Shown here one piece after another: positions 1 to 63,581 of a stretch of DNA of 63,581 nucleotides. The notes beneath the pieces were generated by a model. That model ran no database searches, had not been told where the DNA came from, and saw only the letters and a program-made list of their open reading frames with translations. The position numbers and the translations under genes are program-made. Within the stretch, counting starts at the first letter, position 1. Each line of letters starts with the position of its first letter. The stretch is taken from the NCBI GenBank assembly GCA_031289615.1, contig JAITPD010000064.1:1-63581 (forward strand), read 5' to 3'. This DNA comes from Lactobacillaceae bacterium. GTDB taxonomy: Bacteria > Bacillota > Bacilli > Lactobacillales > Lactobacillaceae.

Positions 1-126
1 GCCCTTGCCGAATCTAGGCGAACCTTTCCACGCGTGCTTTAGCGCCGTGAAATTGGCAAATTATTTTGCCATTCGACGTGACTCGTGCAGGGCCATCCGA
101 ACGTAAAGAATCTTTAGCGTAGCTGA
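1..126 (-). repeat. Intergenic repeat A, reverse orientation, cut by window edge
   Basis: This is the same sequence family as the A elements at 27434, 33791, 39128 and 42362, read on the opposite strand. The left side is cut by the window edge. It keeps both inner hairpins of the family (TTTCACG/CGTGAAA type and TGGCAAA/TTTGCCA type) and ends in the conserved AAAGAATCTTTAGCG end. Any B partner would lie left of the window. Only about 75 bases separate it from valS. Confidence 0.85.
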
Positions 127-202
127 GAAAACTGACTGACATATGGTTCATAATTACTACAATCTGTTAAATAAATATTGAACAAAACCAAAGGAGATTA
201 TT

Positions 203-2857
203 ATGCGCGAAATTGATATGCCCGGAAAATATGACTCGACAGCTGTTGAAGCAGGTCGTTATGACAAGTGGGTGAACGAAAAACGTTTTGCCCCATCAGG
301 TAACAAAAAAGCTAGTCCATATTCAATCGTGATTCCACCACCAAATGTGACGGGTAAATTGCACCTAGGTCATGCTTGGGATACCGCTTTGCAAGACATG
401 ATTATTCGCCAAAAGCGCATGCAAGGGTTTGATACTTTGTGGTTGCCTGGAATGGATCACGCTGGAATTGCAACCCAAGCTAAAGTTGAGCAACGTTTGG
501 CAGAGCAAGGCATTTCACGTTACGATTTAGGTCGTGAAAAGTTTATCGATCAAGTCTGGGACTGGAAAAATGAATACGCCACTACGATCAAGTCGCAATG
601 GGGTAAGCTCGGGTTATCTTTGGATTATGATCGCGAACGCTTCACGCTGGACGATGGGCTTTCAGACGCCGTTAAAAAAGTCTTTGTGAATTTGTATAAT
701 AAGGGCCTGATTTACCGTGGCGAATACATTATCAACTGGGATCCCAAAGCCCGAACAGCTTTGTCAGACATCGAAGTCATTTACAAAGATATCGAAGGCG
801 CATTCTACCATGTGAAGTACCCATTCACTGATGGAACCACTTTGGACGGTAAGGATTATATTGAGATTGCGACGACGCGCCCTGAGACAATGTTTGGTGA
901 CGTAGCCGTGGCTGTTAATCCAAATGACGAACGTTATCAACACATCATTGGTAAGACAATTAAAGTTCCGCTGGTTGAACGTGAGATTCCTGTGATTGCA
1001 GATGAATACGTTGAAATGGAATTCGGAACGGGAATGGTTAAAATCACTCCAGCGCATGATCCAAATGACTTTGAAGTGGGAAACCGCCATGATTTGGAAC
1101 GGATTAACACGATGAACGAAGATGGTTCAATGAACGAACGAGCTGGCAAGTATGTTGGCATGGATCGTGATGATGCACGTAAAGCGATTGTGAAAGATTT
1201 ACAAGATGCTGGTTGGATGCTAAAGGTTGAGCCTTATACGCACTCTGTTGGTCATTCTGAACGAACGGGTGTCCCAGTTGAAGCACGCCTTTCAACGCAA
1301 TGGTTCGTGAAAATGAAGCCATTGGCAGAACAAGCTTTGGCTATGCAACACACAGATGATCGCGTTGATTTTTATCCTCCTCGTTTTGAAAATACCTTTA
1401 CGACTTGGATGGAAAACATTCATGATTGGGTGATTTCACGGCAACTCTGGTGGGGTCATCAAATTCCGGCTTGGTACAATAAGCAGACTGGCGAGATGTA
1501 TGTTGGCGAAGATGAACCAGAAGATATTGAAAACTGGGAGCAAGACAAGGACGTTTTGGATACGTGGTTCTCTTCAGCGCTCTGGCCATTCTCAACAATG
1601 GGCTGGCCTGATACTGATGCGCCTGACTTCCAACGTTATTTCCCAACCAATACTTTGGTGACCGGATACGACATTATCTTCTTCTGGGTTGCCCGGATGA
1701 TGTTCCAATCAAAGGAATTCACAGGTCGGCGCCCATTCCAAAATGTTTTGATTCACGGTTTGATTCGTGATGAAGAAGGTCGTAAGATGTCAAAATCTTT
1801 GGGAAATGGAATTGACCCAATGGACGTCATTGAAAAATATGGGGCAGACGCCTTACGCTGGTTCTTAGCAACGGGATCAACCCCTGGTTTGGATGTACGG
1901 TTCTCTTATACTAAAATGGATGCCGCTTGGAATTTCATCAACAAGATTTGGAATGCGTCACGTTACGTAATTATGAATTTGACTGATGATACGAAGGTTG
2001 AGATTCCGGCCGGTGAATTAGCACTTGCTGATAAATGGATTTTGGCGCGTTTGAATGCAACAATTGAATCTGTGACAAAGAACTTCGATAAGTTTGAGTT
2101 TGGTGAAGCAGGACGTTCATTGTATAACTTCATCTGGAACGATTTTGCGGATTGGTACATTGAAATGACCAAGGAAACGCTCAATGGTAACGACGAAGCA
2201 GCTAAGCAACGGGTTCAATCTGTTTTGGCATATGTGCTGGATCAGACATTGCGCTTGTTGCATCCAATCATGCCATTTGTGACTGAAGCAATTTGGTTGG
2301 AGATGCCCCATGATGGTGAAACATTGACGGATGCGGCATACCCAGTTGCTCATGCTGAATTGGATGACGCTGTGTCTGAAGCTGATTTCCAAAGCTTGGT
2401 TGACTTGATCACTGCCGTTCGTGCAATTCGGACAGAAGCAAATGCGCCAATGTCAACGACGATCGATGTGATGATTAAGACGGCCGATGTGAATTTGACG
2501 CGGATTTTCAATGAAAACGTAGATTATATCAACCGCTTTGTGAAGCCTAAGACGTTGACAATTGCAGCTGAAATAGATGCACCCAAGTTGGCGATGACAC
2601 AAGTAATTACGGGAGCAGAAGTGATTGTTCCGTTAGCTGAGCTGATTAATTTGGATGATGAAATCGCTCGTTTGCAAGGTGAAGCCAAGAAGTTCCAAGG
2701 CGAAGTGAGGCGCGCGGAAGGCAAGCTTGGCAATGCAAAGTTTGTTAACTCGGCGCCGGAAGCAGTTGTAGCGTCTGAACGCGAAAAGCTGGCTGATTGG
2801 CAGACTAAGTTGGCTGCGACAAATGCCCGGCTTGCTGAATTGAAAGATGCAAAGTAA
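203..2857 (+). CDS. valS: Valyl-tRNA synthetase
   Basis: Charges tRNA-Val with valine in the cytoplasm, with editing of mischarged threonine. The 884-residue product has the usual length for bacterial ValRS. The class I signature HLGH is at residues 54-57 and KMSKS at 528-532. The editing domain lies between them, and the C-terminus is the charged coiled-coil arm typical of ValRS. The ATG follows an AAAGGAG ribosome site at 191-197. No T-box leader is visible in the 202 bases upstream, most of which is an A repeat. A hairpin terminator follows, so the gene is probably monocistronic. Confidence 0.98.
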
Positions 2858-2873
2858 TTGAATTTGAATAACG

Positions 2874-2907
2874 AAGGATCTATCAAAAATTGGTAGGTCC
2901 TTTTTTT
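2874..2907 (+). terminator. Rho-independent terminator after valS
   Basis: The arms AGGATCTA and TAGGTCCT form an 8-bp stem around a short loop, followed by seven T residues. It sits 17 bases after the valS stop. Confidence 0.85.
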
Positions 2908-3022
2908 CGGAAAAATTTGTAAGTAAAACAATTACGTTTCATCTAAATTCTCATTACACTGCTTGGTTATACTAAAGGAGTACCAAAGAACTGAAACTAA
3001 ATACTACATACGGAGAATTAAA

Positions 3023-5308
3023 ATGCTGAAACTAATTAAATGGTCTGGATTGATGTTGGGCGCTTTGACAGTTGTCGGGTTGACGCAAAATGTTTCGGCT
3101 GATTCAACTTCAGCTCATGTCGAGCAAACAAATGTTCAGCTATTGACCCCAAATTCACCAACTCCACAGTATGAATTGGATTTAAAAGTTACAGGTGGAA
3201 TTTTTGATAATGATTTACAAGATGATGCACCAGATACTCTGCTTTTTGGCGGTAATTTTGAAAAGACAAATTCCGTTAATGCTAAATTAAGTTTTGATAA
3301 AAAAGAAGCAGTTATTAAATTTACAGTGACACCTGATCAATCGGCGAACCGCAAAAATATTGGATCTGTCACAATCAAAGCTGATGGAATTAACCCAGAT
3401 AACAATGTTCGCAAAGATGTAACTATTAATAATCTTGAAGATACGTATGTTCCAGGGGTTGTCTATAATACAGCTGGTGTGGGCAATGATTCTGGAGTTG
3501 CTGGACGAATTACTTGGGAGCAAAATGGAAAGCCAATGCTCAAAGATTCAATCAATACTGGCTTTCTTGCTTTAGCTGATGGACTAAAAGAAAATTGGAA
3601 AAAAGGTGGAGCAGTGCAAGGTGGGAAAATTGGATTTGCTAAATTATTGTGCTTGGGAGGACCGTTTGGTGATGCCTTAGATATGATTCTTAAAACCATC
3701 AATGGAAGCGGAAAAGATCAGTATATTGAGGCTCTTGAAGGGATTAAAAACCAAATTAACACATTAAGTGGGGACATCAAAAATTATGCTATGATTGGCA
3801 ATCAAGTAACTCTTTACACTTCATATAGAGCAGAAATAAATGATTTCTTAAAGACGATGAATTCAGATTTAGATAATACTAAAGTGAATCTTCCAATTAA
3901 GGACTTGTATAGGGCAATCGATAAATCACACATCATAGATCCAAGCTATAAAACAATCAGTGACAATGATTTACAGTCTGTGCGCACTGCTGCTCGAAAG
4001 GTGTTTTCAAGCGGAGGAATAGGATTAGACGGGTTTCAGTATGGCTCACAACTGGATGTGTTGACACAATTCGAAAAGTTTGCAAAAGCGGCGACTGGAG
4101 AGATTACTACCAATAAAGATAATATTTTTAAGCAATATTCAGCATATATGAGTTTAAAGCATAATTATAATTCTTCAACTTTTAATGAACGTTTGGCGTT
4201 TAATGATCAAGTTAAACAAGTGTACTTTTACTATTATTTCCCAATCACTTTTGCAATTGCGTTTGAACAATATGATGCGCAAGGTCAAATCAATACTGCT
4301 AACGATGAAATTGCCAGAATTGATCAACTATTAAATTATAAAGAATCGGATGGTATGTTTGATACAAAAATAAGTAAGTTACAAAATTATGAGGTTGGAT
4401 TACGGTTTGCAAGGCTATCAACAGCTGATAAAGATAATTTAGGGAAAACAAGGGATTGGTTTGCTAATAGAATTAAAGATTTACAACGCATTTCCGATGA
4501 TGACAAAGATTTTCTAGGTGAGTATGAAGGTGTAAAAGCAGGTGGAGATGTAACTTCAGTGACAAGTTCAACAACTCGGCAGACTTTTGATTTTTTGAAA
4601 AGCAAGAAGTTGTTTGCAAAGGGATGCGGTAGTGAGATGGATGACCCAACACTTGACCCTTCATTCAAAGATGGGCATGGACATCTAAGCGCGGAAATCA
4701 TTAATTTTAAACATGGGCTGATTTATTCTTATTGGGCCCATAAGTATTTAAAGCAAAATACCGAAACAATCTCAAATTACGAGGCGGCAATTGCAAATTT
4801 TGCGAATGGACATAGTGGTTCTACTTGGAGTTGGCAGATGTCTGGTGATAGTAAGAAATGGTATGCTACTGGCGGATACGTATCCAATGGAACAGGCTCA
4901 AATTTTGGAGTACATGACAGTCAGTATAATTTAATGCATGGTTGTCTTTCGGCAGATGACGTGAAGATGTTAGGACAATCAGCTAAATTTGGGCACACGG
5001 TGTTTAATGAACTGGAAGAAGCTGAATTTAAAAACATGGATGGCTTCTTGTATGCTGGACATGCAAAAAATTCATCAGTCAATGGTGGGTTCTTGAAAGC
5101 TCCAACGTTTACAGCTTCAATTTATCGGTTAAAATCTGATGGAAAGTCAGAAGAAGAAGTTAAAGCATTCAATGAAAATTGGCATTGTCAAAAATGGAAT
5201 GTTACAGATGTAATCCACGATGAAGGAAAGCTGTTTGTTTTACAACCAGCAGATGTGAAAGCTGATGGATGCGTGGATTATACGCCAAGCTATAATTATT
5301 ACAAGTAA
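3023..5308 (+). CDS. Large secreted protein of unknown function
   Basis: I do not recognise the family. The 761-residue product starts with a clear signal peptide (basic MLKLIK, hydrophobic core, likely cleavage after VSA at about residue 26). A Ser/Thr/Asn-rich, beta-looking N-terminal part (about 30-190) is followed by a mainly helical, charged middle. The C-terminal third contains HGHLSAE, a Gly/Ser/Trp-rich stretch and HGCLSADD. There are five cysteines. No LPXTG anchor, lipobox or LysM repeat is seen, so it is probably released. An upstream TTG at 2963 is open in frame, but ATG 3023 has the ribosome site CGGAG at the right spacing and begins the signal peptide. A terminator follows; the gene stands alone. 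Confidence 0.8.
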   Translation: MLKLIKWSGLMLGALTVVGLTQNVSADSTSAHVEQTNVQLLTPNSPTPQYELDLKVTGGIFDNDLQDDAPDTLLFGGNFEKTNSVNAKLSFDKKEAVIKFTVTPDQSANRKNIGSVTIKADGINPDNNVRKDVTINNLEDTYVPGVVYNTAGVGNDSGVAGRITWEQNGKPMLKDSINTGFLALADGLKENWKKGGAVQGGKIGFAKLLCLGGPFGDALDMILKTINGSGKDQYIEALEGIKNQINTLSGDIKNYAMIGNQVTLYTSYRAEINDFLKTMNSDLDNTKVNLPIKDLYRAIDKSHIIDPSYKTISDNDLQSVRTAARKVFSSGGIGLDGFQYGSQLDVLTQFEKFAKAATGEITTNKDNIFKQYSAYMSLKHNYNSSTFNERLAFNDQVKQVYFYYYFPITFAIAFEQYDAQGQINTANDEIARIDQLLNYKESDGMFDTKISKLQNYEVGLRFARLSTADKDNLGKTRDWFANRIKDLQRISDDDKDFLGEYEGVKAGGDVTSVTSSTTRQTFDFLKSKKLFAKGCGSEMDDPTLDPSFKDGHGHLSAEIINFKHGLIYSYWAHKYLKQNTETISNYEAAIANFANGHSGSTWSWQMSGDSKKWYATGGYVSNGTGSNFGVHDSQYNLMHGCLSADDVKMLGQSAKFGHTVFNELEEAEFKNMDGFLYAGHAKNSSVNGGFLKAPTFTASIYRLKSDGKSEEEVKAFNENWHCQKWNVTDVIHDEGKLFVLQPADVKADGCVDYTPSYNYYK

Positions 5309-5312
5309 AATA

Positions 5313-5341
5313 AAACCCGTTTCGTAACTGAAGCGGGTTTT
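5313..5341. terminator. Bidirectional terminator between convergent genes
   Basis: AAACCCGTTTC and GAAGCGGGTTT pair as an 11-bp stem with a 6-base loop, with A-rich and T-rich flanks. It can serve both the secreted orphan on the plus strand and the membrane protein on the minus strand. Confidence 0.85.
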
Positions 5342-5347
5342 ACATTG

Positions 5348-6577
5348 CTATTGAGTTGGTTGAACCACAAATTTATTGCCTTTAAACGCGTACATGACAA
5401 TAATTAAAATGGTGAAAATTATCGCGAACCCAGACAAAACTAATACATCATTTGTCGGTAAACCACCAATTGAAATCGTGTGGCGTAGACCATCAACCGC
5501 ATAGGTCATTGGCACCCAAGGATGAACGGTTTGGTAGAAAGGCGAGGTTAACTTGAGCGGATATGTTCCAGCCGAAACGGAGAGCTGCAAGAACATGAAA
5601 ACAAGTGCAATGACTGTGCCAAACTGGTTAAAGAGCATATTGAGCAGGCCGATTAAGCTGAGATAAACGAGACTGGTCAGGAACAAAATCAAGATGGTTG
5701 CTAAGATTTCTTTTTGGTGAAAATGCCAAACCCGATCTAAGGCAAACAAGATACCTAATCCTTGTAAAATCCCGGCTGGAATTAAGACGCCAAATTTTGA
5801 GAACCACATATCAAATGCGTTTCCTCGGCGCTTGAATTTGCGTAGGCTAAATAAGTTAGTCAAAACGATCGCACCTGTCCATAAACTCACCGAAAGCATG
5901 TAGGGTGTTATGGCGGTTCCGTTATTTGGAACTGGAGAAATATCATGTCGAACTAATTTAACGGGATCAATTAGGGATTTTGCACTTGGCAATTGCGGAG
6001 TGGGTCCAGCGAATGCTTGGTATTCTGCATAAGGAATGCCAGAAGAGAGAACTTTGGCTTGCTCAGCTTGGCTTTGCTCAATTTTGGTTAATAGAGCAGT
6101 CATCGCACTAGTTGTAATTGTTTGGTTGAGCTGAACTTGAATTGCGCCGGCAGCAGATGTCACCATTTTTGAAGCAACATAATTGCGACCAGTCGACAAA
6201 GTATATGAGAGGTTGATTGGCTTAGCATAAGAAGTTCCAAGTTCAGTTACCTGTTTAGAAAGCGTTTTTGGCAACACCATTGTCATGAAATAATCGCCGT
6301 TCTTCAAACCTTTATCAGCCGTCTTTTGAGAAACGAAATGATAATCTAGAGCCTTAGTTTTTTTCAAACCAGTCACTAGTTGATCGCCGACTTTAACATT
6401 TGACACCGGTTGGTCGAGATTGACAATGGCAACTGGAAGATGATCGATTTTGCCATACGGATTCCACATTGAGCCAATGAAAATGACGCCGTAGATAGCT
6501 GGTAGTAGCGCAACCAAGATGAAGCCAACCAATAGCTGCTTGTTATGGAAAATTTTGAACCATTCTGATCTAAACAT
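5348..6577 (-). CDS. YhgE/Pip-type ABC-2-like membrane protein
   Basis: A 409-residue integral membrane protein. One transmembrane segment lies near the N-terminus (about residues 15-35), followed by the signature PVAIVNLDQPV of the YhgE/Pip N-terminal domain. An extracytoplasmic region of about 180 residues comes next, then a cluster of about five C-terminal transmembrane segments. This matches the ABC-2 permease/YhgE group, though it is shorter than typical Pip proteins (about 700-900 residues). Members are linked to export or cell-envelope stress, and the substrate is unknown. It is divergent from a TetR-type regulator, which suggests an inducible efflux-like pair. Confidence 0.8.
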   Translation of the reverse strand: MFRSEWFKIFHNKQLLVGFILVALLPAIYGVIFIGSMWNPYGKIDHLPVAIVNLDQPVSNVKVGDQLVTGLKKTKALDYHFVSQKTADKGLKNGDYFMTMVLPKTLSKQVTELGTSYAKPINLSYTLSTGRNYVASKMVTSAAGAIQVQLNQTITTSAMTALLTKIEQSQAEQAKVLSSGIPYAEYQAFAGPTPQLPSAKSLIDPVKLVRHDISPVPNNGTAITPYMLSVSLWTGAIVLTNLFSLRKFKRRGNAFDMWFSKFGVLIPAGILQGLGILFALDRVWHFHQKEILATILILFLTSLVYLSLIGLLNMLFNQFGTVIALVFMFLQLSVSAGTYPLKLTSPFYQTVHPWVPMTYAVDGLRHTISIGGLPTNDVLVLSGFAIIFTILIIVMYAFKGNKFVVQPTQ

Positions 6578-6617
6578 AATCTGTCTCCTATGAAATTAAT
6601 GGTGTTCTTTGATATTC

Positions 6618-6676
6618 AAGATTGTAATTTTGTTAATCAGAATCGCTATGCTGATCAACAAAATTGTAAACATCTT
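6618..6676. repeat. Minimal repeat-A-type hairpin
   Basis: A hairpin with arms of about 22 bases (core TTTTGTT.ATCAG and CTGAT.AACAAAA) around the 10-base loop AATCGCTATG. The loop and inner stem match the conserved end of the A repeats (CAGAATCGCTTCGCTG). I read it as a solo end of that family. It lies just upstream of the yhgE-like start, in the divergent intergenic region. Confidence 0.6.
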
Positions 6677-6745
6677 CGCAATTTTAAAACTACTAGGCAG
6701 GCGAAACATTGCAAAGATATTGCATCCCTAACATTGCATAATCAC

Positions 6746-6762
6746 CTATACACAATGTATAG
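6746..6762. promoter_or_regulatory. Probable TetR operator
   Basis: CTATACACAATGTATAG is an inverted repeat with perfect 7-base arms and a 3-base centre. It covers the likely -35 box of the downstream TetR gene and lies between the divergent genes, as expected for an autoregulatory TetR-family site. Confidence 0.7.
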
Positions 6763-6777
6763 TGTTTTTGATATAAT
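6749..6777 (+). promoter_or_regulatory. Promoter of the tetR-type gene
   Basis: A consensus -10 TATAAT at 6772-6777 is preceded at 17 bases by a weak -35 TACACA (4 of 6 matches), which is buried in the inverted-repeat operator. Confidence 0.6.
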
Positions 6778-6851
6778 CATTGTACGATTAGTTTGGAATG
6801 GCAACAATGAACAATTACTTGGTAAATGTCTATCAAATGGAGCAAATTAAT

Positions 6852-7421
6852 ATGAAGCAACAAGAGCAAAAACAATTAACAGAGCTAAAAATTAAAACGG
6901 CCTTTATTGAGTTGTTGCCATTAGCAGACCAGATGTCCGATATCACGGTGAAATCAATTATTGAACGTGCGCAAATCAGCCGTGGCACATTTTACAGCCA
7001 TTTCGTGGATGTGTATGCAGTTTTGGAAGTCGTGGAACATGATTTATTAAGGAAAATTGGTATAAGTATTCGGCAGAGTTTAGAACAAGCAGTGCTTAGT
7101 GCCGATGTTTTTATCGATCCGCTTACGATTATTGCTAGCGAACAGGTTGAATTACGAGCTCTGTTACGCCTGTCAAATGGTTCGCAGGCCCACCACGTGA
7201 TTCGCAAAGAGTTAGTAGAGTTGATTGATGATTCGAAATTGTATCAACGCTATGCCGTGCAGACTAAATTGCCTTTGAAATATGCACAGGCGATTTTTGT
7301 TGATCATATTTTGGAACTATTAATTTTTTGGTTAAAAGACGACGATGCTGATTCAGTTCCTGTATTTGCTGAAATTATCTGGCAAAGCTTGTGGATGTCA
7401 CCAATCGATTTATTTAAATAA
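6852..7421 (+). CDS. TetR/AcrR-family transcriptional regulator
   Basis: A 189-residue DNA-binding repressor. The N-terminal helix-turn-helix reads SIIERAQISRGTFYSHF, a standard TetR recognition helix pattern. The C-terminal domain resembles the divergent DhaS-like/TetR_C group. In-frame ATGs exist at 6798 and 6834. I chose 6852 because GGAG at 6839-6842 is spaced 9 bases from it and because the promoter -10 lies at 6772. It is divergent from the YhgE/Pip-type gene, which it probably represses together with itself through the palindrome at 6746. Confidence 0.85.
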   Translation: MKQQEQKQLTELKIKTAFIELLPLADQMSDITVKSIIERAQISRGTFYSHFVDVYAVLEVVEHDLLRKIGISIRQSLEQAVLSADVFIDPLTIIASEQVELRALLRLSNGSQAHHVIRKELVELIDDSKLYQRYAVQTKLPLKYAQAIFVDHILELLIFWLKDDDADSVPVFAEIIWQSLWMSPIDLFK

Positions 7422-7572
7422 TCGAATTGCATCATTTTTAAGCCAGTTATTTTGGTATGATTAGAACAGAGAAATTAAGCATATAGTAAGAGTTGGACAA
7501 CATTTTTTTGCTAACTAAAATCGCTCTGTTTTATAGCCAGCAACACAGTTTAATCGAGCGGGAGGAACCGAA

Positions 7573-8886
7573 ATGATTCAAAATTATGATGACGCACTGG
7601 CATTTATTCACGGGCGTCACAAATGGAAGAAGACTAACACATTTGCGCGGATTCAAGAATTATTGGCAGAACTTGGCAACCCGCAAAATGATTTAAAGTA
7701 TGTTCATGTGACCGGCACAAATGGCAAGGGTTCCGTCTCAAAAATGACAGCTCAAATTCTAGAGGAAAGTGGCTTAAAAGTTGGCCTATTTACCTCGCCC
7801 TTTATCATGCGGTTTAACGAACGGATGCAGATTAATGGCGAGCCAATTCCGGATACTGATTTAACGCGTATCATGCAGCTAATTGAACCTATTTTGGACA
7901 AGATGGACGCAACATTGGTAGAAGGTGGTCCAACTGAATTTGAAACGTTGACTGCGCTGATGTTCGTTTATTTTGCGGAACAATCCGTGGACGTGGCGAT
8001 TTTGGAAGTGGGCATTGGTGGAACGTGGGACACGACCAATGTGATTGAAGACAAGTTAGTTTCGGTTATCACGACGATTGGCTATGATCATCAGCACGTG
8101 TTGGGTGACACGCTGGCTGAGATTGCAGAGGCAAAAGCTGGAATTATCATTCCGGAGCGACCAACTGTGATTGGAAAATTGCCAACAGAGGCGCGAGAGG
8201 TGATTGCTAAAAAAGCTGGTGATCTAGTAGAACTTGGTAATGATTTTGTTGTCAAAAATGTCGTTATTGATCCTAAATGGGGTTTGCGTTTCGATTTTAA
8301 TAATGATGATGTGACTTTTACAGAAGTTGAACTTGATTTGATGGGCGAATTCCAAGCTGACAATGCGGCGATTGCGATTGAAGTTGCTCAAATTGTGCTG
8401 CCTAAGTTTGGTAAGAATCTAGAGATAAACACGCTTGCTACAGCTTTGAAAAAAGTTCAGTGGCCGGCTCGTTTTGAGAAGCTTGGGGATGAGCCCCTTG
8501 TAGTTATTGACGGGGCACACAATCCAGCGGGAATTTTGGCACTAACTGACACATTGAAACGCGATTTCAAGGGTAAGTACATTCATATCATGATGGGTGT
8601 GCTGGCGGACAAAAATTATCAGCTGATGATTGAAGAGCTTCTGACCGTGAAAAATGCAGAGCTGAGTGTCGTTGGTTTTAATTCACCCATGAACCGTGAA
8701 AATTTGGATCCTCACGCGATTAGAGATTTGCTTCCTGGTAAATATATTGCGACATTTGACACGTGGCAGGATGGCTTGGCCCATATTTTGCAACAGATGG
8801 ATGTGAGCGATGATATGCTTGTGATTACGGGATCATTGTACTTTGTGTCAGAGGTGCGCAACACGTTGTTAGCGGGCGAAAATTAA
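7573..8886 (+). CDS. folC: Bifunctional folylpolyglutamate/dihydrofolate synthase
   Basis: Adds glutamate to folates (and glutamate to dihydropteroate in the bifunctional form), using ATP, in the cytoplasm. The Mur-ligase-like P-loop GTNGKGS is at residues 48-54. The segment LEVGIGGTWDTTN and the C-terminal VIDGAHNP are family hallmarks. Length (437 residues) is typical. A GGGAGG ribosome site precedes the ATG. A terminator follows, so the gene is its own unit. In lactobacilli folC commonly lies downstream of valS, and here the two are separated by an inserted 4-kb block. Confidence 0.96.
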   Translation: MIQNYDDALAFIHGRHKWKKTNTFARIQELLAELGNPQNDLKYVHVTGTNGKGSVSKMTAQILEESGLKVGLFTSPFIMRFNERMQINGEPIPDTDLTRIMQLIEPILDKMDATLVEGGPTEFETLTALMFVYFAEQSVDVAILEVGIGGTWDTTNVIEDKLVSVITTIGYDHQHVLGDTLAEIAEAKAGIIIPERPTVIGKLPTEAREVIAKKAGDLVELGNDFVVKNVVIDPKWGLRFDFNNDDVTFTEVELDLMGEFQADNAAIAIEVAQIVLPKFGKNLEINTLATALKKVQWPARFEKLGDEPLVVIDGAHNPAGILALTDTLKRDFKGKYIHIMMGVLADKNYQLMIEELLTVKNAELSVVGFNSPMNRENLDPHAIRDLLPGKYIATFDTWQDGLAHILQQMDVSDDMLVITGSLYFVSEVRNTLLAGEN

Positions 8887-8894
8887 TACGATTT

Positions 8895-8919
8895 AAAGGA
8901 CAAAAATGTGTCCTTTTTT
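8895..8919 (+). terminator. Terminator after folC
   Basis: AAAGGACA and TGTCCTTT form an 8-bp stem with a 6-base loop, followed by a T run. Confidence 0.85.
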
Positions 8920-9100
8920 CTTTGATTCCGGACCTTTTATATACGAGAATATTACTAAAATTACCGTTTAATGACATTGATAGTTATCAATAGCATTTAT
9001 TTTGAATACCGTGTTATCCTGATTTCATTGATTGGGAAAAGTAACCAATTGATGAAAAATGTCGCTCGTCGCTGTAAGTTTAGAAAGTAGGAAATTAAAA

Positions 9101-9703
9101 ATGAAGCTACATAACGTATTGATGAAGTCACTTGCTCTCGGAGCCGTGGTTGTCTCATTGAGCCCCCTCGCTAGTGTTGCAACGTTGGCCCATGCTGATG
9201 GAACTGTGAAGTCAACTTTGGGAGATGGGATCAAGGTTTTGACAACCAAGCCTGTTGATTGGACGGGGATTGAAGGCGGAGCAACTACAGACAGAGATGC
9301 AGCTGGACATCCAATTTATATTCATGATATCGATGAAGCCACACAAACGATTACTGTTTCATCAAATCATCTTGCTAGTTTAGATTTTGTTATTAAATCT
9401 AAAGAAGATAGTCGTGACATCTTTGCTGGGTTAGGTAACCTTGATGATGCTGCTACTAGTCTCTCGGCATCTAACAAAATTAAAAAAGTTGAAGTAAATG
9501 TTCCAGCTACCGTTTATCAAAATACACATGCACATGATGGATATGTTGATTATAACGGAAGATTTGGAGAATATGAATATCGATTTGGATTGCGAGACGT
9601 TGACTTGACTGGTAAAAATGAAGTTGTGTTGACATTCTATGCAAAGGATACTGGATTGTCTTGTGACTATACTTCAACAGTCCATATCAAGCGGACGTTC
9701 TAA
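9101..9703 (+). CDS. Small secreted protein, family member 1
   Basis: A 200-residue protein of unknown function. The signal peptide has a strong hydrophobic core (ALGAVVVSLSPLASVA) and probably cleaves after AHA at about residue 32. The mature part is polar and beta-rich, with one cysteine near the C-terminus. It is paralogous to the next gene: the signal peptide and the last 37 residues, ending HIKRTF, are nearly the same, while the middle is diverged. An upstream TTG or ATG could extend it, but ATG 9101 starts the signal peptide and matches the paralogue exactly. No membrane or wall anchor is seen. Confidence 0.85.
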   Translation: MKLHNVLMKSLALGAVVVSLSPLASVATLAHADGTVKSTLGDGIKVLTTKPVDWTGIEGGATTDRDAAGHPIYIHDIDEATQTITVSSNHLASLDFVIKSKEDSRDIFAGLGNLDDAATSLSASNKIKKVEVNVPATVYQNTHAHDGYVDYNGRFGEYEYRFGLRDVDLTGKNEVVLTFYAKDTGLSCDYTSTVHIKRTF

Positions 9704-9717
9704 TTTAAATTTAGTAG

Positions 9718-9755
9718 CAGCTAGGATTGCTTAATGCTAATCATAGCTGTTTTTT
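9718..9755 (+). terminator. Terminator between the tandem paralogues
   Basis: CAGCTAGGATT and AATCATAGCTG pair (one mismatch) around a 10-base loop, followed by six T residues. The second paralogue therefore probably needs its own promoter or readthrough. Confidence 0.75.
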
Positions 9756-9793
9756 GAAAGACACTTACAAATTACGAAAGCAGGAAATTAAAA

Positions 9794-10387
9794 ATGAAGC
9801 TACAAAACGTATTGATGAAGTCACTTGCCCTTGGTGCAGTTGTTGTATCATTGAGCCCCCTCGCTAGTGTTGCTATACTTGTGCACGCTGACGGAATTGT
9901 TAAGTCAGAATTGGGAGATAAGGTCTTAACGACAAAAGAAGTTGACTACTTGGGCTTCCATGGTGGCAAGCAAGTTACGGATTATTCAGATGCAGGTGGT
10001 AAATCTACAATTACAATTAATTCAAATCATCTTGATGGAATTAAATATGAGATTGCAACCGAAGAGAACGGACGCGATATTTTTACTGGATTCACTAAAA
10101 TGGAAAGGAGTCCATTTTCACCTATGAATGCGCCAGTTGTTGCTAAAATTCACCAAGCTGAATTAAACGTTCCTGGCAAAATTGTTTGTAATGATGGTAA
10201 CGTTGATGATGGACATCCAGAAGTCGTTATGGTTAACCCTAGTTATAACGGGAAAACAGTGTACGAAATAAATTTACGTGATGTTGATGTAACGGGAAAG
10301 AACGAAATTGTAACAACTTTCTACGCTAAGGACACAGGATTATCAGCTGATTATACTGCAACTTTCCATATTAAGCGGACGTTCTAA
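9794..10387 (+). CDS. Small secreted protein, family member 2
   Basis: A 197-residue paralogue of the gene at 9101. The first 28 codons, the ribosome site region (AGGAAATTAAAA) and the 3-prime end, including the bases just past the stop (GCGGACGTTCTAATTTAAAT), are almost identical, so the duplication spans the whole gene. The central region differs (about half identical by eye), which suggests divergence under selection. It has a signal peptide and one cysteine, and no anchor. Function is unknown; a secreted bioactive or surface protein is possible but unsupported. Confidence 0.85.
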   Translation: MKLQNVLMKSLALGAVVVSLSPLASVAILVHADGIVKSELGDKVLTTKEVDYLGFHGGKQVTDYSDAGGKSTITINSNHLDGIKYEIATEENGRDIFTGFTKMERSPFSPMNAPVVAKIHQAELNVPGKIVCNDGNVDDGHPEVVMVNPSYNGKTVYEINLRDVDVTGKNEIVTTFYAKDTGLSADYTATFHIKRTF

Positions 10388-10390
10388 TTT

Positions 10391-10580
10391 AAATGCGTTG
10401 AGCTAGTTATACAACTTCTTGGTCATTTTTCACTTGCTTGGTGGCTTTTTCAATAAAGATAGTAAGTGGCGACACGGTCCCATTCGACATGAATCGTGCA
10501 GGGCCATCCGAACGTAAAGAATCTATAGCGAAGCTGATCAAGCAACTGATAATTATGACACAACTAGCACAATGCGTTAA
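10391..10580 (-). repeat. Deleted A-B composite repeat
   Basis: Read on the minus strand this is the left half of repeat A (10489-10540) joined directly to the right half of repeat B (10421-10488). The join is at CGAATGG, a 7-base word present in the tips of both A and B, so it looks like a deletion between short direct repeats in an A-B pair. It is bounded by an outer inverted repeat (AATGCGTTGAGCTAGTT at left, AACTAGCACAATGCGTT at right). Short ORFs here are by-products. Confidence 0.75.
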
Positions 10581-11033
10581 TTTATATAAATTGTCAGGAT
10601 TGGACTTGTGCTGATCCTGATTTTTTAAATTCATCTGATTGCAGACAGTCCGAATTAGCGGATGAAAATTCATATACCCCCCATTTTTCTTCACATTGGT
10701 TGCTTTAAGAATATAAAAAGAGTTTTATAATATAAGTTTGTGATTTTAAGCGTTTACAATAGCTATACAATAATTTTAGTGCTATATTTAGGACAATCGA
10801 TAAGACACCAAGCAAGATACTGAATTGCAATATTGCTTTTCTTTTATTGTATGGTTTGACACGACTGAAACTGAATAACTTATTAGTTTTCCAGCCCGTT
10901 TTCCAGTTCTATAAAATTCAATTAATGAAACGCAAAGTTGCTTTTCTATACGTTGAAATGAGTTACAGATTTGAACCTAAGAATTAAAACTCTTACTTCA
11001 TCTGTTTACTTAGTTGCTATAGACATAAGAAAT
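10581..11033. other. AT-rich intergenic stretch with no gene recognised
   Basis: About 450 bases between the repeat and the ribosome site of the next gene. It contains a TATACCCCCCATTTT C-tract near 10673 and a possible TTGACA at about 10856. I see no convincing ORF, RNA gene or terminator. Confidence 0.5.
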
Positions 11034-11045
11034 GAGGAGATTGAG

Positions 11046-11369
11046 ATGAAGACATATAATATGGTATTGAAGTCAGTTGCTATGGGTACTGGACATGTTC
11101 CTTGGGACCTCGAGTACCCAGTCGATTACAGCGGTTGTGGCAATTTTAGCTACGACGATAATCTAGTGACTGACCTTAGTCACGCGCTGAATGTGTTAAC
11201 AATTGTTGCACATCCGGCTACGGGGTTTGATCCACTGGACCTCGAATATCCTAGCGATTACATCGGGTGTGGTAATCATGGCTATGATGCTAACGTGGTG
11301 ACTTTCCAAGATGATATTCAGAAGTTACATCCATTTAATTTTGATTCTGAATTCCAATTGGCAAGTTAA
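11046..11369 (+). CDS. Decayed paralogue with a duplicated VDY.G motif
   Basis: A 107-residue product of unknown function. The start MKTYNMVLKSVAMGTG resembles the first residues of the two secreted paralogues (MKLQNVLMKSLALGAV), but the hydrophobic core and cleavage site are missing. The text that follows, PVDYSGCGNFSYDDNLVTD, resembles KEVDYLGFHGGKQVTD of member 2. It is then repeated about 45 residues later as PSDYIGCGNHGYDANVVT. A good GAGGAG ribosome site at 11034-11039 precedes ATG 11046; the upstream in-frame start at 10971 has none. It is either a remnant or a leaderless two-repeat peptide. Confidence 0.5.
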   Translation: MKTYNMVLKSVAMGTGHVPWDLEYPVDYSGCGNFSYDDNLVTDLSHALNVLTIVAHPATGFDPLDLEYPSDYIGCGNHGYDANVVTFQDDIQKLHPFNFDSEFQLAS

Positions 11370-11376
11370 TTGAATG

Positions 11377-11413
11377 TGTCCGACCTTAGCGCCTGCTGAT
11401 GTTGGGCATTTTT
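11377..11413 (+). terminator. Terminator after the 107-residue gene
   Basis: TGTCCGAC and GTTGGGCA pair, allowing G-T pairs, across a 16-base loop and are followed by TTTTTA. The stem is moderate. Confidence 0.5.
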
Positions 11414-11542
11414 ATTTGCAAGCGATTTGTTAGGTAAAAAGTAAGTTAAATGGTATGATAGATACGTTAGAAAACAGGGTGTTCCAAATCGGGACGTTCA
11501 AATGAGTTGTCGCAAATACCATTTGAGGAGATATTAATTAAG

Positions 11543-12913
11543 ATGGCAAAATTTAAAGCACCGGTTGTAAAAAACCAAGAGTTCGAGGCCGAAGTGGTCG
11601 ACTTGACGTACCAAGGAATGGGCGTTGTGAAGTTTGAAGACTTTCCAATTTTCGTAGTTGATGCAATTCCTGGTGAGATTATTCGTGTAGGAATTACCAA
11701 AGTTCAGACTAACTTTGCGTTTGGTCGTGTGATTAAGCGTTTGAAGGAATCTGACGAGCGTAATCACGATGTTGACCAAGCTGCGTTGACGACAGGGATC
11801 GCACCTTTGGCAAATTTGACGTATGAGGCACAATTACGCTTCAAGCAAAATCAAATTCAACAATTGTTTAAGAAGGTCCACGTTGATGCAGTTGTGAATG
11901 ACACGATTGGGATGGAAAATCCAGTTGGTTACCGGAACAAAGCGCAGGTGCCTGTTCGTGTGGTTCGTGGCGAATTGACAACAGGGTTCTATCGCCGGAA
12001 TTCACACATTTTGGTTCCGATTGAGGATTATTATATTCAAGATCCTGAAATTGATAAGGCCATTATCGTCGTGCGTGATTTGTTGCGCAAGTATCAATTA
12101 GATGCCTATGATGAGCAAACGCATACTGGTGATATTCGCACGGTGATGGTTCGTCGTGGTTACTACAGCCATGAGATGATGGTTGTGATTGTGACTCGTC
12201 GCAACAAGTTGCCAGTTGCCGAAGCGATTGTTGCTGGAATTAAGGCTGCTTTGCCAGAAGTTAAGTCAATTATTCAAAACGTTAATACTGAAAAGACGAA
12301 TGTTATTTTAGGTAAGACCAACAAGACTCTTTGGGGTGCCGATTACATTACCGATACTTTGTGGGGCAAGACGTTTGAGATTGGTCCAATGTCGTTCTAC
12401 CAAGTGAACCCACAAACGACTGAGCCATTGTACAGCATGGCGGTTGAAAAGGCTGGCTTGACTGGTACAGAAACGGTTATTGACGCATATTCTGGAATTG
12501 GAACGATTTCATTGTCAGTGGCGGATAAAGTTAAGAGCGTGATTGGGGTCGAAATTGTCCCGGGCGCAGTTGCAGATGCCAAGCGCAATGCCAAGATTAA
12601 CGGAATTAGCAATGTTGAGTTTGAACTTGGTAAGGCTGAAGAGAAGATGGTTGAATGGCAAGAAGCTGATGTGAAACCAGATGTAATTTTCGTTGATCCT
12701 CCTCGCAAGGGGTTGACGCCAGAATTGATTGATGCAGCAACGGCGATGGGACCTGAAAAGATTGTTTATATTTCATGTAACCCAGCTACTTTGGCGCGTG
12801 ATGCGGTGCAGTTGATTGAAGATGGTTATCACATTGATGGGCCAGTTCAACCAATTGACCAGTTCCCACAAACAACGCACATCGAATCAGTGACGGTGTT
12901 TGTAAAGGATTAG
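11543..12913 (+). CDS. rlmD: 23S rRNA (uracil-5-)-methyltransferase, RlmD/RlmCD type
   Basis: Transfers methyl from SAM to C5 of a uridine in 23S rRNA (or, in the related TrmA, tRNA). It has an N-terminal TRAM domain (about residues 8-65), a central RNA-binding part, and a Rossmann methyltransferase with IDAYSGIGTISL and FVDPPRKGL. The catalytic cysteine lies in VYISCNPATLARD. The 456-residue length fits RumA-type enzymes of Firmicutes, where one enzyme (RlmCD) often modifies two positions. I prefer ATG 11543 over a TTG at 11507 because of the AGGAG at 11526-11530 and the family start MAKF. The usual N-terminal Fe-S cysteines of E. coli RumA are absent. Confidence 0.92.
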   Translation: MAKFKAPVVKNQEFEAEVVDLTYQGMGVVKFEDFPIFVVDAIPGEIIRVGITKVQTNFAFGRVIKRLKESDERNHDVDQAALTTGIAPLANLTYEAQLRFKQNQIQQLFKKVHVDAVVNDTIGMENPVGYRNKAQVPVRVVRGELTTGFYRRNSHILVPIEDYYIQDPEIDKAIIVVRDLLRKYQLDAYDEQTHTGDIRTVMVRRGYYSHEMMVVIVTRRNKLPVAEAIVAGIKAALPEVKSIIQNVNTEKTNVILGKTNKTLWGADYITDTLWGKTFEIGPMSFYQVNPQTTEPLYSMAVEKAGLTGTETVIDAYSGIGTISLSVADKVKSVIGVEIVPGAVADAKRNAKINGISNVEFELGKAEEKMVEWQEADVKPDVIFVDPPRKGLTPELIDAATAMGPEKIVYISCNPATLARDAVQLIEDGYHIDGPVQPIDQFPQTTHIESVTVFVKD

Positions 12914-12922
12914 TTTTAAAAT

Positions 12923-12945
12923 GGCGCTTACGGGCGCCTTTTTTT
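12923..12945 (+). terminator. Terminator after rlmD
   Basis: GGCGC and GCGCC pair around a short loop and are followed by seven T residues. Confidence 0.85.
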
Positions 12946-12949
12946 GGCA

Positions 12950-13117
12950 CGTTCAAAACCGGTGTGCCATGCTCTGATAAACGCCTTCTACACCTTTGAA
13001 CTAAACGATTCTAAGCAACTTAATTAACGTCACGTTTCACGCAACGTCATTAACTCACTTAGCTCGTCTGTTCAATTTTTCACTTCGTTCAAAACCGGTG
13101 TGTCATGCTCTGATAAA
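12950..13117. repeat. Intergenic block bounded by 32-bp direct repeats
   Basis: The word CGTTCAAAACCGGTGTGCCA plus the next 12 bases occurs at 12950-12981 and, with a single C-to-T change, at 13086-13117. The copies are 136 bases apart in the same orientation. The DNA between them has no ORF and is rich in AACGTCA-like and TTTCAC-like words. The second copy ends at the extended -10 of the next gene. Confidence 0.75.
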
Positions 13118-13126
13118 TGTTATAAT
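13118..13126 (+). promoter_or_regulatory. Extended -10 promoter of the oxidoreductase gene
   Basis: TGTTATAAT is a perfect extended -10 element (TG, one base, TATAAT). There is no good -35 box, which is normal for this class. It directly abuts the second direct repeat. Confidence 0.6.
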
Positions 13127-13163
13127 GACAGTACTAAACGATGCTGCTAAACGGAGGATGTTC

Positions 13164-14156
13164 ATGATGTTGAAGTTGGGAATTATCGGTACAAATTGGA
13201 TTACCAAAATGTTTGTCGAAGCTGCTAAAAAAACTGCCAAATATGAGTTAGTTGCTGTGTATTCACGGCGCGCAGAAACAGGCCAAAAGTTTGCGGAAGA
13301 TTTTACAGATGTAGTCCAAATTTTTACTGATATTGATGCATTTCTAAAGAGCGGGATTGACGTGGTTTACATTGCTTCGCCGAATAGTTTGCATTTTGCT
13401 CAGGCGAAAGCGGCGATTGAAGCGGATGTAAATGTGATTGTTGAAAAATCTGCGTTTGATAATATCAAGCAGTATGAAGAAATTCATTCACTCATGCGCC
13501 AACATCCAAAAGTACGTCTGTTCGAAGCAGCGCGTCATGTTCAGCAAGATAATTTCAAACTTCTTGCACAACAAGTTGCCAAGATGGAACATATTTCAGG
13601 TGCTACTTTGATTTATGAGAAATATTCTTCACGGTTTGATGCGTATCTAGCAGGCGAGGAGCCAAACGTCCTGTCGAAGCAATTTGCGGCGGGTGCATTA
13701 ACTGACCTGGGTGTTTATCCAATTTACGCAGCAGTTAAATTATTTGGCTTGCCACAAGAGCAACATTATTTTGCAACTTTGCTAAATAACGGTGCTGACG
13801 GGCGTGGGACGGTGATCCTTCGTTATCCTAAATTTGATGTGACGATTATCTTTGGAAAAGGGTCGAATTCTTATGAACACTCAGAAATTTTGGGGTATCG
13901 CGACACAATTTTGATTGATAGTATCGCAGAGTTGACGGACATTAAGTATGATGACGGGCAAGGAAACGTGACGGTGATTAGTCAACCAGTGCTTGATAAT
14001 CCAATGATTCCTGAAGCGGATTTGTTTGCAAAGATTATGCTCGATCCTCTTGAAAATGATAGCATTTATCATGATTTGGAAATTTTGAGTCAACGGGTCA
14101 ATATTGTACTGACAGAGCTTCGTAAATCAGCTGGAATTGAATTTGCGACAGATTAG
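13164..14156 (+). CDS. Gfo/Idh/MocA-family oxidoreductase
   Basis: A 330-residue NAD(P)-dependent sugar or polyol dehydrogenase-like protein. The N-terminal Rossmann fold has GIIGTNWI, and the family motif VVYIASPNSLHF is followed by the catalytic-lysine position in VIVEKSA. The C-terminal alpha/beta domain has GALTDLGVYPIYA. Substrate cannot be told from sequence. The start has GGAGG at 13153-13157; ATG 13164 and ATG 13167 are both possible. The helicase gene begins 9 bases downstream, so the two are probably cotranscribed. Confidence 0.88.
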   Translation: MMLKLGIIGTNWITKMFVEAAKKTAKYELVAVYSRRAETGQKFAEDFTDVVQIFTDIDAFLKSGIDVVYIASPNSLHFAQAKAAIEADVNVIVEKSAFDNIKQYEEIHSLMRQHPKVRLFEAARHVQQDNFKLLAQQVAKMEHISGATLIYEKYSSRFDAYLAGEEPNVLSKQFAAGALTDLGVYPIYAAVKLFGLPQEQHYFATLLNNGADGRGTVILRYPKFDVTIIFGKGSNSYEHSEILGYRDTILIDSIAELTDIKYDDGQGNVTVISQPVLDNPMIPEADLFAKIMLDPLENDSIYHDLEILSQRVNIVLTELRKSAGIEFATD

Positions 14157-14165
14157 GGAGAAATA

Positions 14166-15521
14166 ATGGACTTAAAATTTGAAGAACGCTTGGCACAAGT
14201 CGGATTTACTGAACTGACGCCAATCCAAACTGCTGTTGAGGCTTCCTTAGCCAATGGTGAATCAATTGACGCGCTGGCCCCAACTGGAACTGGAAAGACG
14301 CTTGCTTTCACGTGGCCAATTTTGCCGCTGTTACAACCTGGCGATGGTGAACAGCTGCTCGTGCTTGCTCCTTCGCAGGAATTGGCAATGCAAACTACGC
14401 GTGTGATGCGTGAATGGTCAAATGACTTAGGACTTAAAGTGCTTGCTATTACTGGTGGCGCCAACGTTAAGCGCCAACTTGATAGCTTGAAGAAGCATCC
14501 GGAAATTTTGATTGGGACACCGGGACGAGTGGCTGAGTTGGTTGCAAATGGTAAGTTGAAGTTGCAACGCTTGCGGACACTTATCTTGGATGAAGCCGAT
14601 GTTTTGTTGCGCGAAGAAACTGCTGAACAAATCGCTAATATTTGGGAAACATTTGGTGACGCAAGTATTCAGGTGGCCTTATTTGGTGCGACAGAAATCA
14701 ACGAAGCAATTCCAGCTAAACTGTTTAACCGTGAATTAAAGCGGATCGATAAGCGTGATGTGGTCATTCCAACGTCAATCGTGCACGAATTTCTGCCAAC
14801 TGCAAATGATCAAAAGAATAAGAGGCTCCGGCAATTAGCTAGCCGTAAAAATTTCCAGGCAATGGTGTTCTTTAATACTACTAAAGCTTTGAAGACCACG
14901 GCGAGTTTCTTAGCCCATGAACACGTGGCGATGGCGACATTGGTGCGCGGGGATTCAAGTACAACTCGTGCCACGGCTTTGGATAATTTCCGTAAAGGGA
15001 AAGCCAAGTTTTTGTTGACGACTGATGTTGCGGCTCGTGGGTTGGATATTCAAGATTTGCCAGCTGTGATTAATTTTGATTTGCCGCGTGATGGTGAAAC
15101 GTATACGCATCGTTCTGGCCGGACTGGTCGAATGGGCAAGAAGGGCCTAGTGCTAACATTTGGGAATGATCATGATTTGCGTGATTTAAAGCGTTTGGTT
15201 CAAGTTGAAGTTGGAACGGCTGATGCGCAAGAATTGTTGGGTGGTAATCGAGAAGAACGTCCGCAGTTTGAGAAGCGCAGTGGGCGGTCAGGACAAAGCC
15301 AAAACCAAAGTCGTCCAACCGCTAAGAAGATTCAGCCTCGCGTTGAAAAGCAAGCTTCTGGTGCTACTGAAAAAGTGCAGGTGAAAGTGACTCGTGCTCC
15401 AAAGGCCGAAGATGTTCCGGGGGCTCCCTCACGTGCGGATCGGATGGCGAAAATTAAGAAAGCCAAGCGTCGTAATCCTAAAGATAAGGGGAAGCCAAAG
15501 CATAAGGCTAAACCAGAATAA
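14166..15521 (+). CDS. DEAD-box RNA helicase
   Basis: An ATP-dependent RNA helicase, probably for ribosome assembly or mRNA turnover. Motif I is APTGTGKT (38-45), motif Ib TPGRV, motif II DEAD (142-145), motif III GAT in place of the common SAT, and motif VI HRSGRTGR. The last 80 or so residues form a very basic Lys/Arg/Pro tail typical of RNA-tethering extensions. At 451 residues it is close to YfmL/CshB-type enzymes. It lies 9 bases after the oxidoreductase gene and has no gene close behind it. Confidence 0.93.
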   Translation: MDLKFEERLAQVGFTELTPIQTAVEASLANGESIDALAPTGTGKTLAFTWPILPLLQPGDGEQLLVLAPSQELAMQTTRVMREWSNDLGLKVLAITGGANVKRQLDSLKKHPEILIGTPGRVAELVANGKLKLQRLRTLILDEADVLLREETAEQIANIWETFGDASIQVALFGATEINEAIPAKLFNRELKRIDKRDVVIPTSIVHEFLPTANDQKNKRLRQLASRKNFQAMVFFNTTKALKTTASFLAHEHVAMATLVRGDSSTTRATALDNFRKGKAKFLLTTDVAARGLDIQDLPAVINFDLPRDGETYTHRSGRTGRMGKKGLVLTFGNDHDLRDLKRLVQVEVGTADAQELLGGNREERPQFEKRSGRSGQSQNQSRPTAKKIQPRVEKQASGATEKVQVKVTRAPKAEDVPGAPSRADRMAKIKKAKRRNPKDKGKPKHKAKPE

Positions 15522-15554
15522 ATACTAATGTTTACTAGTTGTACGATAGTTAAT

Positions 15555-15757
15555 TAGAACCGCTATGCTACTCAAGTAGATTACAAAAACATTGGACATT
15601 TTATTTAAGCGTGGTGACTTGAGATGATGATAGTAGGTGATCAAGCGAGGTAGCGGCACCAATTCGACTCATTTTGTAAAAATGTGTAGTCGAATGGGAC
15701 CGTGTCGCCACTTACTATCATGATCGAAAAGACAACACGCAAGTGAAAAATGACCAA
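15555..15757 (+). repeat. Minimal A relic followed by a full repeat B
   Basis: TAGAACCGCTATGCTA at 15555-15570 is a relic of the A end (compare CAGAATCGCTATGCTG). A complete B element follows at about 15592-15757. B is an imperfect inverted repeat with arms of about 70 bases, running from TTGGACATTTTATTTAAGCG to CGCAAGTGAAAAATGACCAA. Its tip CATTTTGTAAAAATGTG forms a small hairpin and is the same as in the copy at 39404. Confidence 0.8.
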
Positions 15758-15819
15758 TGTGTATCTAGTTAATAGTAATCTTTGGCTTAATTGCGCGATA
15801 ATTCAGAAATTAAATAATT

Positions 15820-15861
15820 AACCGTCCTTTTCGAAATTGATTCGAATTAAGGCGGTTTTTT
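15820..15861 (+). terminator. Terminator upstream of folD
   Basis: AACCGTCCTT and AAGGCGGTT pair with one bulge, enclosing an inner TTCGAA/TTCGAA pairing, and are followed by six T residues. Confidence 0.7.
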
Positions 15862-15880
15862 AGTGCCAATTCGTGTTAAA

Positions 15881-15903
15881 ATTATGCAATAAGAATGCAT
15901 AAT
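15881..15903. promoter_or_regulatory. Palindrome in the folD upstream region
   Basis: ATTATGCA and TGCATAAT are perfect 8-base inverted arms with a 7-base spacer, 36 bases before the folD start. It could be an operator for folate or one-carbon genes, or part of the promoter. The protein that would bind it is unknown. Confidence 0.4.
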
Positions 15904-15938
15904 AAAGTTGGCAGGGTTTTGGTATTTTAGGAGGATTC

Positions 15939-16829
15939 ATGGCAGAAATTATTGACGGTAAAGCAATCGCAAAACAAGTGCGAGCAAATGTAGCAAAACA
16001 AGTTGAAATTTTAAAGACGCAAAATATTATTCCTGGACTGACGGTGATTATCGTGGGCGAGGATCCAGCGAGCCAAATTTATGTTCGTAACAAGGAACGA
16101 GCTGCTGAAAAAGCCGGGATTAATGGGCAGACCGTACGAATGCCAGCCGAAACAACCGAAGAAGAATTACTGGCAGTCATTGCCAAATTAAATGAAGATA
16201 CAACTGTGGACGCAATTTTGGTGCAAAGTCCAGTTCCAGCGCATATTAACGAACAAAAGTTGCAAGAAGCAATCGTGCCAGAAAAGGATGTCGATGGCTT
16301 TAACCCAGTCAACATTGGTAAGTTGATGGCAAACCGTCACTCTTATTATCCAGTTGCAAATACGCCAAAAGGGATTATGACGTTGTTGGCGCAAACGGGG
16401 ATTGAAATTAAAGGTAAATTTGCCGTTGTGATTGGTCGCTCAATTTTAGTAGGCCGTCCAATGTTTTCACTTCTTGAGGCAGCCAATGCGAGCGTGACCC
16501 TATTGCATCGTCATACGCCAGAAAATTTGCGTAAGATACTCTTGAAGCAGGCAGACTTGGTTGTGGTAGCGGCAGGTGTTCCTGGCTTAATTACCGGCGC
16601 AGATTTGAAAGAGGGAGCCACAGTGATTGATGTTGGAATTAATCGCTTAGAAGATGGTTCGTTGGTTGGCGATGTTGATTTTGAATCCGCAGAAGCAGTT
16701 GCCGGTGCGATTACTCCTGTGCCAGGTGGAGTTGGGCCAATGACGATCGCGACTTTGTTACAGACGACTGTTGAATTAGCCGCAAAACATCATGATGTGG
16801 AGTTAGCAGACGCATGGCAGATTATTTAA
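15939..16829 (+). CDS. folD: Methylenetetrahydrofolate dehydrogenase/cyclohydrolase
   Basis: Interconverts 5,10-methylene-, 5,10-methenyl- and 10-formyl-tetrahydrofolate with NADP in the cytoplasm. The catalytic segment YVRNKERAAEKAGI carries the conserved Tyr and Lys. The QSPVPAHI (usually QLPLP) loop, GRSILVGRP and the C-terminal TPVPGGVGPMTIATLL are all present. The 296-residue length is slightly longer than usual (about 285). AGGAGG at 15929-15934 fixes the start. Its end overlaps xseA by 16 bases, so it heads an operon running to recN. Confidence 0.96.
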   Translation: MAEIIDGKAIAKQVRANVAKQVEILKTQNIIPGLTVIIVGEDPASQIYVRNKERAAEKAGINGQTVRMPAETTEEELLAVIAKLNEDTTVDAILVQSPVPAHINEQKLQEAIVPEKDVDGFNPVNIGKLMANRHSYYPVANTPKGIMTLLAQTGIEIKGKFAVVIGRSILVGRPMFSLLEAANASVTLLHRHTPENLRKILLKQADLVVVAAGVPGLITGADLKEGATVIDVGINRLEDGSLVGDVDFESAEAVAGAITPVPGGVGPMTIATLLQTTVELAAKHHDVELADAWQII

Positions 16830-18076
16830 CAGTTACCGCATTAACTAAATATCTTAAGCATAAATTCACGGCAGATCCTTATTTGCAAAAAGTGTATCTA
16901 ACGGGAGAAGTTTCAAATTTTCGGCGCCGTCCAAGGCATCAATATTTTTCATTAAAAGATGATGGTGCAGTTATTAACGTGACGATGTTCCAAGGTGTTT
17001 TCAATAAATTACCATTTGAACTTGAAGATGGAATGAAGGTCAATTTAGTTGGACATCTTGATTTATATGAGCCAGCGGGAAATTATTCGATCCTGGTTGA
17101 AAAAATGGAACCAGATGGCATTGGAGCTTTGGCCTTACAATATGAGCAATTAAAGAACAAGTTGCATGCTGAAGGGCTGTTTGACCAACTGCAACGCCCG
17201 CTTCCACGTTTTCCAAAAAAAATCGCCGTGATTACTTCGCCGAGTGGAGCCGTGATTCGCGATATTATGACGACTGTGAAGCGCCGGTATCCAATTGTTC
17301 AAGTTTATCTTTACCCAGCAGTGGTCCAAGGAACAAGTGCTGTGCCAAGTCTGATGAAACAATTAGAGCTAGTTGCGCAAAGTGACTATGATGTTTTGAT
17401 TATTGGACGTGGTGGCGGTTCGATTGAGGATCTATGGGCCTTCAATGACGAAAGTTTGGCTAGGCAACTCGTTCAAATGCCAATGCCTGTGATTAGCTCG
17501 GTGGGGCACGAGACTGATACGACGATTGCGGATTTTGTGGCTGATCAACGTGCTGCTACACCAACTGCAGCGGCCGAACTTGCGACACCGATTCCGATCG
17601 TGGATTTATGGAACGGCATTGCTGATTTACAGGGGCGCATGACCAACGTGATGGCTCGGCAATTGCAAATGTTGCGCGAACGTTTGGCCCGCGTACAATC
17701 AAGTGTTGTTTTAACGGAGCCAACGCGTCTTCACGAGGGTGTAAGTCAACGGCTTGATCTTGCCAACCAACATTTAATCACGAGCTTACAACGGCAATTA
17801 GACAGCAATCAGCATCGATATGCACTTGCTAAACAGCGATTATATCCAGCTATGCAAAATCATTTGGAGCGAAATCAACAGCGCTTTGGTCGGGATGTGA
17901 ACGCATTGAACCTGGTCAGTCCGTTGGCAGTATTGGCACGCGGGTACAGTGTTGTTTCAAATGCACAAAAAATTGTGAGCGCCACGGCTGATGTAGCAAT
18001 TGATGATAAAGTTGTATTGCGCGTGTCAGATGGCGAGATAAGTGCAGTGATTACCGACATTCGAAAACAGAAATGA
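16814..18076 (+). CDS. xseA: Exodeoxyribonuclease VII large subunit
   Basis: The large subunit of ExoVII, which degrades single-stranded DNA. An N-terminal OB fold (about 1-100, with [10 protein letters not shown]) is followed by the catalytic domain with [27 protein letters not shown] and ISSVGHETD, and then a long coiled coil. It contains 420 residues. The ATG lies inside the folD 3-prime end, giving translational coupling. It overlaps xseB by four bases (ATGA). Confidence 0.96.
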
Positions 18077-18303
18077 GAAAAATGATGAGCGAAAAAACAT
18101 TTGAAGAAAATTTAACAGACTTAGAACAAATTGTTGCACGCCTTGAAAAAGGTGAAGTGCCTTTGGAAGAGGCGATTGAAGAGTTTGAAAAGGGAACCAA
18201 GTTGTCTAAAGAACTCCAAGCAACTCTGCAAAAGGCCGAACAAAGTCTAACTAAGATTGTCAATGAAGATGGAACCGTGACTGATTTTAAAACCGAGGAT
18301 TAA
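18073..18303 (+). CDS. xseB: Exodeoxyribonuclease VII small subunit
   Basis: The small coiled-coil subunit that assembles on the XseA helices. The 76-residue product has the family core [33 protein letters not shown] give the ATGA-overlap start. ATGs at 18082 and 18085 (MSEKTF) are equally plausible because no strong ribosome site marks any of them. Confidence 0.92.
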
Positions 18304-18305
18304 CC

Positions 18306-19163
18306 GTGGAATTTACTGAATTTACAACTAAATATTACCCGGTTCTTGAACAATTTTTGCAAGACGAACTCGAGAATGTTAGCACTGAAAAACAGCTGCA
18401 AGAGGCGATGCAATATTCTGTTATGGCTGGTGGAAAACGTTTGCGACCACTTTTGACGCTAGTTGTTGCGCAGACTTTTGGTGTTGATCCGCAAACTGTT
18501 TTTAAAACCGCGAGCGCTATCGAATTGATTCACACGTATAGCTTGATTCATGACGATTTGCCAGCGATGGACGATGACGAAATGCGCCGGGGTAAGCCAA
18601 CTACGCACAAAGTTTTTGGCGAAGATTTAGCTATCTTGGCTGGAGATGCCCTGCAACCTTTGGCGTTCGAATGGGTCGTAGCTGACGATATTCAGCCCAC
18701 GCAAAAAGTAGCATTGGTTCAGGCCTTAGCAAAAGCTGCCGGAGCCAATGGGATGGTGGCTGGTCAAGTTGCTGACATGCATGCAACGGCCGGTGAAACG
18801 TTGACTGTGGCTGAATTAAAGAATGTGCATTTACGCAAAACTGGCGCACTTTTGGCATATGCAATGGTCGCAGGTGGAATCTTAGCAGGAGTTTCATCTC
18901 AAGCTCAGACTATCTTGCACGAATTTGGTGTTACCTTTGGCTTGGCTTTTCAAATCAAAGATGACTTAGTAGATTTAGCGCAAGATGATGGCGAGGATAA
19001 ACAGTCTTACCCGTATTTGCTGGGGGTGAATGGTGCGCGTGCTGAATTAAAAGAACAGGTTGAACTCGCACGCCATTTGTTAGCAGATTTTGCGAATGAA
19101 ACGCAGACTGACATGACGTTGTTAGCGTCGAGTTTGAATTATTTTGACGATATGGTGGATTAA
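18306..19163 (+). CDS. ispA: Polyprenyl (farnesyl/geranylgeranyl) diphosphate synthase
   Basis: Condenses isopentenyl diphosphate with allylic diphosphates to make the C15 (or C20) precursor for undecaprenol and quinones. The first aspartate-rich motif DDLPAMDDD is at 83-91 and the second, KDDLVD, near 218. The GKRLRP motif is near 43. Length (285) fits IspA. It starts two bases after xseB, inside the operon. Confidence 0.94.
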   Translation: MEFTEFTTKYYPVLEQFLQDELENVSTEKQLQEAMQYSVMAGGKRLRPLLTLVVAQTFGVDPQTVFKTASAIELIHTYSLIHDDLPAMDDDEMRRGKPTTHKVFGEDLAILAGDALQPLAFEWVVADDIQPTQKVALVQALAKAAGANGMVAGQVADMHATAGETLTVAELKNVHLRKTGALLAYAMVAGGILAGVSSQAQTILHEFGVTFGLAFQIKDDLVDLAQDDGEDKQSYPYLLGVNGARAELKEQVELARHLLADFANETQTDMTLLASSLNYFDDMVD

Positions 19164-19166
19164 CTA

Positions 19167-20009
19167 ATGGCAGGAATTGAAAAAGAACGGGTCGATATTT
19201 TGGCAGTTCAGCAAGGTTTGTTTACTTCACGCGAACAAGCTAAGCGGGCGATCATGGCTGGTGAAATTTTAGGCGAAAATGAACAGCGGATGGACAAGCC
19301 GGGCGAAAAAATTCCGGTGACGATTGAGTTGCATCTGAAAGGTGCGCCGATGCCTTATGTTTCGCGGGGTGGGTTTAAGCTCGAGAAAATGCTCAATGTC
19401 TTTGATATTAATGTCCAAGATCAAACGGTGCTAGATATTGGTTCTTCGACAGGCGGATTTACAGATGTCGCTTTGCAAAATGGCGCTAAGTTAGTATACG
19501 CTTTGGATGTTGGAACGAATCAGCTCGCCTGGAAACTCCGGTCTGATGAGCGTGTGGTCGTTATGGAAAACACGAATTTCCGTTACGCAGAGCCAACCGA
19601 TTTCTTGCAGGGGCAACCACAAGTGGCGACGATTGATGTTTCGTTTATTTCGCTCCATTTAATTTTGGCGCCATTAGCAAAGATCTTAGCTGCAAATGGT
19701 TCAGTGGCAACGTTGATTAAGCCACAGTTTGAAGCAGGACGTGAAGCGGTTGGTAAACATGGGATTGTCAAAGATGCACAAACTCATTTAGCGGTTATTG
19801 ATAAGGTGGCCCAATACGCCAAAGATGCAGGATTTAGTATTGTAGGATTAGATTATTCGCCAATTAAAGGTGGATCAGGAAATATTGAATTCATCGCACA
19901 TCTTAAACTAGATGGTGGTGAGCAAACGATTGATGAAGCTGCACGGCAAGCAGTAGTTGACGCAGCACATAGTCAGTTAAATGCACGAAGGGAGGCCGAT
20001 CATGGGTAG
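19167..20009 (+). CDS. tlyA: TlyA-family rRNA 2'-O-methyltransferase
   Basis: The product has an N-terminal S4 RNA-binding domain (about 6-65) and a FtsJ/RrmJ-like methyltransferase with LDIGSSTGGFTD as SAM-binding motif I and TLIKPQFE as the catalytic-lysine segment. TlyA proteins methylate cytidine 2'-O in 16S and/or 23S rRNA; the older hemolysin name is misleading. The 280-residue length is typical. It ends eight bases inside argR, the conserved Firmicute order ispA-tlyA-argR-recN. Confidence 0.93.
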   Translation: MAGIEKERVDILAVQQGLFTSREQAKRAIMAGEILGENEQRMDKPGEKIPVTIELHLKGAPMPYVSRGGFKLEKMLNVFDINVQDQTVLDIGSSTGGFTDVALQNGAKLVYALDVGTNQLAWKLRSDERVVVMENTNFRYAEPTDFLQGQPQVATIDVSFISLHLILAPLAKILAANGSVATLIKPQFEAGREAVGKHGIVKDAQTHLAVIDKVAQYAKDAGFSIVGLDYSPIKGGSGNIEFIAHLKLDGGEQTIDEAARQAVVDAAHSQLNARREADHG

Positions 20010-20451
20010 AAATAGGATAGCGCGACAGGCTGAAATTAAGCAATTGATTAACGAGTTTCAGGTGCAAACGCAAGAAGAGTTAGTAGAGCTGTTGAATACA
20101 CGTGGCTGGGAAGTGACTCAGGCAACTGTTTCACGCGATATTGCCAGCATGCAGTTAGTAAAAGTTCCGCGCGGTGATGGCGGATTTGCATATGGGTTGA
20201 TGAATGGCGCAGATTATTTATCACAAATCAGCACAATCTTGGCGGAGTCGAGTACCAGTTTGCGCGCCCAAGATAATATGGTCATGCTACGTGTGATTCC
20301 AGGAACAGGGCCTGCGATTAAGACGGCCATTGAAGAAGTGAATTTTCCTGAAGTCTTTGGAATTATTGGCGATGACGCAGGGGTTTTGATGATTACCAAT
20401 GAAAAAATGACTGGCGCAGAATTTGTGAAGAAGCTAAAGCAATTAAAGTAA
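20002..20451 (+). CDS. argR: Arginine repressor ArgR
   Basis: A hexameric arginine-sensing regulator. It has an N-terminal winged helix (residues about 1-65, with TQATVSRDIASMQLVKV) and a C-terminal oligomerisation/arginine domain with PGTGPAIKTAIEE and GIIGDDAGVLM. The product is 149 residues. ATG 20002 follows AGGGAGG at 19989-19995; the upstream in-frame ATG 19981 lacks a site. No arginine genes are in the window, so it acts on genes elsewhere. Confidence 0.94.
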   Translation: MGRNRIARQAEIKQLINEFQVQTQEELVELLNTRGWEVTQATVSRDIASMQLVKVPRGDGGFAYGLMNGADYLSQISTILAESSTSLRAQDNMVMLRVIPGTGPAIKTAIEEVNFPEVFGIIGDDAGVLMITNEKMTGAEFVKKLKQLK

Positions 20452-20465
20452 GGTGAGGAGGGTTT

Positions 20466-22139
20466 ATGTTACAAGAACTTTCAATTAAAGATTTTGCGAT
20501 TATTCCAGCCTTAGAGCTGAGTTTCGAGCCGGAAATGACGGTTTTGACTGGTGAAACAGGAGCTGGAAAGTCGATTATTATTGACGCTGTTGGTCTGTTG
20601 ACGGGTGGCCGTAGTTCGCTTGATTTCATTCGCGAGGGTACTGACAAAGCAGTTTTGCAGGGCTTGTTTTCGTTTGCTGAAAATGATCCGGTCATTGATG
20701 CGTTAAACGAATTTGGGATTGATCTGGATGAACATCAACTGTTGATTAGTCGTGAAATTCATCGCAATGGTCGCAACGTGATTAGAGTGAATGGGACAAT
20801 GGTTAATGCGACAATTTTGCGCGAAATCGGCCGAAATTTAGTTGATATTCATGGGCAAAATGAACATCAGGAGCTAATGAAGGTTGAACGCCATGAAACA
20901 CTGCTAGATCAGTATGCGTACAAGGAGTTGCAACCGGTTTTTGCGAATTATTCGGAATCATATTCTCAGTTTAAGAAACTGGCAAAGATGTATCGGCAAC
21001 GGCAAATGGACGAGCAAGCTTTTGCGCAACGCTTGGATATGCTGACATTTCAAGTACGTGAGTTGCAAGAGGCTAATTTGGTTGCTGGTGAAGAAGATAG
21101 CTTGAATGCGGAATACCAAGAATTGTCGAACTTTCAAGATGTGCTAGAAGCATTGTCGACTGCGCATGATGCTCTTGCTGGTGATTGGGATGGAAATGGT
21201 TTAGAAGTGGTTTCGAAGTCGGTTGATGCGATGGAAGACATTGAAGAGCTGGGTCCGCGTTATAAAGAGCTGACGGAAACGGTGCGGGGCGCTTACTATG
21301 ATTTGCAAGAAGTTGCTTCAGAAATATTGTCTGTTCGTGACGGGATGGAATTTGATGCCGAACGCCTGCAGGAAGTCACGGAGCGCTTGAACTTGATTCG
21401 GACGTTAGAAAGCAAGTATGGAGCAACGGTCGCAGATATTTTGGAGTATCAAGCAAAAGTTGAAGCTGAGCTAGCTGAGATGGGCGGCGAGGGTCTGGAC
21501 ACCGATGCGCTCAAGGAACAAGTGATGCTGGTGCAGGATCAAACTAAAAAACTTGCAGGGCAATTGACGGGCATTCGTAAAGAGGCAGCGCTCAAGTTAG
21601 CGGACGCGATTCATGTGCAATTGCGTGATTTGTACATGGACAAAGCTGTCTTTACGGTTAATTTTCAAAATACGGAGAAGCTGCAAGAAACAGGGCAAGA
21701 TGAGGTTGAGTTTTATATTCAAACCAATCCGGGTGAAGCGTCGAAACCGTTGGCTAAGATTGCATCTGGTGGTGAATTGAGCCGGATGATGTTGGCGATG
21801 AAGACCATTTTTGCTCAAGGTCAGGGTGTCACCTCGATTATCTTTGATGAAGTTGACACTGGTGTTTCTGGACGGGTGGCTCAAGCAATTGCGAATAAGA
21901 TTTCGATGATTGCCAAATTCTCACAAGTCTTGACGATTACGCATTTGCCACAAGTTGCAGCAATTGCCAATCAGCATTTGTATATTGAAAAAAATGTGGT
22001 AGATGGGCGGACAATTACAACTGTGGAGCCATTGACTGGAGAAGCACGCGTTGATGAGTTAGCACGAATGCTTTCTGGTGATCAGTTAACGGATGCGGCT
22101 CGCGAAAATGCGCGTGATTTATTATCAAAAGCAAAGTAG
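20466..22139 (+). CDS. recN: DNA repair protein RecN
   Basis: An SMC-like ATPase that acts early in double-strand break repair. Walker A GETGAGKS is at 29-36. A long coiled coil (about 160-390) separates it from the signature ASGGELSRMML and Walker B IIFDEVDTGVSG. At 557 residues the length is normal. A GAGGAGGG ribosome site precedes the ATG. It is the last gene of the operon and is followed by a deleted A repeat. Confidence 0.96.
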   Translation: MLQELSIKDFAIIPALELSFEPEMTVLTGETGAGKSIIIDAVGLLTGGRSSLDFIREGTDKAVLQGLFSFAENDPVIDALNEFGIDLDEHQLLISREIHRNGRNVIRVNGTMVNATILREIGRNLVDIHGQNEHQELMKVERHETLLDQYAYKELQPVFANYSESYSQFKKLAKMYRQRQMDEQAFAQRLDMLTFQVRELQEANLVAGEEDSLNAEYQELSNFQDVLEALSTAHDALAGDWDGNGLEVVSKSVDAMEDIEELGPRYKELTETVRGAYYDLQEVASEILSVRDGMEFDAERLQEVTERLNLIRTLESKYGATVADILEYQAKVEAELAEMGGEGLDTDALKEQVMLVQDQTKKLAGQLTGIRKEAALKLADAIHVQLRDLYMDKAVFTVNFQNTEKLQETGQDEVEFYIQTNPGEASKPLAKIASGGELSRMMLAMKTIFAQGQGVTSIIFDEVDTGVSGRVAQAIANKISMIAKFSQVLTITHLPQVAAIANQHLYIEKNVVDGRTITTVEPLTGEARVDELARMLSGDQLTDAARENARDLLSKAK

Positions 22140-22165
22140 GGAGTTTGCAATGTTGTGATTAAAAT

Positions 22166-22237
22166 TATCAGCGAAGCGATTCTATCGTCGGATAACCAGT
22201 CCTTGCCGAACGTAAAGAATCTTTAGCACAGCTGATA
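22166..22237 (-). repeat. Internally deleted repeat A (72 bp)
   Basis: Both ends of repeat A are present (TATCAGCGAAGCGATTCT and AAAGAATCTTTAGC...GCTGATA), but the central about 95 bases with the two inner hairpins are gone. The join is at the word CGG(AA/CA) shared by both sides of the missing piece, as expected for deletion between TTCGG direct repeats. Confidence 0.75.
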
Positions 22238-22367
22238 ACTTGAATTACAATAATGCACATTGCAACGGTAAGTTACACAACTTGTCATCATCCAGTTGAA
22301 TTTATAGTGTAAAACAGGTATTATTAAAACTATTATCTAGATTTGTTAAGCAAAGGAGTGCGCGACC

Positions 22368-22985
22368 ATGAAACGTGGTGTTTTGATTGTACTATCGGGC
22401 CCATCTGGGGTTGGTAAGGGTACTGTGCGCAAGGCATTATTTGAAGAGCCAGACATTGATTTCACATACTCGATTTCAATGACAACTCGTAATCCGCGGA
22501 GTGGAGAAGTCCATGGCGAAGATTATTTCTTTGTGAGCCGTGAAGAATTCGAAAATAATATCCAAAATGGCAATATGCTTGAGTATGCAGAATACGTTGG
22601 AAATTATTATGGAACGCCAAGAAGTTTCATTGATGCTACTCTGGCTTCCGGACACGATGTATTCTTGGAAATCGACGTTCAAGGAGCACTTCAGGTCAAG
22701 GAAAAGATGCCTGAGGGCGCGTATATTTTCTTGACGCCTCCTGACTTAGATGCTCTAAAGGAACGTTTAGTAGGTCGTGGAACTGATGCAATCGACGTAA
22801 TTGAGCGGCGAGTTGGAGCAGCAACTTCGGAAATTCGCATGATGGCAAATTATGATTACGCTGTCGTCAACGATGAGGTTGAATTAGCGGTCCAACGGAT
22901 TAAAGACATTGTTAAAGTTGAGCGTTTGCGTGTTAATCGGATTTTACCAGAATATATTGGAATGATTGAGGAGCTAGAAAAATGA
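22368..22985 (+). CDS. gmk: Guanylate kinase
   Basis: Phosphorylates GMP to GDP with ATP. The P-loop GPSGVGKG is at 11-18, with the GMP-binding segments [19 protein letters not shown] and [13 protein letters not shown]. It contains 205 residues. AAGGAG precedes the start. Its stop overlaps the rpoZ start by four bases, the conserved gmk-rpoZ pair. Confidence 0.97.
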
Positions 22986-23194
22986 TTTTATACCCATCAG
23001 TAGATAAGTTACTTGAAAAAGTAAATTCACGTTACAAGTTGATTGCTTTAGGTGCAAAGCGGGCGCACGAATTAGAAAAGGGTGGTCTACCAACTTTAGC
23101 TAAATTTGATTCCGTTAAGCCAATTGGCCAAGCCTTTGAGGAAATCGAAGCTGGTAACGTCGTTGTTGACCCAGACGAGAAGGAATTCGACTAA
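22982..23194 (+). CDS. rpoZ: RNA polymerase omega subunit
   Basis: A 70-residue omega subunit that helps RNA polymerase assembly. The start [20 protein letters not shown] and the LGAKRAHEL segment match the Lactobacillales form. Translation is coupled to gmk through the ATGA overlap. The priA-fmt-rsmB genes that often follow rpoZ are absent here; a terminator and a repeat follow instead. Confidence 0.96.
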
Positions 23195-23206
23195 ATTTTA
23201 AGATTT

Positions 23207-23235
23207 AGAGATGGGTTTGTACCTGTCTCTTTTTT
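23207..23235 (+). terminator. Terminator after rpoZ
   Basis: AGAGATGGGT and ACCTGTCTCT pair with G-T wobble to give a 10-bp stem with a 4-base loop, followed by six T residues. Confidence 0.85.
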
Positions 23236-23266
23236 GTTAGGGCAAAGTGCGGTAAAATGATATAGA

Positions 23267-23530
23267 ATAACATTGTGCAGGTTATGAAATATTGTACTTT
23301 GGTTGATCAGCGGAGCGATTCTGTCGTCGGATGGTAGTCCCTGCCGAATCGGGGTGAACAATCAGACTAACACCAGACCTATCAGTTAGTCTGATTGACG
23401 AATTATTTCGTCTTTCGCCCCGATTCGTGTAGGACAATCCGAACGTAAAGAATCTTTAGCGGAGCTGATCAACCAAAGTAAAACAAAACATTTTTAAGAT
23501 AACGTGCTTCATAACCCGCACAATGCACTA
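23267..23530 (-). repeat. Repeat A with exchanged inner hairpins and outer inverted repeats
   Basis: The A core is 23297-23478, bounded by a perfect 15-bp inverted repeat (CTTTGGTTGATCAGC and its complement). An outer inverted repeat (CATTGTGCAGGTTATGAA at left, TTCATAACCCGCACAATG at right) bounds the whole element. The inner part differs from all other copies, yet still has two hairpins: ATCAGACTAA/TTAGTCTGAT and GACGAA/TTCGTC. They sit on a stem made of CGAATCGGGG and CCCCGATTCG. Confidence 0.85.
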
Positions 23531-23581
23531 TATCGCACAATACTTATCGTTTACACAACTATTCATGAAAAGGTAAGGCAG

Positions 23582-24361
23582 ATGAAGATTACAATCCTCG
23601 TGGCATCACATAAACAATACAATATGCCACAAGACCCAATTTATCGTGCCATTCAAGTTGGAGCGGCGGTTCAAGACCAACAAATTGAGGGATTCATTCC
23701 AGACAATACTGGAACGAATTTATCAGTTAAAAACCCGTTCTACAACGAATTAACGGCGCTTTATTGGGCAAAATATAATCTGACCGATCAAGACGTAATT
23801 GGCCTAGCTCATTACCGTCGTTTTTTGGGTCGCAAGTCAAGCCATTCCTACAAAGATTTATTGACTGATGAAGAGATTGAAATTGCCTTGCAAAAATATG
23901 ATATATTGCTTCCTAAACAGCGTAATTATTTTATCGAAACGCAGGAAGAACATTATCTAAACGCGCATGATAATCGGCCTTACAATATCATGATGGACGT
24001 AATTTCAAAACAATTTCCAGAATATCTGCCAGCGTTAACAGAATTCCGCAAGTCAAGAACTGCGCATATGTTCAACATTAGCATCATGCCACAAGTCTTG
24101 TTCCAAGATTACACGGACTTCGTATTTGCTGTTTTGAGTGAAGTTGAAAAGCAAACTGATTTCGAGCAATTGGACGGGCAAGACAAGCGCGCTATGGGTT
24201 ATCTTGGTGAGCGGTTGATGGACGTGTGGGTTCGAACGCGTCAATTAAAAATTGCAGAATATCCGTTAGTTACAACCGAGAAGACCAATTGGCTTGAAAA
24301 AGGTTGGTATTTCTTGTTGCGCCACTTTGGACATCAGCAAAATACAAAGACGCATTTTTAG
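23582..24361 (+). CDS. DUF4422-type glycosyltransferase
   Basis: A 259-residue cytoplasmic protein of the DUF4422 family found in capsule and exopolysaccharide clusters. The hallmark NPFYNELTALYWAKYN...DVIGLAHYRRF lies near residues 60-95. Members are thought to transfer sugars, some being galactofuranosyl- or galactosyl-transferases. It sits just before a GT2 enzyme and UDP-galactopyranose mutase, which supports a galactofuranose-containing glycan. Upstream in-frame codons to 23504 fall in the outer end of the repeat, so ATG 23582 is preferred even though its ribosome site (AAGGTAAGG) is modest. Confidence 0.82.
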   Translation: MKITILVASHKQYNMPQDPIYRAIQVGAAVQDQQIEGFIPDNTGTNLSVKNPFYNELTALYWAKYNLTDQDVIGLAHYRRFLGRKSSHSYKDLLTDEEIEIALQKYDILLPKQRNYFIETQEEHYLNAHDNRPYNIMMDVISKQFPEYLPALTEFRKSRTAHMFNISIMPQVLFQDYTDFVFAVLSEVEKQTDFEQLDGQDKRAMGYLGERLMDVWVRTRQLKIAEYPLVTTEKTNWLEKGWYFLLRHFGHQQNTKTHF

Positions 24362-24445
24362 GAAAAGTTGATGCGTAAATTCATAAATGACAATTTTAAA
24401 AGGTGCATTTGGTTTCATATCCGGCACTAGAATTGAGGAAACAAA

Positions 24446-25333
24446 ATGACAACTAGTGCGGTCATCGTGACATATAATCGTTTGGAAATGCTCAAAGAAG
24501 TCATCGCAGCACTGCAAGCTTCCCAGACTCCGGTTGACCATCTCATCGTGGTAGATAACCATTCAAATGAAGATACCGTTACCTATTTAACGAGTTTAGG
24601 AAATCAGATCGAATATGTTCGGTTAAGCGAAAACCTTGGTGGAGCTGGTGGCTTTAACCGTGGTGTTCGTTATTTTATGGAGAAGACAAACGACGATTAC
24701 GTTTGGCTGATGGATGATGATACTGTTCCACATCAAACTACTCTGACGGAGCTAACAAATTTTGCACAAACGCAACCTGACTTTGGTTTTCTTGCGTCTG
24801 ATGTGCGTTGGACGGACGGTCACCGCGCAAAGATGAATAATCCTGCGCCAAAAAATCGCATGCAAAAGATTCCAGAAGATGCCACAGAGCCAGAAGAACT
24901 GATGAATGCTACGTTTGTGAGTTTGCTAATGCGACGAGAAATTGTGGCTCAGATTGGGCTCCCAATTACTGAGTTTTTCATTTGGGGTGACGACATCGAA
25001 TACACTGAACGAGCAGCACGTTTGGCACCGGGGTACTTTATTCCAGCTGCCAAGGTAACGCACAAAATGGCGACAAATGTTGGTTCTAGCATTATGACGG
25101 ACTCACTTGATCGCTTGCCTCGCTATTTTTATTCATATCGCAATAAAGTTTACTATGGTGCAAAACGAAACCTAAAGGGACATGTTAAGTCAAATGTCCG
25201 AATTGCGTTGGAAGCTGTGAAGTTAATGTTGCAACCTGGAATTACAGACCGAAAAAAGCGAGTGAATGTTTTGTTCAGTGGAGTTAAAGCTGGGTGGACG
25301 TTTAAGCCTGTGATTGAATTTGCTAATAAATAA
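24446..25333 (+). CDS. GT2 glycosyltransferase, galactofuranosyltransferase-like
   Basis: A 295-residue family 2 glycosyltransferase. The N-terminus AVIVTYNRLEML, the NLGGAGGFNRG segment and the WLMDDDT metal/nucleotide motif resemble GlfT2-type galactofuranosyltransferases. No transmembrane segment is seen. It precedes glf by 55 bases, the gene that makes UDP-galactofuranose, so the donor is probably UDP-Galf. GAGGAAA precedes the start. Confidence 0.86.
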   Translation: MTTSAVIVTYNRLEMLKEVIAALQASQTPVDHLIVVDNHSNEDTVTYLTSLGNQIEYVRLSENLGGAGGFNRGVRYFMEKTNDDYVWLMDDDTVPHQTTLTELTNFAQTQPDFGFLASDVRWTDGHRAKMNNPAPKNRMQKIPEDATEPEELMNATFVSLLMRREIVAQIGLPITEFFIWGDDIEYTERAARLAPGYFIPAAKVTHKMATNVGSSIMTDSLDRLPRYFYSYRNKVYYGAKRNLKGHVKSNVRIALEAVKLMLQPGITDRKKRVNVLFSGVKAGWTFKPVIEFANK

Positions 25334-25388
25334 TTGAAATATGGTAAACTGGTAAGAGAAATTTCTGCAAAAGATTAGGAGAAAAATA

Positions 25389-26570
25389 ATGGCTTTAAAT
25401 GATAAGAACTACGACTATCTGATTGTTGGTGCGGGGCCTTATGGTTCAATTTTTGCTTATGAAGCAGCCAAGCGTGGGAAGCGTTCTTTGATTATTGAAA
25501 AGCGGGCGCACATTGCTGGAAACATGTACACGCATACTGATCACGGAATTACTGTGCATGATTTTGGGGCGCACATTTTTCACACTGATAACAAAGAGGT
25601 TTGGGATTACATTCGCCAATTTGCTGAGTTCAACGGGTATCAAAACCAAGTTGTGGCAAATTACAAGGGAACGCTTTATAACTTGCCATTTAACATGAAC
25701 ACGTTTTATGAAATGTGGGGAACCAAGACGCCGGCTGAAGCGCAAGCCAAGATTGACGAGCAAAAAGCTGATGCAGTTGCAGCGATGAACGGGCATGCTC
25801 CTCGTAATTTGGAAGAGCAAGCCATTTCGTTGATTGGAACTGAAATTTATGAAAAGTTGATCAAGGGATATACTGAAAAGCAATGGGGACGAAAGGCTAC
25901 TGAATTGCCAGCGTTCATCATCAAGCGTTTGCCAGTGCGTTTCATTTATGACAACAATTACTTTAATCATCGTTACCAAGGTATTCCGGTTGGTGGTTAC
26001 ACGCAAATCTTTGAGAACATGATTATGCACAACGATTTGATTGACGTACGTGTCAACGAAGATTTCTTTGCGCATAAGGACGAATATTTGGCTGAATTCC
26101 CCCGCATCGTTTATACGGGAATGATCGACCAATTCTTTGACTATAAGTTTGGTGAGCTAGAATATCGTTCATTGCGTTTTGAGCACGAATTGATTGAATC
26201 AGAGAACTATCAAGGTAATTCTGTGATTAATTACACGGACGCTGAGACGCCATATACGCGTGTGATGGAATGGAAGCACTTTGATGGATTGGCAGACGAT
26301 GGTGTGACGATTATCACTAAGGAATATCCTCAAACTTGGGATCGTTCAAAGGAAGCTTATTATCCTGTCAATGATGATAAGAATACACAAATCTATAAAG
26401 AGTACGCTAAGGAGGCCCGTCACAACCATCCAGAAATTTTGTTTGGCGGACGTTTGGGTCAATATCGCTACTTTGATATGGATCAAGTGTTTAATGCAGC
26501 TTTGAATGATGTGCGGCATGAGTTTGATATTCCGGCTGAGTTTAATTTTGCACATGATGAAGAAAAATAA
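25389..26570 (+). CDS. glf: UDP-galactopyranose mutase
   Basis: A flavoenzyme that converts UDP-galactopyranose to UDP-galactofuranose. The FAD-binding start is YDYLIVGAGPYGSIFAYEAA. HDFGAHIFHT, KGYTEKQWG, ALPAFIIKRLPVRF-like text and YFDMDQVFNAAL are diagnostic. It contains 393 residues. TTAGGAG gives a strong start. It closes the three-gene glycan cluster and is followed by a terminator. Confidence 0.97.
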   Translation: MALNDKNYDYLIVGAGPYGSIFAYEAAKRGKRSLIIEKRAHIAGNMYTHTDHGITVHDFGAHIFHTDNKEVWDYIRQFAEFNGYQNQVVANYKGTLYNLPFNMNTFYEMWGTKTPAEAQAKIDEQKADAVAAMNGHAPRNLEEQAISLIGTEIYEKLIKGYTEKQWGRKATELPAFIIKRLPVRFIYDNNYFNHRYQGIPVGGYTQIFENMIMHNDLIDVRVNEDFFAHKDEYLAEFPRIVYTGMIDQFFDYKFGELEYRSLRFEHELIESENYQGNSVINYTDAETPYTRVMEWKHFDGLADDGVTIITKEYPQTWDRSKEAYYPVNDDKNTQIYKEYAKEARHNHPEILFGGRLGQYRYFDMDQVFNAALNDVRHEFDIPAEFNFAHDEEK

Positions 26571-26576
26571 TTAGCA

Positions 26577-26604
26577 AAAAGGTCAGCTTCGGTTGATCTT
26601 TTTT
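26577..26604 (+). terminator. Terminator after glf
   Basis: AAGGTCA and TGATCTT pair with one G-T, around GCTTCGGT, followed by T residues. Confidence 0.75.
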
Positions 26605-26700
26605 AAAATTCATCTAATCATTGTTAGCTTGGTAATTGTAAGCGAATATTCTCACTTTCAAAGATGCAATTATTCATAAAAAATCCGATTTTCCGGGCTA

Positions 26701-26733
26701 TTTTGAGCATATTTTTTGATTTTTTGCTCAAAA
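26701..26733. promoter_or_regulatory. Inverted repeat upstream of the SpxH-like gene
   Basis: TTTTGAGCA and TGCTCAAAA are perfect 9-base arms with a 15-base AT-rich spacer, about 95 bases before the start. It could be an operator; no poly-T follows the second arm, so a terminator is unlikely. Confidence 0.4.
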
Positions 26734-26826
26734 GCGTTTATATTAGAGATACTATTATTACTGAAGTTTCATACAATAGTGGTAATATATTCAAATATGT
26801 TATAAGTAGTTGGGGTGCAATTCGAA

Positions 26827-27402
26827 ATGCTTGAAATTTATGCTTTTATTAATACTTTTTCCTACGCTAGTCTTGATTTAGAGATGGGCTTAGTAGGTTT
26901 GCAGTCCGAACTTATGATTCCATTGCATTTAAATTTAATTCCTTTAACAAACTTTCAATGGTTTAAGGGTGCAAAGAAAGATCAGTTAGTTAGTGAGATG
27001 AGCACAGATCAAGCTTGCCTAACTAGTTATCAAATGACGTTAGATATTAAGGCTGCGCAATTCCAAGGAAAAAGAATTGCTCGGAATTTTATGTTAGCCT
27101 TACAAAAATTAGTTGAAAAAAATCAAAGTTATAACGATGAACTTGTCAACGAAGCATTAGCATTAACAAACGTTGATATTGCTGAATTTAAAAAAGATCG
27201 AGATTCAGAGTTAGCCAAACATTCAATTCAAATGGACCAACGTATTGCTCACGAAATGGGCGTCGTGGAAGCAAACTCGATTATTGTTTTTAATACTCAA
27301 AACGATGAAGCAGCCCTGGTCTATGATGATGTTAATATGCAGCAAATGGAAAAGATTTTGTTGGATAATCCACAGTTACGAGCTCGGATGAGGATGAACT
27401 AA
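26827..27402 (+). CDS. DsbA-fold protein, possible SpxH/YjbH-type adaptor
   Basis: A 191-residue protein whose start MLEIYAFINTFSYASLDLE lines up with the DsbA-family SpxH (YjbH) adaptors, which deliver Spx to ClpXP. Those proteins usually carry a Cys-x-x-Cys or single Cys where this has TFSYAS. No cysteine is present at the active-site position, so it would be redox-inactive. The second half is helical and Gln/Asn-rich. ATG 26827 is preferred over GTG 26815; the GGGG at 26812-26815 could serve it. Similarity is by pattern only, so the function is tentative. Confidence 0.55.
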   Translation: MLEIYAFINTFSYASLDLEMGLVGLQSELMIPLHLNLIPLTNFQWFKGAKKDQLVSEMSTDQACLTSYQMTLDIKAAQFQGKRIARNFMLALQKLVEKNQSYNDELVNEALALTNVDIAEFKKDRDSELAKHSIQMDQRIAHEMGVVEANSIIVFNTQNDEAALVYDDVNMQQMEKILLDNPQLRARMRMN

Positions 27403-27433
27403 ATAGAGTGTTGTGTATCAATGTACCTTGATT

Positions 27434-27597
27434 TATCAGCTTCGCTATAGATTCTTTACCTTTCGGATTTGCCCTGCACGATTCATGGCGAATGGCAAAA
27501 TAATTTGCCAATTTCACGGCGCTAAAGCACGCGTGAAAAATTTCGCCTAGATTCGGCAAGGGCTAGCCATCCGACGACAGAATCGCTTCGCTGATCA
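27434..27597 (+). repeat. Repeat A (full copy)
   Basis: An imperfect long palindrome with ends TTATCAGCTTCGCT and AATCGCTTCGCTGATCA. Inside are two further hairpins: TGGCAAA (27493-27499) with TTTGCCA (27504-27510), and TTTCACG (27512-27518) with CGTGAAA (27532-27538). Folded, this is a three-way junction. It is followed after about 11 bases by repeat B. Confidence 0.85.
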
Positions 27598-27608
27598 GCA
27601 CAAGCACA

Positions 27609-27780
27609 TGGTCATTTCATTCAAAGCGTGGTTGATTGAGATGATGATAGTAGGTGATCAAGCGAGGTAGCGGCACCAATTCGACTAAATTTCGGTTCGC
27701 CGAAATTAAAAGTCGAATGGGACCGTGTCGCCACTTACTATCCTTATCGAAAAGCCAGCACGCAAGTGAAAAATGACTAA
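27609..27780 (+). repeat. Repeat B (full copy)
   Basis: A long imperfect inverted repeat from TGGTCATTTCATTCAAAGCG to GCAAGTGAAAAATGACTAA. The tip is AATTTCGGTTCGCCGAAATT, itself a hairpin. Short ORFs on the minus strand recur at the 42535 copy but not in other copies, so I treat it as non-coding. Confidence 0.85.
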
Positions 27781-27818
27781 GAGCTTTCACAATTAGCACT
27801 AAGCGTTAAATAATTTTA

Positions 27819-27860
27819 GAGGTTGAGATTGGGCCATGTGCCTTGTTTCAGCCTCATTTT
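27819..27860 (+). terminator. Terminator-like hairpin after the A-B pair
   Basis: GAGGTTGAGA pairs with TTTCAGCCTC, with an inner GGGC/GCC pairing, followed by ATTTT. This GAGG-CTGA type of hairpin is common in lactobacilli. Confidence 0.6.
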
Positions 27861-27935
27861 ACGAAACGGCTAGACTTATATGGTAAAATTGAGTTATGAG
27901 CGTATAGGGTTAGTCAGTAAAGTTTAATGCCCATG

Positions 27936-27953
27936 TCAGAATCGCTATGCTGA
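27936..27953. repeat. Minimal A-end relic
   Basis: TCAGAATCGCTATGCTGA repeats the loop and inner stem seen at 6637-6655. It forms a 4-bp hairpin around AATCGCTATG and looks like another solo end of repeat A, 73 bases before the next gene. Confidence 0.5.
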
Positions 27954-28026
27954 TAAACCAAACGGCCAAGACATTTAAAAAATACGCAACATTCAACTAT
28001 AAATCAACTTTAAAAAGGACGTTCAA

Positions 28027-28506
28027 ATGCAATTAACTGGAAACGAATTTATTGAAGCATTAAAAGCAGAAAACATTGAACACAAAACATGGACAGCAGA
28101 GGACCAAGCGACCATTGCATTGGATCCGTTGTTTGATTTCATTGCGCAAAAAGTAACACAGGGCGAGCTAGCGGGTGGCGAAATTCTGGTCAGTGGCGAT
28201 GAACCAATTCATCTGAGTTTAGAAACGAGTCTGATTAACTTGCCCTTACGCTACGTGAACCAAATTAGCAAAATTGTTGTAGATGATCCTGAAACAGAAG
28301 TGAACTTGTATATGTTCGTTGAGCATCCGCATGTGACTCGTTCAGGAATGCGCATCGAACTAGCGGCATCGGTTCAAACGTATTTGGATGATCCGGATTC
28401 AGTGATGGCGAAGGTTGCAGCATTTTATGATCAAGAGTTGGCAACGATTAATAATTATGAAGAACCAGTCACTGATGAAACTGAGGATGACAAGGGTGCG
28501 TCTTAA
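28027..28506 (+). CDS. Hypothetical cytoplasmic protein
   Basis: I do not recognise this 159-residue, acidic, soluble protein. It has no signal peptide or membrane segment. It appears to be alpha/beta in composition, with an acidic Glu/Asp tail (DETEDDKGAS). AAGGA precedes the ATG at normal spacing. It is the first gene of a run through the metalloprotease, ECF component and mutL, with spacings of 17-44 bases, so these are probably cotranscribed. Confidence 0.75.
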   Translation: MQLTGNEFIEALKAENIEHKTWTAEDQATIALDPLFDFIAQKVTQGELAGGEILVSGDEPIHLSLETSLINLPLRYVNQISKIVVDDPETEVNLYMFVEHPHVTRSGMRIELAASVQTYLDDPDSVMAKVAAFYDQELATINNYEEPVTDETEDDKGAS

Positions 28507-28550
28507 ACTTACAAAGCACATGAACGAAACTGATCTATGAGGAAACCCGT

Positions 28551-29453
28551 ATGACCAAGAAGCCAAGAAAGCCGATGTCACGTTATACTCGTTTGGGAAT
28601 TGTCCTGACGATTTTTTGTATTATCATTTTGATTGCGCCTAATTTGATTCGGTATGTAATGAATATGCAAGCAGCGCGAAACGAAATTCGGCAAGAAAAG
28701 AAGTATATCGCCACAGCAGCTGCAGAAGTGCATACTCCTGAACAGCATTTGCCAGTAATGGAACATTGGGATTTGAGCACGCAAGGTAAAATGAAGTTGG
28801 TCTTTTCAAATAAGGTGCTTGAAGATAAGGATGCTGATTTGTATTCATGGATCAAGAGCGCTGCAAAGATTTGGAACGATGCTTTGGGTGAAGAAGTCAT
28901 TGAAGTCACGGACCAAGTTTTTAATCAGTCGACCAATACCGACTTGAACGTTTGGCCTGCTGATGTTGATTTCCAAATCATGGTTGGGGTTAAATCATAT
29001 TCTAATGATGAAATTTTGGCCTCGACAACCATTGGTGGAAACATGATGTGGGTCTCGACGCACGCGCTGGATGTCTGGCGTTCTGATAAAATAGAGCCTG
29101 AAGATTATAAGTCTGGTGCGGTCATTGGCCCATTAGGAATTAAAAAGATTAAGCAGATTCACGCTCAAGAAGCTGTTCATACTCTGACCCACGAATTCGG
29201 CCACGCATTTGGATTGAAGCACCAAGGAACTGCCAGCGATTTAATGTCGCCGATGGTTGGGATTAATGACGCAAATAAGCCTTCTAAGATTGAAATTGAT
29301 TCAGTTGAAGCGGTCAGGTATATCGCAATGAACCCTAATGTTTTAAATTACATGACTTTTGTAAATGCGTTTGATACAGAATATCGTCAATATTCAGGTG
29401 GCGTAAATGTCCCTGCGAACTATGTTGTGATTAATGACGAAATTACAAATTAA
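28551..29453 (+). CDS. Membrane-anchored matrixin-type zinc metalloprotease
   Basis: A 300-residue protein with one N-terminal transmembrane segment (about 15-32), so the protease domain faces outside. The zinc motif [11 protein letters not shown] (HExxHxxGxxH) is at about residues 214-224, followed by a LMSPM Met-turn, as in metzincins of the matrixin/M10 type. Substrate is unknown; LAB homologues are sporadic and may process surface proteins. It has the GAGGAAA ribosome site. It lies between a hypothetical gene and an ECF S component. Confidence 0.88.
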
Positions 29454-29485
29454 AAATATATGAACTGATTTTATTTGGAGGCAAC

Positions 29486-30019
29486 ATGAAAAAAACAAAT
29501 CTACGCCTAATTGGTGCAATAGTAATTGGGGCCATTGGGTTCTTTTTATTGATGCGCTACATTGCAATTCCAACGGGAGTACACAACACGCAAATTAATT
29601 TTGCAGAAGGTTGGTTGTCATTGGTGACTGCTATCTTCGGACCAATTGTTGGGCTGATTGTCGCTTTAGTCGGTCATACGCTCAATGATTTTTCTAGATA
29701 TGATAGTGCGTGGTGGTCATGGGTGATTGCGGATGGTTTGTTTGGGTTGCTATTGGGATTGGCAACGCAACGCTTACATCTGGCAAATGGAACTTTAACT
29801 GTTAAAAAGATTATCGCTTTTAATATCTGGCAATTGATTGCCAACGTAATTGCATGGCTAATCATTGCACCATTGGGCGACATCTTGATTTATGGTGAGC
29901 CAGCAAAGAAAGTGTTTATCCAAGGAGCTACTGCGACGGGTGTGAACTTTGCCACGGTGGCAGTCTTTGGCACGCTTTTATTAGTTGGCTATAACAAAAT
30001 ATTTAAGTTAAAGAATTAA
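29486..30019 (+). CDS. ECF transporter S component, UPF0397 type
   Basis: A 177-residue membrane protein with about five to six hydrophobic helices. The GFxGHxLxD-like [10 protein letters not shown] and the [10 protein letters not shown] segment are typical of the UPF0397 group of energy-coupling-factor substrate-binding subunits. It has no ATPase or T subunit beside it, so it must use the shared EcfAA'T module encoded elsewhere. The ligand is unknown (a vitamin or metal-related compound). Confidence 0.85.
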
Positions 30020-30035
30020 CAGAGGGGAGCTTCAA

Positions 30036-31964
30036 ATGGCTGAAATCATTGAATTATCAGAAACCCTTTCCAATCAAATTGCTGCGGGTGAAGTGATCGA
30101 ACGACCAGCGTCAGTTGTCAAAGAGTTGGTTGAAAATGCGATTGATGCAAATGCGCGAAAGATTGATATTTTAGTTGAAGAAGCCGGAGTTAAGTCAATT
30201 CGGATTATTGATGATGGCGATGGAATTGAAGCAGCTCAAGTTCAGCGGGCTTTTTTGCGGCATGCAACGTCAAAAATTACTAGTCGCCTTGATTTATTCA
30301 AGATTCATTCGCTCGGGTTCCGTGGTGAAGCGTTGCCTTCGATTGCCTCTGTCGCAGATGTAACACTGATTTCGGCGGTCGATGGTGCTAGTGAAGGCGC
30401 ACAAATTGAGATTCGCGGTGGCAAGATCATTGATGAACGGGGAGCCAGTGCGCGTAAAGGAACTGACATCACAGTTACTGATTTGTTTTACAATACTCCG
30501 GCCCGGCTCAAGTATCTTAAGTCACAATCAACTGAGATGGCCCAAATTGTGGATATTATCAATCGTTTGGCGTTTAGCTATCCGCATATTTCGTTTCGTC
30601 TGACGCACAATGACAATGAAACGATGCGCACCACCGGGAATGGTAACTTGCAGCAAGTCATTAGTTCCGTGTATGGGGTGCAAGTCGCGCGTGATATGAA
30701 GGCTATTACAGTTGAAGATAATGACTTTACGATCAACGGCTTTGTGTCATTGCCTGAATTAACACGTTCAAACCGGTCATATATTACGATGCTTGTGAAT
30801 GGGCGTTATATCAAAAATTATAGTTTGGCCAAGGCGCTTGTGAAGGGTTATGGAACTCGTCTGATGGTCGGGCGTTTTCCAATGGCTGTGATTCAGATCA
30901 ACATGGATCCTAATCTTGTGGACGTCAATGTTCATCCGCAAAAGTATGAAGTTCGGCTCAGTAAAGAAAAGCAGTTGATGGAGCTCCTAGAAAATGCGGT
31001 GCGTCAAACTTTTGAGCAAACTAATTTGATTCCAGATGCTTATCAAAATTATCTAGGTAAAAACAACGATGATGATTTTGTGGCTGAGCTCAATGATGCT
31101 TCGGCGCATTTTAAGATTGAGCATGGCGAGCTAGGACAGTCATTTCAGGCGCAAGTAATCGAGCCTGTGATTGTGCAAAAGAGTACAGACTTGCAGGAAG
31201 CAGATGCTCAGACATTTGCACAAAAATATAATCGGCATGAAAATTTGAATCCTTTTGGTGATGAAGAGCAAGCAGTCATGCCGGGAGCTCAAACTCGGCT
31301 TGATTTAAGTGAGCAACATGACGAAGAAGGTACAGAAAAAGGCTTTCCAACGCTTGATTACATTGGGCAGATGCATGGAACGTTTTTGTTTGCACAGTCA
31401 GAAGATGGGCTTTATTTGATTGACCAGCATGCGGCCCAAGAACGGGTCAAGTATGAATATTATCATCAAGAACTTGCACAACATGGTTTGGAATCGCAAA
31501 AATTGTTAGTACCAATCGTGATTCAGTATTCGGCTGTTGAAATGTTGCAGATTACCGGGCATCAAGCTGAACTCGAAGAACTTGGGCTCTATCTTGAACC
31601 ATTTGGGCGTGATTCTGTGATTGTCCACGAGCATCCAGGTTGGTTCATTAAGGGCCAAGAGGAAGATACCATTAAAGAGATGGTTGATTGGCTGTTGCGC
31701 GATGGTTCGTTGAATCTGACTGATTTCCGCGAACGTACAGCGATTATGATGGCATGCAAACGTTCGATCAAGGCAAATTGGAAAATTAATGACATTGAAG
31801 CACGCGATTTGATTCGCCAGTTGAGTGAGACTAAAAATCCATATAATTGCCCGCATGGTCGACCAGTCGTGGTTAACTTTAGCAACACGGATATGGAAAA
31901 GATGTTTAAGCGGATTCAGGATTCGCATGAGGCTTGGATTGAATACGATAATCACCCATTTTAA
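30036..31964 (+). CDS. mutL: DNA mismatch repair protein MutL
   Basis: A GHKL ATPase that links MutS mismatch recognition to strand incision. The N-terminus has KELVENAIDANA (ATP/Mg site), DDGDGI and GFRGEALPSIASV. The C-terminal dimerisation/endonuclease domain contains DQHAAQERVKYEYY, the metal-binding motif of nicking MutL proteins. It contains 642 residues. mutS, usually next to mutL, is not in the window; an ECF S component precedes it instead. Confidence 0.97.
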   Translation: MAEIIELSETLSNQIAAGEVIERPASVVKELVENAIDANARKIDILVEEAGVKSIRIIDDGDGIEAAQVQRAFLRHATSKITSRLDLFKIHSLGFRGEALPSIASVADVTLISAVDGASEGAQIEIRGGKIIDERGASARKGTDITVTDLFYNTPARLKYLKSQSTEMAQIVDIINRLAFSYPHISFRLTHNDNETMRTTGNGNLQQVISSVYGVQVARDMKAITVEDNDFTINGFVSLPELTRSNRSYITMLVNGRYIKNYSLAKALVKGYGTRLMVGRFPMAVIQINMDPNLVDVNVHPQKYEVRLSKEKQLMELLENAVRQTFEQTNLIPDAYQNYLGKNNDDDFVAELNDASAHFKIEHGELGQSFQAQVIEPVIVQKSTDLQEADAQTFAQKYNRHENLNPFGDEEQAVMPGAQTRLDLSEQHDEEGTEKGFPTLDYIGQMHGTFLFAQSEDGLYLIDQHAAQERVKYEYYHQELAQHGLESQKLLVPIVIQYSAVEMLQITGHQAELEELGLYLEPFGRDSVIVHEHPGWFIKGQEEDTIKEMVDWLLRDGSLNLTDFRERTAIMMACKRSIKANWKINDIEARDLIRQLSETKNPYNCPHGRPVVVNFSNTDMEKMFKRIQDSHEAWIEYDNHPF

Positions 31965-31985
31965 ACAAAGCAATGAAGGAGCGTT

Positions 31986-32537
31986 ATGAATAACAATGAT
32001 ATTTTGATTCGTCTGCGATATGCGTTGACCATCAAGAACGACGATATGATTAAAATCTTCAAATTCGGTGGTATTGAAGTTGATGAAGATGATTTGCATC
32101 ATATGTTAAAAAAGCAAGAACCAGACACTTTGCGCGACCAAAACTTGGCAATGAAGACCTTGGAAGCATTTATGAATGGCTTGATTATCTCGCAACGGGG
32201 AATTAAAAAAGATGCTGCTGGAAATGAAGTTGCACCCACGTTTGATATGACTGACGAAGCCTCGATTAATAATGTCGTTTTAAAGAAGCTTAAGATTGCA
32301 ATGTCATATACTAGTGACGATTACCAAAGTTTTTTTGAATCAGCCGGAATTAAAGTTTCAAATGCTGAGTTAAGTGCTGTTTTGCGACGCCCAGATCACC
32401 GCAATTATAAGCCAGCGGGAGATCGTTATTTGCGCAATATTTTAAAGGGGATGGCTCTTCAATATCGGCCAAATGATGTTTCAAAGGAAGCACCAAAGAG
32501 AGCTGCAATTAAGCCGAATTCAGACAAGCAAGGTTAA
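31986..32537 (+). CDS. DUF1456 family protein (YehS-like)
   Basis: A 183-residue cytoplasmic protein built from two similar DUF1456 repeats (about 2-70 and 85-155). The first reads NNDILIRLRYALTIKNDDM and the second NNVVLKKLKIAMSYTSDDY. Function is unknown; homologues are widespread in proteobacteria and lactobacilli. It starts 21 bases after mutL with GGAGC before the ATG. Confidence 0.87.
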   Translation: MNNNDILIRLRYALTIKNDDMIKIFKFGGIEVDEDDLHHMLKKQEPDTLRDQNLAMKTLEAFMNGLIISQRGIKKDAAGNEVAPTFDMTDEASINNVVLKKLKIAMSYTSDDYQSFFESAGIKVSNAELSAVLRRPDHRNYKPAGDRYLRNILKGMALQYRPNDVSKEAPKRAAIKPNSDKQG

Positions 32538-32573
32538 GTTGCGAGTAATAGTTCAGGTGATGAGTGGGGCGAA

Positions 32574-33224
32574 ATGATGACTGAAATTACAATTAACGAA
32601 CTTTACGAAATCATGTTGAAAGAGATGGGACCCCAGAAATGGTGGCCGGCAGAGCGCTGGATGGAAACTGTGGTGGGGAGCATCTTGATTCAAAATGCCT
32701 CCGCAATAACGGTGGACCCAGTCATCGAAGAAGTTGGCCGGCAGACTAATTTTGATCCATCGATCTTGCAAGCAATGACCCAAGATGAACTTGAAACGTT
32801 GATTATGCCGGCGGGACTCTACCGGAGCAAGGCAAAATATCTTCTAGCAGCATTGGATTTCTTTGCCACAAGTAATTTTGACTTGGCGCAGTTTCAAACA
32901 ATTGAAACCAAGGTGTTACGTAAAGAGCTTCGGGCCATTCCGGGTATTGGTAATGAAACAGCTGACGTGTGGCTAGTTTACATTTTTGGACGCGCACAGT
33001 TTATTGCCGATTCATATGCACGACGTTTGCTCATGTATTTGGGTGTCCATGAAAAAATGAATTACGATCAAGTTAAAAAAATTGTGATGAATCAGAGCGA
33101 ATTCACACCAGACGAGGCCAGAGAATTTCACGCATTGATTGATGAATTTGGTAAAATGTACTTAAGGAACGAAACTCAATTCAAGACGAGTTGGCTTCAA
33201 GACTATCGTGTGGTGCAAAAGTAG
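32574..33224 (+). CDS. HhH-GPD DNA glycosylase, endonuclease III-like
   Basis: A 216-residue base-excision enzyme. Helix-hairpin-helix AIPGIGNETADVW lies near 120-132, and the catalytic aspartate follows in FIADSYARRLLMY. The lysine found in bifunctional Nth (LPGVGRKTA) is replaced (GNET), so it is probably a monofunctional glycosylase. The C-terminal four-cysteine Fe-S cluster of Nth is absent. Start is ATG 32574 or 32577, after a GGGG site. It fits the neighbouring repair gene mutL. Confidence 0.88.
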   Translation: MMTEITINELYEIMLKEMGPQKWWPAERWMETVVGSILIQNASAITVDPVIEEVGRQTNFDPSILQAMTQDELETLIMPAGLYRSKAKYLLAALDFFATSNFDLAQFQTIETKVLRKELRAIPGIGNETADVWLVYIFGRAQFIADSYARRLLMYLGVHEKMNYDQVKKIVMNQSEFTPDEAREFHALIDEFGKMYLRNETQFKTSWLQDYRVVQK

Positions 33225-33309
33225 AGCAAGTTAGTTTCTCTTTTTGTTTGCAGAATGAGCACAACGGTTTTACACTTGACACGAATCAAAGAAAAAGAGG
33301 TTGGGAATC

Positions 33310-33765
33310 ATGCAAGCACGAATTTTATATGCGACTTTAACTGGAAATAATGAAGATGTCGCAGATATTATTATTGATGAATTAAATAATGCGGGGGTTG
33401 AAACGACCAAGGAAGAAATCATGAACGTTGATGCTTTGGAGATTAATCCGGTTGAAACAGACATTGTCGTCGCCGTGGTCTACACCTTTGATAAGGGTTC
33501 TTTGGCCGATGAAGCTCTGGATTTCTATGAGGACTTGCCTCAAGCTGATTTGCAGGGGATGATTTATGGGGTCGCTGGTTCTGGTGACACATTTTATGGG
33601 AAAGACTATGCTGTGGCTGTAGACGCGATGGAGAAGCAGTTTGAGCTAACTGGAGCTAAACATGGAGCAACGGGTGTTAAGGTTAATTTGAGCCCTGACG
33701 ATGAAGCTGAGGCCGAATTACGCAAGTTCGCAAAGGATTTGGTTGATGCGGCGAATGCACGATAA
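33310..33765 (+). CDS. Flavodoxin
   Basis: A 151-residue FMN electron carrier. The phosphate-binding loop ATLTGNNEDVAD near the N-terminus matches the T/S-x-T-G-N pattern, and YGVAGSGDTFYG matches the flavin-binding loop. The ATG is preceded by AGAGG. A possible partner is the NAD-synthesis Fe-S enzymes nearby, but this is inference. An A-B repeat pair follows and separates it from the convergent desulfurase gene. Confidence 0.92.
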   Translation: MQARILYATLTGNNEDVADIIIDELNNAGVETTKEEIMNVDALEINPVETDIVVAVVYTFDKGSLADEALDFYEDLPQADLQGMIYGVAGSGDTFYGKDYAVAVDAMEKQFELTGAKHGATGVKVNLSPDDEAEAELRKFAKDLVDAANAR

Positions 33766-33790
33766 AATGAAACTTTTATAGGTATAAAAC

Positions 33791-33960
33791 TTGGTTGCTC
33801 AGCTTCGCTAAAGATTCTTTACGTTCGGATGGCCCTGCACGATTCATAGCGAATGGCAAAATAATTTGCCAATTTCACGGCGCTAAAGCCCGCGTGAAAA
33901 GTTTCGCCTAGATTCGGCAAGGGCTGGTCATCCGACGACAGAATCGCTTCACTGCTCAAC
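33791..33960 (+). repeat. Repeat A (full copy)
   Basis: The same structure as 27434-27597, with both inner hairpins. The ends read TTGGTTGCTCAGC and CTGCTCAACCA, so they differ from other copies (TGATCA) but still pair over TGGTTG/CAACCA. It sits between convergent genes. Confidence 0.85.
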
Positions 33961-33986
33961 CATAATACAATATTATAATGCGTACA

Positions 33987-34288
33987 TTGGTCATTTTATT
34001 TAAAGCGTGTTGGTTTGAGATGATGATAGTAGGTGATCATCGTGTTTACAAAGGCTGAGCTTCGGTTATAAGTACACTTTCCGTTTCACTACGTCGCTAC
34101 GCTTTGGTAGCAAACCTGAAAATGGTCTTATCCCGATAGCTCATAACGCCTTTGTGCACACTCCTTAAAGCGAGGTAGCGGCACCAATTCGACTAAATTT
34201 TTGCCCGCAGAAATTAATAGCCGAATGGGACCGTGTCGCCACTTACTATCTTTATCGAAAATACAACACGCAATTAAAAAATGACCAA
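33987..34288 (+). repeat. Repeat B interrupted by a third palindromic element
   Basis: The B arms are intact (TTGGTCATTTTATTTAAAGC at left, AAAAAATGACCAA at right), with tip AATTTTTGCCCGCAGAAATT. The left arm is split between GATCA and AGCGAGG by a 129-base insertion. Confidence 0.85.
34040..34168 (+). mobile_element. Element C, palindromic insertion inside repeat B
   Basis: A 129-base segment absent from the other B copies. Its ends are imperfect inverted repeats over about 38 bases (GTGTTTACAAAGGC and GCCTTTGTGCACAC, then CGGTTATAAG and CTTATCCCG). An inner hairpin GCTAC/GTAGC is present. No ORF and no clear target duplication are seen. It is MITE-like in size and structure. Confidence 0.6.
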
Positions 34289-34422
34289 GATGGTGTACAA
34301 CTTGTACTAAGAGTTTAAATAATGATTATTTTTAATTTGTGAGATGTCTTTTCAATAATGATTGTAAATCACTAAAACAATATCCTAAAATAGAGAGCTA
34401 TATTTCACGATATAGTTCTTTT

Positions 34423-35505
34423 TCATAAACTGTTTAATACCCTTGCCAACTCAAGCACTTCATTAACAGTAGTAGTTTTCCCAAATGAAATCCGAACAAA
34501 TCGACTCGCTAGGTCAGGCGAAATGCCAATTGCTAACAATGCTGGGTCAGTCGTCGCCAAGTCATTGCAAGCTGAAGTTGATGAAACGCAATATCCAAAT
34601 TCGTGCAACGTATCTATAAACTGATTGCCCACTGAAACGGGCGCGAATAGGCCAATAATTCCAGGGTAGGTTGGACAGTCAAGCATGTTTTCCCAAGTTG
34701 GGAGTGATTCTATTAGAGTCGTCCGCAGTGATTTGTAATGGGCAATGTCATCCGTGTAAGAACTAAAGGCATCTTGAATGGCTGTCGTAAACGCCGCGAC
34801 GCTAGGCAGATCCACCGTCCCTTGCCGAAAACCAAATTCATGTGTCACACCTGGAAACAGTGGGGTGAACCCGACGCGTGGATTTAAATAAAGCAGACCA
34901 GTGCCTTTTGGGCCATAGATTTTATGGCTACTAGCACTATAAGAAGTAACATTAAATGGAACTGTGTACTTAGTAAATGCTTGGACCCCATCACAATGAA
35001 ATAAAACATCATGTTGTTTGGCGATTGTTGCTAATTCATCGATTGGTTGAATGATGCCAGTGACAGAATTGACGGCTTGTAAAATGATTAACCCTGTCTG
35101 GGGCGTCAAAACTTCTTGTAATAATTCTGGAGTCAGTTGTCCATGTTTGTTAAGCGGGAGTTCCTTAATATTTAGGTCTGGAATACTAGCTAAGATATGG
35201 TGGACTGACGCGTGTTCAATGGGGCTGACCAAGATTTCGTTTTTGTCAGCGTTGAGTTGTTTAATACTCATCCGGATAGCCAACTCATTACCTTCAGATC
35301 CGCCACTCGTAAATATTAATGATTGTTTTGGAACATGAATTAGATCAGCAATCGTTTCTCGACAATGCATTAATAAACCATTGGCTTTTAGACCAATCGC
35401 GTGATGACTACTTGGATTACCAAAAAATTCTCTAGCAACTTGACTGTAAGTTTTAAGAGCATTTTTTGACATTGGGGTGGTTGCAGCAAAGTCAAAATAA
35501 GTCAT
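34423..35505 (-). CDS. Cysteine desulfurase of the NAD cluster (NifS/NadS type)
   Basis: A PLP enzyme that takes sulfur from cysteine, here probably for the Fe-S cluster of NadA. It contains 360 residues. The PLP lysine is in SSHKIYGPKGTG (K194), the phosphate loop in FTSGGSEGNE, and the catalytic cysteine in SSTSACND. It is divergent from nadB-nadC-nadA, the arrangement seen in Bacillus, where NifS is needed for NadA. About 130 bases of shared regulatory DNA separate them. Confidence 0.92.
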   Translation of the reverse strand: MTYFDFAATTPMSKNALKTYSQVAREFFGNPSSHHAIGLKANGLLMHCRETIADLIHVPKQSLIFTSGGSEGNELAIRMSIKQLNADKNEILVSPIEHASVHHILASIPDLNIKELPLNKHGQLTPELLQEVLTPQTGLIILQAVNSVTGIIQPIDELATIAKQHDVLFHCDGVQAFTKYTVPFNVTSYSASSHKIYGPKGTGLLYLNPRVGFTPLFPGVTHEFGFRQGTVDLPSVAAFTTAIQDAFSSYTDDIAHYKSLRTTLIESLPTWENMLDCPTYPGIIGLFAPVSVGNQFIDTLHEFGYCVSSTSACNDLATTDPALLAIGISPDLASRFVRISFGKTTTVNEVLELARVLNSL

Positions 35506-35537
35506 TATTCAGTCCTAAAAATGTATTTATATTGTTA

Positions 35538-35566
35538 TTGACATTATACTAAATTCCGGCATAATA
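35538..35566 (+). promoter_or_regulatory. Promoter of nadBCA
   Basis: A perfect -35 TTGACA at 35538-35543 and -10 ATAATA at 35561-35566 (or CATAAT one base earlier) are spaced 17 (16) bases apart. Confidence 0.75.
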
Positions 35567-35635
35567 GTTAAGAGCATAAGTGGTGCTAAAACGCTTACAA
35601 AAGGTTAGTTATAAGGATTCTAGGAGATTATTCTT

Positions 35636-37105
35636 GTGAAAAAAGTCGTCATAATTGGAGCAGGATTAGCTGGGTGTTTTCTTGCAAAACAATTAAAAAA
35701 GAAATACGACATACATATATTAACAAAAGGCACTTTGGCGGACAGTGATTCGATGCTCGCACAAGGTGGCATTGCTTGTGCGCTCGAGCAATCAGATTCT
35801 TGGCAAGCGCATTTTGCTGATACCATGAAATCCGGTAAGCATCATAATGTTGCCGATCAAACTCAAAGATTAGTGCAGGATGGGCCAGAAGTTTTAATGA
35901 ACCTAATCTCAGAGGGATTGTCATTTGATATTGATGCAAATGGTAATCTTAATTATAGTCTCGAAGGTGCACATGATCGTCCACGGGTGCTGCACATTGC
36001 GGGTGACCAGACCGGTAAGTATATGACTGAATTCGTTCAAACGCAGATGGACGGAGTGAATATTCATGAAAATTGTTTCGTTAAACAGGTAGTCAAACAG
36101 GACAATCGGGTCGTTGGGGTCCAATATATCGATACGCAAAATCAGCCAGCTGTGCTTCAAGCTGATGCGGTTGTGTTAGCAACTGGTGGTATTGGCGGTT
36201 TATATCCAATGACGTCAAATGATGTCACGATCACTGGAGACGGCCAGGCAATGGCGCTTCGAGCTGGGGCACAATTGGCTGACATGGAATTTGTTCAATT
36301 TCATCCGACCATGTTGAGTGTCAATGGTCAATGTCGTGGTCTGATTTCTGAAGCTGTTCGTGGTGCTGGTGGTGTGCTGGTTGATGAAAATTTTCATCAA
36401 ATCATGAAAGATCAGCATCCATTAAAAGATTTGGCACCTCGTGATGTTGTTGCACGGGTGATTGCCCACGAGTATGAATTTGGTCATCATGTATATCTAG
36501 ATATTAGTTCAGTCCAAAATTTTGAGAGGCAATTCCCACAGATCACCAGAAATCTTGATCAACTAAAAATCCCATTTCGTACGACAGGTTTAATTCCAGT
36601 TCAGCCGGGTGCTCATTTTATGATGGGTGGTATTGCAGTGAATAGTTCTGGCGAGACGACTCTGCCAGGTTTGTACGCTGTTGGTGAAGTTGCGTATACA
36701 GGTGTGCATGGGGCAAATCGACTTGCAAGTAATTCATTGTTGGAATGCCTGGTGTTTGGACAGCATGCCGCTAATGCTATTATGAACATGGCAAACGAGG
36801 ATCTCAAGGATATTGAGCCATACGTCAATAACGCTAAATTAATTCTGCCTACGCGAAAAGATTTGCAGGCTAGAATTGGCAAAGCAATTGGGATTGAACG
36901 TGAACCTCACAAGATTCAAAGCTTTTTGAAATACTTAGCAAACTTTGAATTTATGGATTTACCATTGAAAACGACCGCTGAAGAGACTGAGGTTGCAAAT
37001 ATGTGTCTAGTTGCACAGCATATTGCACAAGCGTCATTAAACCGACCTACTAGCTTAGGTGCACATTACTGGAAGGTAAATCAAGATGAATCAATTATTA
37101 GTTAA
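35636..37105 (+). CDS. nadB: L-aspartate oxidase
   Basis: The first enzyme of de novo NAD synthesis; it oxidises aspartate to iminoaspartate with FAD. The N-terminus is VVIIGAGLAGCFLAKQL. AQGGIACAL, DRPRVLHIAGDQTGK, HFMMGGIAVNSSG and GVHGANRLASNSLLECLVFG are all family motifs. Length is 489 residues. It starts with GTG after AGGAG. Its 3-prime end overlaps nadC by 20 bases. De novo NAD synthesis is uncommon in lactic acid bacteria, which usually need nicotinate. Confidence 0.95.
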   Translation: MKKVVIIGAGLAGCFLAKQLKKKYDIHILTKGTLADSDSMLAQGGIACALEQSDSWQAHFADTMKSGKHHNVADQTQRLVQDGPEVLMNLISEGLSFDIDANGNLNYSLEGAHDRPRVLHIAGDQTGKYMTEFVQTQMDGVNIHENCFVKQVVKQDNRVVGVQYIDTQNQPAVLQADAVVLATGGIGGLYPMTSNDVTITGDGQAMALRAGAQLADMEFVQFHPTMLSVNGQCRGLISEAVRGAGGVLVDENFHQIMKDQHPLKDLAPRDVVARVIAHEYEFGHHVYLDISSVQNFERQFPQITRNLDQLKIPFRTTGLIPVQPGAHFMMGGIAVNSSGETTLPGLYAVGEVAYTGVHGANRLASNSLLECLVFGQHAANAIMNMANEDLKDIEPYVNNAKLILPTRKDLQARIGKAIGIEREPHKIQSFLKYLANFEFMDLPLKTTAEETEVANMCLVAQHIAQASLNRPTSLGAHYWKVNQDESIIS

Positions 37106-37934
37106 AAATGCATTGCAGAGTTTTATCAATGAAGACGTTGGACGCGGAGATTTAAGCGCCGAATTAATTTTCCAAGATAACCAAGTCAGCGCAGGGCACT
37201 TCTTGTTGAAGGATGATGGCGTTGTTTGTGGATTACCGCTGGCGAAAATGGTTTATGATCTGTTAGGTGGAGGCGTTGAGGTTGAATTGTTGGTATCAGA
37301 GGGAAGTTATCATCCGGCTGGGACAGTTTTGGCAAAAGTTAGTGGACCAATTCGGACTATATTAACTGGTGAACGGTTGATTTTAAATCTGTGGCAACGA
37401 ATGAGCGGAATTGCGACCATGACAAATCAAGCTGTTACTGAGTTATCTGATTCGAACATTCGGATTTGCGATACGCGCAAGACAGCGCCAGGGTTACGCG
37501 TATTTGATAAATATGCAGTTAGAGCAGGTGGAGGTGTCAATCATCGCTTTGGTTTGTATGATGGGGTGATGCTAAAAGAAAATCATATCGCCTTTGCTGG
37601 AGGAATTGCAAAAGCGGTGGCAACTGTACGCCAACAGACGGGGCAAATGGTGAATGTTGAAGTTGAGGTTGAAACTTTGGCGCAATTGAAAGAAGCGATT
37701 GCTGCAAACGCTGATATTATTATGTTTGACAATCGTTCGCCGCATGAAGTTAAAGAATTTCAAGCTTTGATGCCTGAGCACATTGCCAGTGAAATCTCTG
37801 GTGGCATCACATTGAGCAATCTCGCACAATATCGCGGAACCGGTGCAAATTATATCTCGTTAGGGTATCTCACCAATGCGGTACAAAATTTGGATATTAG
37901 TTTTTTAAGTGACACAGTCGTAAAAGGAAATTAA
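37086..37934 (+). CDS. nadC: Nicotinate-nucleotide pyrophosphorylase (carboxylating)
   Basis: Converts quinolinate and PRPP to nicotinate mononucleotide. Motifs include NEDVGRGDLSAELI, CDTRKTAPGLRVFDKYAVRAGGGVNHRFGLYDGVMLKENHI (catalytic and PRPP residues), VEVEVETLAQ and SGGITLSNL. It contains 282 residues. The start lies inside nadB, so translation is coupled. Confidence 0.96.
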   Translation: MNQLLVKNALQSFINEDVGRGDLSAELIFQDNQVSAGHFLLKDDGVVCGLPLAKMVYDLLGGGVEVELLVSEGSYHPAGTVLAKVSGPIRTILTGERLILNLWQRMSGIATMTNQAVTELSDSNIRICDTRKTAPGLRVFDKYAVRAGGGVNHRFGLYDGVMLKENHIAFAGGIAKAVATVRQQTGQMVNVEVEVETLAQLKEAIAANADIIMFDNRSPHEVKEFQALMPEHIASEISGGITLSNLAQYRGTGANYISLGYLTNAVQNLDISFLSDTVVKGN

Positions 37935-37936
37935 TC

Positions 37937-39034
37937 ATGGAAAACGTATTAGATAGTTATCAAAATCAATTAATACCAGAAGAATATTTAGCAATGCCTG
38001 AGGATGAATTGAGGGCGCGGATTAAAAAGGCCAAAGCTACTTTAGGTGATAAATTATTGTTTTTGGCGCATCATTATCAAAAAGATGAAGTAGTCGAGTT
38101 TGCAGATCAAGTTGGAGACTCGTTAGCCTTAGCTCAAATTGCTCAAGCCAATAAAAAAGCTGATTATATCTTATTTTGCGGTGTGCATTTTATGGCTGAA
38201 ACGGCAGATATTTTGACACAAGACCGTCAATCAGTAATTTTGCCCGATTTGGCAGCAGGTTGTTCAATGGCTGATATGGTTAATGACAATCAATTAGAAC
38301 GGGCCTGGCATGATTTGCAAATTAAATATCCAGATGAAATTATTCCAATCACATACGTAAATTCAACGGCTGCAGTCAAAGCGTTTGTTGGTGCACACGG
38401 TGGGGTGACTTGTACTTCATCAAATGCAGCGAGTGTTTTAGAATGGGCCTTCACGCAAAAGAAACGGGTTTTCTTTTTGCCTGACCAACATCTTGGAAGA
38501 AATACAGCAGTTGCGATGGGGATTCCGCTAGAAGAGATGGGGATTTGGGATCCAATTGCTAACGATTTAATTGCAGATAAAACGGATCTTAAAATTATTT
38601 TGTGGAACGGGTGGTGTTCTGTTCATCAACAATTCACTGGTGAGCACGTGGATGAGGTCCGGCGGCAATATCCAGGGATTAAGGTGATTGTTCATCCCGA
38701 ATGTCAATATGAGGTTGTCCAAAAAGCTGATGTTTCAGGTTCAACTAATAAGATATTGAACACGGTTAAGGATGCGCCGGCTGGAAGTAAGTGGGCGGTG
38801 GGGACAGATAATAATCTTGTGGCCCGGATGGCAAGTGAAATCAAAGACAAGGAAGTTGTTTTCTTAAATCCAATTTCATGTGCCTGTATGACGATGAATC
38901 GAATTAAGTTACCGCATGTTGCTTGGGCGCTAGAAAATTTGGTGAAGGGCAACGTTGTGAATCAAATCAAGGTTGACCCAGTGATTGCTAAAAATGCAGC
39001 AAAAGCATTGGATCAAATGCTCCTATTAAGCTAA
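37937..39034 (+). CDS. nadA: Quinolinate synthase
   Basis: A 4Fe-4S enzyme that makes quinolinate from iminoaspartate and dihydroxyacetone phosphate. The three cluster cysteines are visible in AAGCSMAD, HPECQYEV and PISCACM. FLAHHYQKDEVVEFADQVGDSL and GVHFMAETADIL are typical. The 365-residue product matches the Bacillus-type long NadA. It is the last gene of the nad operon, followed by a terminator. Confidence 0.97.
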   Translation: MENVLDSYQNQLIPEEYLAMPEDELRARIKKAKATLGDKLLFLAHHYQKDEVVEFADQVGDSLALAQIAQANKKADYILFCGVHFMAETADILTQDRQSVILPDLAAGCSMADMVNDNQLERAWHDLQIKYPDEIIPITYVNSTAAVKAFVGAHGGVTCTSSNAASVLEWAFTQKKRVFFLPDQHLGRNTAVAMGIPLEEMGIWDPIANDLIADKTDLKIILWNGWCSVHQQFTGEHVDEVRRQYPGIKVIVHPECQYEVVQKADVSGSTNKILNTVKDAPAGSKWAVGTDNNLVARMASEIKDKEVVFLNPISCACMTMNRIKLPHVAWALENLVKGNVVNQIKVDPVIAKNAAKALDQMLLLS

Positions 39035-39054
39035 AACATAATATGAACTACCAA

Positions 39055-39089
39055 AAAAATCTGCCAACTTTCAAAGTTAGCAGATTTTT
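39055..39089. terminator. Terminator after nadA
   Basis: AAAAATCTGCCAACTTT pairs with AAAGTTAGCAGATTTTT (one mismatch). A-rich and T-rich flanks would allow use in both directions. Confidence 0.85.
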
Positions 39090-39127
39090 ATTATAAATAG
39101 GGTTAGCGCTGAAATGTTATCTGTTGT

Positions 39128-39394
39128 TTGAGCAGCTTCGCTAAAGATTCTTTACGTTTCGGATTTGCCCTGCACGATTCATTATGCGTTTTGTTAGCGA
39201 TTTATCGCTTACCAAAACACGATCCGCAGTCCTTAGTTGGGCAGCTGTGTCATACAGCTGGGCGACTTAGTAACGGAGGTGGTTCGAATTGCAAAATAAT
39301 TTGCAAATTTCACGGCGATAAAGCACGCGTGAAAAGTTTCGTCTAGATTCGGCAAGGTCTGGTCATCCGACGACAGAATCGCTTCGCTGACCAG
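39128..39394 (+). repeat. Repeat A with a 100-base insertion at its tip
   Basis: The ends and both standard inner hairpins are present. Between the GATTCAT word and the first inner hairpin there are about 105 extra bases (39183-39287). These contain two more hairpins: GTTTTG...CAAAAC (with GCGA/TCGC) and CAGCTGT/ACAGCTG. A short ORF that spans the element is not conserved in other copies. Confidence 0.8.
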
Positions 39395-39403
39395 CAAAGA
39401 CAT

Positions 39404-39568
39404 GGGTCATTTTATTCAAGTGTGATGGATTGAGATGATGATAGTAGGTGATCACGCGAGGTAGCGGCACCAATTCGACTCATTTTGTAAAAATGTGTAG
39501 TCGAATGGGACCGTGTCGCCACTTACTATCATGATCGAAAAGCCAACACGCAAGTGAAAAATGACCAA
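39404..39568 (+). repeat. Repeat B (full copy)
   Basis: B arms from GGTCATTTTATTCAAG to GCAAGTGAAAAATGACCAA. The tip is the CATTTTGTAAAAATGTG type, identical to the copy at 15592. It lies between the convergent nadA and rpiR-type genes. Confidence 0.85.
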
Positions 39569-39622
39569 GCCTGTTCCACAACTAGCAGGCCGTGTCAAAC
39601 TTAGATGATCAAACAGCCTAAT

Positions 39623-40474
39623 TTAAAACAAATCAATCAAACTTCCGCGCACCTTATTCCACAAAGCCTCGCCCTCATCAAAGAAGCTTAACGAGTACAA
39701 ATGGTAAATAGAATGAACCACAAACATCTGCGACAACAATGTCGTTCCACTATCGCGCAAAGGATAATCCGGATTTCCATTCAACGTTTTCAAAATATAA
39801 TCTGAGTTAATCCCTAATGTTGATTTAGTATTGCTTGTAATCGCCACAATCGGCATCTGCATTTGTCGAGCCAGACGCAAAACTGGATTAATCTTTGGAT
39901 CCTCACCAGTTTTTGAAATAACAATTATCATCTTGGGTTCTTCGTTCACCAAGATAAGGCTTTTTAAATAATGCGGATCTGTCACATGTTGCACTTGTTT
40001 ACCAAATAATAGGAAGATATTGGCAAAATCATCAGCAACGTGTTTCGAGAATAACGTTGAATAGATATAGATTGTCTTCGTTTCACGAATCGCCATCACG
40101 GTCCCCATCAACTCACCTACATCAATTTTATCCTCAACCTCATCCATCACATGTTTCCAGCGTGTTGACATTTTTGCGAGGACTTCCCGTTCGTTTTCGC
40201 TCCCATCAACATTTGAAATACTTACTTTTTGATTAATCATCTGCTTTTCATAACGAATCAGATAGTCACGGAACTCAGAATAAGTCTGAAATCCCAAACT
40301 TTTAATATATCGAATCACGGTCGCTTCAGAAACACCAATCTCATTTCCAATCGTCCGCGCATTTTTATTGATTCCTCGCTGGAAATTTTTAAGCATATAT
40401 TGAGCAACCATTTTTTGCTGATGTGAAACATTTGGTATTGAATCCTCAAACATAAGGTTAATTTGTCTATTCAT
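39623..40474 (-). CDS. RpiR/MurR-family transcriptional regulator
   Basis: A 283-residue regulator with an N-terminal RpiR-type helix-turn-helix (IGNEIGVSEATVIRYIKSLGF) and a C-terminal SIS sugar-phosphate-binding domain (TKTIYIYSTLFSKHVADDF, MIIVISKTGEDPKI). The ORF is open to 40513, but ATG 40474 follows GGAAGGTGA. It is divergent from the secreted lipase-like gene and may control it; its ligand would be a phosphosugar. Confidence 0.88.
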   Translation of the reverse strand: MNRQINLMFEDSIPNVSHQQKMVAQYMLKNFQRGINKNARTIGNEIGVSEATVIRYIKSLGFQTYSEFRDYLIRYEKQMINQKVSISNVDGSENEREVLAKMSTRWKHVMDEVEDKIDVGELMGTVMAIRETKTIYIYSTLFSKHVADDFANIFLLFGKQVQHVTDPHYLKSLILVNEEPKMIIVISKTGEDPKINPVLRLARQMQMPIVAITSNTKSTLGINSDYILKTLNGNPDYPLRDSGTTLLSQMFVVHSIYHLYSLSFFDEGEALWNKVRGSLIDLF

Positions 40475-40622
40475 TGAGTCACCTTCCTTTACAAAAATGA
40501 TTTTGAAAATCATGATTTCTTAAATATAACACTGTTTTATGATTTTGCAGTGACCGTTCTTTGTGTAAACGCTAGAAAATCTTAAAATCTGGATTTTGTC
40601 CTAATTACCGTACCCCCCCCAT

Positions 40623-40638
40623 TTGCAAACGGTTTCAC
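40623..40638. promoter_or_regulatory. Probable cre (CcpA) site
   Basis: TTGCAAACGGTTTCAC matches 15 of 16 positions of the cre consensus WTGNNARCGNWWWCAW. It lies in the divergent region between the RpiR-type regulator and the lipase-like gene. A run of eight C residues immediately precedes it (40613-40620). Confidence 0.7.
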
Positions 40639-40762
40639 AAACTAAATGTGAATATTTTATAGTTAAAGCTTGTTAAATTTATGATTCTGTGTAGATAATT
40701 ATCTTGTAGGAAAATTCATATTCTCAATGAGAGAGAACCAGAAAGAGGAAAACATAATTCTT

Positions 40763-42322
40763 ATGCAAAAGAACACATTCACCAAAATTGGAGCAACTCT
40801 AATTATCGCATCAGCCCTAGTTGGTGGTTCAGTGAAATTAATTACCGCTAACAACAACGCAAATGCTGAAACGCAACAGGGAACCCAATTGCTAGTTCGC
40901 CCTGAAATGGCAGTTGCAAATAATAAAGCAATTAACAAGACTACTAAATCATATATTAACGTTCCTGAAACCGCGCTGACAACCAATCAATACCAAGATT
41001 CAACTAAGTACGACCCAGCATTGGCGCAAATCGGAGCTGTCTTGAGCCAATCATGTTATAGTAATGAGCTTGATGACGACGACAAACCTGGCTACACAAA
41101 CCAAGATCTACATATTTTAGGGTATGATGATATTCAGCTTTATAATTTCGATTTAGATAGTGAAGGTGCATACAATTCTGCAACCAACATTGCCTTCACA
41201 ATCGCACATAAAACTGTGACCATCGATGGTAAAAAAGCAAACACATTCATCATCGTTTTGCGCGGGACTCCAAGCAGCAAGGAATGGCAAGGGGACTTTA
41301 GCTACCAATTGAACTCTGGCGACAACGGTGCAAAGTATTGGGAAAAGAATATCTATGACCTTGGGAATGAAGTACATCGGACGTTTACAGAATACTGCAT
41401 GTCACACGAAGAGACTATTAGGCCTGAAACTGAAAACAAGCTCTTTGTGACTGGTCATAGCCGTGGTGGCGGAACTTCTGAATGCTTAGGTTATTTGTTT
41501 GATAAGGATATTCAAAATAATACTGGAATGATGGCAAGTCATAGTGAGATCAATGCAAATGATGATCCTATTTCTAAGAAGAATGTCGCCGTTTATGCAA
41601 TTGCTCCAACGCAAGCTTACCATCCAACAACTGACGCCAACACAGATGATTCTGAAGTTAAGGCTAATGAAGATGGTGAATACGATAACATCCAAGACGT
41701 TGTGAACCCAATGGACTTTGTGCCAACGAATCCACTAACTAAGTGGGGGTATCAACATATTGGTCACATTAACAACCTGTTTAACCCTAAGACTGAAACC
41801 GAAGCAAATTATCAAAAGTTTATGCAAACTTACGAGAAGATTGCCCACCTTGGTAAAAACGATTCAAGTCAATTGTATTCATTGGTAGCAATCAAAAAAG
41901 AATTAGGATTTGGAACTGGAACTCAATTCAAGACTTTGAAGGATCGCGTTTCACATGATCAAAATGGAATGAATGATTTCTCTGAGGCCATTCATGCTGT
42001 TTCACCTCAATTGTCGGACTACGATGTTCCAGCTGACTTGACGTTCCAAACAGCTGACAATCAAACTGAAACTGAGAGCCTTTCTCCACAAGAGTTTTTC
42101 CACTCATATGCAACTGCCTTTATTGGTGAGCAACCATTCTCAAGCCCTAAGCTCCAAAGTGCCGTTAGTGGTCTCATGTCAAATGTGGCTCAGACTTCAC
42201 CAAAGGCATTAGCTTACCAAAGTGTTTTGACACACTTGCCATTGACTCCTAATGGTCCTAATATTGCAAATCATCTGTGCACAACTTATATTGCTTGGTT
42301 GTTTACAAATGCTGATAAGTAA
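40763..42322 (+). CDS. Secreted class 3 lipase-like alpha/beta hydrolase
   Basis: A 519-residue exported protein with a signal peptide (core IGATLIIASALVGGSV, likely cleaved near NANA-ET). The nucleophile elbow GHSRGGG (GxSxG) follows the FVTGHS strand. The acid is likely the Asp in NPMDFVP. This matches lipase class 3/DUF2974-like hydrolases. The C-terminal 150 residues are helical and unassigned. ATG 40763 begins the signal peptide; ATG 40727 is in frame but lacks a ribosome site. Substrate (lipid or other ester) is unknown. The cre site upstream suggests catabolite control. Confidence 0.8.
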   Translation: MQKNTFTKIGATLIIASALVGGSVKLITANNNANAETQQGTQLLVRPEMAVANNKAINKTTKSYINVPETALTTNQYQDSTKYDPALAQIGAVLSQSCYSNELDDDDKPGYTNQDLHILGYDDIQLYNFDLDSEGAYNSATNIAFTIAHKTVTIDGKKANTFIIVLRGTPSSKEWQGDFSYQLNSGDNGAKYWEKNIYDLGNEVHRTFTEYCMSHEETIRPETENKLFVTGHSRGGGTSECLGYLFDKDIQNNTGMMASHSEINANDDPISKKNVAVYAIAPTQAYHPTTDANTDDSEVKANEDGEYDNIQDVVNPMDFVPTNPLTKWGYQHIGHINNLFNPKTETEANYQKFMQTYEKIAHLGKNDSSQLYSLVAIKKELGFGTGTQFKTLKDRVSHDQNGMNDFSEAIHAVSPQLSDYDVPADLTFQTADNQTETESLSPQEFFHSYATAFIGEQPFSSPKLQSAVSGLMSNVAQTSPKALAYQSVLTHLPLTPNGPNIANHLCTTYIAWLFTNADK

Positions 42323-42361
42323 TTAATATGTAGAGCTGGTGGTATAAGATTGTGCTTTGCT

Positions 42362-42526
42362 TGATCAGCTTCGCTAAAGATTCTTTACGTTTCGGATTTG
42401 CCCTGCACGATTCATGACGAATGGCAAAATAATTTGCCAATTTCACGGCGCTAAAGCACTCGTGAAAAAGTTCGCCTAGATTCGGCAAGGGCTGGTCATC
42501 CGACGACAGAATCGCTTCGCTGATCA
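42362..42526 (+). repeat. Repeat A (full copy)
   Basis: Ends TGATCAGCTTCGCT and AATCGCTTCGCTGATCA, with both inner hairpins, between convergent genes. Repeat B follows after eight bases. Confidence 0.85.
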
Positions 42527-42534
42527 TAAAAACC

Positions 42535-42706
42535 TTGGTCATTTTATTCAAAGCCTGGTGGTTTGAGATGATGATAGTAGGTGAACCAGCGAGGTAGCGG
42601 CACCAATTCGACTAAATTTCGGTTCACCGAAATTAAAAGCCGAATGGGACCGTGTCGCCACTTACTATCTTCATTGAAAAGCCACCACGCAAGTGAAAAA
42701 TGACCA
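42535..42706 (+). repeat. Repeat B (full copy)
   Basis: B arms from TTGGTCATTTTATTCAAAGC to GCAAGTGAAAAATGACCAG. The tip is AATTTCGGTTCACCGAAATT. The arms contain TGGTGG opposite CCACCA where other copies have different but still partly paired bases. Confidence 0.85.
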
Positions 42707-42755
42707 GAGTGCTTCACAACTAGCACAATACGTCAGTCATACTAATTTCCACAAT

Positions 42756-42791
42756 AAAACCGCATCTCCAATTACTGGAAATGCGGTTTTG
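42756..42791. terminator. Bidirectional terminator
   Basis: AAAACCGCAT and ATGCGGTTTT pair perfectly, with inner TCCA/TGGA, around a small loop. It can serve the LysM gene on the minus strand and transcripts entering from the left. Confidence 0.85.
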
Positions 42792-42803
42792 ATTTAGATA
42801 AAA

Positions 42804-43391
42804 TTATTCGCCAATTTTAATTGTGGCACCAGCTTGCAAATCTTCCACGCCAGGATTAAGAGCCTTAAGTTGAGCAGTGGTCATGTTGTTGTTATAAGCG
42901 ATGCGGTACCAAGTATCACCAGATTGAACAACATAAGACTTGCTAGCCTTTGTTGAAGAACTTGCTGCACTTGTTTCTTCAGCAGCAGTAGCAGAGCCAA
43001 TATTGATTGTCTCACCTGCCTTAAGTGCCGTCCACGTAATTGATGGGTTCAATGCAGTTAATTCTGCTAGTGAAAGTCCATGAGCATTAGCAATACTTTG
43101 ACCGGTATCGCCAGCCTTGACCAAGTAACTATTTCCAGTTGAAGATGCCTTAGAAGAAGCTTTTGATGAAGACTTGGCCGAAGTAGTTGACGACTTGTCT
43201 GTGATTTTGAGCGAGGCTGCCTTACTTGAAGCTGCTGATGACGAGCTACTTGCCGCTTTTTGGGCGGTAGTTGGCTGGTTAGTTAGCTGGTAGAATCCCC
43301 AGGTTAATCCAAACGATGCGCCGGTGGTGATGATGAATAGGGCAATTCCAATTCCAGTTTTCTTTAAGATGTTCAATACAGTTGGATTCAT
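42804..43391 (-). CDS. Membrane-anchored protein with two LysM domains
   Basis: A 195-residue protein with an N-terminal transmembrane helix (about 12-35) and a Ser/Ala/Lys-rich linker (about 45-90). Two LysM peptidoglycan-binding domains follow (YLVKAGDTGQSIANAHGLSLAELTALNP and YVVQSGDTWYRIAYNNNMTTAQLKALNP). No catalytic domain is present. It is probably a cell-wall-spanning structural or scaffold protein. Confidence 0.88.
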   Translation of the reverse strand: MNPTVLNILKKTGIGIALFIITTGASFGLTWGFYQLTNQPTTAQKAASSSSSAASSKAASLKITDKSSTTSAKSSSKASSKASSTGNSYLVKAGDTGQSIANAHGLSLAELTALNPSITWTALKAGETINIGSATAAEETSAASSSTKASKSYVVQSGDTWYRIAYNNNMTTAQLKALNPGVEDLQAGATIKIGE

Positions 43392-43600
43392 AAGATTAAT
43401 TTCTTTCTATTTTATTTTCTTTCATTTTAGCATTGAATTTAAATTTTAACCTTAAACTGCCTTCAGCCTTAAATCGAATTTAAAAACTAGGAGATGAGCA
43501 TGATATTAGAAATTCGCTGTTCAATCTATTAATTAGGGGTTGATAGAGATTTTGTGGTGGGTTTTACCAGGTGTAAAACTTTTCTTGAGACGAGTTGTCA

Positions 43601-43609
43601 TGCTATAAT
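43601..43609 (+). promoter_or_regulatory. Extended -10 promoter of the pectate lyase gene
   Basis: TGCTATAAT is a perfect extended -10 element. The cre site at 43608 overlaps its last bases, so CcpA binding would block RNA polymerase. Confidence 0.7.
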
Positions 43610-43623
43610 GAAATCGCTTACAT
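43608..43623. promoter_or_regulatory. Probable cre (CcpA) site of the pectate lyase gene
   Basis: ATGAAATCGCTTACAT matches 15 of 16 positions of the cre consensus. It overlaps the -10 and transcription start region. Confidence 0.75.
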
Positions 43624-43638
43624 GACTATTTAAAGTAA

Positions 43639-43656
43639 ATTGTTCACGTTAACATT
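43639..43656. promoter_or_regulatory. Candidate pectin-regulon operator, site 1
   Basis: ATTGTTCACGTTAACATT is a CG-centred near-palindrome. It shares 13 of 18 positions with the site at 49079, and lies just downstream of the promoter of the lyase gene. The form is that of LacI-family operators. Confidence 0.5.
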
Positions 43657-43729
43657 TTATCTACCTAATAAACCATAATAACTAAAAAATTACAGAAGTA
43701 ACTAGCCAGAATGATACATGGAGAATCAG

Positions 43730-45589
43730 ATGAGGAGATTATATAAACTTTTGCCAACTGTTTTGCTTGCTAGTTTGGTAAGTATCAGTTTTTTATCTGC
43801 TAATAATAGTGCAACTGCTGATAATAAAACAACTTGTACGCAAAGTTGGAGCTCAATTGTCTTTGGCCAAAGCGCTAAAATTGATACTGGGAAAAATTTG
43901 GTCGAAAAATTGTCTGATGGTAGTATCCACATATTTTCTAAAAACAATGGTGGGAAAATCACTGGTGATCATGACGGGATTTCTTATTATTACACTAAGT
44001 TAGCTAAAAATAAAAACTTTGATATACGCGCTACAATTACTGTCAATCATTTTGGGAAAGAGGATGTGAGTGGTGGAACGTATGACGGTCAAGAAGGTTT
44101 TGGCATTATGGCGCGTGATGTGATTGGTACGACTGATAATGATGACCTTATTTCTTCAAATATTGTTGCATTGGGGGGGTTCGTAAAAGATAAAGGAGCT
44201 ACTGGTAAGACATCATTTTTCCAAAGAACTGGTGTGACGTCGATGATTGGCGAAGGTTCAAAAGGAATTAGACAGACTGTGATTGATGCAACTAATCCGT
44301 CAATGCCAGCGGAAAATTACACATATACAATTCGACTCGTTAAAAATAATTCAGGCTTTAAAGGAGGCATTGTTGACAAGCATGGGAAATGGCTTGCTGG
44401 ACAAAATGATTTTTTCTATACACCAGAATTGTTGAGTGTCCAAACCGATGATTATACAGTGGGGTTTTACACGGCTAGAAATGCAGAAATTATCGTCAAA
44501 GATATTCATTTAACTATTTCTAAGGTTACAAAAGATGCTCCCAAAGTTGATGATCCTAATCCTGTTGTTCCAGTTGCGCCAGTAGATAAAGTGTTTGAAA
44601 CACGTAAGAATTTGCGGACATTTACTGGAACCACGATTTACGTTGCGCCAAATGCAAATGAGTTAGGTGATGGTTCAACGCTAAGCCCAGTTGACATTTA
44701 TACGGCTGTGGATTGTGTAACGGCAGGGCAAATAATTGTGCTAAAGGCTGGAGAATATAATTTAACACAACAGTTATATATCAATTACAACGTTTCTGGG
44801 ACAGTAGAGCAACCAGTGACGTTAATTAGTGAGTCGCAATTTACTCATGATAATCCAAATTTAACGGCTTTCAATATACAAACTCAAATGGACACGATAA
44901 TCAATTTAGGTAATCAAACAGGCAGTGTGGTGTTGGATGCGGATCATTGGATTATATCAGGGGTCGAAGTTAAAAATTCATTAGCTAATACAGTCGGATT
45001 CCAAATTGCTGGTAGTTTTAATACAGTGGAAAATTGTCTCTTTGACCATAATGGTGATTCAGGCCTCTTGGTTGGCTTGAGTAACGACGTGTTGAAAAAA
45101 GAATACTGGCCCCATGACAACTTGATTCGATACTGTGCAAGCTTTTTTAACGAGGATCCGAGTCATAATAACGCGGATGGTTTTGCGGTGAAGCTAAGGT
45201 CGGGAGAGAACAATCATTTAGATCATGTGAGTGCATATCGCAATATTGATGATGGCTATGATTTATATAACAAGGTCGGTATTGGTAAGATTGGCGCGGT
45301 GTTAATAACAAATTCGATTGCACATGATAATGGCTGGACAAATGATATCAATGTTACTGGCGATGGAAATGGCTTTAAGCTTGGTGGTGAAGGAATGAGT
45401 GTGAACCATGTTTTGGAAAATTCGATTAGTTACGGTAATCTAACAAGCGGGGTGACTTCTAACTCTAATCCACTTGGGACGATTAAAAATGTGCGAGCTT
45501 GGAATAATCAAATCAATTTGAATTTGTATACTTTCAGCTATCTAAATCTAGATTGGTCGGTTGATAATTTTTCAGAAATTGCAGATTGA
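43730..45589 (+). CDS. Secreted pectate lyase, polysaccharide lyase family 9
   Basis: A 619-residue exported enzyme that cleaves polygalacturonate by beta-elimination, giving unsaturated oligogalacturonides. The signal peptide is MRRLYKLLPTVLLASLVSISFLSA-like and ends near ATA-DN. An N-terminal concanavalin-type domain (about 30-270) precedes a right-handed beta-helix that starts at TIYVAPNANELGDGS. The Pel9A calcium and catalytic signature is present as NADGFAVKL (about 480-488, catalytic Lys) and DDGYD (about 506-510). No wall anchor is seen. ATG 43730 has GGAG six bases upstream. It is the first gene of the pectin locus. Confidence 0.88.
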   Translation: MRRLYKLLPTVLLASLVSISFLSANNSATADNKTTCTQSWSSIVFGQSAKIDTGKNLVEKLSDGSIHIFSKNNGGKITGDHDGISYYYTKLAKNKNFDIRATITVNHFGKEDVSGGTYDGQEGFGIMARDVIGTTDNDDLISSNIVALGGFVKDKGATGKTSFFQRTGVTSMIGEGSKGIRQTVIDATNPSMPAENYTYTIRLVKNNSGFKGGIVDKHGKWLAGQNDFFYTPELLSVQTDDYTVGFYTARNAEIIVKDIHLTISKVTKDAPKVDDPNPVVPVAPVDKVFETRKNLRTFTGTTIYVAPNANELGDGSTLSPVDIYTAVDCVTAGQIIVLKAGEYNLTQQLYINYNVSGTVEQPVTLISESQFTHDNPNLTAFNIQTQMDTIINLGNQTGSVVLDADHWIISGVEVKNSLANTVGFQIAGSFNTVENCLFDHNGDSGLLVGLSNDVLKKEYWPHDNLIRYCASFFNEDPSHNNADGFAVKLRSGENNHLDHVSAYRNIDDGYDLYNKVGIGKIGAVLITNSIAHDNGWTNDINVTGDGNGFKLGGEGMSVNHVLENSISYGNLTSGVTSNSNPLGTIKNVRAWNNQINLNLYTFSYLNLDWSVDNFSEIAD

Positions 45590-45590
45590 T

Positions 45591-45619
45591 GGTGAAAAAT
45601 GACCAAGGTTATGCGTTAT
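45591..45619 (+). repeat. Relic of the repeat B right end
   Basis: GTGAAAAATGACCAAGG followed by ATGCGTTA matches the right end and outer flank of the B repeats (compare 39550-39568 and 10560-10580), with the middle deleted. It lies between the lyase stop and the ribosome site of the next gene. Confidence 0.55.
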
Positions 45620-45644
45620 AAATTCCAACACGGAGGTCAATGGA

Positions 45645-47000
45645 ATGGATATTCAAGCAGAAATTAATCTGATAGAATTGCGTGGTGGAGGCGAACTAGT
45701 TATTCCAGCAGGGGTTCACCAGACCGGTCCGCTAACTTTATGTTCGAATTTAACAATTATTTTTGCTGATAATGCGCGAGTTCAATTTATTCCTGATCCT
45801 AATTTATATCCACCGGTTTGGACAAGATGGGAAGGAGTAGAGTGTTATGCAATGCATCCTTTGGTCTTTGCCAATGAATGTGAAAATATTAAGCTACTAG
45901 GCAGTCGTAAAACACCAATCAAATCTTTTGGTGATGAAAATGATCTTATGCAAAATGAGAATTTTCATCAAGCTAAAAGCGGCACTGATACAAAACAACA
46001 AGTTGGAATCCTTGATGGTAACGGAGCTACTTGGTGGGATTTGTTTAGAGCGCATAAAACAAATAATCAAACTGAGCCGACTTATCCATATGAAATAGAG
46101 TTAGCTAAATTGAATCCAGATTATTTAACCCAGCCCGGTGGTGGTGGTGGACGAGAGAATCAATTCTTGCGTCCGCCATTGTTGCAATTATATAAATGTA
46201 AAAATGTAGAAATTAGTGGCTTTAATTTGGTTAATTCACCTTTTTGGACACTACACACGGTTTATAGTGAAGATATTACCATTGAAAATATGGCGATTAT
46301 TAATCCAGATAATTCAATTAATACCGATGCAATAGATATTGACTCAAGTACGCAAGTTAATATTGTTGGTTCGTGTCTTGATGTCGGAGATGATGCGATT
46401 ACTTTGAAGTCAGGATCAGGTGCAGATGGCTTACGGGTTAATCGTCCCACGCAGAATGTTAAAGTAGATAATTGTGTCATTTATGCTAGTCATGGCGGTA
46501 TCACGATTGGTAGTGAAACGGCGGGTGGAATTAGCGATGTTACTGCTGATGATTGTACTTTTCTTGGGACACAAAGAGCAATTCGAATCAAAACACGGCG
46601 GACAAGAGGCGGAGTTATAGAAAACATTAAATTGAATAACTTAAAAATGAAACGTTGCTGGTGTCCAATTGCAATTAGTCAATTTTATCAGCCTGGTGTG
46701 AATCTTAAAAATGCAAAAGAAGCTTGGATATTATCCAAAGAGGAACAACCGATTAGTGAATTGACGCCAATTATTAGAAATGTCACGATCAAAAATATTG
46801 AGGCCAGCAATTGCCTAGCGACCGCGGCCTTTATTGTGGGGTTACCAGAACAACCGATTACACAATTAACGATTGAAAACTTCAAGTGGGAATTAGCGCC
46901 ATCAGATGAATTACTACCAACCAGTGAAGCAGAAATGACGGGTGGACTATTTAATGATGAGAACCGCGGGATTAAAATAATAAATGCCGTTTATGGGTAA
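45645..47000 (+). CDS. Cytoplasmic polygalacturonase-type glycoside hydrolase, GH28
   Basis: A 451-residue GH28 enzyme with no signal peptide, so it acts on imported oligogalacturonides, probably releasing galacturonate or unsaturated galacturonate. The four GH28 signatures are present: NTDAID (about 226), GDDAI (about 248), SHGGITIGSE in place of the usual GHG (about 281) and RIKT (about 313). The aspartates of the first two are catalytic. GGAGG at 45632-45636 fixes the start. It follows the secreted lyase by 55 bases. Confidence 0.92.
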   Translation: MDIQAEINLIELRGGGELVIPAGVHQTGPLTLCSNLTIIFADNARVQFIPDPNLYPPVWTRWEGVECYAMHPLVFANECENIKLLGSRKTPIKSFGDENDLMQNENFHQAKSGTDTKQQVGILDGNGATWWDLFRAHKTNNQTEPTYPYEIELAKLNPDYLTQPGGGGGRENQFLRPPLLQLYKCKNVEISGFNLVNSPFWTLHTVYSEDITIENMAIINPDNSINTDAIDIDSSTQVNIVGSCLDVGDDAITLKSGSGADGLRVNRPTQNVKVDNCVIYASHGGITIGSETAGGISDVTADDCTFLGTQRAIRIKTRRTRGGVIENIKLNNLKMKRCWCPIAISQFYQPGVNLKNAKEAWILSKEEQPISELTPIIRNVTIKNIEASNCLATAAFIVGLPEQPITQLTIENFKWELAPSDELLPTSEAEMTGGLFNDENRGIKIINAVYG

Positions 47001-47046
47001 AGTAAATCAGATGACTTTAAATATATCTAGCACTAAGGAGATTAAA

Positions 47047-47883
47047 ATGTATAATTTGACGGTTCGTGGACATGATGTTAGTGGGCAAATTACGCCAGCA
47101 GAGTTAGCAACACAAATTAATGCGTATGGAATTAAAAATGTTCAACTTGCATTAAATAAATCGTTTCCGGATCTACCAAGTAAAAAAGATGACCTCTCGC
47201 CAGGCATTGGCACGTTTATAAAAAATGAATTTGCTCAAGCGGGAGTGCAAATCGCGATTTTAAGCTGTTATATTAATATGATTCATCCTGATGAAAAAAT
47301 TCGTGAGAGGCTGTTGCAGCAATTTGAAGCATATGTTGCTCATGCAAAGTACTTTGGTGCAAGCATGGTGGCATCTGAAACTGGCAGCGTATCAGTTGAT
47401 TTTAATTACACTGAAGAAAATTTTACTCCCGAAGTTTTTGAACAGACCGTTTCATCAGTTAAACGAATTGTTAAATGTGGTGAAAAAAATAACATGCTGA
47501 TTGGAATAGAACCGGGACTAAACCATCCGATTTATTCAATCGAGAAAACAAAGGCTTTACTTGACCAAATCGATTCACCATATTTGGGAATTGTTTTAGA
47601 TATGACTAATCTTATCACTGCGCATAATTATACTGAGCAAGTATCTTTGTTACAGCGAGCTTTTGATTCGTTTGGACAGCAGATTGTTGCGATTCATCTT
47701 AAAGATTTTATTGTAGTTAATGAAAAAATTAAGCCGGTCCCACTAGGTGAAGGATTAATGGATGTAGCTGGATTACTAGCTGTTATTAAAGATCACAAAC
47801 CACTGATTTATGTTGTCTTAGAGCAGACGACCGATGAATATATTCCAAAGGCTAAAATACTGATTGAAGGATTAATAGAGTAA
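47047..47883 (+). CDS. TIM-barrel sugar isomerase/epimerase-like protein
   Basis: A 278-residue protein of the xylose-isomerase-like TIM-barrel (AP endonuclease 2) superfamily. Metal-ligand positions are visible in VASETGS, GIVLDMTN, VAIHLKD and VVLEQTT. The ORF is open to 46984, but ATG 47047 follows AAGGAG at 47035-47040. In this locus it may isomerise or epimerise a uronate or keto-sugar intermediate; the reaction cannot be named from sequence. Confidence 0.82.
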   Translation: MYNLTVRGHDVSGQITPAELATQINAYGIKNVQLALNKSFPDLPSKKDDLSPGIGTFIKNEFAQAGVQIAILSCYINMIHPDEKIRERLLQQFEAYVAHAKYFGASMVASETGSVSVDFNYTEENFTPEVFEQTVSSVKRIVKCGEKNNMLIGIEPGLNHPIYSIEKTKALLDQIDSPYLGIVLDMTNLITAHNYTEQVSLLQRAFDSFGQQIVAIHLKDFIVVNEKIKPVPLGEGLMDVAGLLAVIKDHKPLIYVVLEQTTDEYIPKAKILIEGLIE

Positions 47884-47958
47884 TAACAAGAGTTTTTAAG
47901 GAGTTGAATTTAATTACGTAGAGGTTCAACTGGCATGTGAGTTTTTTCGATAATGCAT

Positions 47959-47976
47959 AATGTGCACGTGTGCAAG
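47959..47976. promoter_or_regulatory. Candidate pectin-regulon operator, site 2
   Basis: AATGTGCACGTGTGCA is identical over 16 bases to the site at 49079. It overlaps the -35 region of the kdgT promoter. Confidence 0.65.
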
Positions 47977-47983
47977 ATAAATT

Positions 47984-48014
47984 TGGTATACTGAAAATAT
48001 GAAAACGCTTTCAA
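47984..48014 (+). promoter_or_regulatory. kdgT promoter with perfect cre site
   Basis: The extended -10 is TGGTATACT (47984-47992). ATGAAAACGCTTTCAA at 47999-48014 matches the cre consensus at all 16 positions and sits at the transcription start, as expected for CcpA repression. Confidence 0.8.
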
Positions 48015-48051
48015 AAATAAGAACTAACTTTTATGCGAGAGGAGTTTGTAT

Positions 48052-49038
48052 ATGAAAATAAAACAAAGGATTGAGAAAATTCCTGGTGGGATGATGATTG
48101 TACCTTTGTTTATTGGAACAATTGTTCGCACCTTTTATCCCAATCCTACAGTTCCTGCAGAATTTTTGCCTGGTTTTACCGGAAACTATTTAACGGGAAC
48201 TTCTGTAATTTTGTTTGTATTTTTCTTTTGTGTGGGAACGACGATCAATCTAAAGTCGTCGGGTTATATTGCTCGCAAAGGTTTGTCATTATTGATTTCT
48301 AAAGTAATTTTAGCTGGGTTATTAGGAGTTTTGATTAATCATTTATTGCCAACAGAAGGAATAACTTCTGGGCTCTTTGCTGGTTTGTCAGCTTTGGCAG
48401 TCATCGCTTCGTTCAACGAAACAAATGGTGGGCTCTACATGGCATTAATGACCACGTTGGGGCGCGAAGAAGATGCGGCCGGGTTCCCGTTTATTAGTAT
48501 TGAATCAGGTCCATTTATGACGATGATCACGATGGGAATTGCGGGTATGGCACAATTTCCACTGACTGCGTTAATTTCTACGTTGATTCCGTTTGGCTTA
48601 GGAATTACGTTGGGGTCACTAGATCATGATTTTCGTAAGTTTTTTGGACCAGCAGTCCCAGTTTTGATTCCATTCTTTGCATTCACACTTGGGTTTAGTA
48701 TTAATCTATCAGCGATTGTTAAGTCTGGTTTAATAGGAATCTTGATGGGAGTAATGGTTGTGCTAATTTCAGGTAGCGTATTAGCAGTTGTTGATCGCTT
48801 TGTGACTGGTAGTGATGGTGTAGCAGGTTGGGCAGCCTCATCAACAGCAGGAGCAGCAGTGGCAGTCCCAACGATCATTGCGGACATGGCGCCCAAATTC
48901 CAACCAATTGCTGAAAATGCAACAGCCATTGTCGCAACTAGTGTGCTTGTGACTTCGATTTTGACGCCACTTGTAACAATGTATTTTGAAAAACGTGCTA
49001 GAGCAAAGGGGTGGCCGATTGTTCCAGGTAAGCATTAA
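48052..49038 (+). CDS. kdgT: 2-keto-3-deoxygluconate permease
   Basis: A proton-coupled KDG transporter of the KdgT family, with about ten membrane helices in 328 residues. The start KIKQRIEKIPGGMMIVPLFIGTIVRTF, FFCVGTTINLKSSGY and ASSTAGAAVAVPTIIA match the family. An in-frame TTG at 48046 is unlikely; ATG 48052 follows GAGAGGAG. KDG is the end product of the KduI/KduD steps, so the cell can also use external KDG. Confidence 0.93.
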   Translation: MKIKQRIEKIPGGMMIVPLFIGTIVRTFYPNPTVPAEFLPGFTGNYLTGTSVILFVFFFCVGTTINLKSSGYIARKGLSLLISKVILAGLLGVLINHLLPTEGITSGLFAGLSALAVIASFNETNGGLYMALMTTLGREEDAAGFPFISIESGPFMTMITMGIAGMAQFPLTALISTLIPFGLGITLGSLDHDFRKFFGPAVPVLIPFFAFTLGFSINLSAIVKSGLIGILMGVMVVLISGSVLAVVDRFVTGSDGVAGWAASSTAGAAVAVPTIIADMAPKFQPIAENATAIVATSVLVTSILTPLVTMYFEKRARAKGWPIVPGKH

Positions 49039-49078
49039 TTATTATTTCATCACAGTAATCCTCATTCCTAAAACTTAA

Positions 49079-49096
49079 AATGTGCACGTGTGCATT
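49079..49096. promoter_or_regulatory. Candidate pectin-regulon operator, site 3
   Basis: AATGTGCACGTGTGCATT is a CG-centred pseudo-palindrome (AATG..CA/TG..CATT). It is identical over 16 bases to site 2 and lies 46 bases before the transporter start. No clear promoter boxes are visible with it. Confidence 0.65.
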
Positions 49097-49142
49097 TATC
49101 ATAAATAATACTACTAAGCTTAAAAAAGTAGAGGAAAATAAA

Positions 49143-50678
49143 ATGGAAATTAAAAAAATTGGGCTTAAACATCAACTGAGTTATGGATCGGTAAATCTAC
49201 TTGGTTCTGGCTCACTTGCGATGGCTCAAACGTGGTTGTTGATTTTTTACACGACGGTTGTTGGAATTGAGGCGTGGAAAGCTGCCTTGATTTTTACAAT
49301 TGCAACGAACCTAGACGTGGTGACGAATCCAATTATGGGTTATATTTCAGATAATTTTTATCGTTATAAAATTGGGCGCAGGTTTGGTCGGCGCCGTTTC
49401 TTCTTGTTGATTGGAATTCCATTGATTGTCTTGTATCCGTTAGTTTATATCCCGCTGCCTGGTGGAATTCCAACCGATGCGAAATGGATTTTCTATTTAG
49501 TAACGTACATTTTATTTGAATGTGTTTATACAATGATTATGATTCCGTATGAAGCATTGGCACCAGAAATGACTGATAATTTTGCTGATCGAGCAACCTT
49601 GACGGGGACAAAAGCGATTTTTGGTAAACTAGCTAATTTCTTGTCTCAAATTATTCCGGCATTCTTCTTTTGGCAACTTGGTGAAAATAACGAGTGGGCC
49701 TTTGCTTTGACTGGTATCTCGTTTGGAATCATCATGATGGTCTCTGTTTTTGCCTTGTATAGGAATTCATGGGAACGTTCTCCAGAAGAAGTCCATGAGC
49801 CACAAGCTGGTTCAATGTTTGAAAACTTAAAGAAGTTGTTTATTGATGTATTTTCAACATTACGGGTCAAAGCATTTCGGACCCAACTTGGAATGTACTT
49901 GTTTGGGTTTGGTGCTGAATGGCTCTGGGCATCAACATTCACCTTCTTTGTTGTCTACATTCTTGGGATTGCAAAATCTGGTGTGGCGCTGTTCAACTCA
50001 TGGTCAAGTATTCTACAAATTGTTTCAACCTTCATCGTAATGTTCTGGGTTGCTAAAAAAGGCTATCGGCGGCCGATGCAAGCAAGTTTGGTCATTGTTA
50101 TTCTTTCAGTGTTAGCCTACTGTTTTGTATATTTAACAGGTCTCACAAGTGTTGGAACCGTTGGCGTATACGCCATTGTAATGGGAATTACGATCTTCTT
50201 TGGAATTGGAACTGGTGGAGTTTATTATGTGCCGTGGTCAACGTACACGTTCATGGCCGATATTGACGAAGCATTGACTGGAAGACATCGAGCTGGTGTT
50301 TATGCTGGAGCAATGACAATGGTTGGTAAGCTGGTTCGAGCATGGTTAGTGATGGGCTTGGGAATAGCGTTGTCAGCGTTTGGATTTAATGCAGCAACCG
50401 AAACTCAGCCACAATCAGCATTGAATGCAATTATTGGTGTGGCATTCGTCGTTTGTATAATGGCTTTGATTGGTGTATTTTTCGCACAAAAGATGAAGCT
50501 GGATAACAATATTCATCAACAATTGTTATTTGAAATTAATCGACGCAAAGAAGGTGGATTGGCAGAAGACGTCACACCTGAACACCGTAAAGTTGTCGAA
50601 GATTTGACCGGTTGGAAATATGAAGATTGTTTTGGTAATAATAATGTTGGCTACAAAAGTCACGAAGATCAGGATTAG
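49143..50678 (+). CDS. GPH-family (MFS) oligogalacturonide transporter
   Basis: A 511-residue transporter of the glycoside-pentoside-hexuronide cation symporter family with about 12 helices. The N-terminus LKHQLSYGSVNLLGSGSLAMA, DVVTNPIMGYISDN and RFGRRRFFLLIG are typical. In this locus the cargo is probably unsaturated di- or oligogalacturonides made by the PL9 lyase. ATG 49143 follows GAGGAAA. The next gene starts 12 bases later. Confidence 0.88.
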   Translation: MEIKKIGLKHQLSYGSVNLLGSGSLAMAQTWLLIFYTTVVGIEAWKAALIFTIATNLDVVTNPIMGYISDNFYRYKIGRRFGRRRFFLLIGIPLIVLYPLVYIPLPGGIPTDAKWIFYLVTYILFECVYTMIMIPYEALAPEMTDNFADRATLTGTKAIFGKLANFLSQIIPAFFFWQLGENNEWAFALTGISFGIIMMVSVFALYRNSWERSPEEVHEPQAGSMFENLKKLFIDVFSTLRVKAFRTQLGMYLFGFGAEWLWASTFTFFVVYILGIAKSGVALFNSWSSILQIVSTFIVMFWVAKKGYRRPMQASLVIVILSVLAYCFVYLTGLTSVGTVGVYAIVMGITIFFGIGTGGVYYVPWSTYTFMADIDEALTGRHRAGVYAGAMTMVGKLVRAWLVMGLGIALSAFGFNAATETQPQSALNAIIGVAFVVCIMALIGVFFAQKMKLDNNIHQQLLFEINRRKEGGLAEDVTPEHRKVVEDLTGWKYEDCFGNNNVGYKSHEDQD

Positions 50679-50690
50679 TTGAGGAGTGAC

Positions 50691-51884
50691 ATGGCAAAAA
50701 GTTATGGTGATTTAAAAACTGATTGGGCGCAACTTGGGGCAGACACTTTACTAGAACGTGAGCCACAGATTAATGTAAAAGGGAAGTGGGAATACGAAGA
50801 TGGATTAACGTTAAATGGCTTATATACTATTTATCAACAAACTCATCAACAAGAATATTTGGCATATATCAAGGCTAATCTGGATGAATTTATCAGTTCA
50901 GATGGGCAAATTAAAGGATATAATTTTGATGAATTTAATCTTGATCATGTTAATAACGGAAAAGCAGTCCTTGATTTGTGGGCGGAAACTGGAGAGCTAA
51001 AATATCGGTTAGCAGCTGATTTGTTATTTCAGCAATTGCTAGCCCAGCCTCGGTTAAATGATGGCACATTTTGGCATAAAGGAATCTATCCATCACAGTG
51101 TTGGTTGGATGGGTTATATATGGGTTCTGTGTTTTACGCGCGCTATTTAGATTTATTTGGTGAACAGCCAAGTGATTCGGCATATATTCATCCAGTGTTT
51201 GGACAAGTGGCAGCAGGAACTTTTAAAGATTGCCAAGTTCAATTTTTAAATGCCTATCAAAACACGCTCGATCAAGAAAGTGGACTATGTTATCACGTTT
51301 ATGACGAGGCTAGGCAACAACCATGGGCTAATCCACAAACTGGTCGATCACCGCATTTTTGGTTGCGTTCGATTGGCTGGTTTGTCATGGCGATGGTTGA
51401 CGTGCTTGAATTTTTACCGGCCGATGAATTGACTGTACAAATCAAGCAGAATTTAACCGATTTATTGACAGCATTGGCACGATATCGCTGTCAAAAAACT
51501 GGTCTGTGGTTTCAAATTGTTGATGAAGCCGATCGCCCAATGAATTACTTGGAAAGTTCTGGCTCATTGATGATTACGGCAGCGATTGCCAAAGCATTGC
51601 GCATGGACTACATTGATTCAGTAATTTTTACACCAATTCGTGATCAAGCTTGGCAAAATGCTATTGAACAATTTATCTCAATCAAAACTAATGGACACGT
51701 GATTGGTGAACCAGTTCAGTGGGTCAACGTTAATAAAATTTGTCAAATGGCTGGTCTAGGTGGGAATTTTCCTGGTCGTGATGGATCGTTTGCCTATTAC
51801 GTTGAAACACCAATTGTTGCAAATGATCATAAAGGTTATGGACCATTCTTACTGTTAAGTGCCGAAATGCGGCTGTTAAGTTAA
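50691..51884 (+). CDS. Unsaturated galacturonyl/rhamnogalacturonyl hydrolase, GH105
   Basis: A 397-residue cytoplasmic GH105 enzyme. It removes the unsaturated uronic acid from the non-reducing end of imported lyase products. The alpha/alpha-barrel motifs NFDEFNLDHVNNGKAVLDLW, YPSQCWLDGLYMG (catalytic Asp), SPHFWLRSIGWFVMAMVD and YLESSGSLMI are present. ATG 50691 follows GAGGAG with a short 4-base spacing. Its product, after ring opening, feeds KduI. Confidence 0.92.
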   Translation: MAKSYGDLKTDWAQLGADTLLEREPQINVKGKWEYEDGLTLNGLYTIYQQTHQQEYLAYIKANLDEFISSDGQIKGYNFDEFNLDHVNNGKAVLDLWAETGELKYRLAADLLFQQLLAQPRLNDGTFWHKGIYPSQCWLDGLYMGSVFYARYLDLFGEQPSDSAYIHPVFGQVAAGTFKDCQVQFLNAYQNTLDQESGLCYHVYDEARQQPWANPQTGRSPHFWLRSIGWFVMAMVDVLEFLPADELTVQIKQNLTDLLTALARYRCQKTGLWFQIVDEADRPMNYLESSGSLMITAAIAKALRMDYIDSVIFTPIRDQAWQNAIEQFISIKTNGHVIGEPVQWVNVNKICQMAGLGGNFPGRDGSFAYYVETPIVANDHKGYGPFLLLSAEMRLLS

Positions 51885-51901
51885 AGATGAGGAGCTAACA
51901 C

Positions 51902-52741
51902 ATGCAAAAAATGACAACCCGTTATACCCATAGTCCAGAAGATATTCAAAATTATGCTACGACTGATTTACGTCGCGAATTTTTAGTGGAAAAAGTTTTT
52001 GTTCCGGGAGAAATTAATCTTACGTACACGCACAATGATCGCATGATATTTGGAGGAGTGACTCCAAGCAATGAGCCCTTAGAAATTATTCTATCAACTG
52101 AATTGGGAGTGGAATACTTTCTCGAGCGGCGCGAGTTGGGTGTGATTAACATCGGTGGTGCTGGTCTAATTGAGATTGACGGGCAAACGACTGAAATGAA
52201 AAAGCAGGATGGTTATTATATTGGTAAAGAAACGCAACATGTGATTTTTGGTTCGGTCGATGCGAATGATCCTGCAAAATTTTATATCAGTTCTACACCG
52301 GCACATCATAAATATCCAAACGTTAAAATCAGCATTGATGAGATTAATCCAATGAATACCGGCGAAGCTTTGACTCTGAATGAGCGAAATATTTATCAAT
52401 ATATTCATCCCAACGTTTGTGACTCGTGCCAATTACAAATGGGATATACGATTTTAGAACCAGGAAGTGCATGGAATACAATGCCGTGCCACACCCATGA
52501 ACGTAGAATGGAAGCTTACGTTTACTTTGATATGGCCGAACCTAACAAGGTCTTTCATATGATGGGACAGCCAGATGCAACAAAGCATTTGGTTGTGGCT
52601 AATGAACAAGCGGTGATTAGCCCGAGCTGGTCAATTCATACTGGAGTGGGAACAAGTAATTACAGCTTTATCTGGGCAATGTGTGGTGAAAATATCACAT
52701 ACACCGACATGGATATGGTAGCAATGGACGATTTAAAGTAA
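51902..52741 (+). CDS. kduI: 5-dehydro-4-deoxy-D-glucuronate isomerase
   Basis: Converts 5-keto-4-deoxyuronate (from unsaturated galacturonate) to 2,5-diketo-3-deoxygluconate. The 279-residue cupin has the zinc-binding motif PCHTHERRMEAYVYFD at about 195-210 and the later histidine in SIHTGVGTSNY, as in KduI. GAGGAG precedes the ATG. It lies directly before kduD, the next enzyme. Confidence 0.96.
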   Translation: MQKMTTRYTHSPEDIQNYATTDLRREFLVEKVFVPGEINLTYTHNDRMIFGGVTPSNEPLEIILSTELGVEYFLERRELGVINIGGAGLIEIDGQTTEMKKQDGYYIGKETQHVIFGSVDANDPAKFYISSTPAHHKYPNVKISIDEINPMNTGEALTLNERNIYQYIHPNVCDSCQLQMGYTILEPGSAWNTMPCHTHERRMEAYVYFDMAEPNKVFHMMGQPDATKHLVVANEQAVISPSWSIHTGVGTSNYSFIWAMCGENITYTDMDMVAMDDLK

Positions 52742-52757
52742 AGTTAGGAGAAATTCA

Positions 52758-53561
52758 ATGAGTTTTGACGCAAGTAATTTTCGCCTCGATGGTAAAATCG
52801 CATTAGTGACCGGGGCTGTTTATGGGATTGGAATGGCAATTGCAGAAAGTTATGCTACACAGGGAGCCACGATTGTTTTTAATGATATTTCAGAGGCAGG
52901 GGTAGAAAAAGGCTTGGCTGCGTATAAAGCAAACGGCATTGATGCGCATGGTTATGTCTGCGATGTAACTGATGAAGCAGGTGTGGTGGCGATGATTGCA
53001 CAAATCGAAGAAGAAGTTGGCGTGATTGATATTTTGGTTAACAACGCTGGTATTATCAAGCGAGTGCCGATGATTGACATGAGTGCTGCTGATTTCCGCC
53101 AAGTGATTGATATTGACTTGAATGGACCATTTATTATGGCTAAAGCAGTTCTACCAAGCATGATTGCTAAAGGTGGTGGCAAGATTATCAACATTTGTTC
53201 GATGATGAGCGAATTAGGGCGTGAAACTGTTTCAGCATATGCAGCTGCTAAAGGCGGCTTAAAGATGTTGACGCGCAATATTGCTTCAGAATATGGACAG
53301 CATAATATTCAGTGTAATGGGATTGGGCCGGGATATATTGCAACACCGCAAACAGCCCCATTAAGAGAGAAGCAAGCTGATGGTTCAAGGCACCCCTTTG
53401 ATCAATTTATTATCGCTAAGACGCCTGCTGAACGCTGGGGAACAACGGCTGATTTACAAGGTCCGGCAGTGTTCTTAGCCAGTGCAGCTTCCGATTTCGT
53501 GAACGGACATGTTCTGTATGTTGATGGTGGAATTTTAGCTTATATTGGAAAACAACCATAA
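52758..53561 (+). CDS. kduD: 2-deoxy-D-gluconate 3-dehydrogenase-type SDR
   Basis: A short-chain dehydrogenase that reduces 2,5-diketo-3-deoxygluconate to KDG with NADH. It contains 267 residues: cofactor motif TGAVYGIG, NNAGI, and the catalytic Tyr-x-x-x-Lys in SAYAAAKGG. It resembles KduD and gluconate 5-dehydrogenase; context favours KduD. TAGGAG precedes the ATG. KDG kinase and KDPG aldolase, needed to finish the pathway, are not in the window. Confidence 0.9.
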   Translation: MSFDASNFRLDGKIALVTGAVYGIGMAIAESYATQGATIVFNDISEAGVEKGLAAYKANGIDAHGYVCDVTDEAGVVAMIAQIEEEVGVIDILVNNAGIIKRVPMIDMSAADFRQVIDIDLNGPFIMAKAVLPSMIAKGGGKIINICSMMSELGRETVSAYAAAKGGLKMLTRNIASEYGQHNIQCNGIGPGYIATPQTAPLREKQADGSRHPFDQFIIAKTPAERWGTTADLQGPAVFLASAASDFVNGHVLYVDGGILAYIGKQP

Positions 53562-53600
53562 AGTAGGATGATTATTTTTCACTTTTTAGAGGACAGAAAG

Positions 53601-53627
53601 CTAGGACAAATTTGTTCTAGTTTTTTT
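53601..53627 (+). terminator. Terminator ending the pectin locus
   Basis: CTAGGACAA and TTGTTCTAG pair as a 9-bp stem (one G-T) and are followed by seven T residues. Confidence 0.85.
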
Positions 53628-53750
53628 AATGATTGCTGATTTAATGGGTTTCTAAGATATTTTTGCATTGTATGAAAACTCTCATCACTATTCCAGTGAT
53701 TATAAGTGCTATTGTTTGCGGAATTTAGCGCAATGCCTTACACTTAACGT

Positions 53751-53766
53751 GAGAAAGCGGTTACAA
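53751..53766. promoter_or_regulatory. Possible cre site before the LacI-type gene
   Basis: GAGAAAGCGGTTACAA matches 14 of 16 cre positions; the two mismatches are at the left end. It lies 66 bases before the gene start. Confidence 0.5.
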
Positions 53767-53774
53767 ATGAATGA

Positions 53775-53794
53775 AAAGTTAAACGTTTAACTTT
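53775..53794. promoter_or_regulatory. Operator-like perfect 20-bp palindrome
   Basis: AAAGTTAAACGTTTAACTTT is a perfect palindrome with a central CG, the form of LacI/GalR-family operators, 37 bases before the LacI-type start. It probably mediates autoregulation of the whole alpha-glucoside operon. Confidence 0.75.
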
Positions 53795-53831
53795 AAAATG
53801 GTGACCAAGCTTAATAAATGGGGATTATAAA

Positions 53832-54869
53832 ATGAGTAAAATAACAATCAAAGATATTGCACGTGAATCTGGTTTCAGTATTGCAACGGTTTCTTATGTG
53901 ATTAATGGCGTGCCTAATAAAGCGAAAGAAAGTACCAAGAGAAAAATTGAGGCAGTCATTGCAAAGTACAATTATTCACCGGATATGAATGCCCGTTCGA
54001 TGGTCAATGTCTCTTCAAATCTGTTAGGTATTCTGTATTATTCACCAAAATCAGAAGTTAATTTCAGCGATCCGTTTTTGTCAGATTTATTGACTGGGAT
54101 TGAGGTAAAAGTTAAGGGAAGTAATAAATTTATTTTAGTGCATGGATTTTCTGAGATTGACGACATTAAAGCGATTCAAAATAATTGGAAATTTGATGGC
54201 TTTGTAGTGATTGGTGCCGTTTCATCAATTCATGATCAAATTGATCGTTTCTTGCAAGGACCAGTAGTATTTATCGATACGTACTTTAATAGGGCAAAAG
54301 AGACAGCTAAAGCAAAATATCCACGCATTTATGTTAATAATCATGATTCCAATTTAGCATATCTGGCAACACAAAGGTTACTAGCTGCTGGACATACTAA
54401 AATAGCATTTTTCTCACCTCATATAGGATTAAATGAAAACGGTGTTGTTTATCATCGAATTAAGGGAATCAAAAAAGCATTGGCTGAGGAAGATTTGGCA
54501 TTTGATGATGAAATTTTCTTTGACGAAACAGAAGTTCAGCAATTAGTTGACCAGCATTCAGAATATACTGCTGTTTTAGCTAATTCTGATTTGTTAGCAA
54601 TGACTGCGATTAAAGAACTGAAAATACGTAATATTCTAGGTAAATCAATTATTAGTTTTGACAATAGTTTTTTTGCAACCGGACTTGAGCCTGCGTTGAC
54701 CACTGTTGAACTAAATCAAAAAGAAAAAGGTGAAGCAGCAATTCAGGCGTTGATTGATGCAGAACATGTTAAACAGGTGCCAACAAAACGCATTATCACA
54801 ATTTCAGGTAAATTAATTGAACGTGACTCGGTGAAAGGAGCCAATAATGACGGAAAAACTTGGATGTAA
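53832..54869 (+). CDS. LacI/GalR-family transcriptional regulator
   Basis: A 345-residue repressor. The N-terminal helix-turn-helix reads TIKDIARESGFSIATVSYVINGV, with the hinge helix near 50-60, followed by a periplasmic-binding-protein-like sugar domain. The gene overlaps the GH31 gene by 23 bases, so it is the first gene of the alpha-glucoside operon and probably senses its sugar. It may or may not control the pectin locus on its left; the operators there differ from the palindrome before this gene. Confidence 0.93.
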   Translation: MSKITIKDIARESGFSIATVSYVINGVPNKAKESTKRKIEAVIAKYNYSPDMNARSMVNVSSNLLGILYYSPKSEVNFSDPFLSDLLTGIEVKVKGSNKFILVHGFSEIDDIKAIQNNWKFDGFVVIGAVSSIHDQIDRFLQGPVVFIDTYFNRAKETAKAKYPRIYVNNHDSNLAYLATQRLLAAGHTKIAFFSPHIGLNENGVVYHRIKGIKKALAEEDLAFDDEIFFDETEVQQLVDQHSEYTAVLANSDLLAMTAIKELKIRNILGKSIISFDNSFFATGLEPALTTVELNQKEKGEAAIQALIDAEHVKQVPTKRIITISGKLIERDSVKGANNDGKTWM

Positions 54870-57114
54870 CGAAGTACGCGGAGAGCAATATCGTTTTACT
54901 ATATTGACTGATCACCTAATTCGGATGGAATATTCAGCCACTGGAGAATTTGTTGATAATGCAACACAAGCAGTGGTCAATCGTGACTTTCCTGCAACCA
55001 AATTTGAGGTCCAAGAAAATCAGGACGGATTGGAAATCATCACAGCTGGTCTACACTTGTATTACACGGATGGTGAGTTTTCGCCAGATAATTTGTTCAT
55101 TGATGTCAAGAGTAACTTAACTGATTATGGTAATCGTTGGGTGTATGGTGACCATGTTGAAACGCTCAAAGGAACAACGCAAACATTGGACGGGGTCGAT
55201 GGCAGTACTGAGTTACAAGAAGGAATTATTTCGCGGGCTGGGTTTGCCGTCTTGGATGATTCAGACTCGTTTACAATTTTGGAAAATGGCGAGTTAGAAA
55301 GTAAAAAGTTTCAGTCTAGTGACCTGTATTTCTTTGCCTACCAACACGATTATCAACAAGCACTCTCGGATTTTTATCACTTATCTGGTCAGGTCCCAAT
55401 TCTCCCGCGTTTTGCATTAGGTAATTGGTGGAGCCGTTTCTGGCAATACTCTGAAACAAGTTATGTAGAGCTCCTAGATCAATTTAAAGCTGTACAAATT
55501 CCACTTGCAGTTGGTGTGTTAGATATGGATTGGCATATTCGTGATATTCCTAAACGCTTCGGGAGTGGTTGGACTGGTTATAGTTGGAATAAGGATCTTT
55601 TTCCAAAGCCAGAACAGTTTTTACAACAACTTCATCAACGAGGTTTAAAAGTAACGCTTAATGTGCATCCAGCAGCAGGAATTCGAGCTTGTGAAGATGC
55701 TTATCCAGCTATTTCTTCACGGTTAAAGTTAAACGTTTCACTCGAAGAGCCAGCTGTGTTTGATTTCAATAATACTGATTTTCGGAAAGGATATTTTGCT
55801 GATGTTCATCATCCGCTAGAAGAACAGGGAGTTGATTTTTGGTGGCTGGACTGGCAACAAGGAAACCAAAGTAAATCACAAGGTATTCCGCCGTTGTGGG
55901 CATTGAATCATTATCATTTTTTGGATAGTAGCAAACGGGGGACCGGATTAATCTTGTCACGTTACGCAGGGATTGGTTCACAGCGTTATCCCATTGGCTT
56001 TTCCGGAGATAGTATTGTTTCATGGGCTTCGTTAGCTTTTCAACCGTACTTTACAGCGACGGCTTCTAATGTTGGTTATAGTTGGTGGAGTCATGATATT
56101 GGTGGGCACATGGAGGGTGTTTACGATGAAGAATTATCATTGCGCTGGTTACAATTGGGGGTATTTAGCCCGATTAATCGCCTGCATAGTGGGGCAAGTT
56201 CATTTAGTGGGAAGGAGCCATGGAATTATTCCTTACCAATCGCAAATGGAATGAAAACAATGTTGCAGTTGCGCCATGCTTTGATTCCATATCTGTACAC
56301 GATGTCCGTACGAAATCATGAGAAAGGCGTGCCATTAGTTCAACCGTTGTATTATCAACATCCAGAAGCTGATGAGGCTTATATACAAAAAAATGAGTAT
56401 TACTTTGGGTCACAATTATTAGTGGCACCAATTACAACTAAAAGTAATGCCAGCTTAAAAATGGGCAGCACCTTAGTTTGGTTGCCGGCTGGACAATGGT
56501 TTGATTTCTTTACGGGGACGCCTTACCAAGGCGATACGACGCTCAAAGTCTTTCGGGCAATCACGGAAATCCCTGTCTTTGCACGAGCGGGGGCGATTGT
56601 ACCACTGGATGCAAACCCATTGCAGACAAAAGCCGATGAATTGCCAACCAAGCTTCACTGGAAAATTTTTGCAGGGGCATCGAATAGCTTTACGCTCGTT
56701 GAAACGTTAGGTGAAAAAACTGTTCGCACGCAGGTTCAACTTGATTGGAAGCAGAAAACGTTAACTGTTACTAATGATGGTGCAACAGAAATTTTGTCCG
56801 TTGAACGTGAACATCAGTTTGAAATTATTGGAACTAGTCTATCCGAAACGCTCAGCATGAAGCAAACGGGCACGTTGAGTTTAACGGATTACATGTTGCC
56901 AAACACCGTCAATATTGCACCACAGTATTTTGATCGTTTACGACAAGCTGAAATTCCGTACGCATTGAAAGAAACTTGTTGGGCACACTTCCAACAGACG
57001 AATGATTATGCAAAGCGAATTAATGCTTTACGCCAAATCGTGACCGGCGAGCAGTTTGATTGGTTGGCTGAATTGCTTTACGTCGAATCAGTCAACGAAA
57101 AGGAGGAAATTTAA
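54847..57114 (+). CDS. Glycoside hydrolase family 31 (alpha-glucosidase/alpha-xylosidase type)
   Basis: A 755-residue cytoplasmic enzyme with no signal peptide. The GH31 nucleophile is in FWWLDWQQG (Asp about 335), and the acid/base in RYPIGFSGDSIVSW (Asp about 388). An N-terminal beta-sandwich precedes the barrel, and a C-terminal beta-domain follows. Subfamily specificity (alpha-1,4 or 1,6 glucoside, xyloside) cannot be fixed. AAAGGAG inside the lacI 3-prime end precedes the ATG. About 150 C-terminal residues after 600 are not typical of short GH31 enzymes. Confidence 0.9.
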   Translation: MTEKLGCNEVRGEQYRFTILTDHLIRMEYSATGEFVDNATQAVVNRDFPATKFEVQENQDGLEIITAGLHLYYTDGEFSPDNLFIDVKSNLTDYGNRWVYGDHVETLKGTTQTLDGVDGSTELQEGIISRAGFAVLDDSDSFTILENGELESKKFQSSDLYFFAYQHDYQQALSDFYHLSGQVPILPRFALGNWWSRFWQYSETSYVELLDQFKAVQIPLAVGVLDMDWHIRDIPKRFGSGWTGYSWNKDLFPKPEQFLQQLHQRGLKVTLNVHPAAGIRACEDAYPAISSRLKLNVSLEEPAVFDFNNTDFRKGYFADVHHPLEEQGVDFWWLDWQQGNQSKSQGIPPLWALNHYHFLDSSKRGTGLILSRYAGIGSQRYPIGFSGDSIVSWASLAFQPYFTATASNVGYSWWSHDIGGHMEGVYDEELSLRWLQLGVFSPINRLHSGASSFSGKEPWNYSLPIANGMKTMLQLRHALIPYLYTMSVRNHEKGVPLVQPLYYQHPEADEAYIQKNEYYFGSQLLVAPITTKSNASLKMGSTLVWLPAGQWFDFFTGTPYQGDTTLKVFRAITEIPVFARAGAIVPLDANPLQTKADELPTKLHWKIFAGASNSFTLVETLGEKTVRTQVQLDWKQKTLTVTNDGATEILSVEREHQFEIIGTSLSETLSMKQTGTLSLTDYMLPNTVNIAPQYFDRLRQAEIPYALKETCWAHFQQTNDYAKRINALRQIVTGEQFDWLAELLYVESVNEKEEI

Positions 57115-57987
57115 ATGGTTGGTTCTAAGAAAAATAACCGATTGTGGGTGCTACTTTTCTTGCTACCGAGTTTACTTGGGTTTTCAATTTTTATCGCAGG
57201 CCCAATTCTATACTCGTTAGGAATTAGTTTTACGGATTGGGATTTGTTGAATCCAATGAAATTTGTTGGGATATCAAATTACCAAAAACTTATCCATGAT
57301 CCAAATTTTTGGGCGGCATTGAAGAACACAGTCCTCTTTATTATTGGCTACCTGCCATCTGTAATGGCGATTGGATTATTCATTGCTCTGCTACTCAACT
57401 CGAAAATGCATTTAAAAACACTTTTTCGAGGAATTTATTTCTTACCAGTTGTGACAAGCTGGGTGGCTGTGTCATTGGTTTGGAAATGGCTGTTTAATCC
57501 ACAATATGGATTGATTAATTATGGGTTATCGTTGATTGGCATTCATGGTCCCAATTGGTTGACTGACCCGCACACTGCGATGATTGCGATTATAATCACC
57601 TCAGTGTGGAAAGATATTGGCTTTATCATGGTGTTGTATCTGGGTGGATTACAAAGTATTTCGCCTTCACTGTACGAAGCCGCTTCAATTGATGGCGCTA
57701 ATGCATGGCATGTCTTTTGGAAGATCACCTTGCCGATGCTTAAGACTACGACGTTCTTTGTCACGATTATTTCGTTGATCAATTCATTTCAAGTGTTCGA
57801 TCAAGTTAACATCATGACAGAAGGTGGGCCAGGGAATGCGACGACCGTGCTAGTCCAAAATATTTACAATCACGCCTTTAATTATTTTGAAATGGGTTAT
57901 GCAGCAGCAATTTCATGGGCGCTATTCTTGATCATCTTTCTGGTTTCAGTCATCCAAATTTGGGGTGAACGGAGGAGCAAGCAATGA
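57115..57987 (+). CDS. Sugar ABC transporter permease (MalF/MsmF type)
   Basis: A 290-residue inner-membrane permease with six helices. The EAA loop reads YEAASIDGANAWHVFWKITLPMLK, the site that docks the ATPase. It belongs to the CUT1 carbohydrate family. The ATG immediately follows the GH31 stop, and its ribosome site (GGAGG) lies inside that gene. It overlaps the next permease gene by four bases. Confidence 0.93.
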   Translation: MVGSKKNNRLWVLLFLLPSLLGFSIFIAGPILYSLGISFTDWDLLNPMKFVGISNYQKLIHDPNFWAALKNTVLFIIGYLPSVMAIGLFIALLLNSKMHLKTLFRGIYFLPVVTSWVAVSLVWKWLFNPQYGLINYGLSLIGIHGPNWLTDPHTAMIAIIITSVWKDIGFIMVLYLGGLQSISPSLYEAASIDGANAWHVFWKITLPMLKTTTFFVTIISLINSFQVFDQVNIMTEGGPGNATTVLVQNIYNHAFNYFEMGYAAAISWALFLIIFLVSVIQIWGERRSKQ

Positions 57988-58802
57988 GAATATTTCAACA
58001 AGTTTTAAAATATGGCATTTTGATTTTAGGAAGTTTTATCATGGTTTTGCCGTTTGTTTGGATGATTTCAACTTCGCTTAAAGCCGGTGGAGCCACGATG
58101 GTCTTTCCACCACAATTTATTCCAGAGCATCCAACTTTGGCCAATTATATCGACGTTGTTCAGCGTTTTCCAATGTTGACCTTCTTGAAAAATTCGGTCA
58201 TTGTTTCCGTAGTGACAACCTTTGGGACTATTTTGATGTCAACATTCGCTGCATATGCATTTGCGCGGATGGAATTTAAATTTCGTGACACACTTTTCTT
58301 AGTTTATTTAGCCACGCAGATGATTCCAACCCAAGTGACGATGATCCCACAGTTTATTTTGTTAAAAAATCTAGGATGGATTGATAGCTATCAGGGTTTG
58401 ATTATTCCAAATATTTTCGGAGTATTTGGAGTGTTCCTAATGAGGCAAGCTTTCTTGGGGGTCCCAAAATCACTGGAAGAAGCAGCGTTTATGGATGGCG
58501 CGAATCATTTAGTAGTTTGTTTTAAAGTTTGTTTGCCGTTAGTTAAGACAACGGTAGCAACGCTCAGTATCTTTACGTTTATGAATTCTTGGAATAACTA
58601 TTTATGGCCACTGATTATTACAAGTAGTCGTGATAAAGCCACTTTGCCTCTTGGATTAGCAATGCTACAGGGGCAGTGGTCGACAAATTGGAATTTGTTA
58701 ATGGCCGGGGTCGTCATTAGTGTTATCCCAATCCTAGCAGTGTATATTTTTGCTCAAAAGTACTTTATCCAAGGTATGACGATGAGTGGGATGAAAGAAT
58801 AA
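57984..58802 (+). CDS. Sugar ABC transporter permease (MalG/MsmG type)
   Basis: The 272-residue second CUT1 permease with six helices. The EAA loop reads LEEAAFMDGANHLVVCFKVCLPLVK. It forms a heterodimer with the preceding product. Start overlaps the upstream stop (ATGA). A 142-base gap with a weak hairpin (CAGCA/TGCTG, 58811-58831) separates it from the binding-protein gene. No ATPase gene is seen in the operon. Confidence 0.93.
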   Translation: MRIFQQVLKYGILILGSFIMVLPFVWMISTSLKAGGATMVFPPQFIPEHPTLANYIDVVQRFPMLTFLKNSVIVSVVTTFGTILMSTFAAYAFARMEFKFRDTLFLVYLATQMIPTQVTMIPQFILLKNLGWIDSYQGLIIPNIFGVFGVFLMRQAFLGVPKSLEEAAFMDGANHLVVCFKVCLPLVKTTVATLSIFTFMNSWNNYLWPLIITSSRDKATLPLGLAMLQGQWSTNWNLLMAGVVISVIPILAVYIFAQKYFIQGMTMSGMKE

Positions 58803-58944
58803 AAATATTTCAGCAGTTTGTCACTGTGCTGGTTTTGATAGTTGATAAGCCATCGAGATACGAGATAATAAAAATTATGTTGATGGATTGTCAATTATAA
58901 GATGCTAGTGCTTCTACACACATTTATTAAGGAGATTATAGATC

Positions 58945-60192
58945 ATGAAAAAATCAACAATTGGTATTATTGCAGTGGCAGTCGTTGTCGTTGCAGCGGT
59001 CGGGGTGTATACATTCACCAAAAGTGGTGGTAGTAGTGGAAAAACAGAAATTGAATACTATAGTTTTAGTGCCAATCCAGATTATGAAAAGCAATTGAAT
59101 GAGATGGTGGCTGATTTTGAAAAGGAGCACAAGGATATTAAAGTCAATGTGCAACTTGCTCCATTTGACACATATCTGACAAAGATTCAAACATTGTTAG
59201 CTGGGGGTAAGGCGCCAGATGTCTTTGAATTAAATTATGAAAATTTCGTTTCGTATGCAAACAAAGGCGTGCTCATGGATTTGTCAAGTTATGTTAAGGA
59301 TGATAAAGACATTGATCTTGATAATGTGAACAAAGAAGCTTTTGAGGCTTATAAGTTGGACGGTAAACAATACGGGATGACGGAAAGTTTTTCAAATGTT
59401 GTTACAATTTACAATAAGGACATGTTTGATGCAGCTGGAGTTGCTTATCCAACCAATGAATGGAAATGGGCTGATGAAACGGCAGCAGCTGAAAAATTAA
59501 CAAATGCTAGTAAAAGTATCTGGGGAACATATTCACCAGTTACGATGAATGAATTTTATAAAGTTGCAGCACAAAATGGTGGTGCAATTTATGATAAGAA
59601 CGGTAAGCTCGACATTAATAGTGAGAAGAACGTTGCTGCACTGCAACATATGGTTGATCTCGTCTTGAAGGATAAAGTTTCACCAACTCCCGCTCAACTT
59701 TCTGGGCAAGAATCAGGTGATTTGTTCGTGAACGGACAATTAGCGATGGTGCATACGGGAATTTGGATGTTTGAATCCTTCAAAAAAGCAAACTTCAATT
59801 GGGATATTGCGGTTGAAGCTGGTAATACGCAAAAAGCTACCCATTTCTTTGCGAATGGCTTGGTTGTGTCTAAGGATACTAAAAAAGCTGATGCCAGTTA
59901 TGAATTTGTTAAGTTTATGAGTATTAGTAAAGAGGAAGCAGAGATTCGGGTTAACAATTCTTGGGAGTTGCCGATTTTAACGGATAAGACGGTCTTGAAG
60001 AGTTATCTCAGTCAAACGCCTCCTTCAGATCGAGAAGTTGTTTTTGAGTCATTGGATTATTTGGTTATGCCACCAGTTTCTAGTATTTACAATAAGTTAA
60101 GTACTGCCGCTGATGCAGAATTCCAAAAAGTTTTGTTAGGTGATGAAACACCTAAAGCTGCTCTAGATAAGTTGCAAAAAGAATTTAAGTAA
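58945..60192 (+). CDS. Sugar ABC transporter substrate-binding protein without lipobox
   Basis: A 415-residue CUT1 extracellular binding protein (MalE/MsmE type; LTKIQTLLAGGKAPDVFELNYENF is typical). The N-terminus MKKSTIGIIAVAVVVVAAVG has a hydrophobic stretch but no cysteine, so it cannot be a lipoprotein. It would be held by an uncleaved N-terminal helix or released. AAGGAG precedes the ATG. Its ligand is probably the alpha-glucoside hydrolysed by the two GH31 enzymes. Confidence 0.9.
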   Translation: MKKSTIGIIAVAVVVVAAVGVYTFTKSGGSSGKTEIEYYSFSANPDYEKQLNEMVADFEKEHKDIKVNVQLAPFDTYLTKIQTLLAGGKAPDVFELNYENFVSYANKGVLMDLSSYVKDDKDIDLDNVNKEAFEAYKLDGKQYGMTESFSNVVTIYNKDMFDAAGVAYPTNEWKWADETAAAEKLTNASKSIWGTYSPVTMNEFYKVAAQNGGAIYDKNGKLDINSEKNVAALQHMVDLVLKDKVSPTPAQLSGQESGDLFVNGQLAMVHTGIWMFESFKKANFNWDIAVEAGNTQKATHFFANGLVVSKDTKKADASYEFVKFMSISKEEAEIRVNNSWELPILTDKTVLKSYLSQTPPSDREVVFESLDYLVMPPVSSIYNKLSTAADAEFQKVLLGDETPKAALDKLQKEFK

Positions 60193-60221
60193 GCAAATAA
60201 TAACAAAGGTAGGTCGGTCTG

Positions 60222-63581
<3,360 letters not shown>

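What the first reader, a model, noticed from the sequence alone, without database searches (positions are those of the whole stretch)
1..42706. Family of paired, structured intergenic repeats (A and B)
At least nine loci (near 1, 10391, 15555, 22166, 23267, 27434, 33791, 39128 and 42362) carry one or both of two unrelated long imperfect palindromes, A and B. Four loci carry a complete A-B pair in the same order. All are outside genes, three of the four full pairs lie between convergent genes, and none contains a conserved ORF. Each palindrome would form a stem of about 50-70 bp in DNA or RNA. They may be non-autonomous mobile elements, transcription/decay boundaries, or sites for a nucleoid or recombination protein. 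I do not know of a named family that matches.
Basis: partly seen in the sequence, partly recalled or inferred. Interest (0 to 1): 0.85.

Follow-up and report, generated by a model that had tools for sequence, protein, structure and literature searches.

The report
Weissella modular multi-hairpin mobile element family
The scattered hairpin repeats are two arms of one mobile, non-coding DNA element that sits at roughly two hundred places in this Weissella genome, and its relatives in other Weissella species keep the fold while the letters change, which suggests the folded form matters.

Summary
Confirmed and extended. All nine loci are real. A (about 172 nt) and B (about 175 nt, or 307 nt with a third hairpin) are not independent repeats: they are two arms of one 400-560 bp element bounded by a decayed inverted repeat (ACGCGTTGTGCTAGTTRTG). 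Nine of 18 copies with two good ends have direct flanking repeats of at least 6 bp (shuffled mean 1.4), so it moved like a non-autonomous (MITE-like) transposon. The genus is Weissella. A 464-kb sample holds 47 elements in gaps between genes, about 200 per genome by extrapolation. The B core was found in 7 of 28 Weissella species and in none of the 79 other genera in an order-wide sample. Two features do not fit a plain MITE. The ends have decayed (pairwise identity 0.39-0.49) while the arms are mostly kept (0.80-0.97). In two related groups the arms co-vary copy by copy, and a GGA/GGA internal loop stays unpaired; in G022 G-U mismatches exceed A-C, but not in the window's own genome. Arms differ as modules at orthologous sites. 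I read it as a BOX-like composite mobile element whose arms are selected in folded single-stranded form (RNA or ssDNA). Mobiliser and function are not identified.

The parts
1..133 (-). A arm, cut by the start of the contig, just upstream of a valyl-tRNA synthetase-like gene (203-2857)
10393..10577 (-). Deletion derivative: outer inverted repeats (10393-10411, 10559-10577) enclosing the 3' arm of B fused to the 5' arm of A; flanked by the direct repeat TAAATTA
15590..15764 (+). B arm; B core 15631-15723; apparent remnant of an A foot just upstream (by eye)
22163..22241 (-). Mini-A: both outer arms of A with the inner part deleted, upstream of a guanylate kinase-like gene
23298..23479 (-). A arm, subtype 2 (different inner hairpin), with outer inverted-repeat remnants on both sides
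27412..27806 (+). Full element: A 27426-27602, B 27606-27788 (core 27648-27746), right outer repeat 27788-27806
33771..34320 (+). Full element with extra internal hairpin C in the 5' arm of B (about 34040-34168): A 33790-33963, B 33986-34296 (core 34166-34254)
39093..39600 (+). Full element: A 39124-39397 with an extra module at about 39183-39283, B 39403-39574 (core 39442-39534)
42326..42735 (+). Full element: A 42354-42531, B 42532-42715 (core 42575-42673), right outer repeat 42715-42733

Best explanation
A genus-specific (Weissella) family of composite, non-coding, MITE-like mobile elements. Each full element is an outer terminal inverted repeat enclosing two or more long hairpin arms (A and B here; other arms in other species), so the strand can fold into a branched structure. 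It was inserted with a 7-8 bp target duplication, most likely by a DDE transposase acting in trans (the duplications are shown; the enzyme is inferred and not found). After insertion the ends drift but the arms persist, because the arms work in folded single-stranded form, as RNA or as ssDNA hairpins bound by a protein through conserved purine-rich internal loops (inferred). Arms are modules that are deleted, gained and exchanged between copies at fixed sites (different arms at orthologous sites are shown; gene conversion is the inferred route). Status: one element with both arms, shown; mobility, supported in this species; selection on folding, strongly supported in two related groups and weaker in this genome; RNA versus ssDNA unresolved (I lean 60:40 to RNA).
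For: One element: outer repeats flank A-B and A-only copies; end pattern 86 matches against 3 for the control; 27 of the 30 best end matches have an A or B body within 150 nt inside; solo outer palindromes exist. Mobility: 9 of 18 two-ended copies have direct flanking repeats of 6 bp or more, 7 of 18 of 7 or more; with partners shuffled 300 times means 1.4 and 0.5, maxima 5.3 and 3.4. Folding: B core 8 of 19 pairs with two-sided change over 39 copies of two species; A arm 15 (plus strand) or 13 (minus strand) of 47 pairs over 27 copies; in G022 the own right arm is the best or tied partner in 29 of 33 copies (paired 0.91 within, 0.71 across), in the W. confusa group in 12 of 13 (0.90, 0.71); isolated mismatches in G022 18 G-U to 3 A-C distinct contexts (p = 0.0015); GGA present on both arms at the loop in 31 of 33 and 13 of 13. 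Body kept, ends decayed (control). Different arms at orthologous sites.
Against: No mobilising transposase was found, though only 30 of the 86 end sites were fetched, and the end pattern is near background in the other 27 species (0-2 matches each). Nine of 18 two-ended copies lack a direct repeat of 6 bp, and with fixed borders the excess over 34 end pairs is modest. In this genome isolated mismatches show no G-U bias (A 7:6, B 6:6 distinct contexts), and in the W. confusa group raw counts are even (15:14, one A-C site shared by nearly all copies; distinct contexts 7:2). Arm co-variation within copies is slight here. A folds better as the minus strand in 37 of 41 copies, B as the plus strand in 39 of 51, so one transcript would not present both arms in favoured form. 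Copies share ancestry; no tree-aware test was run.
Confidence: 0.6

Rival explanations
1. Palindrome correction without function: replication template switching copies one arm of an imperfect palindrome from the other, so arms stay complementary although nothing selects for the fold.
For: Template switching is reported to create and help maintain hairpin stems (PMC8794818, passages). It would explain matched changes of whole stems between copies. In this genome there is no G-U excess.
Against: It should also erase internal loops, yet GGA stays on both arms in 31 of 33 and 13 of 13 copies and the core internal loops persist across species. It predicts no excess of G-U over A-C, yet 18:3 distinct contexts are seen in G022.
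Confidence: 0.15
2. A cis-acting RNA element of neighbouring genes: terminator, mRNA stabiliser or processing site, kept where it helps the gene.
For: At 27.4, 33.8 and 42.4 kb the A body starts 24-32 nt after the stop codon of the gene before it. After the fact, A+B copies in tandem gaps are more often sense than antisense (14 of 18, p = 0.03).
Against: No overall orientation bias here (20:14, p = 0.39) and none obvious in relatives; A-only copies lean the other way (2 of 10 sense, p = 0.11).
Confidence: 0.12
3. Nested insertion: A and B are themselves separate small transposons that inserted more recently into older outer palindromes, so the youngest sequence is in the middle.
For: Conservation falls outwards, from mostly 0.80-0.97 in the arms to 0.39-0.49 at the ends; an extra hairpin C sits inside B and an extra module inside A.
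Against: The decline passes through intermediate arm feet (0.60-0.72) rather than being abrupt; A-only copies lie inside the same outer repeats; the linker between A and B is shared by two unlinked copies (L012 and window 27600). Target duplications flanking A or B alone were not tested.
Confidence: 0.1

Closest known systems
BOX elements of Streptococcus pneumoniae and S. suis
   Same: Composite, modular, interspersed repeats with terminal inverted repeats and target duplications, predicted stem-loop RNA, an inner module that may be absent or repeated, and apparent dormancy (PMC3049150, passages)
   Different: Different genus; two long unrelated arms of opposite fold polarity rather than a boxB array; copy-by-copy co-variation of arms; ends decayed while arms are kept; different arms at orthologous sites. 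Sequence homology to BOX was not tested.
MITEs in general (such as Correia and RUP elements)
   Same: Short, non-coding, inverted-repeat ends, target duplication, base-paired (definition from PMC3049150 passages)
   Different: No parent insertion sequence found; the ends are the least conserved part of the element.
REP/REPIN elements with RAYT (Y1) transposases
   Same: Extragenic palindromes in high copy, hairpins
   Different: Far larger than 20-40 nt; flanked by target duplications; no Y1_Tnp (PF01797) match in this genome while 5 of 14 control genomes ring. The RAYT link is recalled.

Membership tests
MITE | Terminal inverted repeats | tested here: met
   Outer repeat pattern 86 matches against 3 for control; 34 candidate end pairs, some sharing an end
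MITE | Target-site duplication on insertion | tested here: met
   9 of 18 with 6 bp or more, shuffled mean 1.4; the other 9 of 18 lack one; modest excess with fixed borders
MITE | Short and non-coding | tested here: met
   About 400-560 bp between outer ends; 38 of 47 sampled have no called ORF over them, 9 of 47 are overlapped by an ORF of 73-124 aa that I take as spurious but did not search
MITE | Related autonomous insertion sequence with the same ends | tested here: inconclusive
   None seen, but only 30 of 86 end sites were fetched and contigs break at elements
MITE | Ends at least as well conserved as the body (typical rather than strictly defining; recalled) | tested here: not met
   Ends 0.39-0.49, body mostly 0.80-0.97 in copies picked by their bodies; in loci picked by their ends the bodies still average 0.80
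BOX element | Modular composite of outer modules plus optional inner modules | tested here: met
   Outer repeats with A, B and C present or absent
BOX element | Homologous boxA/boxB/boxC sequences | not tested
   No BOX sequences were fetched
REP/REPIN-RAYT | Y1 (RAYT/IS200-like) transposase in the genome | tested here: not met
   PF01797: 0 matches in this genome (95.6% complete), 5 of 14 control genomes ring
REP/REPIN-RAYT | Palindromic unit of 20-40 nt | tested here: not met
   Arms are about 170-310 nt; size range from the PMC3733652 abstract in a search listing
Known structured RNA family | Match to an Rfam model | tested here: not met
   0 of 4227 families at gathering score over the window; two weak matches far below their cut-offs over one full element at E up to 5

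The most novel reading that the evidence does not exclude
The arms are themselves functional modules: folded RNA or ssDNA hairpins, with a defined strand and conserved purine-rich internal loops, recognised by an unknown partner. The two arms of an element point in opposite directions (A on one strand, B on the other, like the head-to-head pairs in the relative G022), so the element is a carrier that disperses and exchanges a repertoire of recognised hairpins. That would be a kind of structured-nucleic-acid mobile element that I do not know to be described.
Probability: 0.35. Interest if true: 0.8.

Novelty: new variant of a known kind. Interest (0 to 1): 0.58.

Why it matters
Small interspersed repeats are usually treated as decaying parasites whose hairpins are by-products. 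Here the transposon ends rot while the hairpin bodies are largely preserved, and in two related groups the arms co-vary copy by copy. That makes the old question of why bacterial repeats keep their folds testable, because a genome can offer dozens to over a hundred natural replicates. The elements also coincide with contig breaks in Weissella assemblies and could serve strain typing in a genus met in food.

Tried and rejected
Searches without yield: Rfam at gathering score and at E up to 5; plasmid and phage records (no match); the exact B core in genome contigs (no match, but that collection may leave out the window's own genome and near relatives). A second pattern, from the relatives' core, gave 6 stretches named W. 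confusa.

Considered and dropped: a T-box-like core (resemblance by eye and recall only). IS200/IS605 or RAYT mobilisation (no PF01797 in this genome, and target duplications). Location between convergent genes as a rule (p = 0.60). A clean empty site in G005 and G008: their 30-bp site looks by eye like paired ends, so it may be a deletion remnant rather than a pre-insertion state. Target duplications in the W. confusa group were looked at by eye only and are not claimed.

Limits: match counts are lower bounds (at most 40 candidates scored per genome, 141; stricter filters). The sample is 463,581 of 2,010,465 bases. The arm-distance table kept copies with hairpin C and one G022 row with an over-long core, and I draw no claim from it; one search kept that row as well; one search used 33 of 34 G022 copies (that row dropped) and 13 of 13 of the W. 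confusa group. The zone table used 25 of 41 A-B copies, those without C, and these were picked by matches to A and B, which flatters the arms; the control picks loci by their ends instead (30 best of 86). The strand-energy test had no random control. The 6 W. confusa copies have the same cores as 6 of the 13 copies of the W. confusa group, so they are not added.

Full report
WHAT IS THERE. A is a palindrome of about 172 nt; B is about 175 nt, or about 307 nt when a third hairpin (C) sits in its 5' arm, as at 33986-34296. Four loci carry full A-B pairs in one order. The others are A alone (1-133, 23298-23479), B alone (15590-15764), a mini-A with its middle deleted (22163-22241) and a fusion of half of B with half of A (10393-10577).

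ONE ELEMENT, NOT TWO. When copies from the whole genome are lined up with their flanks, a common outer inverted repeat appears: about TTAACGCGTTGTGCTAGTTRTG to the left of A and its complement to the right of B. A's stem continues outwards as AATATTGTACTTTGGTTGATCAGC and B's as AAACACCTTGGTCATTTT. The full element is therefore an outer stem with two long arms, about 400-560 bp. The end pattern has 86 matches in the genome against 3 for the reversed control. Of the 30 best end matches, 27 have an A or B body within 150 nt inside. In the other 27 Weissella species the end pattern has 0-2 matches each, near its control (0-1). Solo or nearly empty outer palindromes also occur.

NUMBER AND PLACE. 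The genome is 2.01 Mb in 65 contigs and belongs to a genus of which 28 species are held. A sample of 463,581 bases holds 47 elements, about 200 per genome if extrapolated. They lie in gaps between longer ORFs although 84-91% of each sampled contig is coding; 9 of 47 are overlapped by an ORF of 73-124 aa that I take as spurious without having searched it. Orientation relative to tandem genes is 20 sense to 14 antisense (p = 0.39). After the fact, A+B copies lean to sense (14 of 18, p = 0.03) and A-only copies to antisense (8 of 10, p = 0.11). Convergent gaps are not significantly enriched (6 of 43 against 30 of 276 gaps, p = 0.60).

IT MOVED. Of 18 copies with two well-preserved ends, 9 have a direct repeat of at least 6 bp and 7 of at least 7 bp at the border; with right flanks shuffled 300 times the means are 1.4 and 0.5 and the maxima 5.3 and 3.4. 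A second scan with fixed borders gave 34 end pairs (some share an end) with a modest excess over shuffles (best 0.85 extra matches, at length 7). Reading its output by eye, exact 8-bp repeats stand at the same borders in L162 (TAAATCTA), L172 (TAGCTTTA) and L183 (TATTTATA), and with the right border moved by one or two bases in L166 (TTATAATA) and L042 (TATATTTA). This resembles a DDE-type transposon (from general knowledge); the enzyme was not found. No Y1 transposase match is present.

RELATIVES. A covariance model of the B core (R1; 39 copies) finds 109 matches here, 82 in G022, 11 in G011, 4 in G007, 3 in G005, 3 in G006 and 2 in G008: 7 of 28 species at E up to 0.01, with at most 141 candidates scored per genome. 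Sampling the family gave 5 of 397 genomes, all of this genus; sampling the order gave 1 of 395, this genome itself, from 80 genera. These larger searches use stricter filters that lose weak matches. The clades share the near-invariant core GCGAGG...TGTCGCC or GCGAGG...CGTCGCC with matched changes on both sides: GGTAGCGGCACC/GGGACCGTGTCGCC, GGTAGGAGCACC/GGGACTCTGTCGCC and GGACAGGAGCACC/GGGACTCCGTCGCC. A DNA query holding A and B matched relatives only in the B core, in G022; the relatives carry other arms.

THE FOLD IS KEPT. RNAalifold on 39 B cores of two species gives 19 pairs, 8 with two-sided changes. The A arm has 15 (plus strand) or 13 (minus strand) of 47 pairs with such changes over 27 copies of this genome. 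In G022 each copy's left arm pairs best, or ties for best, with its own right arm in 29 of 33 copies: 0.91 Watson-Crick within a copy, 0.71 across copies, while left arms differ by about 23% between copies. In the W. confusa group it is 12 of 13, 0.90 against 0.71. In this genome the gain within copies is slight, at most 0.07. Isolated mismatches in the stems, counted as distinct contexts: G022 18 G-U, 3 A-C, 16 other (p = 0.0015 for 18:3); W. confusa group 7, 2 and 2, but raw counts there are 15 and 14 because one A-C site is shared by nearly all copies; this genome A 7 and 6, B 6 and 6, hence no bias. GGA stands on both arms at the internal loop in 31 of 33 and 13 of 13 copies, unpaired in the alignments. 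Copies share ancestry, so these counts are not independent events, and I did not run a tree-aware test.

POLARITY. Predicted RNA folding favours one strand: the plus strand of the core in 33 of 33 G022 copies and 13 of 13 of the W. confusa group, B plus in 39 of 51 and A minus in 37 of 41 copies here; no random control was run, and the four full window elements are mixed (two lower on each strand). The A alignment agrees (consensus energy -51.0 minus, -33.8 plus). A and B thus point in opposite directions, like the head-to-head core pairs in G022 (7 of 26 distinct loci). One transcript would show only one arm in its favoured form; this argues against a simple single-RNA function and leaves ssDNA, bidirectional transcription or independent arms open.

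ENDS ROT, BODY STAYS. Over 25 A-B copies without C, mean pairwise identity per 15-nt bin is 0.26-0.36 in flanks, 0.39-0.49 at the ends, 0.60-0.72 in the arm feet and 0.80-0.97 in the arms, except 0.71 in the B loop. These copies were picked by their arms, which flatters the arms, and misalignment may lower the ends. As a control, in 30 loci picked by their ends the A and B bodies still average 0.80 (range 0.62-0.97, subtypes mixed). A freely decaying transposon should lose its body as fast as its ends.

ARMS ARE MODULES. At one orthologous site, G006 and G007 carry the full element, G011 keeps the outer ends but a different third arm, and G005 and G008 hold only about 30 bp resembling paired ends. 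Two more sites that look orthologous by their flanks (L201/L216 and L202/L217) also differ in arms. In this genome A has two subtypes that share the outer stem but not the inner hairpin.

MECHANISM. Most likely a BOX-like composite mobile element that spread by transposition in trans and whose arms are then kept because the folded form does something. Shown: the unit, its ends, target duplications in about half of the testable copies, modularity, a core shared within the genus, co-variation. Inferred: DDE transposase, selection rather than mutational correction, a binding partner, gene conversion as the swap route. Template switching (PMC8794818, passages) is the main rival; it should erase the internal loops and give no G-U excess, which is not what is seen in G022, though the lack of a G-U excess in this genome is what it predicts.

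KNOWN OR NEW. The closest published analogue I found is the BOX element of streptococci (PMC3049150, passages). The MITE review PMC10969869 has no occurrence of Weissella or Lactobacill in its main text. Seven paper searches were made; four held the word Weissella, one Lactobacillus (16), and two were on BOX and on template switching. None of the titles and abstract starts listed describes such repeats in Weissella; I saw the 8-20 best listed of 15-391 hits, most of them without the word Weissella, and subscription journals are mostly absent. This is no proof that the family is undescribed.

Noticed in passing
window 9059-9703 and 9794-10387: Two tandem ORFs sharing DNA repeats (families D7 and D9, 83% and 76% identity), with no Pfam match.
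   Followed up: no
window 12950-12981 and 13086-13117: A 32-bp direct repeat, 97% identical, 136 bp apart.
   Followed up: no
window about 27930-27965: A sequence like a leftover A 3' foot (CAGAATCGCTATGCTGATAAACC) downstream of the 27.4-kb element, seen by eye.
   Followed up: no
window position 1 and several contig ends of G000 and G022: Contigs begin or end inside or close to elements, so the family probably limits assembly in this genus.
   Followed up: partly
L204, L205 and L206, L210, L214, L215, L217: Two kinds of alternative palindromic arm occupy the third-arm slot in the W. confusa group: one beginning TCGGAGCGTTCAAA (L204, L205), one GC-rich with GGCTGGGGGCG (the rest).
   Followed up: partly
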